Positions 1 to 46,407 of a stretch of DNA of 46,407 nucleotides are shown piece after piece (the first letter of the stretch is position 1; each line of letters opens with the position of its first letter). The notes beneath the pieces are model-generated. The model searched no databases, had not been told where the DNA came from, and worked only from the letters and a program-made list of their open reading frames with translations. The DNA lies in contig JAUYAK010000077.1 in the NCBI GenBank assembly GCA_030693515.1, forward strand, positions 1 to 46,407, read 5' to 3'. Made by a program: the position numbers and the translations under genes. The stretch comes from Opitutaceae bacterium. GTDB taxonomy: Bacteria > Verrucomicrobiota > Verrucomicrobiia > Opitutales > Opitutaceae.

Positions 1-1808
<1,808 letters not shown>

Positions 1809-1816
1809 TCGCTCCA

Positions 1817-1860
1817 ACGTGAGCGGGGCAGCACCCCCGCTCACGTCGGCCGTCGTTTTT
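1817..1860 (+). terminator. Hairpin terminator after gyrA
   Basis: A perfect 12-bp stem (ACGTGAGCGGGG at 1817-1828 pairing with 1835-1846) with a 6-nt loop lies just after the gyrA stop. A run of five T follows at 1856-1860. The T-run starts nine bases past the stem, so it is not a textbook intrinsic terminator. Confidence 0.6.
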
Positions 1861-1901
1861 CTCCTTTCCTCTTTCCGCCTTCGGCATTCGCTGTGCCCCT
1901 C

Positions 1902-2372
1902 ATGGCCGGTCGCATCACATCGCTCCTCGATCCGTCGCGCATCAACCTGCGCCTGCAAGGCGTCAAGCGCACCGCTGCGCTCAACGAGATTGCGCGCCTG
2001 CTCGAGGGCCATCCCGACGTCGGCAACTTCCCGGGATTCTACGACGAGCTGCTCGCGCGCGATCGCCTCGACACCACCTGCCTCGGCAACGCTGTCGCCC
2101 TGCCGCACGCGCGCACCGAGCACGTGAAGCAGATCGTGCTCGCCGTGGGCCGCTCCGACACCGGCATCCCCTTCGACGCCAACGGCGAGATCGTGCGCCT
2201 CTTCTTCGTGCTCGGCACGCCGAAGACCAAGCCCGGCGACTACCTCGCCGTCGTGAGCGCCCTCTGCAAGATTCTCAAGGATCCCGCCGACCGCGCGACT
2301 TTTCTCAACGCCCCCACGCCCGAGGCCTTCGTCGCCGCCATCGCCGCGGCCGAGGCCAAGCTCGGGTTGTAA
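1902..2372 (+). CDS. PTS fructose/nitrogen-type EIIA domain protein
   Basis: A 156-residue single-domain protein matching the PTS EIIA type-2 family (EIIA-Fru/PtsN). The phosphorylatable histidine is H69 in the family motif A-L-P-H-A-R, preceded by RDRLDTTCLGNAVA. The C-terminal half has the typical F-x-L-G-x-P and a helix ending in EAFVAAIAAAEA. Family members take phosphate from HPr-His and either pass it to EIIB or act as regulators. No EIIB or EIIC lies nearby, so a PtsN-like regulatory role is inferred. The ATG at 1902 is preferred over an in-frame GTG at 1893 because homology begins near SLLDPSRI. It sits alone between gyrA and corA, and its stop runs straight into a palindromic repeat. 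Confidence 0.85.
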   Translation: MAGRITSLLDPSRINLRLQGVKRTAALNEIARLLEGHPDVGNFPGFYDELLARDRLDTTCLGNAVALPHARTEHVKQIVLAVGRSDTGIPFDANGEIVRLFFVLGTPKTKPGDYLAVVSALCKILKDPADRATFLNAPTPEAFVAAIAAAEAKLGL

Positions 2373-2445
2373 GTTGCGGCGGGCGCCCTGCCCGCCGGCT
2401 CAGGGTATTCGTCAAGCCTTGGCGGGCAGGAACGCCCGTCGCTAC
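2373..2445. repeat. REPIN-like inverted repeat (copy 1)
   Basis: The left arm starts GTTGCGGCGGGCGCCCTGCC. The right arm, read on the other strand, starts GTAGCGACGGGCGTTCCTGC. The arms are imperfect inverted copies of each other around a spacer rich in TCAGGG/GTCAAG, and the right end is CTAC. The same design, with a similar internal sequence, recurs at 42756-42829. It occupies the gap between the EIIA stop and corA and argues against extending CorA upstream. Confidence 0.7.
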
Positions 2446-2490
2446 GCCGCGCTCGACGCCGCTCCGCACGGTCCTCACGCTCCGCCCCCG

Positions 2491-3459
2491 ATGATCCGCT
2501 CCTTCATCTTCAGCGACGGCAAACTCGTCGGGCAGGACCTCGAGATCGAGGCGCTGCGCCTCGTGCGCGCCGACAAAGGCCTGCTCCTCTGGGTCGACTT
2601 GGACAATCCGACGCCCGAGGAGACCAAGACGGTGCTCGAGGGCGTCTTCCAGTTCCACCCGCTCGCCATTGAGGACTGCGTGCAGCCCAACTCCCTGCCG
2701 AAGGTCGAGGACTACGAGGAATACCTCTTCATCGTCACCCACGCCGTCGATTTCACGCGCACGGAGAAGTTCAACACCACCGAACTCGATCTCTTCCTCG
2801 GCCGGGATTACGTCGTCACCTTCCACACCGCGCCGCTGCGCTCGGTGTCCACGCTCATGGAGCGCTTCGCCAAGGCCGCCGGCGCGGGCCCGCGCGGCCC
2901 GGATCGCATCGCCCACACGCTCATCGATCTGCTCGTCGATCACTACGCGCCGGTCGTCGAGGAACTTCGCGCTGAGCTGGAGGAAATCGAGGAACTCGTG
3001 CTGGCCAAGGCATCCGGCCACAAGCGCATGGTCAACGAGCTGCTCCACGTGCGCAACGACTTCACCAAGCTGCGCACGATCGTCCGCCCGCAGCGCGACG
3101 TGATCGAGCGCCTGGCGCGTGGCGACTCCAAGCTCATCCGCGCGAAACTGCTCCCCTACTTCCGCGACCTCCGCGACAATCTCGCCCGCCTTGAGGGCAC
3201 CGTCGCCAGCTACCACGAGCGCCTGCTGATGGCCTTCGATATTTTCCTCAACAAGGCCGCCTTCGAGGCCAACGAGGGCATCAAGTTCCTTACCGCGATC
3301 ACCGCGGTTACGATCCCCGTGATGGTCATCGGCACTTGGTTTGGCATGAACTTCGAGACCATGCCCGAGCTGAAAGCCGGCTATCCTTGGGCGCTGGGCT
3401 TCACCCTCCTCACCACGATTCTGATGGTGATTTACCTGCGGCGGAAAAAATGGTTCTGA
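2491..3459 (+). CDS. corA: CorA-family magnesium/cobalt channel
   Basis: 322 residues, close to the usual CorA length. The N-terminal alpha/beta cytoplasmic domain contains the conserved HPLAIEDCVQPNSLPKVEDY stretch, and a long stalk helix follows. Two C-terminal membrane segments carry the signature G285-M286-N287 in GTWFGMNFE at the end of TM1, and the short cytosolic tail is basic (YLRRKKWF). CorA homopentamers conduct Mg2+ (also Co2+/Ni2+) down its gradient with Mg2+-sensing gating. The ATG at 2491 is chosen because the frame upstream runs through the palindromic repeat at 2373-2445. The acidic loop after GMN is NFETMPE rather than the E. coli-type MNFEFMPE, a common variant. Confidence 0.95.
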   Translation: MIRSFIFSDGKLVGQDLEIEALRLVRADKGLLLWVDLDNPTPEETKTVLEGVFQFHPLAIEDCVQPNSLPKVEDYEEYLFIVTHAVDFTRTEKFNTTELDLFLGRDYVVTFHTAPLRSVSTLMERFAKAAGAGPRGPDRIAHTLIDLLVDHYAPVVEELRAELEEIEELVLAKASGHKRMVNELLHVRNDFTKLRTIVRPQRDVIERLARGDSKLIRAKLLPYFRDLRDNLARLEGTVASYHERLLMAFDIFLNKAAFEANEGIKFLTAITAVTIPVMVIGTWFGMNFETMPELKAGYPWALGFTLLTTILMVIYLRRKKWF

Positions 3460-3531
3460 ACGCGTGCGCCGCCGGCCCGCTTGCGGGTTGACCCCGCCGG
3501 GCGCCGCGGCTGTCTTCCGCCTCGATTTCCG

Positions 3532-4467
3532 ATGCCGGCCTCCTCTCCACCGCCCACTCATCCCGCCGCTCCGTGGCGTGTGGCCTTTGCCGGCGGGCCC
3601 GGCGCGGCGGGCGAGGCGCTGCTGATTCAGGCGCCGTGGCTCGCGGGCGAACCGGCGGAGGAAATTTTCCCCGCCGCGGTGCCGGCCGGCGAGCGCGATG
3701 GCGTGCGGCTCTTTCGCTCCGGCGGCTTCTTGCTGGGGCACGCCCGCGAACCGTTTTCGCCTGCAGATTTGACCGTGCGCACGGAGGCGCTCTATCGGCG
3801 CCTCCTCGCCGCGACGGCCGGCCTGCACCTCTGCCGCATCTGGAACTACGTGCCGCGGATCAACGATCACACCGGCGGCCTTGAGCACTACCAGGCGTTC
3901 TGCTCGGGCCGATCGATCGGATTCGAGCGGGCGCTGGGCGACGGGTTTCAATCGCGCCTCCCGGCCGCCTCGGCCGTCGGCGTGGGTGGTGATCACGTGG
4001 AGGCGGTCTTTGTGGCGAGCGAGGCCGCGCCGCGGCATTTTGAGAATCCCGCGCAGGTGCCCGCCTACCACTATCCGCCGGAGCACGGTCCGCGCTCGCC
4101 GAGTTTCGCCCGGGCCACCGCCGTCCGCGAGGGCGGCGCGGTTTGGTTGTTCCTTTCCGGCACCGCGGCCATCAAGGGCCACGAGACCGTCGCGCCCGAC
4201 GATTTCACGCTGCAGATCGAATGCACGGTCGACAACCTGCGCCTGATCGGCCGCGCCGTCGGCCTCGGCAACGCCCTCGGCACCGGGCGCGTCGCGCGCC
4301 GTCACTTCAAGGTCTATCTCCGCCATGCCTCCGATCTCGCTGCCGCGCAGGCCCACTTGGATCGCGAGGTGCTCGCTCCCGGCGATCGCGTGACCTATCT
4401 GCACGCCGCAATCTGCCGCGCGGCGCTCGCCGTGGAAATCGAGGCCACGATTTGCACGGATCCCTGA
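3532..4467 (+). CDS. Chorismatase (FkbO/Hyg5/XanB2-like), hydroxybenzoate-forming
   Basis: 311 residues resembling the chorismatase family, which cleaves chorismate to pyruvate plus 3-hydroxybenzoate, 4-hydroxybenzoate or a dihydrodiol. Family-like segments are RIWNYVPRIND (middle), LEHYQAFCSGRS, the core LFLSGTAAIKGHETV, and the C-terminal Glu-containing EIEATIC where the catalytic Glu of the family resides. The ATG at 3532 is preferred to an in-frame TTG at 3481 because the extra residues look non-native. It converges with the pigment operon and shares only a hairpin with it. XanB2 of Xanthomonas provides 4-HBA for xanthomonadin, which suggests the same starter-supply role here. Which isomer is formed cannot be read with confidence from sequence alone. 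Confidence 0.82.
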   Translation: MPASSPPPTHPAAPWRVAFAGGPGAAGEALLIQAPWLAGEPAEEIFPAAVPAGERDGVRLFRSGGFLLGHAREPFSPADLTVRTEALYRRLLAATAGLHLCRIWNYVPRINDHTGGLEHYQAFCSGRSIGFERALGDGFQSRLPAASAVGVGGDHVEAVFVASEAAPRHFENPAQVPAYHYPPEHGPRSPSFARATAVREGGAVWLFLSGTAAIKGHETVAPDDFTLQIECTVDNLRLIGRAVGLGNALGTGRVARRHFKVYLRHASDLAAAQAHLDREVLAPGDRVTYLHAAICRAALAVEIEATICTDP

Positions 4468-4468
4468 C

Positions 4469-4544
4469 GGTGGCGCGAGGCTGCTGCCCGCGCTCGGGGC
4501 GAAAATCTCATCCGGTTCGGCGCGGGCTGAAGCCTCGCGCCACC
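4469..4544. terminator. Large inverted repeat between convergent genes (REP-like, possible bidirectional terminator)
   Basis: Arms of 25 bases, 23 of which pair, begin GGTGGCGCGAGGCTGCTGCC and are separated by a 26-base loop. The arm core GCGCGAGGCTTCAGCCCGC recurs at 21176-21198, so this is also a member of a dispersed repeat family. It sits exactly between the converging chorismatase and AMP-ligase genes, where it could stop transcription from both sides, though no U-tract follows either arm. Confidence 0.65.
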
Positions 4545-4566
4545 CCGGAGCTGCTTGGCCAAAACG

Positions 4567-5895
4567 CTACGCCTCCAGCATCGCCCGCAGCCGCGCTGTG
4601 TCGGCCTTGCCGCGGGCGGTCAGGGGAAACGCCGCGGTCACCACGATCTTCCGCGGGATTTTCCACGCGGCGATCCGTTCCCGCAGCGCGGTGCGCAGGG
4701 CCTCGGCCGGCGTGTCGCCCGCCACCACGGCCGCCAGCGATTCCGCGCGCTCCGCGTGCGGCGCCACGAAGGCCTCGCGCACGCCGGGCAGCGCCCGCAG
4801 CGCCCGCTCGACCTCCGCGAGATCGAGCCGGCGACCGGCGATTTTGACGGTGCGGCCCGCGCGCCCGAGCAGCACGACCTCACCGTCGGCCGTAAAAGCC
4901 AGGTGATCCTTGGGCCGGTGCGCGCCGGGCGTGCGGTTGCCGATCGTGAAGACGGCGGGGCTCTCGATCACCACGGTGCCGGAGCGGTCCGGGGTCAGTC
5001 GCACGCCGGGCAGCGGGGGGCCGACGCTCTTTCCGGTCAGCGCTGCGTCCCCTGTGTGGTCGTAGGTGATGCCGCCGGTCTCGCTCGAGCCGTAGAAGCT
5101 GTGGATTTTTTTTCCGAAGCGTTGATGGAACGCTGTAGCGATTTCCGGCGCCAGTGGCGCGCCCGCGGAAATCACCGTGCGCAGCGAGGCCAGATGCGCC
5201 GGTGCGATGTCGGCCAGCGCGAGCGCGCGGAGCAGCGCCGGCACCGCGGGAAACACCGTCGGCCGCCAGTGCCGGGCCGCCTCCGCGATCGCGTGCGGCA
5301 GCCCGGCGACACCGGTCACCATCGCGGTCCCTTGCGCGAGGAGCGGCACGACGAGGTTGCCGAGGCCGTAGGAGTGGCCGAGCGGGATGAGCCCGAGGTT
5401 CCGATCGTTGCCGCGGATGCCCATGCCTGCGCACACCTGCCGGCCGTCGGCCAGCAGCTGCGCATCGGTGAAGGCCAGCGCGCGCGGCGTGCCCGTGGAG
5501 CCGGACGTGAGCTTGAGCAGGCGTCGTTCATCCCGGGCGCGGCGCGGGCGCGGGGCGATTTGTTCCAAGCCCTCGTCCCGCCAGAGCCACGCCGCCCGGA
5601 TGGCCGCGGCGGTCGTGCGTTGCGCCGCGAGCGGCTCGCCCGGATCGAGTGGCGCCACGACGGCGTCGGCGTGAAGGAGACCGAGGAAAACCCGCCACCA
5701 CTCCGCGCCGCCGGGCAGGGCGAGCACGACGGTCTGACGCGCGAGTTTCGCGCCGTGCTGGTCGCGCCAGGCGCGCCCGCTCGCATCGAGTTCCGCCCGG
5801 GTCCACGTGCGGCCCGTGGCGGCATCGATCAAGGCGACCGCGCCGGGCGCGGCGCGGACGGTGTCTTCCCACGCGGAGAGCAAGGTGGCGCTCAT
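4567..5895 (-). CDS. Aryl-acid AMP ligase (ANL superfamily) of aryl polyene cluster
   Basis: 442 residues. The adenylation signatures are in order: P-loop-like LTSGSTGTPRAL (residues 129-140), FYGSSETGG, the hinge/A8-type segment GRAGRTVKIAGRRLDLAEVE and the C-terminal catalytic Lys in TARGKADTARL. It is shorter than free-standing acyl-CoA synthetases, as are the ligases of aryl polyene clusters that activate 4-hydroxybenzoate or coumarate and load it on an ACP. The start ATG overlaps the stop of the upstream exporter by 4 bases, so it is translationally coupled and is the last gene of the operon. Substrate is inferred from the neighbouring chorismatase. Fatty or other aryl acids remain possible. 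Confidence 0.87.
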   Translation of the reverse strand: MSATLLSAWEDTVRAAPGAVALIDAATGRTWTRAELDASGRAWRDQHGAKLARQTVVLALPGGAEWWRVFLGLLHADAVVAPLDPGEPLAAQRTTAAAIRAAWLWRDEGLEQIAPRPRRARDERRLLKLTSGSTGTPRALAFTDAQLLADGRQVCAGMGIRGNDRNLGLIPLGHSYGLGNLVVPLLAQGTAMVTGVAGLPHAIAEAARHWRPTVFPAVPALLRALALADIAPAHLASLRTVISAGAPLAPEIATAFHQRFGKKIHSFYGSSETGGITYDHTGDAALTGKSVGPPLPGVRLTPDRSGTVVIESPAVFTIGNRTPGAHRPKDHLAFTADGEVVLLGRAGRTVKIAGRRLDLAEVERALRALPGVREAFVAPHAERAESLAAVVAGDTPAEALRTALRERIAAWKIPRKIVVTAAFPLTARGKADTARLRAMLEA

Positions 5896-8216
5896 GCGTC
5901 GGTTCGTCGCGCGAGCGGCTCCAGTTCGACGACGAGCAGCGTCGTGACCACAATGAGCGCCACGGTGAGCCCGAGCGCATGAATCACCGGGATGCGGCTG
6001 CAGGCCAGCACCCCAAAAGACGCCGCGGTGGACAGCGCGGAGAGTCGGACGGCCGCGGGCGGCGGCTTGCCCGACGTCGCATGGTCCGAGGAGAAGATCG
6101 CGTAGTTGTGCGAGAGGCAGACGCCGAGAAACGCGCCGAGCAGATGGAACAGATTGAGCGTCTGACCCGCGAGGCCGAGCGCGCCGAAGACGAAAAAGCA
6201 CGCGCCCGCCGGCACCACCGCGATGCGCAGCCCGCGCCGCGGCGGATAGATCAGGAACACGCTCGCCATCACAAAGCCCAGGCCGACCAGGCTCAACCGC
6301 AGCGCCGACCAACGGTAGCGCGTGAACAGATCGTTTAGCGACGCCAGCTGATTCAGTGCGAGGGTGTGCGGTGCCGGCGCGGCCTCGGCCGCGGGCTGTT
6401 CCACGACGGTGAGGAACCAGAACGGCGCGGCGCTGGTGTGGCTGAGCAGAGACAGCGGTCCGGTCAGCGACGCCCGCAGATCGGTGGCGAGCTTTTCGTA
6501 GGTGCCGGCGGCCGGACGGGTGATCGCGTCATGCCACCCGGTGAAGAAAGGCTCGAACGATTCCGGGGTAAATCCGCGCGCCGCGAGTGCCGCGCGAAAC
6601 TCCGGGGCGAACGCGCCCAGCGTCGCCCGCCGGGCCAGCCACGCGGTCCAGTCGGCCTCGGTGGGCAACAACTGCCCCACGCTGCCGGCCGCAAGGCCAC
6701 TGCGGCTGGCGAGAAAGGCCTCGAGCCGCGTCCGCGCCTCCGCGAGCGTCGCGCCATGCGTGAGCCAGAGCGAGCGCTTCGCCGAATCGCCGAAGAGCGC
6801 GCGCAACGCCGCATCGTTGGCGTGCAGCTCCGGCGAAGGCAGGTCGAGCTCCCGCACATCGTCCCGCCAGGTGAGCCGCAGCGGCCCGAGCACCGCGACC
6901 GCGATCGCTGCGATCGCCAGAAGCCGCACAGCGGGGCGCCACCGACTGCCGTGCCCCGCGAAATTGCCGATGGTGCGGCCTTCGAGCTGCGGGCGATCGA
7001 GCTGCGCAAAATAAAGCATGGCCGCGCCGAGCGCGCAGAGGAGGCCGGCCGATACGAAGACGCCGATCTGGCGGATGAGCGGCAGATCGGAAAACAGCAG
7101 CAGTGAAAAACCGATGACCGTCGTGAGACAGCTCGCGAGCAGCGGTTTCAGCAGACGGCGCAGTTTCTCGCCGTAGGGTTCGTCGGGCCGCAGCGAGGGC
7201 TGCATGTAGAGGTAGAATCCATAGTCGATCGCCACGCCGCTGAGCAGCGATCCGATCACAAAAACGAGGATGTGCAGGCGATCAAAAATCAGGGTGGAAA
7301 TGGTCCACGCGCCGGCGAGGGAGAGCAGGATGATCGGGACCAGATGCAGGAGCCGCCAGATGCGGCGCACCAGCAGGCTGCTCACGCCGAGCACCGCGAG
7401 GAGCGAACCGAGGTTGAGCAGGCCGATCTCGGATTCGATGCGGGCGCGACTCGCGGCGGCGAAGCGGGCGATGCCCGTCCACCGCAGCTCCACGCCCGGA
7501 TGCGCGGCGCGGGCCTCCGCCAGCGCCCGCTCGATCACGGCGAAGATCGGGGCCTGGCCTTCCTCGGCTAGCGGCGAGGGCCGTGAGAGGGCCCAGATGA
7601 GCGCGTGGCCGCCCGCGTGGGCGGCCGGCGTCGCCAGCAGCCGGGCCTTCTCCGCCAGCGATGGGACGAGCAGCAGCGGATCGCGGGGGAGAATATCCTG
7701 CATCGCCGCGGCCTCGGGCCGGGCGAGAAACGCCTCCAGATCGGCGGCCGCCTGCGCGGCGAGCCAGCGGGGAAACTCCGCCGGCTGCGCTCCGGTGGCG
7801 GCGAACGCGCGCTCCCGCTCGGCGAGCCAGGTTGGCAGCAGCCAGTCGAAGCGGTGCTCGAAGATCTTTTTTCCCAGCTCTCCGTCGGCCGCCGGATCGC
7901 CGACTGCAACGGCTTCGGCAAAGAGCGGCGAGGCGCGCAGCGCCGCGGCAAAGGCTTGCGCCGCCGTCGCGGGCGGTGTCTCCGGCGCCCGGGGATCGCG
8001 CAGCGCGATCAGCACCACGCGCGCCTGCGCGCCCTGGGAAAAACCGCGCACGATCCCGAGTTCCAGCGACTGCTCCGCCGCCGGCATGAGATCGAGGACG
8101 TTGGTCGAGATCTTGGCCGCGTGGTCGAGCCGCAGCAGCCACCCGCCGCAAGCGGCGGCCAAGGCCAGCAGCGCGAGGCGGGCGATCCACTTGGGGCGGG
8201 ACGCGGCGTTATCCAC
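5892..8216 (-). CDS. MMPL/RND-superfamily lipid exporter
   Basis: 774 residues with the two-fold RND layout: one N-terminal membrane helix (about 12-28), a large periplasmic domain (about 30-250), a five-helix bundle with the GVAIDYGFYLYM motif (TM4 Asp of the proton relay), then a second periplasmic domain and a final helix bundle ending in VVELEPLARRTDA. MMPL proteins move lipids and lipid-linked pigments out of the inner membrane. A protein of this kind is a standard component of aryl polyene and flexirubin clusters. It lies 9 bases after the LolA-like gene and overlaps the AMP ligase. No membrane-fusion partner is encoded nearby. The transported molecule is inferred to be the acylated pigment or its precursor. 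Confidence 0.88.
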   Translation of the reverse strand: MDNAASRPKWIARLALLALAAACGGWLLRLDHAAKISTNVLDLMPAAEQSLELGIVRGFSQGAQARVVLIALRDPRAPETPPATAAQAFAAALRASPLFAEAVAVGDPAADGELGKKIFEHRFDWLLPTWLAERERAFAATGAQPAEFPRWLAAQAAADLEAFLARPEAAAMQDILPRDPLLLVPSLAEKARLLATPAAHAGGHALIWALSRPSPLAEEGQAPIFAVIERALAEARAAHPGVELRWTGIARFAAASRARIESEIGLLNLGSLLAVLGVSSLLVRRIWRLLHLVPIILLSLAGAWTISTLIFDRLHILVFVIGSLLSGVAIDYGFYLYMQPSLRPDEPYGEKLRRLLKPLLASCLTTVIGFSLLLFSDLPLIRQIGVFVSAGLLCALGAAMLYFAQLDRPQLEGRTIGNFAGHGSRWRPAVRLLAIAAIAVAVLGPLRLTWRDDVRELDLPSPELHANDAALRALFGDSAKRSLWLTHGATLAEARTRLEAFLASRSGLAAGSVGQLLPTEADWTAWLARRATLGAFAPEFRAALAARGFTPESFEPFFTGWHDAITRPAAGTYEKLATDLRASLTGPLSLLSHTSAAPFWFLTVVEQPAAEAAPAPHTLALNQLASLNDLFTRYRWSALRLSLVGLGFVMASVFLIYPPRRGLRIAVVPAGACFFVFGALGLAGQTLNLFHLLGAFLGVCLSHNYAIFSSDHATSGKPPPAAVRLSALSTAASFGVLACSRIPVIHALGLTVALIVVTTLLVVELEPLARRTDA

Positions 8217-8225
8217 AGCCGGCCA

Positions 8226-8864
8226 TCATCGGAAGAAACGTCGCACCGTGTCACCGGTGAAAAGCACGTCCTCCACGCTGTCGCGGAGGGCGATCTCGAT
8301 GCGCTGCGTGGGTGATTTAACCAGCTCGATGGCCCGCAGCTCGTGGTTTTCCCCGCGGATCGTGAGCGTGCCGAGCAGGGTGGTGAACGCCGGATCACGA
8401 GCGACGAACACGAGGGTCCACGCGGCGCCGTCGCGCCGGCCGTGCACGGCGAAGTCCTTTTGCAGCGCCGCGAGATCGAAGCGCAGCACGCGCACGAGCG
8501 CGGAGGTCGCGGCCTGCGCGCGGCTGTCGTTGGGCGGGGTGCGCTCGCGGCCCTGGTCGTCGCGCAGGAGCAGGCCCTGGGCGTCGGCGATGAGCGTGTT
8601 TTTTTCCGGCGTGAGGTAGCGCAGGCTCAGGCCCAGCTCGGGCACGATGCGGACCTCGCCGGTGAGCACGATCGGCTCCTTGCGAAACGGAAAGAAGCGG
8701 CGCTCCTCGAACTTCGACTGACGGGTCTTGTTCGGCGTCAGTTTGGCCAAGAGATCGCGCCACGCCGGATCGTTCGCGGGATCGGCGAGGAGTGTTTCCG
8801 GCGTGAGTGGCAGTGGCTCGGCGGCGCAGGCGAGCAGCGGGAGGAGAAAAAAGATCAGGCGCAT
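8226..8864 (-). CDS. LolA-like periplasmic carrier of pigment cluster
   Basis: 212 residues with an N-terminal signal peptide (MRLIFFLLPLLACAAEP, cleavage probably after the alanines). A mature domain resembling the LolA/DUF-type lipoprotein-carrier fold follows: the SKFEERRFFPFRKEPIVLTGEV start of the half-barrel, the RYLTPEKNTLIAD strand and the late VRRFF. Members of this family inside aryl polyene clusters are thought to ferry the pigment-lipid across the periplasm, not lipoproteins. The start is set at the ATG 8864 so that the signal peptide is at the N-terminus; a longer upstream frame adds six unrelated residues. A 7-base gap separates it from the GT2 gene. Confidence 0.78.
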   Translation of the reverse strand: MRLIFFLLPLLACAAEPLPLTPETLLADPANDPAWRDLLAKLTPNKTRQSKFEERRFFPFRKEPIVLTGEVRIVPELGLSLRYLTPEKNTLIADAQGLLLRDDQGRERTPPNDSRAQAATSALVRVLRFDLAALQKDFAVHGRRDGAAWTLVFVARDPAFTTLLGTLTIRGENHELRAIELVKSPTQRIEIALRDSVEDVLFTGDTVRRFFR

Positions 8865-8871
8865 GGCGTTT

Positions 8872-9636
8872 TTAGCGGGCACGTGACGCGCGCACCCGCC
8901 CGACAGAGACCCAGCGCCACAGGAGAAGTTGCACGATGAGGCGCGTGTGCAGCCAGATGAGTTTCAGGTTATCGCGGAGATAGTTGAAATGCGACACGCC
9001 GCCCTCGTCCTTGGCGAAATAGCGGCACGGGGCCGGGAGGTTCACCGTCGGCACGCCGGCCCAGAACATCCGCACCGCCACCTCCGGGTCGAAATCAAAG
9101 CCGCGGGCGCGCCGCGTGGAGGCGAGCGCCGCGCGCAAGGCGGCCGCCGGATAAACGCGAAAGCCGAAGAGCGGATCATCGATGCCGGCGCCGAGGATCT
9201 CGAAACGGGCGAGGCCCACGCTGAGTTTGCGCCCGTGCAGGCGCTCAAGGGGAACCTCCGGACCGAAAAGGGGCCGGCCCAGGACCAGCGCGGCAGGCTG
9301 GGCCTGCGACGCCGCCATGAACGGACCGATGTGATCGACCGGGTGCTGGCCGTCGGCGTCGAGCGTGAGCACGTGGGTGAAGCCGGCGGCGAGCGCGGCC
9401 TCGACGCCGGTGGCGACCGCAGCGCCCTTGCCGCCGTTTTTCAACCGGACGATCACGCGCACGCGAGAATCGGCGGCGTAAGCCCGTGCCACGCCGCTGG
9501 CGCTGCCGTCGGTGCTGCCGTCGTCCACGATCCAGACGAGGGTCCAGTGCGCGAGCGCGGCGGCCACGGTCGCGGCGAGGCGCGGGCCGGGGTTGTAGCT
9601 CGGGATGAGGACGAGGTGCGTGGCGGACGGCATCAT
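8872..9636 (-). CDS. Family 2 glycosyltransferase
   Basis: 254 residues with a GT-A fold. The N-terminus reads LIPSYNPGPRL, the nucleotide-binding segment is VDDGSTDGS (37-45), and the metal-binding DAD is in TLDADGQHP (91-98). The QHP after the DxD and the FDFDPEVAVRM segment recall dolichyl-phosphate/undecaprenyl-phosphate sugar transferases. No clear C-terminal membrane helices are seen apart from a hydrophobic stretch LIVQLLLW. GT2 enzymes occur in aryl polyene clusters and are thought to glycosylate the aryl head or the lipid anchor. Starts at the first of two adjacent ATGs (9636), overlapping the acyltransferase stop by 4 bases. Confidence 0.88.
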   Translation of the reverse strand: MMPSATHLVLIPSYNPGPRLAATVAAALAHWTLVWIVDDGSTDGSASGVARAYAADSRVRVIVRLKNGGKGAAVATGVEAALAAGFTHVLTLDADGQHPVDHIGPFMAASQAQPAALVLGRPLFGPEVPLERLHGRKLSVGLARFEILGAGIDDPLFGFRVYPAAALRAALASTRRARGFDFDPEVAVRMFWAGVPTVNLPAPCRYFAKDEGGVSHFNYLRDNLKLIWLHTRLIVQLLLWRWVSVGRVRASRAR

Positions 9637-10385
9637 GACGCGGCGAGGGCCGAGGTGAGTTGGCGGGTGGCCCGGGCGGTCAGTTGCGCCGCAGTTTCGC
9701 CCGCCTCCGGCTCGATTTCGGTGAGCAGCGTGATGTCCACCAAGGAGGGAAAGGCGGGCGCGCGCCACCACGGCCAGCCCTTCGGCACCAAGTCGCGCGG
9801 CGCGCGGACCACGATGATCCGAATCGGGGCGCAGGCGCGCGCGGCGATGAGGGCAAAGCCCGGGCGCAACGGATTGAGCGCGATGCCGGGCGCGGTGCGC
9901 GTGCCCTCGGGAAACACCAGCAGTGAGCGGCCGTCGGCCACGCGCTGCGCGACATCGCGGATGAGATCGACGCCGTTGTCGCCGGCCGCGTAGCCGGCCA
10001 TGAGCGCGGCGGGGCCGAGCACCGGGTTGCGCATGAGGGCGGGCTTGAAAATGCAGATGGTGTCCGGGAGGCGCGAGAGGATGAACGTCGCGTCGAGCAG
10101 CCCGGGGTGGTTGGCGATGTAGATGGCGGGCCCCGCCATCGCTTCGGGCGTGAAGCCGTGGAAACGCACATAAATGAGCCGCGTCGCATGCAGCCACGCG
10201 CACCACGCGGCGAAGAGCCGCCGAATCGCGCGGCGCGCCGCCCCGCCGTAGCGCTGCCGATCGCGGAGGAGCAGCAGCGGCATGCACACGAGATTAAGCG
10301 TCACGCCGACGGTGGCGAACAGCGTCCACGAGACGATGTTGGCCGGGTAATGATAAAGGCGCAGCAGCCGGCGCGGGAGCGTCAT
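9633..10385 (-). CDS. 1-acyl-glycerol-3-phosphate-type acyltransferase (PlsC-like)
   Basis: 250 residues of the LPLAT superfamily. One N-terminal membrane segment (about 18-40) precedes motif I N-H-P-G-L-L-D (H93 and D98 form the catalytic HxxxxD pair). Motif III is VFPEGTRT (157-164), and a VPKGW segment follows near the C-terminus. Acts at the cytoplasmic face of the inner membrane, moving an acyl group from ACP or CoA to a glycerol or similar hydroxyl. In this operon the acyl donor or acceptor is probably the pigment intermediate. It overlaps both neighbours by 4 bases and pairs with a second, LpxL-like acyltransferase directly upstream. Confidence 0.88.
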   Translation of the reverse strand: MTLPRRLLRLYHYPANIVSWTLFATVGVTLNLVCMPLLLLRDRQRYGGAARRAIRRLFAAWCAWLHATRLIYVRFHGFTPEAMAGPAIYIANHPGLLDATFILSRLPDTICIFKPALMRNPVLGPAALMAGYAAGDNGVDLIRDVAQRVADGRSLLVFPEGTRTAPGIALNPLRPGFALIAARACAPIRIIVVRAPRDLVPKGWPWWRAPAFPSLVDITLLTEIEPEAGETAAQLTARATRQLTSALAAS

Positions 10386-11290
10386 GGCGCGGGCGGGTTG
10401 AGCGGCGTGAAGTTGAACCAGAGCGTGGGATCGGCGTGCAGCCAGCCTTCGATGCGCGTGAGGAACTCCTGAAAGTGCGCGCGCGCACGCTCGAGGTTGG
10501 CGGCCTTGCCGGCGTCGTCCGGGCGGAAGAGCGGTGAACAGTGGATCGTCGAATGCCCGGGCCCCGCGGGCAGCCCGACGCTCAGGATGACGGGCCGGCG
10601 GAAGATCAGCGCGAGGTGGTAGATCGTGAACGGGAAAATCCGGCGCGCGCCGAGGAACTGAAACGCCTCCGTCTTGGCGCTGAACCCGAGCCGGTCGCAT
10701 TTCATCGCGACCGAGCCGCCGGTCGCGACCGCCTCCTTGAGGGCGAAGAGGAGATTGGCGGGCTCGTTGACCCAGATGAAGCTCACCCACTGGGCGAAGT
10801 GCGCGCCCAGAATCTCCGTGTCGTGGGAATTTTCCCGGTGCTGCCGCACCATGAACACACGGCGGCGCTCCTGCGGGCCGATCAGAAATCCCGTGAGATC
10901 CGAATGCCCGAAGTGAAACGTGCCGAGCAGCGCGGGCTCGCCACTCGCCAGCAGCTCACGAAACCCGGCCGCATCCGGCGCGAGCTCGCCACGATGGGGG
11001 AGGCCGCGGGCCACGCGCAGACGCAGCATCATGAATTCCTCGAACGCGAAAAAATGGCGGAAGATCTCGCGCAGCGTCGGCTCACGCTCGAGCACCACCG
11101 CGAGATACGCCCGGGAATTCGCGCGCTGCGCGTGCATCTTGGCGATCGCGGCGGCCGTCCCCAGCCGGCGCAGCGGACGGAACAGCCACTCCGGCAACAC
11201 CGCGTCGCACGCGCAGAGGAAGCGAAAGCCCCAGCCCGGGCCGGGATTCCGGACGGGCGCGATGTTGGAATCGGGGGCACCTGCGTTCAT
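10382..11290 (-). CDS. LpxL/HtrB-like lysophospholipid acyltransferase
   Basis: 302 residues. The HxxxxD catalytic pair is H126/D131 in GTFHFGHSD. The later segments VMVRQHRENSHD, AMKCDRLG and RIFPFTIYHLAL fit the lauroyl/myristoyl-acyltransferase family that works on lipid A and on other periplasm-facing lipids. The ATG at 11290 is chosen because it starts the family-like region; the frame extends 18 codons further without similarity. Together with the PlsC-like protein it would supply the acyl chains or anchor the aryl polyene to a lipid. A 44-base gap separates it from the chain-length-factor-like gene, the largest gap in this half of the operon. Confidence 0.83.
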   Translation of the reverse strand: MNAGAPDSNIAPVRNPGPGWGFRFLCACDAVLPEWLFRPLRRLGTAAAIAKMHAQRANSRAYLAVVLEREPTLREIFRHFFAFEEFMMLRLRVARGLPHRGELAPDAAGFRELLASGEPALLGTFHFGHSDLTGFLIGPQERRRVFMVRQHRENSHDTEILGAHFAQWVSFIWVNEPANLLFALKEAVATGGSVAMKCDRLGFSAKTEAFQFLGARRIFPFTIYHLALIFRRPVILSVGLPAGPGHSTIHCSPLFRPDDAGKAANLERARAHFQEFLTRIEGWLHADPTLWFNFTPLNPPAP

Positions 11291-11334
11291 GCGGGGCTCC
11301 TGCAGTGAGACATCGCGCGCGCGAGCATGACAGG

Positions 11335-11994
11335 CTAAATCCACGCGACGCCCAGCCGCCGGCCCGGTGCCGCGAGCTGATCGATGGGCTGGCGCGCGCG
11401 CAGCGCGTCGAAAAAATCAGGCAGCGTGAATTCTGCGTTCGCCGTGTCGTCGGCCGCCGGCGCGAGCGTCACGCGGGCGAGCGAGCCGGCGGGATCGCGC
11501 GAGAGCGCGAGGGCGAAGGCGAACGTGCGATCGCTGGCGGCGCGGTGGGCGAGCAGCCAGGTGCCGCGCTCTTCGCCCCCGCAGAGAATCACCCGCGGCG
11601 CGGGCGCGAGCAGCGCAGTTTGCAGGGCCTGCGCCGCGAGGTGGGCGCGGCCGGTGAGCGGAAAAAATTCCCCCACGGCGTGCTGCCGAGCGATCAGGGC
11701 CTGTTGCACGGCGCTCGGATGGATCGAGGTTTGAAAGAGCGTGGGGCTGGCGGTCGGAAAGCTGTCGAGGTAGCCCTCGAGCGCGCCGGTCTCGGCAAAG
11801 CTCGACGCATACACGATCGTGTCGCCGGGCTGGGGCGCGAGGTCGTCGAGCGCGGCGCCGAGGAGCAGGCCGAGCTGTGTCATGCGCCGCGTGGCGCCGC
11901 GCGGGAAGCGATCCTTCAGCCGCTCGCGCGTCGCCGCGAGATCCTCGGCACCGGCGTCCGCGAGACTGAGGGCGTGGAGCTGGCGCTCAAGCAT
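11335..11994 (-). CDS. Chain-length-factor-like ketosynthase homologue (no active-site Cys)
   Basis: 219 residues matching the short beta-ketoacyl synthase N-terminal-like family found in aryl polyene clusters. The thiolase-fold landmarks are TIVYASSFAETGALEGYLDSF and the segment FQTSIHPSAVQQALI. That segment aligns with the ketosynthase active site, but the nucleophilic Cys is replaced and no HGTGT-type histidine segment is present. It therefore cannot condense alone. It probably pairs with the ketosynthase directly upstream (8-base overlap) as a chain-length-determining partner, as in the KS-CLF heterodimers of this pathway type. The C-terminus ends soon after LPDFFDALRARQP. Confidence 0.8.
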   Translation of the reverse strand: MLERQLHALSLADAGAEDLAATRERLKDRFPRGATRRMTQLGLLLGAALDDLAPQPGDTIVYASSFAETGALEGYLDSFPTASPTLFQTSIHPSAVQQALIARQHAVGEFFPLTGRAHLAAQALQTALLAPAPRVILCGGEERGTWLLAHRAASDRTFAFALALSRDPAGSLARVTLAPAADDTANAEFTLPDFFDALRARQPIDQLAAPGRRLGVAWI

Positions 11995-13093
11995 GGCCGA
12001 GGAAAAATGCGGCGTGCGCGCCGCCGAACGCGTTGCTGGTGCAGACCACGCCATCGGTGCCGCGCAGGTCGAGCGGCGCGAAGGCGACGTGGTCGCGGAA
12101 TCCGGGGCCGTCGCTGCCGAGTGTGCCGGGGGCGCGGCCGGCGCGGATTGCTTCGCAGGCGAGCGCGAGTTCGACGAGGCCGCAGCTGCCGAGCGTGTGC
12201 CCGAGGCTGCCTTTCCACCCCGTGAGCGGGGCGCCGGGAAACGCCTCGGCGAGCGCCGCGCACTCGAGCCGGGCGGCCTCGAGCGTGCCGGTGCCGTGGC
12301 CCTTGAGCCACACGCGGCGGCCGGAGACCGCGGCCGCCACAGGCGCGAGGCATGTGGCGAAACCCGCGCCGTCGGCCCGGTTGGCGGTGAAGTGGTGCAT
12401 TTCGTTGTGCAGGCTCTGCGCCGTGATGGTGAAGTCGCCGGCGTCGCGCGTGAGCACGGCGAAAGCCGCGCCATCGCCGAGCCCGATGGAGCCGGTGGCG
12501 CGCGCCGCATAGGGCGCAGGGAAGCCGGCATTGAGGATTTTCAGCGCATGAAAACCACCCGCGACAAACGGGCTGATGAAGTCGAAGGAAAACACCAGCG
12601 CGCGCTCGGCGAGGCCGGCCTCGAGCGCGCGGGTCGCGAGCAGCAGCCCGAGGTGCGCGGATACGCAGGCGTGCGAGACCGTGGTGACGTTGGCGCCCCA
12701 GCCGAGTTCGTGAGCGAGCCACTCGACGCTGCGGTGCGGCGTGCCGTAGGCGAGGTGCGCCGGGTCGCCGTGGCGGCGAAATGCATAGAGGCTGCCCACG
12801 CCGAAATTGCTGCTCGTCACCCACACCGGCCGGCGCGCCGTGCCCCAGCCGTCGCCCGGGATTGTGACCGCGAGCGCCCGCACGCCGTCGATCCAGTTGG
12901 GCGGCGCCGTCTCGTCGAAGCCCCGGCCGGTGGCCAGTGCGAGCGGCACGTGTTCACCCCCATCGGCGCCGAGCACCGGGTGCGGGCGCAACGCGATCTC
13001 GCCGCGCAGGAGGGCGGCGTGCGTCGCGCGGGCGTCACCGAGGGCGGTGAGGCAGCCGGCGCTTTCCAGATGGACGGCGGAAGGAGGGGCCAT
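11987..13093 (-). CDS. Beta-ketoacyl-ACP synthase, CLF-partner type
   Basis: 368 residues with an intact catalytic triad. The nucleophile C143 is in the atypical context SHACVSAH, H266 is in KGHGTGT, and K294/H299 are in GWKGSLGHT. Condenses malonyl-ACP with the growing chain. It is shorter than FabF-type enzymes and has no N-terminal MSRT-like start; an in-frame TTG nine bases upstream of the chosen ATG (13093) cannot be excluded. The overlap with the CLF-like gene supports a heterodimer. The other ketosynthase (13458-14726) is more FabF-like and may start or finish the chain. Confidence 0.88.
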   Translation of the reverse strand: MAPPSAVHLESAGCLTALGDARATHAALLRGEIALRPHPVLGADGGEHVPLALATGRGFDETAPPNWIDGVRALAVTIPGDGWGTARRPVWVTSSNFGVGSLYAFRRHGDPAHLAYGTPHRSVEWLAHELGWGANVTTVSHACVSAHLGLLLATRALEAGLAERALVFSFDFISPFVAGGFHALKILNAGFPAPYAARATGSIGLGDGAAFAVLTRDAGDFTITAQSLHNEMHHFTANRADGAGFATCLAPVAAAVSGRRVWLKGHGTGTLEAARLECAALAEAFPGAPLTGWKGSLGHTLGSCGLVELALACEAIRAGRAPGTLGSDGPGFRDHVAFAPLDLRGTDGVVCTSNAFGGAHAAFFLGHA

Positions 13094-13120
13094 GCGCGGC
13101 AAGGGGCGGGCCCCGGGGCC

Positions 13121-13396
13121 TCAGCGCGGCAGCCGCGCGGGGTCGGCGCGGGCGCGGATGAACTCGGCGAGGTGCGCGATGCTGGCGAGCGCGGTGCGTG
13201 ATTCCTCGCTGCTGCTGATCTTGATGCCGAACTCCTTTTCAAGGGTGACGACCAGCTCAAGCGCGTCGATGGAGTCGAGGTTGAGGCCGGAGCCGATCAG
13301 CGGTTCGTCGTCCGCCATCTGCGCGGGGGTGACGTCCTCCAGCTTGAGCGTGGTGACGATGAGGGTTTTGAGCCGGGAAATGAGCGGATCGGGCAT
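13121..13396 (-). CDS. Acyl carrier protein (cluster ACP 1)
   Basis: 91 residues with the four-helix ACP pattern. The phosphopantetheine attachment site is S42 in GLNLDSIDALELVV, preceded by the acidic ADDEPLIGSG. Helix III/IV ends EFIRARADPARLPR. It lies between the two ketosynthase genes and should carry the aryl starter or the extending chain. The start at ATG 13396 gives the normal ACP length; a longer frame upstream is Cys/Trp-rich and unlike the family. A second ACP lies two genes upstream; the sequences are distinct, so different roles (starter versus elongation) are likely. Confidence 0.92.
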   Translation of the reverse strand: MPDPLISRLKTLIVTTLKLEDVTPAQMADDEPLIGSGLNLDSIDALELVVTLEKEFGIKISSSEESRTALASIAHLAEFIRARADPARLPR

Positions 13397-13457
13397 GAGG
13401 GTCAGACAGCAGCGAAGGGAACGTGTGCGCCCACGGCAAACGAGATGATTGGAAAAA

Positions 13458-14726
13458 TCAGGGCTCCACCCGCCGCAGCACATGGCACACGTTGCTGCCG
13501 CCGAAACCGCTGCTGTTGTTGAGGACGAGGCGCGGAGCTTCGCCGAGCGTCGCGCGCGGGAGGTCGAGGCCGGCGCAGGCTTCTTCGGGCGCGGTGAGGT
13601 TGGCGTTGCCTGGGATGAAACCGTCTCTGATCGCGAGGGCGCAGAAGGCGGCTTCCATCGCCCCGCTCATCGAGAGCGGGTGGCCGGTCAGGCCCTTGGT
13701 GCTGCTGATGCGCGGGTGCGCCCCGGCGGCGGTGAACACGCTGCCCAGCGCCAGCGCCTCCGAGCGGTCGCCGGCGGGCGTGGAGGTGGCGTGGGCGTTG
13801 ACGTAGTCGATGTCGGTCGCGGCGACGCCGGCATCGGCCAGGGTGCGGCGCATCGCACTCGCGAGCCCGGCGCCCTCGGGATGCGAGACGGCGATGCTGT
13901 GGCCATCGGCCGCCGCGCCCCAACCGGCCAGTTCGGCGTAAATCGGCGCTCCGCGCCGGCGGGCGGTCTCGGCCTCCTCAAGCACCAGGCACACGGCGCC
14001 CCCTGCGGCCACAAAGCCGTCGCGCGATTGATCGAAGGGTCGCGAGGCGGTTGCGGGGTCGGCGCTCGACGACAGGGCGCGCATCGCGGCGAAGGGCAAA
14101 ACGGTCTCCGCATTCACTTCTTCGGCGCCCACGATCAGCATCCGCGTTTGCCGGCCGAGGCGGATGTCGTCGAGCGCGCAGCCGAGCGCGTGGCTGGAGG
14201 AGGCGCAGGCGGCGACGAAGCCGCCGACCGCGCCCCGGATGCCGTAGTGGGCGGCGAGGTTGAAATTGAGCGTGCCCGCGATCGAGGAGACAACCCCGAG
14301 GGGATTGCAGCGTTCGCCGCGCGCGGCGGTCATCTGCGCGACGTGGTGGTGCAGCAAAAACGCCGAGCCGGCCGAGGCGCAGTAGAGCCCGGTCGCGCCA
14401 TCCGTGATCGCGTCGCGCGTGAGCTGCGCATCGGCGAGGGCCTGCTCGACGGCGCAGAGGGCGTAGAGGCCGTGGGGCGCAAGGCTGCGGAGCGTCTCGC
14501 GGGGAAAATCGTAGCGCGCGGGCCAGCGCCAGTCGCGCCAGCTCGGCGAGGCGACATCGAAGTCCCGCACGATGCCGGCGACCTTCACGTTCACCGCCGG
14601 GTTGCCGAAAAAATCGATCGGCGCGAGGCCGTGGCGCAGGGCGCGCAGGCTTGCCGTGACGCCGGCGCGGTCGTGGCCAATGGGTGTGATAAAGCCGAGG
14701 CCGGTGACGACGGCGGTGCGGCTCAT
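13458..14726 (-). CDS. Beta-ketoacyl-ACP synthase II-type (FabF-like)
   Basis: 422 residues, normal for FabF. All catalytic residues are present: C174 in [11 protein letters not shown]312 in [10 protein letters not shown]344 and H349 in [10 protein letters not shown]. The N-terminus reads [17 protein letters not shown] and the C-terminus [10 protein letters not shown], both hallmark ketosynthase ends. The start ATG overlaps the upstream ACP stop by 4 bases, so the two are coupled. In aryl polyene pathways a second, FabF/FabH-like ketosynthase is thought to act beside the KS-CLF pair, for example in the first condensation on the aryl starter. That assignment is an inference. Confidence 0.93.
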
Positions 14727-15100
14727 GCGTGCGGCAGGCTCGCGAGCTTGTGCCGCACAAAGGCCCGCAGGTCGGCCACCGTGCGCACGCGCACGATTTC
14801 GGCGTTGGAGACGTTCACCTTCAGCAGGTCTTCGAGGAAGAAGACCATCTCCGCGATCGCCACCGAGTCGAAGCCGAGGTCGCCGGCGAGGGTCGCTTCG
14901 TCCGTGATCGCGGCACCGGGCCGCGGCCTGTGGTCGGCGACGATGGCGAGCACGAGCAGGTCGGCCGCGGCGGGATCGCGGGTGGCGACGACGCGGGTGT
15001 AGGCCTCGCGAACGTCCGCGGAAAAATGGCGCAGCAGCGTGTCCGCCGCCTCGGGCAGCGCGATTGGAGCGGTGGGGGGTGAAGGCGCGCGAGTGTTCAC
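14723..15100 (-). CDS. Acyl carrier protein with N-terminal extension (cluster ACP 2)
   Basis: 125 residues counted from a GTG start at 15100 that overlaps the stop of the halogenase-like gene by 4 bases (GTGA). The core ACP motif is [18 protein letters not shown] with the attachment Ser at position 79. The helix after it ([15 protein letters not shown]) is typical. About 45 residues precede the ACP core: a Pro/Ala-rich lead and a predicted helix [18 protein letters not shown]. No ATG fits the family alignment, so the GTG start is preferred. It precedes the FabF-like gene, suggesting these two work as a pair. Confidence 0.87.
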
Positions 15101-16665
15101 GTTTGGTGCGGGAGGGGGTGGGCGGCGAGGGGCGCGGCGGTGGGGGTCGGACGATGGGCCGGCGCGAACCACGTGCGCCAGCCTTCGCGCAGTTCGACGC
15201 CAAGCCAGAGAAAAACGAGCCCGGCCACGCGCACCGGCAGGCGGCGGTTGAACTCGTAACTGGTGAAGGCGAAGAAGCGCCGGTCGTTGTGGCGCCCGAA
15301 GACACCCCGGCGGTGGCGCGACTCCGCGATGGCGGCGAAGCGGCGGTTGTAGAGCTGCATGAGGAAAAACGCCCACCCGGACTCACGGGAAGTGAAGGGT
15401 GGCGTCTCCAGCAGGTGATTGCCGTGGCGGAAGGGCAGGGCGACTACGCCGAGGTAATAGAGCCCAAGATCGAGGCGGAACGCCAAGGTCATCAGCTCGT
15501 AGTCCGCGATGTAGTAGTATTTGTTGCGGTAGAGCGCGCGAAACCAGCGGTCGTAGCTGCGGGCGAATTGCGCGTTGTGGCGGGCGACGCGCGGCGCGAC
15601 GGGTTTGCCGCGGAAGCTGTCGGTGATGAGCGTCGCTGCGGCGCTCGTGGTGAACACGATCCAATCCATGCCCGGCGAGTAGAACGGATCGATGAAGCCG
15701 GCGGCGTCGCCCACGAGCACGGCGCCATCGGTGGCAAACGTCGTCGTGGAATACGCGAGATCGCGGCGGAAATGCACGTCGCCTTCCTGCCAATGGGCGT
15801 CGGCGAGCAACTCGCGGCCCACCGGGTGCGAGACGAGCATCGTGCGCAGGCGCTCGCCAAGATGAGGCCCCGGAGGCAACTCGGTGATCCGTTGATCATA
15901 GGTGACGCCGACACTCACATCACCGCCCTTGAGCGGGATGAACCACGCCCACCAGCCGCGGCCCGTGAGATGATTCGTGGCCGGGTTGCGCAGGCCCTTC
16001 ACCCGCGCGGACCAGGCGGGGTATTTCGCGGTGAATTCGCGGCTGTCGAGGGAGCGCACGCCGGTCCAGCGGCTCCAGCAGGTGGCGGTGGGGTGGGCGG
16101 TGTTGGGGGTGAACCAGCCCTCCTGCCGCGCGAGAATGGCGGCGAAGCCCGAGGCGTCGACAATCCAGCGCGCCGTGGACGTGTGCGGGGCGCCGGCCGC
16201 GTCGTCCCACTCGATGGTCTGCGCGCCGCCGTTGGAGAGCTGCACGCGGCGGATGCGCGCGGAGCGTTGCACGCTGGCACCCTCGGCCAGGGCGGTCGCC
16301 AGCACCTGCTCGTCCAGCACGGCGCGATCGACCTGGTAGCCCGGGAGGCGGACGTTGTAGCGCGGGCCGGTCTCGCTGCACTGGTCGAGCGCGCGGGCGC
16401 GGTCGTTGGCGAACCAGAAGCGCATGCCCTGCTTGGGCACGTGTTTATCGAGGAGATGCTCGGTGAGGCCGAGGACCCGGCCGAGAAAGTGCGCGCTGAT
16501 CTCGACGGTGGATTCGCCGACGCGGCGCTTGAACTTTTCCGAGCGCTCAAGGATTAGCACGCGGAGCGACGGGTTCTTGCGGCGGAGCAGGCACACCGTG
16601 GCCGCACCCGCGAGGGCGCCGCCCATCACGATCACGTCCCAGTCGGTGCGCGCGGTCTCATCCAT
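15097..16665 (-). CDS. Flavin-dependent halogenase-like protein (first of two)
   Basis: 522 residues. A variant FAD-binding Rossmann motif GGALAG (15-20) is followed by GESTVEIS. K78 in [10 protein letters not shown] sits where the catalytic Lys of flavin-dependent halogenases is expected. The halogenase signature W-x-W-x-I-P is W239-A-W-F-I-P244. The second FAD motif [16 protein letters not shown] carries F-x-D-P-x-x-S-x-G, typical of the halogenase branch. The C-terminus has an extra hydrophobic helix ([14 protein letters not shown]). Such enzymes need a partner flavin reductase (not seen here) and chlorinate or brominate activated aromatics. Xanthomonadins and flexirubins carry halogens put on by related enzymes. 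Hydroxylase activity cannot be excluded. Longer than the second flavoprotein by 89 residues. Confidence 0.8.
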
Positions 16666-16723
16666 CGGCAGGGAGGAGAAATTCGGGAGGGGCTCGCGGC
16701 AACCGCAAACCCTCGCAGGGTTG

Positions 16724-18025
16724 TCAGCTGGCGATGGGTTGCCCGACGGCCGCCGTGGCGGGGCCGGCGGGCCGGCGCACGATTCTCAAATAGCGCTGGA
16801 GCCGGCAAATCAGGAGGAAGAGGGTAAACCGCCACCGCAGCGGCCAAGTCAGCCGGGCATGGCCGCCCACGATCGAATTGATCCCGCGCATGAGATCCCA
16901 CGGCACTTGCTGGCACATGAAGACATCAAAGGCGTCCTCGTCGTAGAATGCCGCGATCAGTTTCTGGAAAACCCCGGCGCGGCCCTTGACCGTGCGGGTG
17001 TAGCCGCGGCGTTCGCGCGGGGTGAGGCCGCGATTTTCGCCCGCCGCCCGCGCCACCAGATCCGCGGCGGTCTTGCCCGACCACGTCGCCATGTAAACCC
17101 CCGAGGAAAAAATCGGATCGAAGAAGCCCGCGGCGTCGCCGGCGAGAACGAGTCGCTCCTGCGCCAGCTCACGGCGGAAGTAGCTGTAGTCGCTCGTGAC
17201 GTGGAATCCCATCGTGGGTGCCGCGCCGCCCAGCAGCTCGCGCAGTTTCACCGAGCCCGCGACCGCGCGTTGAAAGAACACCTCGGGCGCCAAGCCCGCC
17301 GCGCGAAACCCCTCGACCGTCGTCACGATGCCCACCGAGGTCCGCTCCGCGTCGATCGGGATGATCCAGAACCAGCCGCCGTCGAGCCGCACGGTGAGGA
17401 CGTTGCCGCCTTCGGGCCCCGGGGCGCGGCCCACGCCGCGAAAGTGGCTGTAAACCGCCAGGCGCTTGGGAAACGGCGACGGCTCCAGCGCGTGTTTCTG
17501 CTCCGACATCAGCCCCGGATCGCGGCCCGTCGCATCAATGACCCACGGCACGGTGAGGGTCTGCTCGCCCGCGGTGCCGTCGAGCACGACGCGATGCCCG
17601 TCGCCCTCGCGCTCCACGCGGCGCACCGTCGTCTCCATCCGCACCTCCGCCCCGAGGGAGCGCGCGTGGTCGAGCAGCAGCGCATCGAAACGGGCCCGCT
17701 CCACCTGAAACGCGCTGTTCAGCCCGGGAATCAGCCCTTCGCGAAAGACGACCTTCTTCGTTTCGCTGCCGTCGGCGCGGTGGAACTCCGCGCCGAATTT
17801 CGGGATGAAGCCGCCGGCCGCGACCTTGGGCAGCGCGCCGATCTCGGCGAGCACGTGGTTGCCGGCCGGCAGCAGCGACTCGCCGATGCGGAAGCGCGGG
17901 AACGCGTATTTTTCCGCCACGAGCACCCGCAGCCCATGCTGCCGCAGCCGGGCGGCCGCGCAGCTCCCCGCCGGTCCGCCACCGATCACGAGCACGTCAT
18001 GACTGAATCCGTTTTTTGGCATCAT
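16724..18025 (-). CDS. Flavin-dependent halogenase/oxidoreductase-like protein (second of two)
   Basis: 433 residues with a perfect dinucleotide motif VIGGGPAGSCAA (13-24) and the GES (48-50) of the halogenase/geranylgeranyl-reductase group. K76 lies in FIPKFGAEF, W218-F-W-I-I-P223 matches WxWxIP, and GDAAGFFDPIFSSGV provides F-x-D-P-x-x-S-x-G. It lacks the C-terminal membrane-like helix of its neighbour. A second ATG at 18022 follows the chosen one; 18025 overlaps the methyltransferase stop by 4 bases. A 58-base gap before the next gene is the only sizable break early in the operon. Could be a second halogenase or an aryl hydroxylase giving the dihydroxy/methoxy pattern. Sequence alone does not decide. 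Confidence 0.78.
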   Translation of the reverse strand: MMPKNGFSHDVLVIGGGPAGSCAAARLRQHGLRVLVAEKYAFPRFRIGESLLPAGNHVLAEIGALPKVAAGGFIPKFGAEFHRADGSETKKVVFREGLIPGLNSAFQVERARFDALLLDHARSLGAEVRMETTVRRVEREGDGHRVVLDGTAGEQTLTVPWVIDATGRDPGLMSEQKHALEPSPFPKRLAVYSHFRGVGRAPGPEGGNVLTVRLDGGWFWIIPIDAERTSVGIVTTVEGFRAAGLAPEVFFQRAVAGSVKLRELLGGAAPTMGFHVTSDYSYFRRELAQERLVLAGDAAGFFDPIFSSGVYMATWSGKTAADLVARAAGENRGLTPRERRGYTRTVKGRAGVFQKLIAAFYDEDAFDVFMCQQVPWDLMRGINSIVGGHARLTWPLRWRFTLFLLICRLQRYLRIVRRPAGPATAAVGQPIAS

Positions 18026-18747
18026 CTCACCGCTACGTATTCGCTGAAGAGCCCCATGATCCGGTGGCACTTCACCTCGGCAAAGCCGGCGGCGCGCATC
18101 GCCTCAAGGACGGTCGCGGGCGGCACGCTGGCATCCATCGTCTCCCAATAGTAGCGCATCATGTCGCGCGCCGCCGGGCTCCGCGTGAACAGCCGCGTGA
18201 GGCCCGGGTAGATTTTTCCGAAATAGAGCCGGAAGAAAAAATTCCCGACGCGGCTCGCGGGCTTGGTCACCTCGAGGATCAGCACGCGGCCGCCCGGCCG
18301 CAGCACCCGGTGGTATTCGCGCATCGTCACGGCGAGATCGGCCACGTGGCGCAGCGCGTAGCCCATGGTGAGAAAATCAAACGATCCGTCGGGCAATGGC
18401 AGCGCGTCCGCGTAGCCGCGCACGAAGGTCGCGGGCAGCTTCTTTTTCGCCTCGGCCATCATGCCCTCGCTCGGATCGAGGCAGGTGATGTGTTCGGCGG
18501 TGCCGAGGATGCGCGCGGCCTCGACCGCCATGAGGCCCGTGCCGCAGGCGACGTCGAGCAGGTGCATCCCGGGCCGGAGCCCGTGGCGGTGCTGCACCCA
18601 GCGCCGGTAGGCGCTGCCGCTGCCGAGAAAGCCCCACCCGGTGACGCCATCGTAGTGCTTGGCCGCGGCGTCGAAGAGCTGGTTGACGAAGACGGGTTTG
18701 TCCTCGGCGCGCGTGAAGTGCGACGGCAGCGGCGGGTGCGGAAGCAT
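18022..18747 (-). CDS. Class I SAM-dependent methyltransferase (UbiE/MenG-like)
   Basis: 241 residues. The SAM-binding motif I is LLDVACGTGLMA (63-74) and the acidic end of strand 2 is in CLDPSEGMM. Motif II LPLPDGSFDFLTMGYALRHV and motif III VLRPGGRVLILEVTKP match the UbiE/COQ5 group. An aryl O- or C-methyltransferase is expected in this setting: xanthomonadin-type pigments carry an O-methyl group and others a ring methyl. The ATG at 18747 is preferred to a GTG 84 bases upstream because the extra 28 residues have no methyltransferase character. It is the first gene of the 14-gene minus-strand operon and is divergent from the amidohydrolase, so the operon promoter should lie in 18748-18870. 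Confidence 0.87.
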   Translation of the reverse strand: MLPHPPLPSHFTRAEDKPVFVNQLFDAAAKHYDGVTGWGFLGSGSAYRRWVQHRHGLRPGMHLLDVACGTGLMAVEAARILGTAEHITCLDPSEGMMAEAKKKLPATFVRGYADALPLPDGSFDFLTMGYALRHVADLAVTMREYHRVLRPGGRVLILEVTKPASRVGNFFFRLYFGKIYPGLTRLFTRSPAARDMMRYYWETMDASVPPATVLEAMRAAGFAEVKCHRIMGLFSEYVAVR

Positions 18748-18870
18748 GGCCGCACGCTTGGTTTTGGCTAAACCCGACGCGAGCGGAAACAAATCGCCCC
18801 CTTGGTGCAGGAAATTCGACCGTCCCAGCACGTTCTCGCTTTTTTTCGAGGACCGGCGAATCTCCTAGGC

Positions 18871-20193
18871 GTGAAACGCCTCGCCGCCGCGCTCACCATA
18901 ATAAGCGCCCTTGTGTGTCCCGCGCCCGCAGCCGAGCCGGCGAGGGCTGGCGGGCTCCTCGAGGATATCGCGCGGATTGGGGTGATCGATCATCACTCGC
19001 ACGCCGAGGCCGTCTCGGCCGCACGCACCGAAAAATGGGACTTGTTCCGTCCGCAGGGCACACCGCCCTATGCACCGGTCGTGCGGCTGCGTTTGAACAA
19101 CCCCGAGTGGCTGCGCGTCTGGCACGCCCTCTACGGCTATCCTCATGCCGACATGAATGTGGACCACACCCGCGGCCTGCTTGAGACGAAACTGCGGATC
19201 ATGCGGGAGCAGGGCGGAGATTTCCCCGCGTGGGTGCTCGACCGGGCCGGGATCGATGTGGCGTTCGTCAACGCCGACACACTCGGGCCCGGCTTGGAGG
19301 GCCCGCGCTTTCGCTGGGTTCCCTTCGCGGATGCGTTGCTCTATCCGTTCGACAAAAAACGCGCGACGCTCGATCGGCTGATGCGCGAGTCGAAGGCGAG
19401 CGCGCTCCCGGCGACCCTGGGCGAGTATGTCGGAAGCGTGGTCGTGCCGACGCTTGAGCGCTGGAAATCCGCCCGCACGCCCGCCATCAAGTTTCTCGCC
19501 GCCTACCGCCGCCCGATCGATTTCTCGCCCGTGCCGGAGGGGCAGGCCGCGGCGGCCTACGCCCGTTACGCCCGTGGGGAGGAGCCCGGCGGTGACGACT
19601 ACAAGGCTCTCCAGGATTACCTGTTTCGGCGCATCGCCCGCGAATGCGGTCGCGTCGGCTTGGTGGTGCAGGTCCACACCGGCAATGGCAACGGTCCCTA
19701 TTTCAACAACAGCGGGGCGAATCCCGCGCTCCTCGAGCCGGCGCTCGACGACCGCGCCTTGCGGCAAACGACCTTCGTGCTCGTGCATGGCGGCTGGCCG
19801 TTCGAAAAGCTCGCCGGAGCGATGCTCGACAAGCCGACCGTCTACGCCGATTTTTCCGCCCAAGCCTTCTACCTCTCGACGCACGCGCTGAGCGAGGTGC
19901 TGCGCGGCTGGCTCGAATGGCAGCCTGAGAAAGTGCTCTTCGGCACCGACGCCTATTCCGACGCGAACACGCCGCTATCCGACTGGGAGGAGAAAGCGTG
20001 GCTGACCACGATGATTGCCCGCGAAGCCCTCGCCCGGGCGCTGGAAGGCATGATGCGGGACGGCCAGATCACACGCGACCGGGCGCTGGAGATCGCGCGA
20101 TTGGTCCTGCGGGAGAACGCCATTCGAATCTACGGATTGTCTGTCGCGGCGGGGAGTTCTCCCGGTTCCCGTGAACTCCCGTCGCACAACTGA
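18871..20193 (+). CDS. Secreted amidohydrolase-family protein
   Basis: 440 residues starting at GTG 18871, which places a signal peptide first (MKRLAAALTIISALVCPAPA). The mature domain is a metal-dependent TIM-barrel amidohydrolase: the N-terminal H-x-H is in IDHHSHAE, later ligand candidates are VQVHTGNG and FVLVHGGWP, and the final Asp is in VLFGTDAYSD. The closest known group is the Amidohydro_2 family, which includes decarboxylases and hydrolases; export is unusual there but seen in this phylum. The extra C-terminal tail SVAAGSSPGSRELPSHN is encoded inside an inverted repeat and looks non-functional. No substrate can be named. Confidence 0.78.
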   Translation: MKRLAAALTIISALVCPAPAAEPARAGGLLEDIARIGVIDHHSHAEAVSAARTEKWDLFRPQGTPPYAPVVRLRLNNPEWLRVWHALYGYPHADMNVDHTRGLLETKLRIMREQGGDFPAWVLDRAGIDVAFVNADTLGPGLEGPRFRWVPFADALLYPFDKKRATLDRLMRESKASALPATLGEYVGSVVVPTLERWKSARTPAIKFLAAYRRPIDFSPVPEGQAAAAYARYARGEEPGGDDYKALQDYLFRRIARECGRVGLVVQVHTGNGNGPYFNNSGANPALLEPALDDRALRQTTFVLVHGGWPFEKLAGAMLDKPTVYADFSAQAFYLSTHALSEVLRGWLEWQPEKVLFGTDAYSDANTPLSDWEEKAWLTTMIAREALARALEGMMRDGQITRDRALEIARLVLRENAIRIYGLSVAAGSSPGSRELPSHN

Positions 20194-20213
20194 AGCTGCG
20201 CGGTTTCCGCGCA
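20146..20213 (+). terminator. Hairpins at the 3' end of the amidohydrolase gene
   Basis: Two nested signals. An inverted repeat of about 13 bases (20146-20159 with 20173-20185, loop 13) lies inside the final codons. A perfect 7-bp stem TGCGCGG-TTT-CCGCGCA lies at 20197-20213, just past the stop. No T-run follows, so termination, if any, would be factor-assisted. The rest of the 182-base gap to the next gene shows nothing recognisable. Confidence 0.4.
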
Positions 20214-20375
20214 AGGGCCGAAATCTTCTGCAGCGACCCGAGCCACTCGGCCAAAGTCCGGCCGCGGCGAAGTGAAATCCGAGCCGCCCCGCCGTTGGAC
20301 CATCCCGCACCGAAAATTCGACCGGGTTTTCTTGTTGGCGGCCGCGGCGCACCCCGCTTCAACGCATCTCACCTC

Positions 20376-21179
20376 ATGGCGATGCGCTTCAGTATTCTCG
20401 GCAGCGGCAGCGCGGGCAACGCGGCGTTGCTCGTGACCGAGGGCGCGCGTGTGCTCGTCGACGCGGGCTTCTCCGCGCGCCGGCTGGGGGTGCTGCTTGA
20501 GCCGCTCGGGGAGTCGCTCGACCGCATCGACGCGATCTTCCTCACCCACGAGCATGGCGACCACGCGGCCGGGGTGGAGGGGCTGAAACGGTTTCCGCAT
20601 ATCCGCGTTTTTGCCAACGACGCCACGGCCCGGGCCGTGCAGTCCGGCCTCGGCCACCGGCCGGATTGGCAGATTTTCCAGACGGGCGCGCGCTTTGCCT
20701 TCCGTGATTTGCAGGTGGAGAGCTTCGCGGTGCCGCACGACGCGCAGGAGCCGGTGGGCTTCCGTTTCACGAGCGGGCAGGAGGGCGATCTCTTCGCGCC
20801 GCGGCGCTCGCTCGCGTGGCTCACCGATCTCGGGCACGCGCCGCAGAACGTCCGCGAGAGCATCCGCGAGTGCGAGGTCGTCGTCGTCGAATCCAATCAC
20901 TGCTCCGAAATGCTGCAGGCCGACACCAAGCGCCCGTGGTCCACCAAGCAGCGGATCGCCGGCCGCCACGGCCATCTGTCCAACGCCGCCGCCGGCGAGC
21001 TCCTCGCCGCCGTCGCGAGTCCGCGCTGGCGGCGGATCTACCTCACGCACCTCTCGCGCGACTGCAATTCTCTCGCGGCGGTCGAGCTGGCGCTGGCCGG
21101 GGTGCGCGGCGCGTTGGGCGCGTGCGAGTTTGCCGTGGTCGGCCCGGGCGAAGGCACGCCGTTCTACGATCTGCGGTAG
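20376..21179 (+). CDS. Metallo-beta-lactamase-fold hydrolase (YycJ/WalJ-like)
   Basis: 267 residues. The metal-binding motif is T-H-E-H-G-D-H (HxHxDH), preceded by the family start FSILGSGSAGNAALLV. Further candidate ligands are AVPHDAQEPVGF, LTDLGH and a late H in LTHLSRDCN. Length and the SGSAGN lead place it with the YycJ/WalJ-type nuclease-like MBL proteins and not with true beta-lactamases. Two ATGs (20376 and 20382) are possible. The stop TAG at 21177-21179 is part of a GTAG-bounded repeat. It converges with the MFS transporter gene 9 bases away. Confidence 0.88.
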   Translation: MAMRFSILGSGSAGNAALLVTEGARVLVDAGFSARRLGVLLEPLGESLDRIDAIFLTHEHGDHAAGVEGLKRFPHIRVFANDATARAVQSGLGHRPDWQIFQTGARFAFRDLQVESFAVPHDAQEPVGFRFTSGQEGDLFAPRRSLAWLTDLGHAPQNVRESIRECEVVVVESNHCSEMLQADTKRPWSTKQRIAGRHGHLSNAAAGELLAAVASPRWRRIYLTHLSRDCNSLAAVELALAGVRGALGACEFAVVGPGEGTPFYDLR

Positions 21180-21198
21180 CGCGAGGCTTCAGCCCGCC
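21176..21198. repeat. Solitary REP-like half element at convergent gene ends
   Basis: The sequence starts GTAGCGCGAGGCTTCAGCCC and matches the arm core of the inverted repeat at 4469-4544. It supplies the stop codon of the MBL gene on the + strand and of the transporter gene on the - strand, so the repeat lies within both reading frames' ends. Confidence 0.55.
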
Positions 21199-22532
21199 TT
21201 GCCCTTCAGGCTCGTGTGGTGCGAGATGCTATACATCAGGATCGCGCCCAGCACGGCGAAGGGGATCATGTAGTAGAAAAAATAGGTGTAGCCCGACTTG
21301 TCCATCACGCGGCCGAGGAGCTGAATCGCCAGGCCCGCGCCGAGATACTGGAACGAGTTGATGCAGCCCGAGGCGAAGGCCGCCATCTTGCGCCCGCCGA
21401 TGTCCATCGCGGCGGCCGGCCCGAGCAGCGAGTGCGTGGAGTTTACCGTGAAGGCGATCGCCACAAACGCGATGGCGATGGCCGTCGGTCCCTCCATCTG
21501 CGCGGCGATCACGATCACCACGATCTCGATCAGGTAGATGCCCATCGCCACCGGCGCGCGGCGGCCGGCGAAGAACCGGTCCGAGATGATGCCGGAGATC
21601 AGCGAACCGGCCGACGCCACAAAAGGGATGAGAAATGCGACCCACTGAAACGTCGCCGACTTCATGTCCAGGTGGTGGACCTCCTGGAGGTAACGCGGGA
21701 ACCACTGGTCCACGGTCTGCCGCACCGCGCCGGTGCACGAGTAGGCCGCGGCGATGATCCAGACGAACTTGTTCGAGATGATTTTGAAGAACGTCTCGCG
21801 CAGATCGCTGCGCGTGGTGGTGTCCGCGTGGTCGGCCTCGTGCTTGTAGACCCCGTGGAAGCCCGCCTCCTCCGGCGTGTCCTTCACGACGAGCGCCAGG
21901 GTGATCGCGGCGATCACGGCGATGCCGGCGGGCACCCAGAAGAGCCACCGCCAGTGCAGCGGCGGCACGTGCCACATGCCGAGGAAGACGAACCCCGCCA
22001 GCAGCGACGGCGCGAGCCAGTTGTTCAGCAGCCGCCCGAGGTTGATCATGAACCCGAAGATGCCCGCAAACGTGCCGCGCTCGCGCACGCTGAACCACGA
22101 GGTGTTGACCTTGATGAAGCCCGGCGCGCCGAACGACTGCATGTAGCCGTCGATGCCGCGCACGAGCATGAAGAGCCACAGCATCGAGGCGAACGACGCC
22201 GCGCCGAAGGCCACGTTCATCAGGATCGTGCCCGCCGCGCCGATGAGCATGGCCCGCTTGCCGCCGAGCTTGTCGGTGAGCAGCCCGTTGACGACCTGCC
22301 CGATCGCGTAGGCGTAGAGCTGCGTCGAGATGATGTCGCTCATGTCCGACTTGGAGAACCCGAACTCGTCCGCGATCGACTTGTTCGCGAGCGGCAGGTT
22401 GTAGCGGCACATGTAGAAGCTCGTGTAGAGCAGTCCGACGGCGCCCCAGTTGAGCCCGCGCCGCGCGCGGAAACCCTCCGGCAGCGGGGTGGGGCTGGCG
22501 CCGATGGCCTCGCGGGCGGCGGATGAACTCAT
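21189..22532 (-). CDS. MFS transporter, organophosphate:phosphate antiporter (OPA)-like
   Basis: 447 residues with 12 predicted membrane segments in two six-helix halves. The N-terminal LLYTSFYMCRYNLPLANKSI and the loop YAIGQVVNGLLTDKLGGKRAML follow the pattern of the OPA family (GlpT, UhpT, phosphoglycerate transporters): an aromatic-Arg-x-Asn-hydrophobic helix 1 and G-x(3)-D-[KR]-x-G-x-[KR] between TM2 and TM3. The central cytosolic loop holds KDTPEEAGFHGVYKHEADHADTTT-like acidic residues, also usual for OPA. It is divergent from pyruvate kinase with 85 bases between start codons, suggesting a shared regulatory region. The substrate is inferred as a phosphorylated three- or six-carbon compound, but not proven. 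Confidence 0.83.
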   Translation of the reverse strand: MSSSAAREAIGASPTPLPEGFRARRGLNWGAVGLLYTSFYMCRYNLPLANKSIADEFGFSKSDMSDIISTQLYAYAIGQVVNGLLTDKLGGKRAMLIGAAGTILMNVAFGAASFASMLWLFMLVRGIDGYMQSFGAPGFIKVNTSWFSVRERGTFAGIFGFMINLGRLLNNWLAPSLLAGFVFLGMWHVPPLHWRWLFWVPAGIAVIAAITLALVVKDTPEEAGFHGVYKHEADHADTTTRSDLRETFFKIISNKFVWIIAAAYSCTGAVRQTVDQWFPRYLQEVHHLDMKSATFQWVAFLIPFVASAGSLISGIISDRFFAGRRAPVAMGIYLIEIVVIVIAAQMEGPTAIAIAFVAIAFTVNSTHSLLGPAAAMDIGGRKMAAFASGCINSFQYLGAGLAIQLLGRVMDKSGYTYFFYYMIPFAVLGAILMYSISHHTSLKGKAG

Positions 22533-22617
22533 GTGGGCCGCGTTGTAGACGAACCCTCCCGCGCTGCACGGAAATTCTCCCTCGCGCCGCCGCGGCCTTT
22601 GCGACACCACCCTCGCC

Positions 22618-24060
22618 ATGAGCTCCGCCGACACGCTGCGCCGCACCAAGATCATCTTCACCCTCGGGCCCGCCACCGAGAGCGAGGCGATGCTCGAGCA
22701 GCTCATCCGGGCCGGCGCCGACATCGTGCGGCTCAACATGGCCCACGCGCGCCACGACTGGACCCGCACCGTGATCCGCCGCATCCGCGCCGTGAGCGAA
22801 CGCGTCGGCCGCGATGTCGCGATCATGATGGACATCAAGGGCCCGGAGATCCGCACCGGCGATCTCGAGGCGCCGATTGAGCTGAAGGCCGGGGAGATTT
22901 TTGATTTCACCGTGCGCCCGGGCATGGACGGCGGCAGCGGCGGCGGCGCGGAGGAAGTGCGCTCCGTGGGCGTCAATTACCAGGACCTCGCCAAGGACAT
23001 CAAGGTGGGCGACACCGTGCTCGTGGACAACGGCCTGCTCAGCCTGGAAGTGCTGGCCAAGGACGAGGCGCGCATCCGCTGCCGCGTGCTCATCCCCGGC
23101 GAGCTCAAGTCCCGGCGCCACATCAACCTCCCCGGCGTGAAGGTGAACCTGCCTTCGTTCACGGAGAAGGACCGCGCCGATTCCACCGTGGGCCTGGAGG
23201 AGGGGATCGATTTCCTCGCCCTCTCGTTTGTCCGCGAGGCCAAGGACATCGCGCTGCTGCGCGTCTTCCTGGAGGAAAAGAAATCCAAAGTCCGCATCAT
23301 CGCCAAAATCGAGGACCAGTCTGCCATCGCCAATCTCGGCGAGATCGTCGCGGCGTGCGACGGCCTCATGGTCGCGCGCGGCGACCTTGGCATTGAGTGC
23401 GCGTTCGAGGAGCTGCCTCTCATCCAGCGCCGCGCCGTGCAGGCCTGCCTCGCGCAGGGCCGCCCCGTGATCGTCGCCACGCACATGCTCGAGTCGATGA
23501 TCTCCCAACCCGTGCCCACGCGCGCCGAGATCACGGATGTGGCCAATGCCGTCTTCGAGTCCGCCGACTGCGTGATGCTCTCCGGCGAGACGACGATCGG
23601 CCGCTACCCGCTCGAGTGTGTGGAGATGCTCGACAAGATCGCGCGCCGCATCGAGTCCGCCGAGGACGGCAGCGGGCGCCCGCCCGCGGTCTTCACTGGC
23701 GAGCGCATGAAGGTGCTGCACTCCGCCGTCGTCCTCGCCAACCAGATCCCGCGGTCGAAACTGATCACGTTCACGCGCCACGGCTTCATGGCGCACGGCC
23801 TCGCCGCCCTGCGGCCGGTGCACGCGCCGATCTTCGCGTTCACGCCGTCGCCGCAACTGTTCCGCCAGCTGCGCCTCCTGCGGGCGGTCGAGCCGTTCCT
23901 GATGCCGCTGGCCGCCGTGCCGGATGCCACGATCGAGAACGCCATCGCCTTCCTTCGCCGCACCGGCCGCCTCGCGGCCGGCGACAAGATCGTGCTCGCG
24001 ACCGATATCCTCGCGCAGGACCGCCTCGTGGACAGCGTGCAGCTGCGGACGATCCAGTAG
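22618..24060 (+). CDS. pyk: Pyruvate kinase with altered monovalent-cation site
   Basis: 480 residues. Catalyses phosphoenolpyruvate + ADP to pyruvate + ATP. The catalytic segment RIIAKIEDQSAIANL has K230 and E232, and Mg-binding D256 is in MVARGDLGIE. ATHMLESMI and the SGETTIGRYPLE segment are present, followed by a complete C-terminal domain. Two usually invariant positions differ. The R-x-N-x-S-H motif reads RLNMAHAR, so the Ser that binds K+ is A42 (N40 and H43 kept). D-T-K-G-P-E-I-R-T-G reads DIKGPEIRTG, with I73 for Thr. E77, the residue normally tied to K+ dependence, is retained. Start ATG 22618 gives the typical SADTLRRTKIIFTLGPAT lead. Confidence 0.95.
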   Translation: MSSADTLRRTKIIFTLGPATESEAMLEQLIRAGADIVRLNMAHARHDWTRTVIRRIRAVSERVGRDVAIMMDIKGPEIRTGDLEAPIELKAGEIFDFTVRPGMDGGSGGGAEEVRSVGVNYQDLAKDIKVGDTVLVDNGLLSLEVLAKDEARIRCRVLIPGELKSRRHINLPGVKVNLPSFTEKDRADSTVGLEEGIDFLALSFVREAKDIALLRVFLEEKKSKVRIIAKIEDQSAIANLGEIVAACDGLMVARGDLGIECAFEELPLIQRRAVQACLAQGRPVIVATHMLESMISQPVPTRAEITDVANAVFESADCVMLSGETTIGRYPLECVEMLDKIARRIESAEDGSGRPPAVFTGERMKVLHSAVVLANQIPRSKLITFTRHGFMAHGLAALRPVHAPIFAFTPSPQLFRQLRLLRAVEPFLMPLAAVPDATIENAIAFLRRTGRLAAGDKIVLATDILAQDRLVDSVQLRTIQ

Positions 24061-24133
24061 GCCGGGCCAAGAGCGGGCGGCGGTGGTTTTTTGGCTCGTG
24101 CCCCGTGCGGTGGCAGCGCATTTCACGAGGCGC

Positions 24134-24934
24134 ATGATACCCCTGATTTCCGTGCGCATCGCCATGGCGGCCGCGTTTCTTGGTGCGCTGGCGGGCTGCG
24201 AGACCACCTCTCGGCCTACGCCGCCCGTCGTGTCTGGAGCCTTGCCCGCCGCCGCCGATGCACCGGCCTCTGCGCCGATCACGAGCGAGGTGTTTGATGT
24301 TTCGAAACTCGATCAGGTGCCGGTTCCGCGCTTTCAGGCGAGGCCGCAGTATCCGTTCGAGCTGCGGCGGCGTGGGGTCGCGGGCGAAGTGATCGTGGAT
24401 TTCGTCGTCGATGTTAACGGCGACGTGCGGAACCCGTATGCGCTGCGCGCCACGCATCCTGGCTTCGGCCCGGCGGCCGTGGCGGCGGTGGCGCAATGGA
24501 AATTCGAGCCAGGCCGCAAAGGCGGGCGCGATGTGAACACCCACATGCAGGTGCCGATCGTGTTTACCCTTGATAAGCCGGTCTCGCCCGATGCGCTGGC
24601 CGCGGTGGTGAGAAACGCCACCGCCCAGGTGGCGCTGGAGGCGATTGATATCAGCAAGCTCGATGTGAAACCAATCGTGGTTTCCCAGGCTCGACCACGC
24701 TACCCGGCTGATCTGCGGACGAGAAAAATCTCGGGCGAGGCGGTGGTCGATTTCGTCGTCGATGTGGAGGGAAACGTCCGCAACGCGTTTGCGCCCAGGT
24801 CCACGCATCCGGAGTTTGCCATGGCGGCCGTGGAAGCGGTCGCGCAGTGGAAATTCAAGCCCGGCCAAAAAGGTGGCCGCGAGGTGAACACCCACATGCA
24901 GGTGCCGATCGTTTTCACGCTCAACGCCAACTGA
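24134..24934 (+). CDS. Lipoprotein with two tandem TonB C-terminal domains
   Basis: 266 residues. A lipoprotein signal (MIPLISVRIAMAAAFLGALAGC, lipobox L-A-G-C with Cys22) precedes two copies of a TonB_C domain (encoded at about 24338-24575 and 24688-24931). Each has the family features YP-x-x-L, G-x-V-x-V-x-F-x-V and W-K-F-x-P: QYPFELRRRGVAGE/VAQWKFEPGRKGG and RYPADLRTRKISGE/VAQWKFKPGQKGG. There is no N-terminal membrane helix of the TonB type and no Pro-rich spacer, so it cannot link ExbB/ExbD to receptors as TonB does. A periplasmic binding or scaffold role is possible. The copies are closely similar at DNA level (shared GTGAACACCCACATGCAGGT). Follows pyk by 73 bases. Confidence 0.85.
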   Translation: MIPLISVRIAMAAAFLGALAGCETTSRPTPPVVSGALPAAADAPASAPITSEVFDVSKLDQVPVPRFQARPQYPFELRRRGVAGEVIVDFVVDVNGDVRNPYALRATHPGFGPAAVAAVAQWKFEPGRKGGRDVNTHMQVPIVFTLDKPVSPDALAAVVRNATAQVALEAIDISKLDVKPIVVSQARPRYPADLRTRKISGEAVVDFVVDVEGNVRNAFAPRSTHPEFAMAAVEAVAQWKFKPGQKGGREVNTHMQVPIVFTLNAN

Positions 24935-24948
24935 GCGGCGCCGCACGC

Positions 24949-25998
24949 TCACTTCACTGCTTCGACGAGCAGCCGGAGGTTTTGGTTGAACTCCCCCTCC
25001 GCTCGCCCCGGCTCGAATTTCCCCGGGGTCTTTGCACCGCGCACGGCGACCACCATGCGCAGGCCGGGAAAGACGGTGAGCGTGTCGCGATTCCAGAGTC
25101 CATTGGCCTGGTAGGCATCCGGCGGCGCCGCCGGCCACACGCGTTCACCGGATGAAGTGGGGGTATTGAACCAGAAATTAAGGCCATATCCGCCCGGCCC
25201 ATGCGGGGTCTGGTTCGTGCCGCCGCCGTAGCTGCCGATGGCGAGGTAATCTTCGGGCTTTGGCCCGGCCGTCACCGCCCGCGGCAGATGGGCCGGCACT
25301 TGCGGGCGCACCTCGGCGTTGAAGAGTTTTTCGGCGATGACTTCCACGCCCCGCCAGCGGCCACGGTTGAGCCAGAGCCAGCCGAGGCGGGCAAAGTCGC
25401 GCGGGCTGGCCACGACGTCGAGGCCGTTGCGATGGCCGAAGAACGCGCCGTCCTGAAACTGCAGCGCGGCGAACCGCGCCGCAAACGCCTCGGCGAGCGG
25501 TTGCGCAAAAATTTTCTCCAGCGATCGCGCGTAGAGCTGGATCGCAAAGTCATTGTAGGCCCATGCGGCGCCGGGCGCATCGGCGGTGGCGTAGCCACTC
25601 GTCATGTTGGCGAGCTGGCGGAAGGTCATCGGCGCGTCTTTCTCCGACAGCGCCCAGCCGGCGTCGCGCACCGGGGCGTCGAGGGATGCGAGTTTTCCTT
25701 CCTGCACGGCCGTGAGCAGCAGCGTGCTCAGCACGGGTTTCGAAGCGGAGGCCCACCATTTGTGGGTTGCGACCTCGCCCCATGTTTTCACGAGGAAGCC
25801 GTCCTTGATGATCACCCCGTCCCCGCCCACGCGGGCGGCAAAGGCGTCGAGTTTCGCGGCGGCGAGGCCGAGTTCCGTCGGCGCGCGTTCCTCCCAGCGC
25901 TCGCCGGGGAAACCCGATTCACTGGCGGGCGCGGTCGTCGTGCTGACACCAACCATGGCGACCACGGCCATGCGATGGGCCAGTGCGAGCAGGCGCAT
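24949..25998 (-). CDS. Exported serine beta-lactamase-fold hydrolase
   Basis: 349 residues including a probable signal peptide (MRLLALAHRMAVVAMVGVSTTTAPA). The beta-lactamase (class C-like/AmpH/esterase) serine motif S-x-x-K is S84-A-S-K87 in WWASASKPVLS. The usual Y-x-N motif appears only as AYNDF, one residue shifted, and a late GGYGLNFW may stand for the third motif. This family covers DD-peptidases, esterases and amidases as well as beta-lactamases, so no resistance role should be assumed. It starts five bases after the SGNH-like gene upstream and is probably translated from the same message. Confidence 0.84.
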   Translation of the reverse strand: MRLLALAHRMAVVAMVGVSTTTAPASESGFPGERWEERAPTELGLAAAKLDAFAARVGGDGVIIKDGFLVKTWGEVATHKWWASASKPVLSTLLLTAVQEGKLASLDAPVRDAGWALSEKDAPMTFRQLANMTSGYATADAPGAAWAYNDFAIQLYARSLEKIFAQPLAEAFAARFAALQFQDGAFFGHRNGLDVVASPRDFARLGWLWLNRGRWRGVEVIAEKLFNAEVRPQVPAHLPRAVTAGPKPEDYLAIGSYGGGTNQTPHGPGGYGLNFWFNTPTSSGERVWPAAPPDAYQANGLWNRDTLTVFPGLRMVVAVRGAKTPGKFEPGRAEGEFNQNLRLLVEAVK

Positions 25999-26003
25999 GG
26001 GAG

Positions 26004-27131
26004 TTAGGGTCGCGGGGGTGATGCTGCGGCAGTGAGAAACCACGGCTTTGCCGTGGGATCGGTTTTAAAAAAGTCCAGGAGCAGGCGCGCGACCTTGGCG
26101 CGGCCGGTCTCGCCGGGGTGCGTGCCGTCGGCCGCGAAATCGCCCGGTTCGTAGGTGAGCCGGTCGGCGGCGCGCGGAGTGGCTCCGTCGGCCCAGAGAT
26201 ACGGCCCCCACAGCAGCAGCGGCGATCGCACGGCGCCGCGCGTGGCGTCGAAGTTCAGCTCGGCCCGCCCCGTGATTTGATCCTGAATCAACCGACGGAC
26301 AGCGAAGGCCGACTCGTAGGCGTAGGGCTCGGGATTGAGCGCGGTCGTCGCGTAGCCGGCGTAGATGCGGCTGGAGAGGTAAACGAGGCGCAGGTTGGGG
26401 AAGCGCTGTTTCAAATGGCCCAGCACGACGACGAGATTCTCGCGCAGGACATCGGTGTGCTTGGGGAAATCGCCGAGCCGCGCGGGTCCGGACTCGGCCT
26501 GCTTCATCCATACGGCTTGGATCTGCGCCGCGCTGAGGCCGGCGCGGGCGATGCGCTCGTCGAGCTGCGCCCAAAGCGGCGCGGCGGGATCGGCCCAGCG
26601 CGCGCCCGTCTGTCCGCCCTGCGCGCCATCGACGAGCACGACGCGCGGGGATTTTTGCGGGTCGCGTGCCGCTTCCTGCATGAAACGGGAAAATTCCTGC
26701 GTGGTGTTGGACATGCCCACGGCGAGCAGGCCGATCTTGCCTTCGGCGGCGGCGCGGCCGGCGGCGTCGAGCGGACGGATCTGGGCCGACTCGCGGAGCG
26801 CCGCGGCCAGGTGCGCCTCCGGCGGCGTGTTGCGCCCGCCGCCGTAGAGCCCGCCGGCCTCGCCCTTGTAGGTGGCGGCGCCGAGTTCCGTCAGGGGGGT
26901 GAGGGGCTGGGTCCATTTCGGCGGCGCGCTGGGTGAGTTTTTCGCGGCGGGCTGCTTCTGCTTCGCCTGTTTCGCGCGCTCGACGTAGGCGCGATCCTCG
27001 GACGAGAGGGTTTCGCCGTTGCGCGCGCGCTCGAAGATCCGGCGCGCCTTCTCAAAATCCACGGGCGCTTCCTGCGCCCGCGCGGCGAGCACGATGACAG
27101 AGCAAACAACGAGGCCAACGATTCGATGCAT
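26004..27131 (-). CDS. Exported SGNH/GDSL-like hydrolase domain protein
   Basis: 375 residues with a signal peptide (MHRIVGLVVCSVIVLAARA). A short coiled or charged linker (FEKARRIFERARNGETLSSEDRAYVERAKQAKQ) follows, then an SGNH-hydrolase-like domain. Recognisable parts are IGLLAVGMSNTTQEF (block I with Ser replacing the usual GDSL), VDGAQGGQTGARW (block II-like Gly/Asn site) and near the C-terminus FAADGTHPGETGRAKVA (block V, D-x-x-H). Start at ATG 27131. The gene upstream of it is divergent (TRAP DctP), with 145 bases between. Functional assignment beyond a probable carbohydrate/ester hydrolase is not supported. Confidence 0.7.
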   Translation of the reverse strand: MHRIVGLVVCSVIVLAARAQEAPVDFEKARRIFERARNGETLSSEDRAYVERAKQAKQKQPAAKNSPSAPPKWTQPLTPLTELGAATYKGEAGGLYGGGRNTPPEAHLAAALRESAQIRPLDAAGRAAAEGKIGLLAVGMSNTTQEFSRFMQEAARDPQKSPRVVLVDGAQGGQTGARWADPAAPLWAQLDERIARAGLSAAQIQAVWMKQAESGPARLGDFPKHTDVLRENLVVVLGHLKQRFPNLRLVYLSSRIYAGYATTALNPEPYAYESAFAVRRLIQDQITGRAELNFDATRGAVRSPLLLWGPYLWADGATPRAADRLTYEPGDFAADGTHPGETGRAKVARLLLDFFKTDPTAKPWFLTAAASPPRP

Positions 27132-27276
27132 GGGGAAACCGCCTAGGGTGGGGCGGCGTTGGTGATTTCGCCCGACCTCGTCGCGATAGGCAAGCGCGCC
27201 GCAGGCGACCGCGCCCCGGATCGCGGTTGACCCTTCCGGCGCGGCTCGCGACCGTTCGCCCGCTTTCGCTTTTCCC

Positions 27277-28305
27277 ATGGCCCTCCCTTCGCTTCCGCTC
27301 CGGTCCGGCGTGTTCGCCGCGCTCCTCGCCCTCGTCGCCGGCTGCGGCAAAGCCCCGGCAACCGCCGAGGCCGCCAAGTCCGGCCGCACGGAGATTCGCT
27401 TCGCGCACGCCCACGCGCCCGATGCCAACGCGGAGCTGCACTTCACCGCCACGGCTTTTGCCGAGGCGCTGGCGCCGCTCTCGGCGCGGCTCAACGTGCG
27501 GATTTTCCCGCAGGGCACCTTGGGCAGCGAGCGCGAGGTCTATGAGGGCATGCAGCTCGGCTCCGGCGCGGCCTGCACCGTCACCGGCACTGCGATCCTC
27601 AACAATTTCGACCAGCGCATCGGCGTGCTCGATCTGCCCTACCTCTGGCAGGACTACGATCATGTGCACCGCGTGCTCGATGGCGAAGTGGGCCGTGATC
27701 TCGCCGCAGGTTTGGAGAAGCAGGGCCTCATCCTCCTCGCGTGGATCGACGGCTGGGGCTACCGCAACCTGATCACCACGCAGAAAGCGGTGAAGACGGT
27801 CGAGGATGCGCGCGGCCTGAAGATTCGCACCATCCCCACGCCGGTCTATCTCGCCGCGCTCCGCCTCATGGGCACCAACCCCACGCCGATGGCCTACGGC
27901 GAAATCTACACCGGCCTCCAGACCGGGGTGATTGACGGGTTTGAGCAGGCGCCCGCCATCGTGGTCGCGGAGAAATTCTACGAGGTCACGAAACACATGA
28001 CGCTCACGGCCCATCTCTTCCCGGTGATCGTCGTGTGCTACTCCAAGGCCCAGTGGGATCGCCTCGGCGCCGAGGATCAGGCTCAGGTCCGCCAAGCCGC
28101 GGGCGTGGCGCGCGATCGCGGCCGTGCGCTCGCTCCGGTGCGCGACGCCGAGAGCCTGAAGCTCCTCCGCGATCGCGGCATGGCGATGCACGAGATCGAC
28201 ACGACCGCGTGGCAGCAGGCCGCGATCAAGCTTCAGGATCAGCTCGCTGCCGAGCGCGGCGCGACCGACCTGCTGGGCAAGATCCGCGCCGCGGCGAAAA
28301 AATGA
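27277..28305 (+). CDS. dctP: TRAP transporter substrate-binding protein DctP
   Basis: 342 residues with a lipoprotein signal (lipobox V-A-G-C, Cys23), so it is tethered to the membrane and not freely periplasmic. The DctP-family fold is recognised by the start EIRFAHAHAPDANAELHF, RLNVRIFPQGTLGSEREVYEGMQLGSG, the lid LDLPYLW, the conserved GLKIRTIPTPVYLAALRLMGTNPTPMAYGE-type region with its carboxylate-binding Arg, and TGVIDGFEQAPA. It is the first gene of a DctP-DctQ-DctM-epimerase-propeller operon. DctPs usually bind organic anions; the neighbouring dipeptide epimerase hints at an acyl-dipeptide or acidic amino-acid ligand, which is an inference. Confidence 0.95.
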   Translation: MALPSLPLRSGVFAALLALVAGCGKAPATAEAAKSGRTEIRFAHAHAPDANAELHFTATAFAEALAPLSARLNVRIFPQGTLGSEREVYEGMQLGSGAACTVTGTAILNNFDQRIGVLDLPYLWQDYDHVHRVLDGEVGRDLAAGLEKQGLILLAWIDGWGYRNLITTQKAVKTVEDARGLKIRTIPTPVYLAALRLMGTNPTPMAYGEIYTGLQTGVIDGFEQAPAIVVAEKFYEVTKHMTLTAHLFPVIVVCYSKAQWDRLGAEDQAQVRQAAGVARDRGRALAPVRDAESLKLLRDRGMAMHEIDTTAWQQAAIKLQDQLAAERGATDLLGKIRAAAKK

Positions 28306-28844
28306 AGGCCCTCGCCCACGCCGTCGGCCGCGTCGTCGCCCTCGCCGATCGGGCCGCCGAGCTGCTGATCGTGGCGCTCTTTGCCGCGATCGTGCTGGTG
28401 GGCGGGTTGCAGGTGCTCTGCCGCTACGCGTTCAACGCCTCGCTGAGCTGGAGCGAGGAATTCCAGCGCTACGGCCTCATCTGGATCGTGTTTCTTGCGA
28501 TCGTCGTCGGCTACCGGCGCGGGGCGCACATCGGCATGGGGCTTTTTCTGGAAAAAATGCCGCGCGCCGTGCAGCGGCCGATGGGCGTGTGCATCGACTT
28601 CCTGTGGCTCGCGCTCGGCGGGGCGATGGTGGTCTTCACCGCGGCCTACGCGTCGGCTTCGGGCCTCACGTTCTGGCGCAGCGTGGCGCGGCAGAGCAGC
28701 GCCGGCATGGGCGTGCGGATGGATGTCATCTATGCGTGCATCGTGATCGGCGGCGTCTACCTCGTGCTCGCCGCGCTGCACAACCTGTTGCGCCGCGCCG
28801 CGGGCGAGGCCCCGGTGATCCTCGCGGAGAGGCCGCCATGCTGA
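28302..28844 (+). CDS. dctQ: TRAP transporter small permease DctQ
   Basis: 180 residues with four predicted membrane segments (about 20-40, 55-72, 92-115, 135-158). The family core FNASLSWSEEFQRYGLIWIVFLA matches the conserved W-S-E-E-x-x-R-x-x-x-x-W of DctQ, and the following short loop holds RRGAHIGM. The ATG overlaps the DctP stop (ATGA), so the two are coupled, and the end overlaps DctM by 7 bases. Forms the membrane complex with DctM and accepts substrate from DctP in a Na+-driven symport typical of TRAP systems. Confidence 0.93.
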   Translation: MKALAHAVGRVVALADRAAELLIVALFAAIVLVGGLQVLCRYAFNASLSWSEEFQRYGLIWIVFLAIVVGYRRGAHIGMGLFLEKMPRAVQRPMGVCIDFLWLALGGAMVVFTAAYASASGLTFWRSVARQSSAGMGVRMDVIYACIVIGGVYLVLAALHNLLRRAAGEAPVILAERPPC

Positions 28845-30127
28845 TCGGGCTCTGCGTCGCGCTGCTGGCGCTGATCTTCCTGGGCGTGCCGGTGATCCTC
28901 GCGATCGGCGCGGTGGCGCTTGGCGGCATTCTGGCGCTGCCGGAGCTGGCGCCGGTGGAGTTTCCGCGGAAAATGTTCGCGGCGGTGGATTCGTTCAGCC
29001 TGCTGGCGCTGCCCTACTTCATCCTCGCGGGCGAGCTGATGGTGCGCGGCGGCATGAGCCGGCGGCTGGTGGAGTTTGCCGAGTCGCTCGTCGGCCACCT
29101 GCGCGGCGGGCTCGGCCACGCGACGGTGCTGGCCAACATGATTTTTGCCAACGTGACGGGCTCCTCCGTGGCCTCGACCTCGGCCATCGGCTCGCTGATG
29201 GCGCCGGAGATGAAGGCGCGCGGCTACAAGGGCGGCTTCATCGCGTCGCTCGCCGCGACCTCCGGCGTGATCGGCGCGATCATCCCGCCGAGCATGGTGA
29301 TGGTCGTCTATGGCGCGATGGCGGGCGTCTCGATCGGCGGGCTCTTCCTTGGCGGGTTTCTGCCGGGGCTGCTCATCACGGGTCTGCTCATGCTCGTGGT
29401 GCATTTGCACGGATATCATCCGAGTTTCCCGGAGATTCGCGCGACGACCGGGAAGTTCAGTGTCCGCCGCGCGGCGGGGACCTTGCCCCGCGTGTGGGTC
29501 GCCGTGCTCGCGCCGGTGATCATCCTGGGCGGGATCATGGCGGGCATCTTCACCGCGACGGAGGCGGGCGTGGTGGCGTGCTTCTATGCGCTGATCGTGG
29601 CGATGTTTGTCTATCGGTCGGTGACGCTGCGGGACCTCCCGCGCATTCTGCTCAACGCCGCGGTCACGACCACCGTGGTGCTCGGCATCATCGCGGTGGC
29701 AGGCGCGCTCGGCTGGCTGCTCACCTACCTCAACTTCACCGAGATCGTCGGGAGCTGGCTGCTCGGCGTCTCGGACCAGGGCTGGGTCGTGCTGCTGGTG
29801 CTGCTCGGCCTCATGCTCCTGCTCACGATGTTCATCGAGTCGCTGGCCGTGCTGATCATCCTCACGCCGCTCATCGTGAAGATCGGCGCGACCTTCGGCC
29901 TCGATCCCATCTACCTGGGGATGCTGGTTATCATGACCACGCAGATCGGCGGCACCACGCCGCCTGTGGCGGTGTGCCTCTTTGTCGGCACCAGCATCGC
30001 GGGCTGCCGCTACGACGAGACGATCCGCCGCTGCTGGCCGTTTGTCGCCGCGCTGATGCTCGCGCTGATCCTGGTCTTCCTGATGCCCGGCTTGGCGACT
30101 TGGATCCCGCGCACTTTCCTGAAATGA
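28838..30127 (+). CDS. dctM: TRAP transporter large permease DctM
   Basis: 429 residues, about 11-12 membrane segments. Family hallmarks are LFLGVPVILAIG at the N-terminus, ANMIFANVTGSSVASTSAIGS (first re-entrant hairpin with the Na+-binding Ser/Thr/Asn cluster) and TSGVIGAIIPPSMVMVVYG. A repeat of this pattern comes later: MFIESLAVLIILTPL and TTQIGGTTPPVAVCLFVG. The repeated IPPS/TPPV elements mark the two-fold inverted symmetry of the transport domain. Stop at 30127 lies 16 bases before the epimerase start. Confidence 0.95.
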   Translation: MLIGLCVALLALIFLGVPVILAIGAVALGGILALPELAPVEFPRKMFAAVDSFSLLALPYFILAGELMVRGGMSRRLVEFAESLVGHLRGGLGHATVLANMIFANVTGSSVASTSAIGSLMAPEMKARGYKGGFIASLAATSGVIGAIIPPSMVMVVYGAMAGVSIGGLFLGGFLPGLLITGLLMLVVHLHGYHPSFPEIRATTGKFSVRRAAGTLPRVWVAVLAPVIILGGIMAGIFTATEAGVVACFYALIVAMFVYRSVTLRDLPRILLNAAVTTTVVLGIIAVAGALGWLLTYLNFTEIVGSWLLGVSDQGWVVLLVLLGLMLLLTMFIESLAVLIILTPLIVKIGATFGLDPIYLGMLVIMTTQIGGTTPPVAVCLFVGTSIAGCRYDETIRRCWPFVAALMLALILVFLMPGLATWIPRTFLK

Positions 30128-30143
30128 CCGCGCCCGGCTTCGC

Positions 30144-31169
30144 ATGATCATTCGCCACCAGCCCTACACGCTCGAGCTGCGCCATGCCTTCGGCATCGCC
30201 GCACACACACGCACCACCACGCCCGCTACGCTCGTCGAGATCGAGCACGCTGGCCTCACTGGCTACGGCGAGGCCGCAATGCCGCCGTATCTCGGCGAAT
30301 CGCAGGCGAGCGCCGCGGCGTTCTGCAATCGCGCGGCGCCGCTGCTGGCCGCAGTGCGGGATCCTTTTCAACTGGAGGAAATCCTGCCGGCCCTCGATGC
30401 GCTTGCTGCCGGCAACACGGCCGCGAAGGCGGCGCTCGACATCGCGCTGCACGACTGGGTGGGGAAAAAACTCGGCGCGCCGTGGTTCCGCCTCTGGGGC
30501 CTCGACGCAGCGAAGGCTCCCGTGACGTCGTTCACCATCGGCATCGATACGCCGGAGATCGTGCGCGAGAAAACCCGCGAGGCCGCGATCTACAAAATCA
30601 TCAAGGTGAAGCTCGGCCGCAGCCCGGAGAGCGATCGCGAGATGATCGAGGCCATCCGCTCGGTCACGGCCGCGCCGATCACCGTCGATGCGAACCAGGG
30701 CTGGAAAAATCGCGACGAGGCCCTGCGCATGATCGAGTGGCTGGCGGGGCGCGGCGTGGTCTTCATCGAGCAGCCAATGCCGAAGGAGCAGGCCGAGGAC
30801 ACTACCTGGCTCCGCGCGCGCAGTCCGCTGCCGCTCATCGCCGACGAAAGCTGCCAGCGTCTCGCCGATGTGGCGCGCTGCGCGGACTCCTTTCACGGCA
30901 TCAACATCAAGCTGATGAAGTGCACCGGCCTTCGCGAGGCGCACACGATGATCCGGCTCGCGCGGGCCCTCGGCCTGAAGGTGATGCTCGGTTGCATGAC
31001 CGAGACCTCGTGCGCAATTTCGGCCGCCGCGCAGCTCTCGCCGCTCGTCGATTGGGCTGACCTCGACGGCGCGGTGCTGATCAAAAACGACTGCTTTGAC
31101 GGCGCGACCATCGTGGACGGGAAAATCACGTTGCCCGAACGGCCCGGCATAGGCGTGGTGAAAAAATGA
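30144..31169 (+). CDS. Dipeptide epimerase (enolase superfamily, muconate-lactonizing subgroup)
   Basis: 341 residues. Conserved enolase-superfamily residues: the K-x-K base pair K154-V-K156 in IKVKLG, metal ligands D182 (VDANQGW), E209 (FIEQPMP) and D234 (IADESC), and the second-side base region NIKLMKC with K256 and K259. The C-terminal DLDGAVLIKND contains the D-x-D motif that in L-Ala-D/L-Glu epimerases binds the dipeptide alpha-ammonium group. Reverses the configuration at the second residue of dipeptides such as L-Ala-D-Glu from murein. Immediate downstream position to a TRAP transporter suggests import and use of cell-wall or peptide fragments. The start ATG overlaps no gene; its stop overlaps the propeller gene by 4 bases. 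Confidence 0.9.
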   Translation: MIIRHQPYTLELRHAFGIAAHTRTTTPATLVEIEHAGLTGYGEAAMPPYLGESQASAAAFCNRAAPLLAAVRDPFQLEEILPALDALAAGNTAAKAALDIALHDWVGKKLGAPWFRLWGLDAAKAPVTSFTIGIDTPEIVREKTREAAIYKIIKVKLGRSPESDREMIEAIRSVTAAPITVDANQGWKNRDEALRMIEWLAGRGVVFIEQPMPKEQAEDTTWLRARSPLPLIADESCQRLADVARCADSFHGINIKLMKCTGLREAHTMIRLARALGLKVMLGCMTETSCAISAAAQLSPLVDWADLDGAVLIKNDCFDGATIVDGKITLPERPGIGVVKK

Positions 31170-32554
31170 AAACGCGCCTCCTTTTTGCCTTGGGATTAAT
31201 TTCAGCCGCGGGCGCGCAGCAGCCGTTTGCCGAGTTGAAATTCCACGCGCCGCCGCGCGCGCTGCCGGCGGGCGTGGTCACGGAGGACTGGCCGCACTTT
31301 CTCGGGCCGCACCGCGATGCCACCACGCGCGAGACCAAGCTGCTGGACCGCTGGCCGGCGGACGGCCCGAAGCTCGTCTGGGAGATGACGCGCGGCGAGG
31401 GCTACGCCTGCCCTACGATCGCGGAGGGACGGCTCGTTTATTTTCACCGCGTGGGCGAACGCGAGACGGTCGAATGCCTCGAGCCGGAGACGGGTCGGCG
31501 CTTCTGGCGCTTTGATTATCCGGTGGCCTACGAGGATCGTTATGGCTTCAGCCCCGGGCCGCGGGCCAGCGCGGTGATCGAGGAGGGGCGCGTCTTTGTC
31601 GCGGGCGTGACGGCGATGCTGCACTGCCTCGACTTGAAAACGGGTGCCGTGATCTGGAAACGTGATCTGCGCGCAGACTACGGTGTGCCGACGGGATTTT
31701 TTGGCTACGGCCCGACGCCCTGCGTGTGGCAGGAAAAACTCATCGTGACTGTCGGTGGTAAACATCCCGAAGGGGGCCCGGGCGTGAGCGTCGCCGCGTT
31801 GGACAAGGCCACGGGCAAAACACTCTGGACCGCCGTTGATGCGTGGGGCGCAGATTACGCCTCGCCGATCGTCACGCGGATCCGTGGGCGCGACGTGGTG
31901 CTCGCAGTCCTGGGCGGTGAGAGCCGGCCCGCCGCCGGCGGCCTGCTCACGATCGATCCGGCGGACGGACGCGTGCTGGATCGCTTCTCGTGGCGGGCGC
32001 GGACCTACGAGTCGGTGATTGCCGGGACCGCGTTCGCGGTGGACGACCGGCGGGTGTTCATCTCGGAGTGCTACGAAAAGGGCGGCGTGCTGCTGGAGTT
32101 CGACGAGCAGATGAAGGCGCGCCCGGCCTGGACGCAGCGGGACTTTGGCTTGCACTGGACGGCGCCCACCAAAATCGGCGGGCACCTCTATGGCTTTGCC
32201 GGGCGCAACCCGCCCGACACCGAGCTGCGCTGCCTCGATCTGGCCACGGGCCAGATCCCCTGGCGCGACGACACGCGTTTCGAGGAGGGCGGGCGGGTGC
32301 AGAGCTTCTTTCGTGGTTCGATCCTAAGCGCAGGCGGGCGCGTGTTCGCGCTGGGTGAGGACGGTTTGCTCGCGGAGTTTGAGCTCTCACCCAAAGGCCT
32401 AGCGGTGCGGCAGCGGGTGCGGCTCTTCAGCGCGACCTCGACGTGGACGCTTCCCGCGCTGCACCGCGGCCTGCTCTATGTCGCGCAAAACACCGCGGAT
32501 GTCCGCGGCGGCCACACCCCGCGGATCGTGTGCTACGATTTGCGCGGGGAATAA
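31166..32554 (+). CDS. Exported PQQ-binding-like beta-propeller protein
   Basis: 462 residues with a signal peptide (MKTRLLFALGLISAAGA). The mature part begins EDWPHFLGPHRDATTRETKLL, the lead typical of PQQ_2/BamB-like seven- or eight-bladed propellers in Planctomycetes and Verrucomicrobia. Blade ends with [LI]D-x-x-T-G-x-x-x-W recur: LEPETGRRFWR, LDLKTGAVIWK, LDKATGKTLWT, LDLATGQIPWR. Most such proteins bind no PQQ and act in protein or polysaccharide interaction in the periplasm. The ATG overlaps the epimerase stop (ATGA), so it is the last cistron of the TRAP operon. The operon context suggests a periplasmic accessory, not BamB, although BamB is structurally similar. Confidence 0.83.
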   Translation: MKTRLLFALGLISAAGAQQPFAELKFHAPPRALPAGVVTEDWPHFLGPHRDATTRETKLLDRWPADGPKLVWEMTRGEGYACPTIAEGRLVYFHRVGERETVECLEPETGRRFWRFDYPVAYEDRYGFSPGPRASAVIEEGRVFVAGVTAMLHCLDLKTGAVIWKRDLRADYGVPTGFFGYGPTPCVWQEKLIVTVGGKHPEGGPGVSVAALDKATGKTLWTAVDAWGADYASPIVTRIRGRDVVLAVLGGESRPAAGGLLTIDPADGRVLDRFSWRARTYESVIAGTAFAVDDRRVFISECYEKGGVLLEFDEQMKARPAWTQRDFGLHWTAPTKIGGHLYGFAGRNPPDTELRCLDLATGQIPWRDDTRFEEGGRVQSFFRGSILSAGGRVFALGEDGLLAEFELSPKGLAVRQRVRLFSATSTWTLPALHRGLLYVAQNTADVRGGHTPRIVCYDLRGE

Positions 32555-32596
32555 ACGCGCCTCCGATCGACTAACCCGCATCGATCACGCTAAAGA

Positions 32597-32704
32597 GGCC
32601 AAGGCATTGGCCACAGAGAACACGGAGCGATGACACGGAGGTCACGGAGCAAGACAGGGTTTGGCTCTGTGAACTCTGTGTCGGAGCTCTGTGCGCTCTG
32701 TGGC
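32597..32704. repeat. CACAGAG-type noncoding inverted repeat
   Basis: Two imperfect arms of about 41 bases (32610-32650 and 32663-32704) fold back on each other. The left arm contains CACAGAG once and CACGGAG three times; the right arm has their complements (CTCTGTG). Where the bases differ, many pairs are G-U in RNA. Spacing of the heptamers is near 9-13 bases. A small perfect stem GGCCAAggcaTTGGCC adjoins at 32597-32612. No convincing gene is present in 32555-32792; weak frames on the minus strand that translate into Cys/Leu/Ser-rich peptides are by-products of the repeat. Confidence 0.7.
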
Positions 32705-32792
32705 GAACCGGAAGCCGCATAAATGTGAGACATTCCGGCTGAGCAATTGGCTCGACCGCTCCGGCCTGCGTGCAAAACTTCTCGCGCACTGC

Positions 32793-32868
32793 GGGCCTAT
32801 AGCTCAACGGTTAGAGCAGAGGACTCATAATCCTTTGGTTCTGGGTTCAAATCCCAGTGGGCCCACCA
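32793..32868 (+). tRNA. tRNA with CAU anticodon, probably tRNA-Ile2 (or tRNA-Met)
   Basis: 76 bases with CCA encoded. Acceptor stem GGGCCTA pairs with TGGGCCC, D arm GCTC-GAGC, anticodon stem closes the loop CTCATAA with CAT at positions 34-36, and the T arm is CTGGG-TTCAAAT-CCCAG. Discriminator base is A. Pairs C4-G69 and C5-G68 are those that mark tRNA-Ile2 for lysidine modification by TilS in E. coli; elongator tRNA-Met of E. coli has U4-A69. The initiator tRNA is excluded because pair 1-72 is a normal G-C and no GGG/CCC initiator anticodon stem is present. Identity between Ile2 and elongator Met remains a judgement. Confidence 0.93.
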
Positions 32869-32895
32869 GTGTGTGCTTGTGGCGCCGCGGACCGC

Positions 32896-33903
32896 TTATT
32901 TTTTCGCGGCGCGCGGGCGGGGCAGGAGGGGAAGCGCGTTGCCCGGGACGATTAGCGGCGCAGCCAGAAAGACCTGAGCCGAGCCCGGATCGACGGTCAC
33001 GAGCACGGCGTGAAAATCGGCGGCGCCGAAGGTCTCGAGGCGGGTCACGTTGGCGAGGGGCTCGGAGTTTTTCTCGAAACGCAGCCCGGCTTCGTGGCGG
33101 AAGCGGTGTTCATCGGCGTGCACGAGCAGCACGGGCTTGGCGAAGGCGCGCGATTCGGCTTCCACGGTTTTCAGGAACAGCTCGAACCCCGCGCGGTAGC
33201 CGGCGGCGTTGCGATCGGTCTGGAAGGGCTGGGCTTGGAAAAACAGCACGAGGCCCGGCGCCGCGGTCGCGCGGGCGGCAGCGAACGCAGCGCGCACCCA
33301 CGCGGCGTTGGCGGCGTCGCGCGCGCGCCACTCTTCCATCGCGCCGGGGATGGCGGCGCTGTGGTTGTTGTTGCTGCCGACGACATGCACGGTGGCGAAG
33401 ACCACGCCGCCGTGGGTCCAGCGCGCGTTTTCGACGTAGTCGGAGAAGGTCGGATCGCGGCGCTGGGTGACGAGCGGGATGGGTTTTTTGCCGAGGCTGC
33501 GTTCCTCCGAAAAATACATCAGGCGGATGCGGGCGAGGCGCTCGGTGGGGATGTAGCGGCCGGCCTTCTCGGTGTGCGTGTCGGTCCATTCGTTGTCACC
33601 GGGCGTGTAGATGAGCGCGGTGGCGAAGGTGTTGAAGTCGTCGCGGCGCTTGAGCAGCAGGGCGTCGGTGGCTTGCTCGTCGCTGGCCATGGTGTCGCCG
33701 AGATGCACGGCGAACGCGGGCGCGTGGCGGTTGATTTCGGCAATGACGCGCGCGAAGGACGCAGCGGCATCCGGATTACGCGCGTAGGGCATGCAGCCCA
33801 GTGCGGCGAAGGTGAAGGGCGGCGGCGCGGGCTGCGCGACCCCGAGGGGTGCGAGGAGCGCCGCGAGCGCGACGAAGGCGAAAAAACCGAATCGTGGGGA
33901 CAT
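32896..33903 (-). CDS. Exported metallophosphoesterase-like protein
   Basis: 335 residues after a signal peptide (MSPRFGFFAFVALAALLAPLGVAQ). Calcineurin-like phosphoesterase fragments: the start FTFAALGCMPYARNPDAA, HLGDTMASDEQ (metal-binding GD), YTPGDNEWTD (GN-type replaced by GDN), then a late VHADEHRFRHE with a possible GH-like pair. Several canonical motifs (GDxx and GNHE) are modified. Activity is uncertain; it may bind or cleave phosphoesters in the periplasm. ATG 33903 is selected because the upstream 38 residues are basic and lack a signal. It is followed by a 220-base gap holding an imperfect hairpin (33961-33996) and the repeat at 34051, and precedes the phosphatase gene on the same strand. 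Confidence 0.68.
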   Translation of the reverse strand: MSPRFGFFAFVALAALLAPLGVAQPAPPPFTFAALGCMPYARNPDAAASFARVIAEINRHAPAFAVHLGDTMASDEQATDALLLKRRDDFNTFATALIYTPGDNEWTDTHTEKAGRYIPTERLARIRLMYFSEERSLGKKPIPLVTQRRDPTFSDYVENARWTHGGVVFATVHVVGSNNNHSAAIPGAMEEWRARDAANAAWVRAAFAAARATAAPGLVLFFQAQPFQTDRNAAGYRAGFELFLKTVEAESRAFAKPVLLVHADEHRFRHEAGLRFEKNSEPLANVTRLETFGAADFHAVLVTVDPGSAQVFLAAPLIVPGNALPLLPRPRAAKK

Positions 33904-34050
33904 AAGCGGGCGCCGGCGATCCGGCGTGGCAAGGTTCTGCTGGGACGCCGCGGAGGCGCAAGCCCGCGCCACGCGCGGATGGCCGGCGCGCGGGCTAGGG
34001 TGCAGCTTCAAATTCAATCACAGGCAGCAGCATCGCGGAGTGTGGGCTTG

Positions 34051-34127
34051 GTAGCCCTGCTCGTGATAGCAGGGGACAGCCGGAAACTTGAGCGGCGGGC
34101 CGTCCCGCCACTCACGAGGCGGGCTAC
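34051..34127. repeat. REPIN-like inverted repeat (copy 2)
   Basis: Starts GTAGCCCTGCTCGTGATAGC and ends CGGGCTAC. On the opposite strand the right arm reads GTAGCCCGCCTCGTGAGTGG, so the two GTAG-initiated arms mirror each other around a spacer CCGGAAACTTGAGC. The CTA at 34124-34126 is the TAG stop codon of the phosphatase gene on the minus strand. The internal sequence differs from copies 1 and 4. Confidence 0.7.
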
Positions 34128-35500
34128 AACGAACCGGCGGGTGTCGTCTTCGGTGGGCGGCGCGTTTCGACGGGGAGCGTTTCCAGCAGCTCGTTGGCGC
34201 GGCCCTCGCGCTTGCGGAGCGTGAAGGCGTCGTAGAGGCGGTTGGTCGCGGTGCGCGCCTCGTAGCGCAGCTCGCCGCCGTCGACGGTGATGATTTGGAA
34301 AAGCTGCGTGTCCTCCGCGGTGCGCACGGCCCAGGCGTCCGACATCAGATCATACATCTTGGGGCCGCTCACCGAGACGACATACACGGTGCCGATAGCG
34401 GGATCGTAGACTTGGTTGTAGCCCTTGGCGGCATTGACGGAGCCGACGCGCGCCCGGCCGGCCATGTCGCCGCTGCGGGCGTAGGTGTGGTCGTGACCGG
34501 TGAGCACGAGATCGACCTTGAACTCGTCGATGAGCGGCTTCCACAGCGCACGGAGCTTCGGGTTGTCGCGGTCGTTGGCCGGCGAGAAAATCGGATGGTG
34601 AAACGTGAGCACGGTCCAGCGCTGCGGGTTTTTCTCCAGCACGGCGCGCAACCAGGGAACCTGCTCCTCGTGCAGCCGGTTGGAATCGAGCGAGACGATG
34701 CGTGTGCCTTGGTAGTCGAACCAGTAGCAGGTCTCGGCGAGTTCCGCGGGACCGTGCTCCGGCAACGTGAACTGCGGGCGCCACTGCATGCTGAGCGCAC
34801 GCGGGGCGTTGGCGTCCTTTTCGTCGAGCTTCGCATACTCGTGATTCCCGGGCGTGGGGACGACGGGGATCGTGGCGTTGACCCACGCGGGGGCGCCGTG
34901 CCACTCGCCCCACTGGCCGTCGCGGTGGGCGTTGTTGATCAGATCGCCGGCGTGGAGCGTGAAGGCCGCGCGCGGCGCCTCGCGAAACGCCTCGCGGAAG
35001 ACGCGCGACCAATGCGTGCGCACGTCGTTCTGCGCATCACCGAAGTAGACAAACGTGAACTTCTTCGCGTCGCGGCTTGCCGTGCGGAAGTGGAACCACT
35101 CGCTCCAGTTCACGCCGTCGCCCACGCGGTAGGCATAGAGCGTGTCGGGCGTGAGTCCGGTGAACTCCGCCGAGTGGTAGTGCGCTTCGCTGAGATCGGT
35201 CGTGAGCGTTTGGGTGCGCGCGGCGACCGACTCGCCCTTGAGCGAGCGCCCGGCCTCGTTGGCGACAGCAAACTCGGCGACGGCGCGAGTGATGGTGGTA
35301 TCGGTGCGCCAGGTCACGGCCTGCGAGGTCGCGGGATCCCCGCGCCAGGTGAGGACGATGCGATCGGGGAGCGGGCGCGGCGCGTGCGCGAGTTTGTCGG
35401 AGTAGGGCGTGCCGGGGACATGAACGTGGTTTTCGTGACCGACGAGCGGGAGCGTGAGGACGAAGACAGCGAGCGGGTAGTGGAGCGAGAGGGTGCGCAT
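34124..35500 (-). CDS. Purple-acid-phosphatase-like exported metallophosphoesterase
   Basis: 458 residues with a signal peptide-like N-terminus (MRTLSLHYPLAVFVLTLPLVG). An N-terminal fibronectin-III/PAP-N domain (ITRAVAEF..., TGLTPDTLYAYRVGDG) is followed by the calcineurin-like catalytic domain. Its five blocks are all present: GDAQND, GDLINN, GNHEY, FHHPIFS and GHDHTYAR. This two-domain architecture is typical of purple acid phosphatases, which have an Fe(III)-M(II) centre and hydrolyse phosphomonoesters. The Tyr ligand of PAPs would be in TFVYFGDAQ (Y just before the GD block), a plausible but unproven assignment. It is adjacent to another phosphoesterase and a TonB receptor, suggesting organic-phosphate scavenging. 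Start at ATG 35500 because a longer frame reads through the repeat at 35531. Confidence 0.9.
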   Translation of the reverse strand: MRTLSLHYPLAVFVLTLPLVGHENHVHVPGTPYSDKLAHAPRPLPDRIVLTWRGDPATSQAVTWRTDTTITRAVAEFAVANEAGRSLKGESVAARTQTLTTDLSEAHYHSAEFTGLTPDTLYAYRVGDGVNWSEWFHFRTASRDAKKFTFVYFGDAQNDVRTHWSRVFREAFREAPRAAFTLHAGDLINNAHRDGQWGEWHGAPAWVNATIPVVPTPGNHEYAKLDEKDANAPRALSMQWRPQFTLPEHGPAELAETCYWFDYQGTRIVSLDSNRLHEEQVPWLRAVLEKNPQRWTVLTFHHPIFSPANDRDNPKLRALWKPLIDEFKVDLVLTGHDHTYARSGDMAGRARVGSVNAAKGYNQVYDPAIGTVYVVSVSGPKMYDLMSDAWAVRTAEDTQLFQIITVDGGELRYEARTATNRLYDAFTLRKREGRANELLETLPVETRRPPKTTPAGSL

Positions 35501-35530
35501 GGCGGGAATGGGATGGGGCGTGGAAAAGGA

Positions 35531-35615
35531 GTAGGGCGGGTCTGTGACCCGCCCTGTTTGGGGAAGCGCAACGGTAAGGCTGGCGCGAAAAGGGCGGGTC
35601 ACAGACCCGCCCTAC
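35531..35615. repeat. REPIN-like element with perfect 25-bp inverted arms (copy 3)
   Basis: Left arm starts GTAGGGCGGGTCTGTGACCC (35531-35555); right arm 35591-35615 is its exact 25-base reverse complement and ends CCCTAC. Each arm is itself palindromic (GGGCGGGT-CTGTG-ACCCGCCC, with the centre mismatched), so each can form a hairpin and the two together a long one. The spacer is 35 bases. It lies directly after the TonB receptor stop and before the phosphatase start on the same strand. Confidence 0.85.
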
Positions 35616-35622
35616 CTCAGAT

Positions 35623-38493
35623 TCAGAACCGCAAGGACACGCCGACCGTGGCGCGCCACGAATAGGTGGTGTAGTCCTCGGGATTATCCGGGCGGCCGCG
35701 GCCTTGGTAGGAAATCTGCGGCTCGTCGGTGATATTGTTCACGTTGAGGAAGAGCCGCGTGCGGCGGTCGAGCTGGTAACTCGACTCCCAGTTGAGCGAT
35801 TCGTAGGCCTCGAAGTAGTCGTCGAAGAATTCATTGGCATCGAGACCCTCGAGGAAATCGGAGCGGTAGGTGTAGCTGAGGCGCGCGCGGAGGCCGGCGC
35901 CGGCGTATTCGAGTGCGGCGTTGTAGATTTTGTCGCTGAAGCCGTAGGTCGGCAGGTCTTCGCTGAGGCGGCCCGGATATTTGCCGTCGCTTTTGGTGAG
36001 TGTCGCGGAGAGCGACACGCCGAGGCCGTTGAAGGGCTTGGGGAGAAAGAGAAGTTTCTGCCGCGCGATGAGCTCGAGGCCGAGGTTGGTGGCGCCGAGG
36101 GCGTTGTCGGTCGAGGAGTAGAGGCGCGTGCCATTGGCGTCGGGAATCGGGTAACCGCTGGCGTCGGTGTCGGTGAACCGGAGGGTGCTCGAATAATAGA
36201 AACCCTTCAGCTTTTTGTAGAACACGCCGGCGGAGTAGAGGCCACCCTTGGGCGTGTAGTATTCGAGCTGGACGTCGAAGTTGTGCGAGGTGGAGGGCTC
36301 GAGGTTGGGATTGCCGCCGGAGATGTTGCCGGTGGTGGTGTCGAGGTTGAGGCCGGCGACGAGGGCGTTGACGTCGGGGCGGCTGTAGCTGCGGTTGTAG
36401 CTCTCGCGGAGGATGAGGTTGCGGCTTAGCTCGTGGCGGAAGTGGAGGCCGGGGAGCCAAAGCGTGTAGTCGCGCTTGGCGTTGACGGCGGTGGGCGTGG
36501 CGGGGGCGTTGCTGTTGTAGCGGTAAGTGAGCGACTCGAAGGTGTTTTTCTCCATGCGCAGTCCGGTGATCATCGTGGTGCGGCCGGCGCGGACGGTGCC
36601 CATGACGTAGGCGGCGGAGGTGTCCTCCTGGGCGCGGTAGTCGTTGATCACATCGTTGAGCAGCGCGGTGTTGGTCTGGAGGGCGAAGAGGTTCGGGCTG
36701 GAGCGGCGGAGGGCGTCGAGCTTGTCGAGGTCGGGATACATGTAGATCGGCAGGCTGCCGAAGGCCTTATCGTCGGTGCGCCTGAGGATGCTCGCGTAGG
36801 GGAAGCCGGCAGTGTTGGAGCCGGTCTGGTAAACGATGGAGGCTTGGTCCTGCTCCTTGACGGTGGAGCGGAATTTGGCGCCGCCCTTGATCGAACCGGC
36901 GAGGCGGTCGCCGACGAACTTGCGCTCGACGTCGAGCCGGGCGCTGGAGGCCTTCTCCGCGGCGTCGCGTGGCGAGTAAGTGAGATCACCGCGGTTGGTC
37001 GAGGTGACGTCGTAGGGATCCTTGCCGTTGAGGATCGTGTAGACGGGATTCCAGCGGATGGTCTGGTCGTAGCCGAACTGGTAGCCTTGGTTGCGGACGA
37101 CGTAGGCGAGGGACTTGTCGCGATTGGAGTCGTTGTTGGAGCGGAAGAGATCGAAGGAGACCGTGGTGCGGTCGACCTCGTGGCGGCCGCCGAAGGAAGC
37201 GCCGTAGACGTCGTTGTCGGAGACGCTGAGATCGTTTTGGTAGCGGAGCTCGGTGAGCGTCGTGGCGAGGCTGCGGCCGGTGTTGTAGGTGGCCTCGGCG
37301 ATGCTCTTGGTGCCGGTGGCCGAGTTGAAGTTGTGATTCGCGTTCACGTAGTAGCGGGCGCGGGGCTTCTCGCCGAAGACGTCGTTGTGGCGGTAGAAGG
37401 GCCGGAGATAGAGGGAGGTGGCGGGGCCGACGCGGTAGTCGAGCGCGACGTTGATGCTCTCGGAGGTGGTCTCGCGGTAGTTGGTCTGCGGGGCGGCGTT
37501 GGTGTGGAAATAGAGCGGCGCGGTGAGACGGAGCGCGGGCTCGAAATCGGGGCGGAGGACGGCGTAGTCCTTGTCGAGGTTGTCGTAGTCGCGGGAAGTC
37601 TCGGCCCACGCGACGTTGACGCCGAGGCCGAGGTTCTTCGTGCCGCCGGCGACGGAGAAGATGTCGAGGTAGTTGAGCGAGGCGTTGTAGTTCCACTTCT
37701 CGCGCTTGTCGTAGTAGAGCCCGCCGACGGCGAACTCGACCGTGCGGCCCTCGCGCTGGAAGGCGGAGCGCGAGATCACATTGATGATGCCGCCGAGGGC
37801 GTCGCCGTCGCGGTCCGGGGTGGCGGCCTTGACGACCTCGATGTTGGCGACGGCGTCGGCGTTGAGCTGGCCGACGGAGAAGGCGCGGGAATTGCCGGAC
37901 GAGGGCATGCGGTTGCCATCGACCTGCACGGAATTGTATTTCGCCTCGAGGCCGCGGATGTTGACGCCGGAAGGCTCGCCATCCTCGCCCTCGTTGACGC
38001 TGAGGCCGGGGAGCTGCTGGAGCGTGAAGCCGATGTTGCCGCCGAGGTTGGTGTTGAAGGTCTCCTCGGACACGATGTTCACGAGGCCGCTGGCGGTCTT
38101 CTGCTGGTTGATGGCGAGAGCCTGGCCGCGGACGGATTCGGCGACGGTGAAGGCCTCCATCTTCAGCGTCTTGCTCTCGAGCACCGCGTCGAGGGAAGCG
38201 GTGGAGCCGGCGACGACGACGAATTCGCGGATCGAGGAATCGAGGCCGACGTAGTCGACCTCGATCCGCTGCGGACCCGCGGGAAGGGCGGAGAGCACGA
38301 AGCGGCCGTCCGCGTTGGTGTAGGCCGTGGCGGACGTGCCGAGGACGCGGACGACGGCGCCTTGGAGCGAACGGCCGGTGGCGGCGTCGGAGACGCGGCC
38401 GGCGACGGAGCCGGTAGCTTGGGCAAACAGCGCGACGGGTAGCAGCGCGAGGACAGCGAGGAGCAGGCGAGGGAGGGAGCGGTTGAGTTGCAT
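35623..38493 (-). CDS. TonB-dependent receptor with carboxypeptidase-regulatory domain
   Basis: 956 residues. Signal peptide (MQLNRSLPRLLLAVLALLPVALFAQ), a carboxypeptidase-regulatory-like domain (about 25-110: SVAGRVSDAATGRSLQGAVVRVLG...) and an N-terminal segment MEAFTVAESVRGQ that takes the TonB-box position. A plug domain (ETFNTNLGGNIGFTLQQLPGLSVNEGEDGEPSGVNIRGL, plus DRDGDALGGIINVISR) and a 22-strand barrel ending in the outer-membrane C-terminal Phe (GVSLRF) follow. The plug-barrel form is of the FecA/Fiu-like or carbohydrate-type receptors common in Bacteroidota and Verrucomicrobiota. Substrate is unknown; two phosphoesterases downstream hint at phosphorylated compounds. A second in-frame ATG (38508) adds five residues. 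About 190 bases of divergent intergenic DNA separate it from the GT4 gene. Confidence 0.95.
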   Translation of the reverse strand: MQLNRSLPRLLLAVLALLPVALFAQATGSVAGRVSDAATGRSLQGAVVRVLGTSATAYTNADGRFVLSALPAGPQRIEVDYVGLDSSIREFVVVAGSTASLDAVLESKTLKMEAFTVAESVRGQALAINQQKTASGLVNIVSEETFNTNLGGNIGFTLQQLPGLSVNEGEDGEPSGVNIRGLEAKYNSVQVDGNRMPSSGNSRAFSVGQLNADAVANIEVVKAATPDRDGDALGGIINVISRSAFQREGRTVEFAVGGLYYDKREKWNYNASLNYLDIFSVAGGTKNLGLGVNVAWAETSRDYDNLDKDYAVLRPDFEPALRLTAPLYFHTNAAPQTNYRETTSESINVALDYRVGPATSLYLRPFYRHNDVFGEKPRARYYVNANHNFNSATGTKSIAEATYNTGRSLATTLTELRYQNDLSVSDNDVYGASFGGRHEVDRTTVSFDLFRSNNDSNRDKSLAYVVRNQGYQFGYDQTIRWNPVYTILNGKDPYDVTSTNRGDLTYSPRDAAEKASSARLDVERKFVGDRLAGSIKGGAKFRSTVKEQDQASIVYQTGSNTAGFPYASILRRTDDKAFGSLPIYMYPDLDKLDALRRSSPNLFALQTNTALLNDVINDYRAQEDTSAAYVMGTVRAGRTTMITGLRMEKNTFESLTYRYNSNAPATPTAVNAKRDYTLWLPGLHFRHELSRNLILRESYNRSYSRPDVNALVAGLNLDTTTGNISGGNPNLEPSTSHNFDVQLEYYTPKGGLYSAGVFYKKLKGFYYSSTLRFTDTDASGYPIPDANGTRLYSSTDNALGATNLGLELIARQKLLFLPKPFNGLGVSLSATLTKSDGKYPGRLSEDLPTYGFSDKIYNAALEYAGAGLRARLSYTYRSDFLEGLDANEFFDDYFEAYESLNWESSYQLDRRTRLFLNVNNITDEPQISYQGRGRPDNPEDYTTYSWRATVGVSLRF

Positions 38494-38682
38494 GGCGAAA
38501 GGCAACATACTGCGCGCCGCATATGTCGGGCCGGCGAAGGTGTAGCGACGATCCGGTGACATTCCAATCCATAGCCGGGAAGCGAAGTTCGCGCGATTGT
38601 AACCGCGGCGCCATGGGTTCGCCACCCGGGTCGGTTTCAATGGGCGGCAAGGTAAACACCGCACCACGCGCCGACGCACCCC

Positions 38683-39843
38683 GTGAAACTCGCCCTCGTC
38701 ACCGAAACTTTCCCGCCCGAGATCAACGGCGTGGCGATGACCTTCGGCATGATCGCGCGGGAACTCGGGCGGCGCGGCCACACGGTGAGCGTCTACCGCC
38801 CGCGGCGCGACGACCTGCCGGCGGGCGATCCGCACCCGGAATTTGCGGAAGTTCCGATGCCGGGCTTTCCGATTCCGCGCTACCCGATGCTGCGGATGGG
38901 CCTGCCTGCCGGCCGTGCGCTGCGACGGATGTGGACGGAGGAGCGGCCGGACCTCGTGCATGTGGCGACGGAGGGGCCGCTCGGCGCCTCGGCGGTGAGC
39001 GCGGCGCGCGCGATGGGGATTCCGGTCACGTCGAGCTTCCACACCAACTTCCATGCCTATACGCGGCACTACGGGTTCGGGCTCTTCCACCGGTCCGTGC
39101 TCGCGTGGCTGCGGCATGTGCACAACCGGACGCGCCGCACCTTTGCTCCGACGGTCGAGCTGTGCCACGAGCTGGCCGCGCTCGGCTTCCGCGAAACCGC
39201 GCTGCTCTCGCGTGGCGTGGACACCTGGCAATTTCACCCGGCGCGCCGGGCCGGGACGCTGCGGCTCAAATGGGGCGCCGACACCAACGATCCCGTGGTG
39301 ATCCACGCGGGCCGGATGGCGGCGGAGAAAAACTACGGGCTGCTCGTGCGCGCCTTTGCGGCGATGCGCGCGGCCAATCCGCGCTGCCGCTTCGTGCTCG
39401 TCGGCGACGGCCCGCTGCGCGCGCGGCTGCAACGCGAGCATCGCGATTTCGTATTCCCCGGCTTCGTCCCCCGCGCCGAGCTCGCGCGCCATTACGCCTC
39501 GGCGGACATCTACATCCACGCCAGCCTCACGGAGACCTTCGGCAACGTGCTGACCGAGGCGATGGCGAGCGGGCTAGCCGTGGCGGGCTTCGACTATGCG
39601 GCCGCGCGGCAGTTTGTCGTCCACGGGAAAAACGGCCTCGCCGTTCCGTGCGCTGCGCCGGAGGCGCTGGTCGAGGCGGCGGTGCTGCTCGTGACCGACG
39701 ATTTGCTGCGGGCGCAGCTGCGCGGTGCGGCGCGTCTCGCGGTCGAGTCGCAGTCGTGGGAGACGGTCATCGCGCGCTTCGAGGCCGACCTCGCGGCTGT
39801 GGCCGGCGAGGGCGTGGTCCGCCCTGAGCCGGTGATCGCATGA
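38683..39843 (+). CDS. Family 4 glycosyltransferase (lipid-type)
   Basis: 386 residues starting with a GTG that gives the standard GT-B lead MKLALVTETFPPEINGVAMT. The acceptor loop segment SSFHTNFHAYTRHYG recalls GT4 enzymes acting on lipid acceptors (MgtA/SqdX/PimB-like). The donor-site motif is HAGRMAAEKN followed by FVLVGDGP, and the E-x7-E motif is in SLTETFGNVLTEAMASG. It probably transfers a hexose from UDP- or GDP-sugar to a diacylglycerol-type or polyprenyl lipid. It is the first gene in an operon with overlapping stop/start codons, followed by an MGDG-synthase-like transferase and a lipid kinase. Confidence 0.92.
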   Translation: MKLALVTETFPPEINGVAMTFGMIARELGRRGHTVSVYRPRRDDLPAGDPHPEFAEVPMPGFPIPRYPMLRMGLPAGRALRRMWTEERPDLVHVATEGPLGASAVSAARAMGIPVTSSFHTNFHAYTRHYGFGLFHRSVLAWLRHVHNRTRRTFAPTVELCHELAALGFRETALLSRGVDTWQFHPARRAGTLRLKWGADTNDPVVIHAGRMAAEKNYGLLVRAFAAMRAANPRCRFVLVGDGPLRARLQREHRDFVFPGFVPRAELARHYASADIYIHASLTETFGNVLTEAMASGLAVAGFDYAAARQFVVHGKNGLAVPCAAPEALVEAAVLLVTDDLLRAQLRGAARLAVESQSWETVIARFEADLAAVAGEGVVRPEPVIA

Positions 39844-41006
39844 AACCGCGCGTCCTCATCCTCACGGCCGGATTTGGCGAAGGGCACAACGCCGCCGCGC
39901 GCGCGCTCGCGGCCGCGCACGAGGCGCTGCATGGCGCCGGCACGGCGGAGGTCGCCGATGTCTTTGCCCTGGCCGCGCCGCGGCTCAACGAGCTCGTGCG
40001 CCGCAGCTATCTCGGCTTGATCAATCGTGCGCCCCGTCTCTGGAGCGTGGCCTACGCCTGGCTCAATCGCTCGCCGCTCGCGCCGCGGCTCATGGGCCTG
40101 CTGCGAACCGAGACGCGCGTGCTCGCCCGTCTCATCGGGCAGCGCCGCCCCGACGCGATCTGCGCGACCTATCCGGCCTATGGCTTCATGCTGGCCAAGC
40201 TCGCACGCGCCGGCCGCGTCGATGTGCCGTGCTTCAGTGTCGTCACCGATTCGATCAGCATCAATTCACTCTGGTGGCGGGCCGGGGCGGCGGGTTGGTT
40301 TGTGCCCAACGAAGATTCCGCGGCGGTGATGCGGGCCGCGGGTGTCGATGCGCGCCGCCTGCATGTCGCGGGGTTTCCGGTTAATCCGTTCTTCCGCGAA
40401 CACGCCGGTTGCCTCGCGCCGTCTGACCTCGGCGCCGGCGCCACCCCGCGCGTGCTCTACATCATCAACTCTGGCACGCGTGGCGCCGCCGACACGGCGC
40501 GCCGGCTCATCGCCGAGACAACGTGGGAACTCACCTGCACCGTCGGGCGCGACGAAAAACTCCACGCCGAACTCGCGGCGCTCGCAGCGCGGCGCCCGCA
40601 CCCGACCGCGATCCTCGGCTGGACGAACGAGATTCCCCGGCTGCTGATGACGCACCACGTCGTCATCAGCAAAGCCGGCGGGGCCACGACGCAGGAGGCG
40701 CTTGCCGCGCGCTGCCCGATGATCGTGAACCAGATCGTGCCGGGGCAGGAGGAGGGCAACTACGAGCTGCTCCGGCGACATGGCATCGGCGCGCTCGCGG
40801 AGACGCCTGGCGCAGTGCTCGTGGAGCTGGCGCGCGCCTTCCGCGATCACGGCCGGGTGTGGGCGCAGTGGCGCGCCGCGCTTGAACCGCTCTCCCGGCC
40901 CGAGGCGGCGCACGAAATTTCCACGGCCATCGCGGCCCACGCCGCCGCCCGCAGCGCGACCGAGCCCGTGCCCCTGCCGCTGCGCGCGGCCCCCGCTTCC
41001 GCATGA
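39840..41006 (+). CDS. MGDG synthase-like glycosyltransferase (GT28)
   Basis: 388 residues. The N-terminal domain matches the MGDG_synth/UgtP acceptor domain (MKPRVLILTAGFGEGHNAAARALAAAH with the G-E-G-H-N that contacts the lipid). The C-terminal donor domain has ILGWTNEIPRLLMTHHVVISKAGGATTQEALAARCPMI and PGQEEGNYE, close to the MurG/UgtP family. It transfers a sugar (typically Gal or Glc from a UDP donor) onto diacylglycerol. The ATG overlaps the GT4 stop (ATGA). Following a GT4 and preceding a lipid kinase, it likely builds a membrane glycolipid. Confidence 0.9.
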   Translation: MKPRVLILTAGFGEGHNAAARALAAAHEALHGAGTAEVADVFALAAPRLNELVRRSYLGLINRAPRLWSVAYAWLNRSPLAPRLMGLLRTETRVLARLIGQRRPDAICATYPAYGFMLAKLARAGRVDVPCFSVVTDSISINSLWWRAGAAGWFVPNEDSAAVMRAAGVDARRLHVAGFPVNPFFREHAGCLAPSDLGAGATPRVLYIINSGTRGAADTARRLIAETTWELTCTVGRDEKLHAELAALAARRPHPTAILGWTNEIPRLLMTHHVVISKAGGATTQEALAARCPMIVNQIVPGQEEGNYELLRRHGIGALAETPGAVLVELARAFRDHGRVWAQWRAALEPLSRPEAAHEISTAIAAHAAARSATEPVPLPLRAAPASA

Positions 41007-41947
41007 AGACCCGTTTCATCTTCAACCCCTGCTCCGGCCGCAATCGCCGCCGGCCAGCGCTGGCCGAGGCGATCCGCGCTTTTATCGCGGCCCGCTCGCT
41101 CGACGCCGAATTCACGATGACCGAGGGCCCGGGCCACGCGACCGCACTGGCGCGCGAGGCCGCGATCGCGGGAAGCGAGGTGATCGTCGCCGTCGGCGGC
41201 GATGGCACCATGAACGAAGTCGCCCAAGGTCTGCTCGACACGCCGGCCGCGCTGGCGCTGGTGCCGTGCGGCTCGGGCAACGGCCTCGCGCTGCATCTCG
41301 GGCTGCCGCGCGCGCCGCTTGCGGCCCTGCAGCTCGCGACGGGCGTGGGCGGCCGTGTGGTCGCGGTGGACACGGGTCTGGCCAACGGCAAGCCGTTCTT
41401 CAACGCGATGGGCCTCGGCCTTGATGCCGACGTGAGCTGGCGCTTCAACCGGCTCGTGCGCCGTGGCCTGCCCGCCTACGCGCGGGTCGCGCTCACCGCG
41501 CTGCGTTCGCTGCGTCCGCAACGCTGCACGATCAGCAGCGGCGCGCGCACGGAGTCCATCGATGTGCTCCTCGTGGCCGTCGCCAATTCCGACCACTACG
41601 GCAATCACGCCCGCATCGCGCCCGGCGCGCGCGTCGACGACGGCCGCCTCGATCTCGTGGCGATCAGCGCGGGGAGCTGGGCCGGCGTGGCGGCGCTCGT
41701 GCCGCGGCTTTTCCTCGGCAACCTCGACCGCAGTCCGCTGGTGACGCGCTTTACCGGCCCGCGCTTCGTGATCGACCGGGTGGCGCCCGGCTTGATCCAC
41801 ACCGACGGCGAGACGCATGAAGCCGGCGCGCGCGTCGAAGTCGTCGTGCGCCCCCGGAGCCTGCGCATGGTGATCCCAGTGGCGTCGACTGCGGTCGCGC
41901 CGGCGTGCGTCTCACCGCGGGCACGGTTTGCGCTCCAGTTCCCATGA
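41003..41947 (+). CDS. Diacylglycerol/lipid kinase (YegS/DagK-like)
   Basis: 314 residues. The family start is FIFNPCSGRNRRRPAL, and the nucleotide-binding G-G-D-G-T is at 65-69 (VAVGGDGTMNE), followed by VPCGSGNGLALHLG. The C-terminal IAPGARVDDGRLDLVAI with Arg/Asp and DGE (HTDGETHEA) matches the bacterial DgkB/YegS fold. Phosphorylates a diacylglycerol or other lipid hydroxyl; here it may recycle diacylglycerol produced when glycolipids are made or degraded. It shares ATGA overlaps with both neighbours. Confidence 0.92.
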   Translation: MKTRFIFNPCSGRNRRRPALAEAIRAFIAARSLDAEFTMTEGPGHATALAREAAIAGSEVIVAVGGDGTMNEVAQGLLDTPAALALVPCGSGNGLALHLGLPRAPLAALQLATGVGGRVVAVDTGLANGKPFFNAMGLGLDADVSWRFNRLVRRGLPAYARVALTALRSLRPQRCTISSGARTESIDVLLVAVANSDHYGNHARIAPGARVDDGRLDLVAISAGSWAGVAALVPRLFLGNLDRSPLVTRFTGPRFVIDRVAPGLIHTDGETHEAGARVEVVVRPRSLRMVIPVASTAVAPACVSPRARFALQFP

Positions 41948-42750
41948 AGCTCAACGTCCGCACCATCATCCTCTCGGACGTCCACCTCGGCACGTCCGAC
42001 TCCAAGGTCCGCGAGGTGAACCATTTTCTCCGCGAGACGCGCTGTGCCCGGCTGATCCTCAACGGCGACATCATCGACGGCTGGCAGCTCCGCCGGGGCG
42101 GCAGCTGGACCAAGGCGCACACGCGCTTTGTCCGCATCGTCCTCAAGAAACTGGAGAAGCGCGACACCGAGGTAATCTACCTGCGCGGCAACCACGACGA
42201 TATCCTCGCCACCTTCCTGCCACTGGCCTTCGAGAACCTGCGCATCGTCGAGGACTATGTCCACGAGACCCCGCGCGGCCGCTACCTCGTGCTGCATGGC
42301 GACATCTTCGACACCGTGACGAAGAACTTCGTCTTCCTCTCGCACCTCGGCGACTGGGGCTACCGCGCGCTCCTCAACATCAACCGCGCCTACAACGCCT
42401 GGCGCGCCTGGCGCGGCCTTGAATACTGGTCGCTCAGCCGCGCGATCAAGGCGCGCGTGAAGGAGGCGGTCAGCCACATCTCAAATTTCGAGGACCACAT
42501 CGCGCGGCTCGCCCGCGAGCGCGGCTGCACGGGCGTGATGTGCGGCCACATCCACACCCCGGCCGATAAGATGATCGGCGACATCCACTACCTGAACTCG
42601 GGCGACTGGGTCGAATCGCTGACTGCGATCGTCGAGCATTGGGATGGGCGCCTTGAGCTCGTCGAGTTCACGCAGTTCCTGCGCGAACATCCGATGGAGG
42701 ACGGCGAACCCGTGGAAATGGAACCCGCGGTCGTGCTGGTGGAGGCCTGA
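41944..42750 (+). CDS. LpxH-like UDP-2,3-diacylglucosamine pyrophosphohydrolase-type metallophosphoesterase
   Basis: 268 residues. Calcineurin-like motifs: D12-x-H14 in ILSDVHLGTSD, LNGDIIDGWQ, YLRGNHDDIL, VLHGDIFDTVT and the C-terminal GHIHTP with MCG preceding. Length and the SDVHLGT/NGDIIDGW pattern fit the UDP-2,3-diacylglucosamine diphosphatase group, many of which in non-proteobacteria are annotated as LpxH homologues without proven lipid A activity. The start ATG overlaps the lipid kinase stop, and a REPIN-like repeat begins just after its stop. Confidence 0.88.
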   Translation: MKLNVRTIILSDVHLGTSDSKVREVNHFLRETRCARLILNGDIIDGWQLRRGGSWTKAHTRFVRIVLKKLEKRDTEVIYLRGNHDDILATFLPLAFENLRIVEDYVHETPRGRYLVLHGDIFDTVTKNFVFLSHLGDWGYRALLNINRAYNAWRAWRGLEYWSLSRAIKARVKEAVSHISNFEDHIARLARERGCTGVMCGHIHTPADKMIGDIHYLNSGDWVESLTAIVEHWDGRLELVEFTQFLREHPMEDGEPVEMEPAVVLVEA

Positions 42751-42755
42751 ATTTC

Positions 42756-42829
42756 GCAGCGGGGGGCGTCCCGGCCCGCCGTTTCAGGGCGTCCGCCAAA
42801 CCTCGGCGGGCTGGGACGCGCGCCGCTAC
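42756..42829. repeat. REPIN-like inverted repeat (copy 4)
   Basis: Left arm starts GCAGCGGGGGGCGTCCCGGC; the right arm read on the other strand starts GTAGCGGCGCGCGTCCCAGC and ends in CTAC. A spacer of TTTCAGGGCGTCCGCCAAACC joins them. It closely resembles copy 1 at 2373-2445, including the TCAGGG spacer word and G/C arm. Lies within an operon, between the LpxH-like and hydrolase genes. Confidence 0.75.
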
Positions 42830-42924
42830 CCAGAATGACAAACAGGTTCCGGCCCGGCAAAGTTCCGGTGACACGCCCGATGCGGGATTGTGAAATCGCC
42901 GCGGCCGCATGGCCTCGGTTGCCG

Positions 42925-44034
42925 ATGCCCGCTCTCAGCCTCGCCCCCGCCTTGTCTTGGTATGCCATGCTGCACGCGACACCGTTGCGCCCGCTGCACA
43001 CGTTTGTCCGCACCACCCAGGAGCGCTTTCGTCCGCCCTGCGCCGCGACCTATGTGCCCGCTTTGCCGCGCGCCGAGCACGAGCTGATGGCGCGGGGCTT
43101 GGTCTCGGCAGGGCAGCGTGCCACGGTGCTGCGCGAGACCGGCCGCGGGCGCGTGCCGACGATTGTGCTCGGCGGTTTCGTGCCGGATTCCGCGGAGCAG
43201 GTGTTTTTGCTGCGGCGGTTCTTCCTCCAAGCCGGCGATCTTTACGCGATGGTTTATCCGCGCGATGGGTTCTCGCTCGATCTGCTGTGCGCGCAACTCG
43301 ACGATCTAGTGGCCGGGCTCGCCGCCCAAGGTCAGCGGCCGGTGATTTTTGGCGTGAGCTTCGGCGCGGGGCTTCTGCTCGAATGGCTCCGCCGCCAGCG
43401 GGTCGCCGGCGCCACACCGGCGATCGCCGGCGTCGTGATTGTGAGCCCGGTCGCGTGCGTGGCGGATGTGGTGGCGCCCGGCGCGGCGAAACCCTCGACG
43501 CTGCTCGGGCGCGCGCTCAAGCCCTACCTGAATCCCATCGCGCCGGCGGGCGAGGGCGCGGTCGAGAAGTCGCGCACGGTGTTCGTGCGGATGTTCGAGG
43601 CCGGGGCCCAGAACAAGGCGGCGCTCCGCCGGCTCATGACCATGCCGGAGCTGGAGCGACTGCGAAGCAGCGTCGGCAGTGCGATCCGATCGATCACGGC
43701 GCGCGGGGCGCGCGAGCGGGTGCAGGCGCTGGTGCAGATGCAGGCGCCGACCGACTACTTCCTGCCCGCGCTGCTGCCGCTCACGACCGCGCCCGTGCTT
43801 GTCCTCTTCGCCGAGCGGGAGGATGACGTGCTCGATGCCCGCGCGCCCTCGATCTTTGCCTTCAAGCACGGGCATCGGGCGTATTTCCCGCAGGGGATCG
43901 TGCGCGAGGTGGCGGCGCGCGCGGGCGACGCGCCGGTGCAGCACGCCTCGCTCATCTTCCATGTCTTCGAGTTTCTGCCGCCGTTGCAGGCGTTCTATGG
44001 GCGGCTGCGCACGGCCCTGCCGCTCGCTGCATGA
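42925..44034 (+). CDS. Alpha/beta-hydrolase-fold protein
   Basis: 369 residues from the ATG at 42925. The nucleophile elbow is G-V-S-F-G-A-G (Ser145), preceded by PTIVLGGFVPDSAEQVF, a start-of-fold strand with an oxyanion-hole-like GGF. Late PVLVLFAEREDDVLDA would carry the acid, and AYFPQGIVREV/QHASLIFH could supply the His. The first 60 residues are atypical. ATGs at 42835, 42880 and 42967 are alternatives; the first lies at the very end of the repeat and is doubtful. The stop overlaps the GH3-type gene by 4 bases (ATGA). A lipid esterase or thioesterase serving the glycolipid genes is a reasonable guess only. Confidence 0.7.
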   Translation: MPALSLAPALSWYAMLHATPLRPLHTFVRTTQERFRPPCAATYVPALPRAEHELMARGLVSAGQRATVLRETGRGRVPTIVLGGFVPDSAEQVFLLRRFFLQAGDLYAMVYPRDGFSLDLLCAQLDDLVAGLAAQGQRPVIFGVSFGAGLLLEWLRRQRVAGATPAIAGVVIVSPVACVADVVAPGAAKPSTLLGRALKPYLNPIAPAGEGAVEKSRTVFVRMFEAGAQNKAALRRLMTMPELERLRSSVGSAIRSITARGARERVQALVQMQAPTDYFLPALLPLTTAPVLVLFAEREDDVLDARAPSIFAFKHGHRAYFPQGIVREVAARAGDAPVQHASLIFHVFEFLPPLQAFYGRLRTALPLAA

Positions 44035-45626
44035 GCGCCGCCGCCATGGCTCCAGTTTCCCCGCGCCCATCGTGGCTGCAACGGGCGGTCGCGCTCGGCG
44101 CCGCGGTGCAGACCGCGCGGGTGGCGCGGCGTTTCCGCGCAGAGGACGACGCGCGGGAGGCGCAGGAGAGAACGCGCCGCGCGTTGATGGCGAGATTTGC
44201 CGCGACCGCGTTTGGCCGCGAAACGGGCATCGGGCGGACCCTGTCCTATCCGGAGTTTCAGGCGCGGGTCGCGCCGCGCGCCTACGAGGCTTTCACGCCG
44301 TGGATCGAGCGGATGAAGCGCGGCGAGGCCGACGTGCTCTGGCCGGGACGCTGCACGCATTACGCGGTGTCGTCGGGCACGACCGCGGGCCGCACGAAAT
44401 ACCTGCCGATCACGCGCGAGATGCTGGGGCATTTCCGGCGCACGGGCCTCGACTCGCTGTGCTTCTACGCGCGGCGCACGGGCAGCGCGCGGGTGTTTCG
44501 CGGCCGGCATCTTTTCCTCGGCGGATCGACCACGCTCGCGCCCATCGAGGAGGCGCGGCCTTTTCGCGCTTGGGGCGGCGATTTGAGCGGCATCACGGCG
44601 CTGAACTTGCCGGGGTGGGTCGAGCGGCACCTCTACGAGCCCGGCCGCGCCATCGCGCAGATCGGCGACTGGCCGGCGAAGCTCCGCGCCATCGCGGCAC
44701 GGACGGCGGCGCGCGACCTCACGCTCGTCGCCGGCATCCCGAGCTGGCTGCTCGTGCTGGCGGAGGAAATGGCCGCGCACACCGGGAAGAAGCCGCTGCG
44801 CGCGATTTGGCCGCGGCTGGAGTGCCTCGTGCACGGCGGCGTCCCACTCGGGCCGTTTGCGGCCGAGCTCCGCGCGGCGGTCGGCGAGGGGGTGAATTTC
44901 CAAGAGGTCTATCCCGCCTCCGAGGGCTTCATCGCGGCACAGGACGATGAGCCCGCCGCCGGGTTGCGGCTCATGGCGGACGCGGGGATCTTCTACGAAT
45001 TTCTCCCGCTCGCGCGTTACGACGAAGCCCGGATCTCCGAGCTGGGCGGCGAGGCCGTGCCGCTCGAGGGCGTCCGGCCGGGCGTAGATTACGTTCTCCT
45101 GATGACGACGCCCGCCGGCCTGTGCCGCTACGTGATTGGCGACGTGGTGCGGTTTGTCTCCACTGCGCCGGCGCGGCTCGTGTATGCGGGCCGGACGCGG
45201 CTGCAGCTGAGCGCATTTGGCGAGCATGTGATCGAAAAGGAACTCACCGATGCGCTTGCCGCCGTCGTCGCCGCGCACGACCTGACGGTGGCCAATTTCC
45301 ACGTCGCGCCGCGCTTCATCGACGCGCGGGCGGGCGAGAAACGCGGCCGGCACGAATGGTCGATTGAGCTCAAATGCGCGCCGCGGCGCCGCCTCGATCG
45401 GGCGGCGCTGGCGGCGGCGCTCGACGCGCACCTCCAGCGGAGCAACGACGACTACGAGGCCAAGCGCAAAGGCGGCGGACTCGAATTGCCCCTCGTGCGC
45501 CTGGTCGCGCCGGGCACCTTCGAGCGCTGGCTGCGCGAGCGGGGAAAGTGGGGTGGCCAGAGCAAGATGCCCCGCTGCCGGAGCGATCGCGCCATCGCCG
45601 ACGAGCTGGAGTGGTTGCAGGAATGA
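44031..45626 (+). CDS. GH3-family acyl-acid adenylate-forming enzyme
   Basis: 531 residues. GH3 (auxin-responsive promoter) motifs: ATP-binding AVSSGTTAGRTKYLP (112-126), FQEVYPASEGFIA (motif 2 with the usual E-P/A-S-E-x-F), and YVIGDVVRFVS with a downstream Lys-rich C-terminus (RKGGGLELP...). Plant GH3 enzymes attach amino acids to jasmonate or indole-acetate. Bacterial relatives are often found by lipid or natural-product genes, with unknown acyl substrates. It is coupled to the alpha/beta hydrolase by an ATGA overlap and ends the operon. The product and its link to glycolipids are unproven. Confidence 0.88.
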   Translation: MSAAAMAPVSPRPSWLQRAVALGAAVQTARVARRFRAEDDAREAQERTRRALMARFAATAFGRETGIGRTLSYPEFQARVAPRAYEAFTPWIERMKRGEADVLWPGRCTHYAVSSGTTAGRTKYLPITREMLGHFRRTGLDSLCFYARRTGSARVFRGRHLFLGGSTTLAPIEEARPFRAWGGDLSGITALNLPGWVERHLYEPGRAIAQIGDWPAKLRAIAARTAARDLTLVAGIPSWLLVLAEEMAAHTGKKPLRAIWPRLECLVHGGVPLGPFAAELRAAVGEGVNFQEVYPASEGFIAAQDDEPAAGLRLMADAGIFYEFLPLARYDEARISELGGEAVPLEGVRPGVDYVLLMTTPAGLCRYVIGDVVRFVSTAPARLVYAGRTRLQLSAFGEHVIEKELTDALAAVVAAHDLTVANFHVAPRFIDARAGEKRGRHEWSIELKCAPRRRLDRAALAAALDAHLQRSNDDYEAKRKGGGLELPLVRLVAPGTFERWLRERGKWGGQSKMPRCRSDRAIADELEWLQE

Positions 45627-45627
45627 A

Positions 45628-45653
45628 CGAAAAAGGCGGGCCGAAGCCCGCCT
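45628..45653 (-). terminator. Intrinsic terminator for the TonB receptor remnant (also faces the GH3 gene end)
   Basis: Read on the minus strand: AGGCGGG, a short loop CTTCGGC with a TTCG core, then CCCGCCT followed by TTTT, the classical G/C stem plus U-tract. On the + strand the same hairpin lies just after the GH3 stop, but with an A-tract before it, so + strand termination is weaker. Confidence 0.8.
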
Positions 45654-45677
45654 GGGTGATGCGACGCGTTGCGGTGA

Positions 45678-46245
45678 TTACAGCTTCCAGCGCACGCCGA
45701 AGTTCGCGCTCCAGCCGTATTCCTCGAGTTGGGTGAGGCGGGTGCCGTTCTTGCCGAAATAGACGCGGAAGGGCTCGCTGGTGAGGTTGAGCCCCTCGGC
45801 GAACAGCTCCCAATTCCGGTTCAGGCGGTAGGCGGCGGTCACATCGAACTGCTTGAAGTCGTCGACCCAGCGGTCGCTCGCGGCGTCGGCGCCGAGCGGC
45901 TCGTCTTCGCGCAGGCGCGGGGTGCGGAAATTGAGCGCGGCGCGGATAAAGAATCCGCCGCGCTCGAACGTGAGCGCGACATTGCCGATCTCCTTCGACT
46001 GGCCGATGAAGTCGAGCTTCTCGCCGGGCCGCGTCGGATAGGTGGCCTCGCTGTCGCTGCGCGTGTAGTTGGCCATGAAGCCAAGGCCGTTGAACGGCGC
46101 GGGCAGCGCGCGCAGCTGCTGCTGCCACGCGAGTTCAAGCCCGCGGATGCGGCCCTTGTTGCCGTTCACGAAGGTCACGAGCGTGAAGCCGGTCGCCGGA
46201 TCGCCGCCGGGCAGCGTGCGCTGATAGGTGAAGTTCTCGATGGAG
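45678..46245 (-). pseudogene. TonB-dependent receptor C-terminal remnant (interrupted)
   Basis: About 189 codons of receptor barrel, open to the TAA at 45678. The matching part starts near SIENFTYQRTLPGG, where family members have conserved barrel strands. The segment FVNGNKGRIRGLELAWQQQLRALPAPFNGLGFMANYTRSDSEATYP and the end RWVDDFKQFDVTAAYRLNRNWELFAEGLNLTSEPFRVYFGKNGTRLTQLEEYGWSANFGVRWKL are typical of the last strands of these receptors. The N-terminal signal, plug and most of the barrel are absent. Beyond about 46246 the frame runs into unrelated palindromic DNA, so the gene is broken by an insertion or by recombination. Whether the 5' part exists beyond the window is unknown. Confidence 0.75.
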
Positions 46246-46407
46246 CCTAACTCCGATATCGGAGTTAAGCGCTTTATCCCGACATGCCGATAACTCCGAC
46301 ATGATCGAGAGGCGCGAAAGAGCTTTCGAGTAGACCACGGCACTCGGGGTGTCTGCGATATCGGGATTATCGGACGGCTTCGAGGAACAGCCTTGAGCTG
46401 CTTTCGT
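46246..46407. mobile_element. Palindrome-rich end of a probable mobile element (incomplete)
   Basis: Immediately after the receptor homology stops, a perfect 20-base palindrome TAACTCCGATATCGGAGTTA spans 46248-46267. Further words CCGATAACTCCGA (46287-46299) and, inverted at 46361-46373, TCGGGATTATCGG repeat the same theme. Base composition is visibly lower in GC than the flanks. No transposase is visible before the edge. The design (clustered sub-terminal palindromes) recalls ends of IS91-type or tyrosine-recombinase elements, but the family is a guess. Confidence 0.45.

What the first reader, a model, noticed from the sequence alone, without database searches (positions are those of the whole stretch)
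3532..18747. Probable halogenated aryl polyene (xanthomonadin/flexirubin-like) cluster outside the usual phyla
Fourteen minus-strand genes plus a convergent chorismatase combine aryl starter synthesis, AMP ligase, two ACPs, two ketosynthases, a CLF-like protein, methyltransferase, two flavoproteins with WxWxIP motifs, two acyltransferases, GT2, LolA-like and MMPL proteins. This set is the transport-and-decoration set of aryl polyenes, with halogenation as in xanthomonadins (Xanthomonas) and flexirubins (Bacteroidota). The organism looks verrucomicrobial, in which brominated or chlorinated aryl polyenes are not, to my knowledge, characterised.
Basis: partly seen in the sequence, partly recalled or inferred. 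Interest (0 to 1): 0.72.

Follow-up and report, generated by a model that had tools for sequence, protein, structure and literature searches.

The report
Aryl-polyene-like cluster lacking reduction genes
A Verrucomicrobiota genome carries a conserved gene cluster that looks built to make and export a yellow aryl-polyene lipid from a hydroxybenzoate, with two halogenase-like enzymes, but it lacks the chain-reducing and dehydrating genes that such clusters normally encode, so it may borrow them from fatty-acid synthesis.

Summary
The gene set is real and correctly placed: 14 minus-strand genes (4567-18747) plus a convergent chorismatase (3532-4467). The core is aryl-polyene-like: ApeO-type ketosynthase, ApeC-type partner, AMP-ligase, ACP, GT2, two acyltransferases, LolA, MMPL. 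Profiles of the ketosynthase and its partner find the aryl polyene KS-CLF crystal structures. The chorismatase is closest to Hyg5 chains, pointing to 3-hydroxybenzoate.

Of 14 Opitutales clusters (window included) none has a ketoreductase nearby; 4 keep both ApeI/ApeP-type dehydratases; none of the nine Opitutaceae ones does. No extra FabA-family dehydratase tracks the cluster across 24 Opitutaceae genomes.

Halogenation is possible, not shown. Both flavoproteins keep halogenase motifs, and the FAD1 model is nearest PltM, a phenolic halogenase. But the motifs also occur in flavoproteins of three Proteobacterial aryl polyene clusters, and Azoarcus arcuflavin, whose cluster holds a halogenase gene, is non-brominated.

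The phylum is no surprise: arylpolyene clusters were already predicted in Verrucomicrobiota. Verdict: a new variant of a known kind, conserved in Opitutaceae.

The parts
3532..4467 (+). CHOR: chorismatase of the FkbO/Hyg5 type, predicted to make 3-hydroxybenzoate from chorismate
   Evidence: PF21168 E 2.4e-20; best PDB chains 5ag3/5a3k E 1.6e-40 and 4e-39, then FkbO 4e-33; Cys295 and Gly210 in 19 of 19 aligned sequences, window included
4567..5895 (-). LIG: AMP-ligase (ApeH-like)
   Evidence: PF00501 E 9e-36 and AMP-binding_C; 25% to E. coli ApeH E 3e-14
5892..8216 (-). MMPL: MMPL-family exporter (ApeM-like)
   Evidence: PF03176; ApeM 22% E 1e-14
8226..8864 (-). LolA-like periplasmic carrier
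   Evidence: PF19574 LolA_3 E 9e-7; weak, below-cut-off match to the flexirubin LolA2 model; no BLAST match to E. coli ApeL at E<1e-3
8872..9639 (-). GT2 glycosyltransferase (as in ApeJ)
   Evidence: PF00535 E 4e-20; ApeJ 35% E 3e-43
9633..10385 (-). PlsC-type acyltransferase (ApeD-like)
   Evidence: PF01553; ApeD 37% E 4e-25; HX4D and FPEGT kept in 9 of 9
10382..11290 (-). LpxL/HtrB-like acyltransferase (as in ApeJ)
   Evidence: no Pfam hit; ApeJ 26% E 3e-7; HX4D in 12 of 12; no PDB hit at E<=1
11335..11994 (-). CLF: ApeC-type chain-length-factor-like protein (start inferred from alignment A3)
   Evidence: profile A3 finds only 7f28_A and 6qsp_B in the PDB, E 0.0003 and 0.0008; Pfam match below cut-off; no BLAST match to E. 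coli ApeC at E<1e-3
11987..13093 (-). KS2: ApeO-type ketosynthase, Cys143-His266-His299
   Evidence: profile A5: 7f28_B first, E 8.5e-28, 6qsp_A third; triad in 13 of 13
13121..13396 (-). ACP2: acyl carrier protein, ApeE-like (start uncertain, up to 13483)
   Evidence: PF00550; 49% to ApeE
13458..14726 (-). KS1: FabF-type second ketosynthase
   Evidence: PF00109/PF02801; 32% to ApeR, 56% to a KS at G000:C121 beside an ACP-FabA fusion, 37% to a FabF-type KS at G000:C46
14723..15130 (-). ACP1: second acyl carrier protein (start uncertain)
   Evidence: PF00550; 31% to the ACP-FabA fusion of C121
15097..16665 (-). FAD1: halogenase-fold flavoprotein, family found mostly in Verrucomicrobiota
   Evidence: PF04820 E 6e-16; AlphaFold model pLDDT 87.7 nearest PltM, TM 0.72; own clade
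16724..18025 (-). FAD2: halogenase-family flavoprotein of the kind found in Proteobacterial aryl polyene clusters
   Evidence: PF04820 E 3e-25; ChlB4, CmlS, PltA best in PDB; tree
18022..18747 (-). MT: UbiE-like methyltransferase, a separable trio with FAD2 and FAD1
   Evidence: PF01209 E 2e-33; detached MT-FAD2-FAD1 trio in G081

Best explanation
An aryl-polyene-like outer-membrane lipid pathway of Opitutaceae that has no reductive genes of its own. Inferred order: the chorismatase makes 3-hydroxybenzoate; the AMP-ligase loads it on ACP2; KS2 with its CLF partner extends it with malonyl units, helped by KS1 with ACP1; ketone reduction and dehydration are done by enzymes encoded elsewhere, most likely housekeeping FabG and one of the three core FabA/FabZ-type dehydratases (the ACP-FabA fusion at C121 is my first candidate, because the KS beside it is 56% identical to KS1). 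MT methylates, FAD2 and FAD1 oxidise or halogenate the aryl head or chain, GT2 and the two acyltransferases fix the polyene to a lipid, and LolA and MMPL export it. Shown: gene families, intact catalytic residues, conservation, absence of KR and DH genes. Inferred: substrate, product, borrowing, and what the flavoproteins do.
For: Profiles of CLF and KS2 find the aryl polyene KS-CLF structures. Eight of 15 window proteins match E. coli CFT073 ape proteins by BLAST at E<1e-3 (LIG, MMPL, GT2, PLSC, LPXL, KS2, ACP2, KS1). The core cluster recurs in 13 other genomes of the order and 17 of 80 named FAD1 loci hold its CLF. Catalytic residues intact. Borrowing: KR 0 of 14 clusters, nothing at E<=0.01 in six frames, with E. 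coli, Azospirillum and Roseomonas found as controls; four clusters (G179, G113, G213, G122) keep ApeI- and ApeP-type dehydratases yet show no KR within about 20 kb, so reduction from outside seems needed there already. KS1 is nearer the C121 KS (56%) than the C46 FabF-type KS (37%).
Against: In E. coli, deletion of most core biosynthetic ape genes abolished pigment (PMC8253772, section 6), so housekeeping enzymes do not generally replace them there. No FabA-family dehydratase tracks the cluster. The operon at C121 occurs with and without the cluster. CLF, LolA and the chorismatase have no BLAST match among the E. coli ape proteins. No pigment has been measured.
Confidence: 0.6

Rival explanations
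1. A true xanthomonadin-type halogenated aryl polyene: FAD1 and/or FAD2 put bromine or chlorine on the phenol ring or chain.
For: Halogenase lysine in 72 of 80 FAD1 rows (8 gaps) and 47 of 47 FAD2 rows; in 23 aligned FAD1 proteins the Lys, both motif Trp and F-D-P-S-G are invariant. FAD1 model: first 45 fold matches are halogenases or the flavoprotein 3nix. FAD2: best PDB sequence hits ChlB4, CmlS, PltA; by tblastn bits its best listed plasmid matches are Streptomyces proteins (182, 176), above the Azospirillum aryl polyene one (163).
Against: The same residues are in flavoproteins of the Azospirillum, Roseomonas and Pseudoalteromonas aryl polyene clusters, with which FAD2 falls in one clade apart from the two halogenase references used (few references, long branches). 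Azoarcus has a halogenase gene in the cluster but a non-brominated pigment (PMC3949708). Motifs do not tell halogenation from hydroxylation.
Confidence: 0.4
2. Not a polyene: because no ketoreductase or dehydratase is encoded, the product is an unreduced or short aryl polyketide lipid.
For: KR and DH absent and the genes tile the cluster; no FabA-family gene elsewhere tracks the cluster.
Against: No cyclase or aromatase family among the Pfam hits of the cluster genes; sister clusters keep both dehydratases beside the same KS, CLF, ligase and transporters, which points to a polyene ancestry.
Confidence: 0.2
3. A decaying cluster that lost its reductive genes and makes nothing.
For: Dehydratases present in four clusters of other families of the order are missing in all nine Opitutaceae clusters; parts are scattered in some copies.
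Against: The catalytic residues checked are intact across genera and the core gene order is kept in most copies.
Confidence: 0.06

Closest known systems
Arcuflavin cluster of Azoarcus sp. BH72 (PMC3949708; passages and discussion section read)
   Same: chorismatase, halogenase gene, AMP-ligase, methyltransferase, glycosyltransferase, acyltransferases, LolA, exporter; 3-HBA starter
   Different: has its own reductase and dehydratase (arcH, arcI) and the polyene is joined to a dialkylresorcinol; product measured and described as non-brominated
Xanthomonadin cluster of Xanthomonas and its Lysobacter relative (PMC3691225; passages read)
   Same: chorismatase-type starter enzyme (XanB2), KS with CLF-like partner, LolA-type carrier; halogenase gene in Xanthomonas
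   Different: Lysobacter cluster has KR and two DH genes and no halogenase; no FAD1-type gene mentioned in the passages I saw
E. coli CFT073 aryl polyene cluster (L073; PMC8253772 passages and section 6)
   Same: counterparts of ApeO, ApeR, ApeH, ApeE, ApeD, ApeJ, ApeM by BLAST; ApeC by structure-chain match
   Different: E. coli has ApeI, ApeP, ApeQ, ApeK and ApeN, and no chorismatase or flavoprotein gene in the cluster
Azospirillum ramasamyi, Roseomonas haemaphysalidis and Cupriavidus metallidurans plasmid clusters (L218, L219, L223)
   Same: FAD2-family flavoprotein beside KS, ligase, LolA and MMPL genes
   Different: all three carry a FabG-type KR and ApeP- and ApeI-type dehydratases by HMM

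Membership tests
Aryl polyene (APE) cluster | ApeO ketosynthase with ApeC chain length factor | tested here: met
   profiles A5 and A3 find 7f28 and 6qsp chains; that these are ApeO-ApeC is partly recalled
Aryl polyene (APE) cluster | aryl AMP-ligase and dedicated ACP | tested here: met
   substrate not tested
Aryl polyene (APE) cluster | GT2, acyltransferases, LolA, MMPL for lipid attachment and export | tested here: met
Aryl polyene (APE) cluster | dedicated ketoreductase | tested here: not met
   none in the window; 0 of 14 clusters; three control clusters found
Aryl polyene (APE) cluster | dedicated dehydratases ApeI and ApeP | tested here: not met
   none in the window; no match above cut-off in G000; present in 4 of 14 clusters
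Aryl polyene (APE) cluster | thioesterase ApeK | tested here: not met
   ApeK search found only the E. coli control
Aryl polyene (APE) cluster | polyene product in the outer membrane | not testable with these tools
   needs chemistry
Xanthomonadin-type | chorismatase giving 3-HBA | tested here: inconclusive
   family met; product type rests on a recalled rule about a Cys and a Gly
Xanthomonadin-type | bromination | not testable with these tools
   needs LC-MS
Flavin-dependent halogenase | GxGxxG, WxWxIP, catalytic Lys, FxxPxxSxG (motifs recalled) | tested here: inconclusive
   WxWxIP, Lys and FxDPxxSxG are met by FAD2 and nearly always by FAD1; GxGxxG is met by FAD2 (GGGPAG) but FAD1 reads GGALAG in the window
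Flavin-dependent halogenase | halogenating activity | not testable with these tools
   motifs are shared with flavoproteins of other aryl polyene clusters
Flexirubin-type | dialkylresorcinol module (DarA, DarB) and aromatic ammonia-lyase in the cluster | tested here: not met
   no ammonia-lyase family and no KSIII-type gene of its own among the Pfam-scanned genes of the window; rest of the genome not searched for them

The most novel reading that the evidence does not exclude
Opitutaceae make a halogenated, methylated, 3-hydroxybenzoate-primed polyene lipid with a type II PKS that has handed ketone reduction and dehydration over to the cell's fatty-acid enzymes, and FAD1 is a new halogenase family, nearly confined to Verrucomicrobiota, with a PltM-like fold acting on the phenolic head.
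Probability: 0.25. Interest if true: 0.68.

Novelty: new variant of a known kind. Interest (0 to 1): 0.46.

Why it matters
[quoted passage not shown] A conserved lineage without either, with sister clusters at what looks like an intermediate stage (dehydratases but no ketoreductase nearby), makes it testable whether such a synthase can run on fatty-acid enzymes. FAD1 relatives lie on 163 genome contigs, almost only Verrucomicrobiota among the 80 listed: an untested pool of possible phenolic halogenases.

Tried and rejected
Hidden KR/DH inside the cluster: rejected by six-frame HMM search; two of the dehydratase seeds came from G213 and G122 themselves, so those two count as independent only for the other model. 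KR/DH genes elsewhere that track the cluster: FabA-family hits are three in each of 10 Opitutaceae genomes with the chorismatase cluster or KS2, and three in 10 of 14 genomes without a chorismatase match (2 in G075 and G221, 4 in G108 and G208). The best match to ApeQ in G000 (C46) lies beside an acpP-like and a FabF-like gene, so I read it as housekeeping FabG; 14 further SDR matches were not examined. ApeI model PF22818: 0 of 52 genomes over cut-off; ApeP model PF22817: 4 of 52, G000 not among them. An SDR near FAD1 in G081 looked like a lost ketoreductase but sits among genes that look like sugar metabolism, so it was set aside. The idea that MT is unique to this genome was dropped: five named loci (L104-L108, 70-93%) and the detached MT-FAD2-FAD1 trio of G081 (56%) have it, and L131 and L132 match at 43%. 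PDB search for the LpxL-like protein found nothing at E<=1. The phylum searches with A1 and A5 used strict limits (1e-100, 1e-70), so 19 and 15 of 240 are lower bounds. Of the 28 other chorismatase-positive genomes I examined the 18 strongest and left out 10 weak ones (best E 3e-15 to 2e-19). Five of the 18 (G152, G160, G128, G071, G169) have no CLF within 20 kb; G160 has part of the cluster on another contig, with no KR or DH on that 16-kb piece, and G069 likewise on its 19-kb contig. The G015 locus runs to a contig end; a further 20 kb on its other side showed no KR or DH. The tree used 69 of 136 rows (all non-named-locus rows plus 44 drawn at random, length-filtered), only two reference halogenases, and gave long-branch warnings. 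I had labelled a Variovorax plasmid protein as coming from an aryl polyene cluster; a check found no aryl polyene genes within 8 kb of it, so I do not count it, although it sits among those rows in the tree. The Cupriavidus protein, whose cluster is confirmed, was not in the alignment or tree.
Full report
What is there. ORF calling on a 68% GC window and domain scans give 14 tightly packed minus-strand genes, 4567-18747, and a convergent chorismatase, 3532-4467. The order from 18747 downward is methyltransferase, FAD2, FAD1, ACP1, KS1, ACP2, KS2, CLF, LpxL-like acyltransferase, PlsC-type acyltransferase, GT2, LolA, MMPL, AMP-ligase. Neighbours overlap or lie at most 61 bases apart. The flanks are unrelated: gyrase A, a PTS EIIA-type protein and CorA on one side; an amidohydrolase, a metallo-beta-lactamase-fold protein, an MFS transporter and pyruvate kinase on the other.

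Whose it is. A scan of named genome contigs with an alignment of FAD1 returned Opitutaceae MAGs first (93%, 87%, 83% identity), so I place the window in Opitutaceae, Verrucomicrobiota. The scan found 163 contigs that encode a relative; 80 are listed, and all but two titles name Verrucomicrobiota taxa (L144, a 4-kb contig titled Betaproteobacteria; L150, titled PVC group).

How it compares. Against the E. coli CFT073 ape genes (L073) eight of 15 window proteins match by BLAST: KS2 to ApeO, KS1 to ApeR, ACP2 to ApeE, PlsC to ApeD, GT2 and the LpxL-like protein to ApeJ, the ligase to ApeH and MMPL to ApeM. A profile of the CLF-like protein from eight genomes finds two PDB chains only, 7f28_A and 6qsp_B, and the KS2 profile finds 7f28_B first; that these are ApeO-ApeC complexes I take from recall and from passages of PMC8358021. 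The chorismatase matches 5ag3/5a3k, which I recall as Hyg5, better than FkbO; a Cys and a Gly that I recall as marks of 3-HBA formation are in 19 of 19 aligned sequences. Catalytic residues of both ketosynthases, ACPs, acyltransferases and GT2 are in every row aligned (9 to 13 rows each); in the ligase each of the two positions has one gap among 12 rows.

What is missing. The comparator clusters carry a ketoreductase and one or two dehydratases: E. coli, Azospirillum, Roseomonas, Pseudoalteromonas, Cupriavidus, and by the text Lysobacter (PMC3691225). A six-frame HMM search found no ketoreductase at E<=0.01 in the window or in the 18 related loci of 20 to 40 kb each, while it found the three control clusters. 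ApeI- and ApeP-type dehydratases were found in G179, G113, G213 and G122 only. Counting loci with a CLF, window included: ketoreductase 0 of 14, both dehydratases 4 of 14; the nine Opitutaceae clusters and G132 have none. Of 17 named loci with a CLF, several on short contigs, none shows a ketoreductase and one (L152) an ApeI-type dehydratase. In the whole genome G000 no ApeI or ApeP match passes the family cut-off. Its three FabA-family genes lie in a 480-aa frame that I read as LpxC-FabZ from its length, in a FabZ-like gene of another biosynthetic locus (L005), and in an ACP-FabA fusion (L004) beside a KS 56% identical to KS1. Each of 10 cluster-positive and 10 of 14 chorismatase-negative Opitutaceae genomes has three such genes, so none is specific to the cluster.

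How it probably works. Because four sister clusters keep dehydratases but show no ketoreductase nearby, reduction by an enzyme from outside may have been normal before the dehydratases were lost. I therefore think the Opitutaceae pathway is still a polyene pathway that uses the cell's FabG and one of its dehydratases. KS1 is nearer to the C121 KS (56%) than to the C46 FabF-type KS (37%), which makes the C121 operon, present with and without the cluster, my first candidate. This is inference. Against it: in E. coli most core ape deletions abolish pigment (PMC8253772, section 6), so borrowing is not automatic; and co-occurrence gives no support. An unreduced aryl polyketide cannot be excluded.

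The flavoproteins. FAD2 is 31-35% identical to flavoproteins of the Azospirillum, Roseomonas, Cupriavidus and Pseudoalteromonas plasmid clusters (contexts). In the tree it shares a clade with three of these, apart from a C-1027 protein annotated tryptophan 7-halogenase and a CmlS-annotated protein. By raw score it is as near or nearer to Streptomyces proteins, that of C-1027 included, so kinship alone does not decide. FAD1 forms one clade with full support. The halogenase lysine is in 72 of 80 FAD1 rows (8 gaps) and 47 of 47 FAD2 rows, and the printed Verrucomicrobiota rows keep WxWxIP and FxDPxxSxG, except G179 FAD1 with T for P. FAD1 departs from the GxGxxG loop (GGALAG). The AlphaFold model of FAD1 (pLDDT 87.7) has PltM as best fold match (TM 0.72); of the first 50 rows 45 are halogenases or the Cytophaga flavoprotein 3nix and five are kynurenine monooxygenase. 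This supports a halogenase-type enzyme but not halogenation: the arcuflavin cluster has a gene called halogenase and its product is described as non-brominated (PMC3949708). MT, FAD2 and FAD1 form a trio that in G081 lies about 57 kb from the rest of the cluster, and G015, G117 and G141 have the chain module without a FAD1 match at the strict limit used, so these genes look like an optional tailoring module.

Novelty. Arylpolyene clusters have been predicted in Verrucomicrobiota before (passages of PMC8692599; PMC9865893; PMC12193912), so the phylum is not the news. In the listings of nine library searches I saw no title or abstract start on a characterised verrucomicrobial aryl polyene or on a cluster lacking reductive genes; most of those papers I did not open, and most subscription journals are not held. 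I file it as a new variant: it works like an aryl polyene cluster, but defining features (ketoreductase, dehydratases, thioesterase) were tested and not met.

Noticed in passing
L004 3823-10678 (G000:C121): Genes in a row: ACP-FabA fusion, KS, SDR, MGDG-synthase-like and other glycosyltransferases, largely conserved in Opitutaceae with or without the window cluster; names partly by eye. Possibly a glycolipid with an unusual acyl chain.
   Followed up: partly
L005 7192-11977 (G000:C89): Phytoene-desaturase-like, FabZ-like, FabI-like, KSIII-like and alpha/beta-hydrolase genes in a row; resembles an olefin-type locus by my reading of the sequences.
   Followed up: no
L137, L153 and seven other named loci; also L220 and L224: A family that I read as a cation:proton antiporter lies near FAD1 in 9 of the 80 named loci; annotated antiporters also sit beside a FAD1-like gene on a Janthinobacterium plasmid and beside the halogenase-annotated gene of Streptomyces globisporus C-1027.
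   Followed up: no
L130, L141, L157 and others: In Chthoniobacter flavus and some relatives FAD1 lies next to MMPL- and LolA-type genes without the CLF-type cluster, suggesting another lipid-export pathway with FAD1.
   Followed up: no
L140, L181, L131, L139 and others: Eleven named loci have FAD1 near a FabG-type ketoreductase, most of them with ACP and KS, but no ApeC-type partner: a second kind of verrucomicrobial type II PKS cluster.
   Followed up: no
clusters of G132, G179 and G122 (L060, L054, L071): A DedA/VTT-like membrane protein (by eye) lies between ACP2 or KS2 and the flavoprotein gene in three non-Opitutaceae clusters.
   Followed up: no
window 39840-45626, + strand: MGDG-synthase-like, YegS-type lipid kinase, calcineurin-like phosphoesterase, alpha/beta hydrolase and a GH3-family gene in a row: a possible lipid-modification operon unrelated to the cluster.
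   Followed up: no
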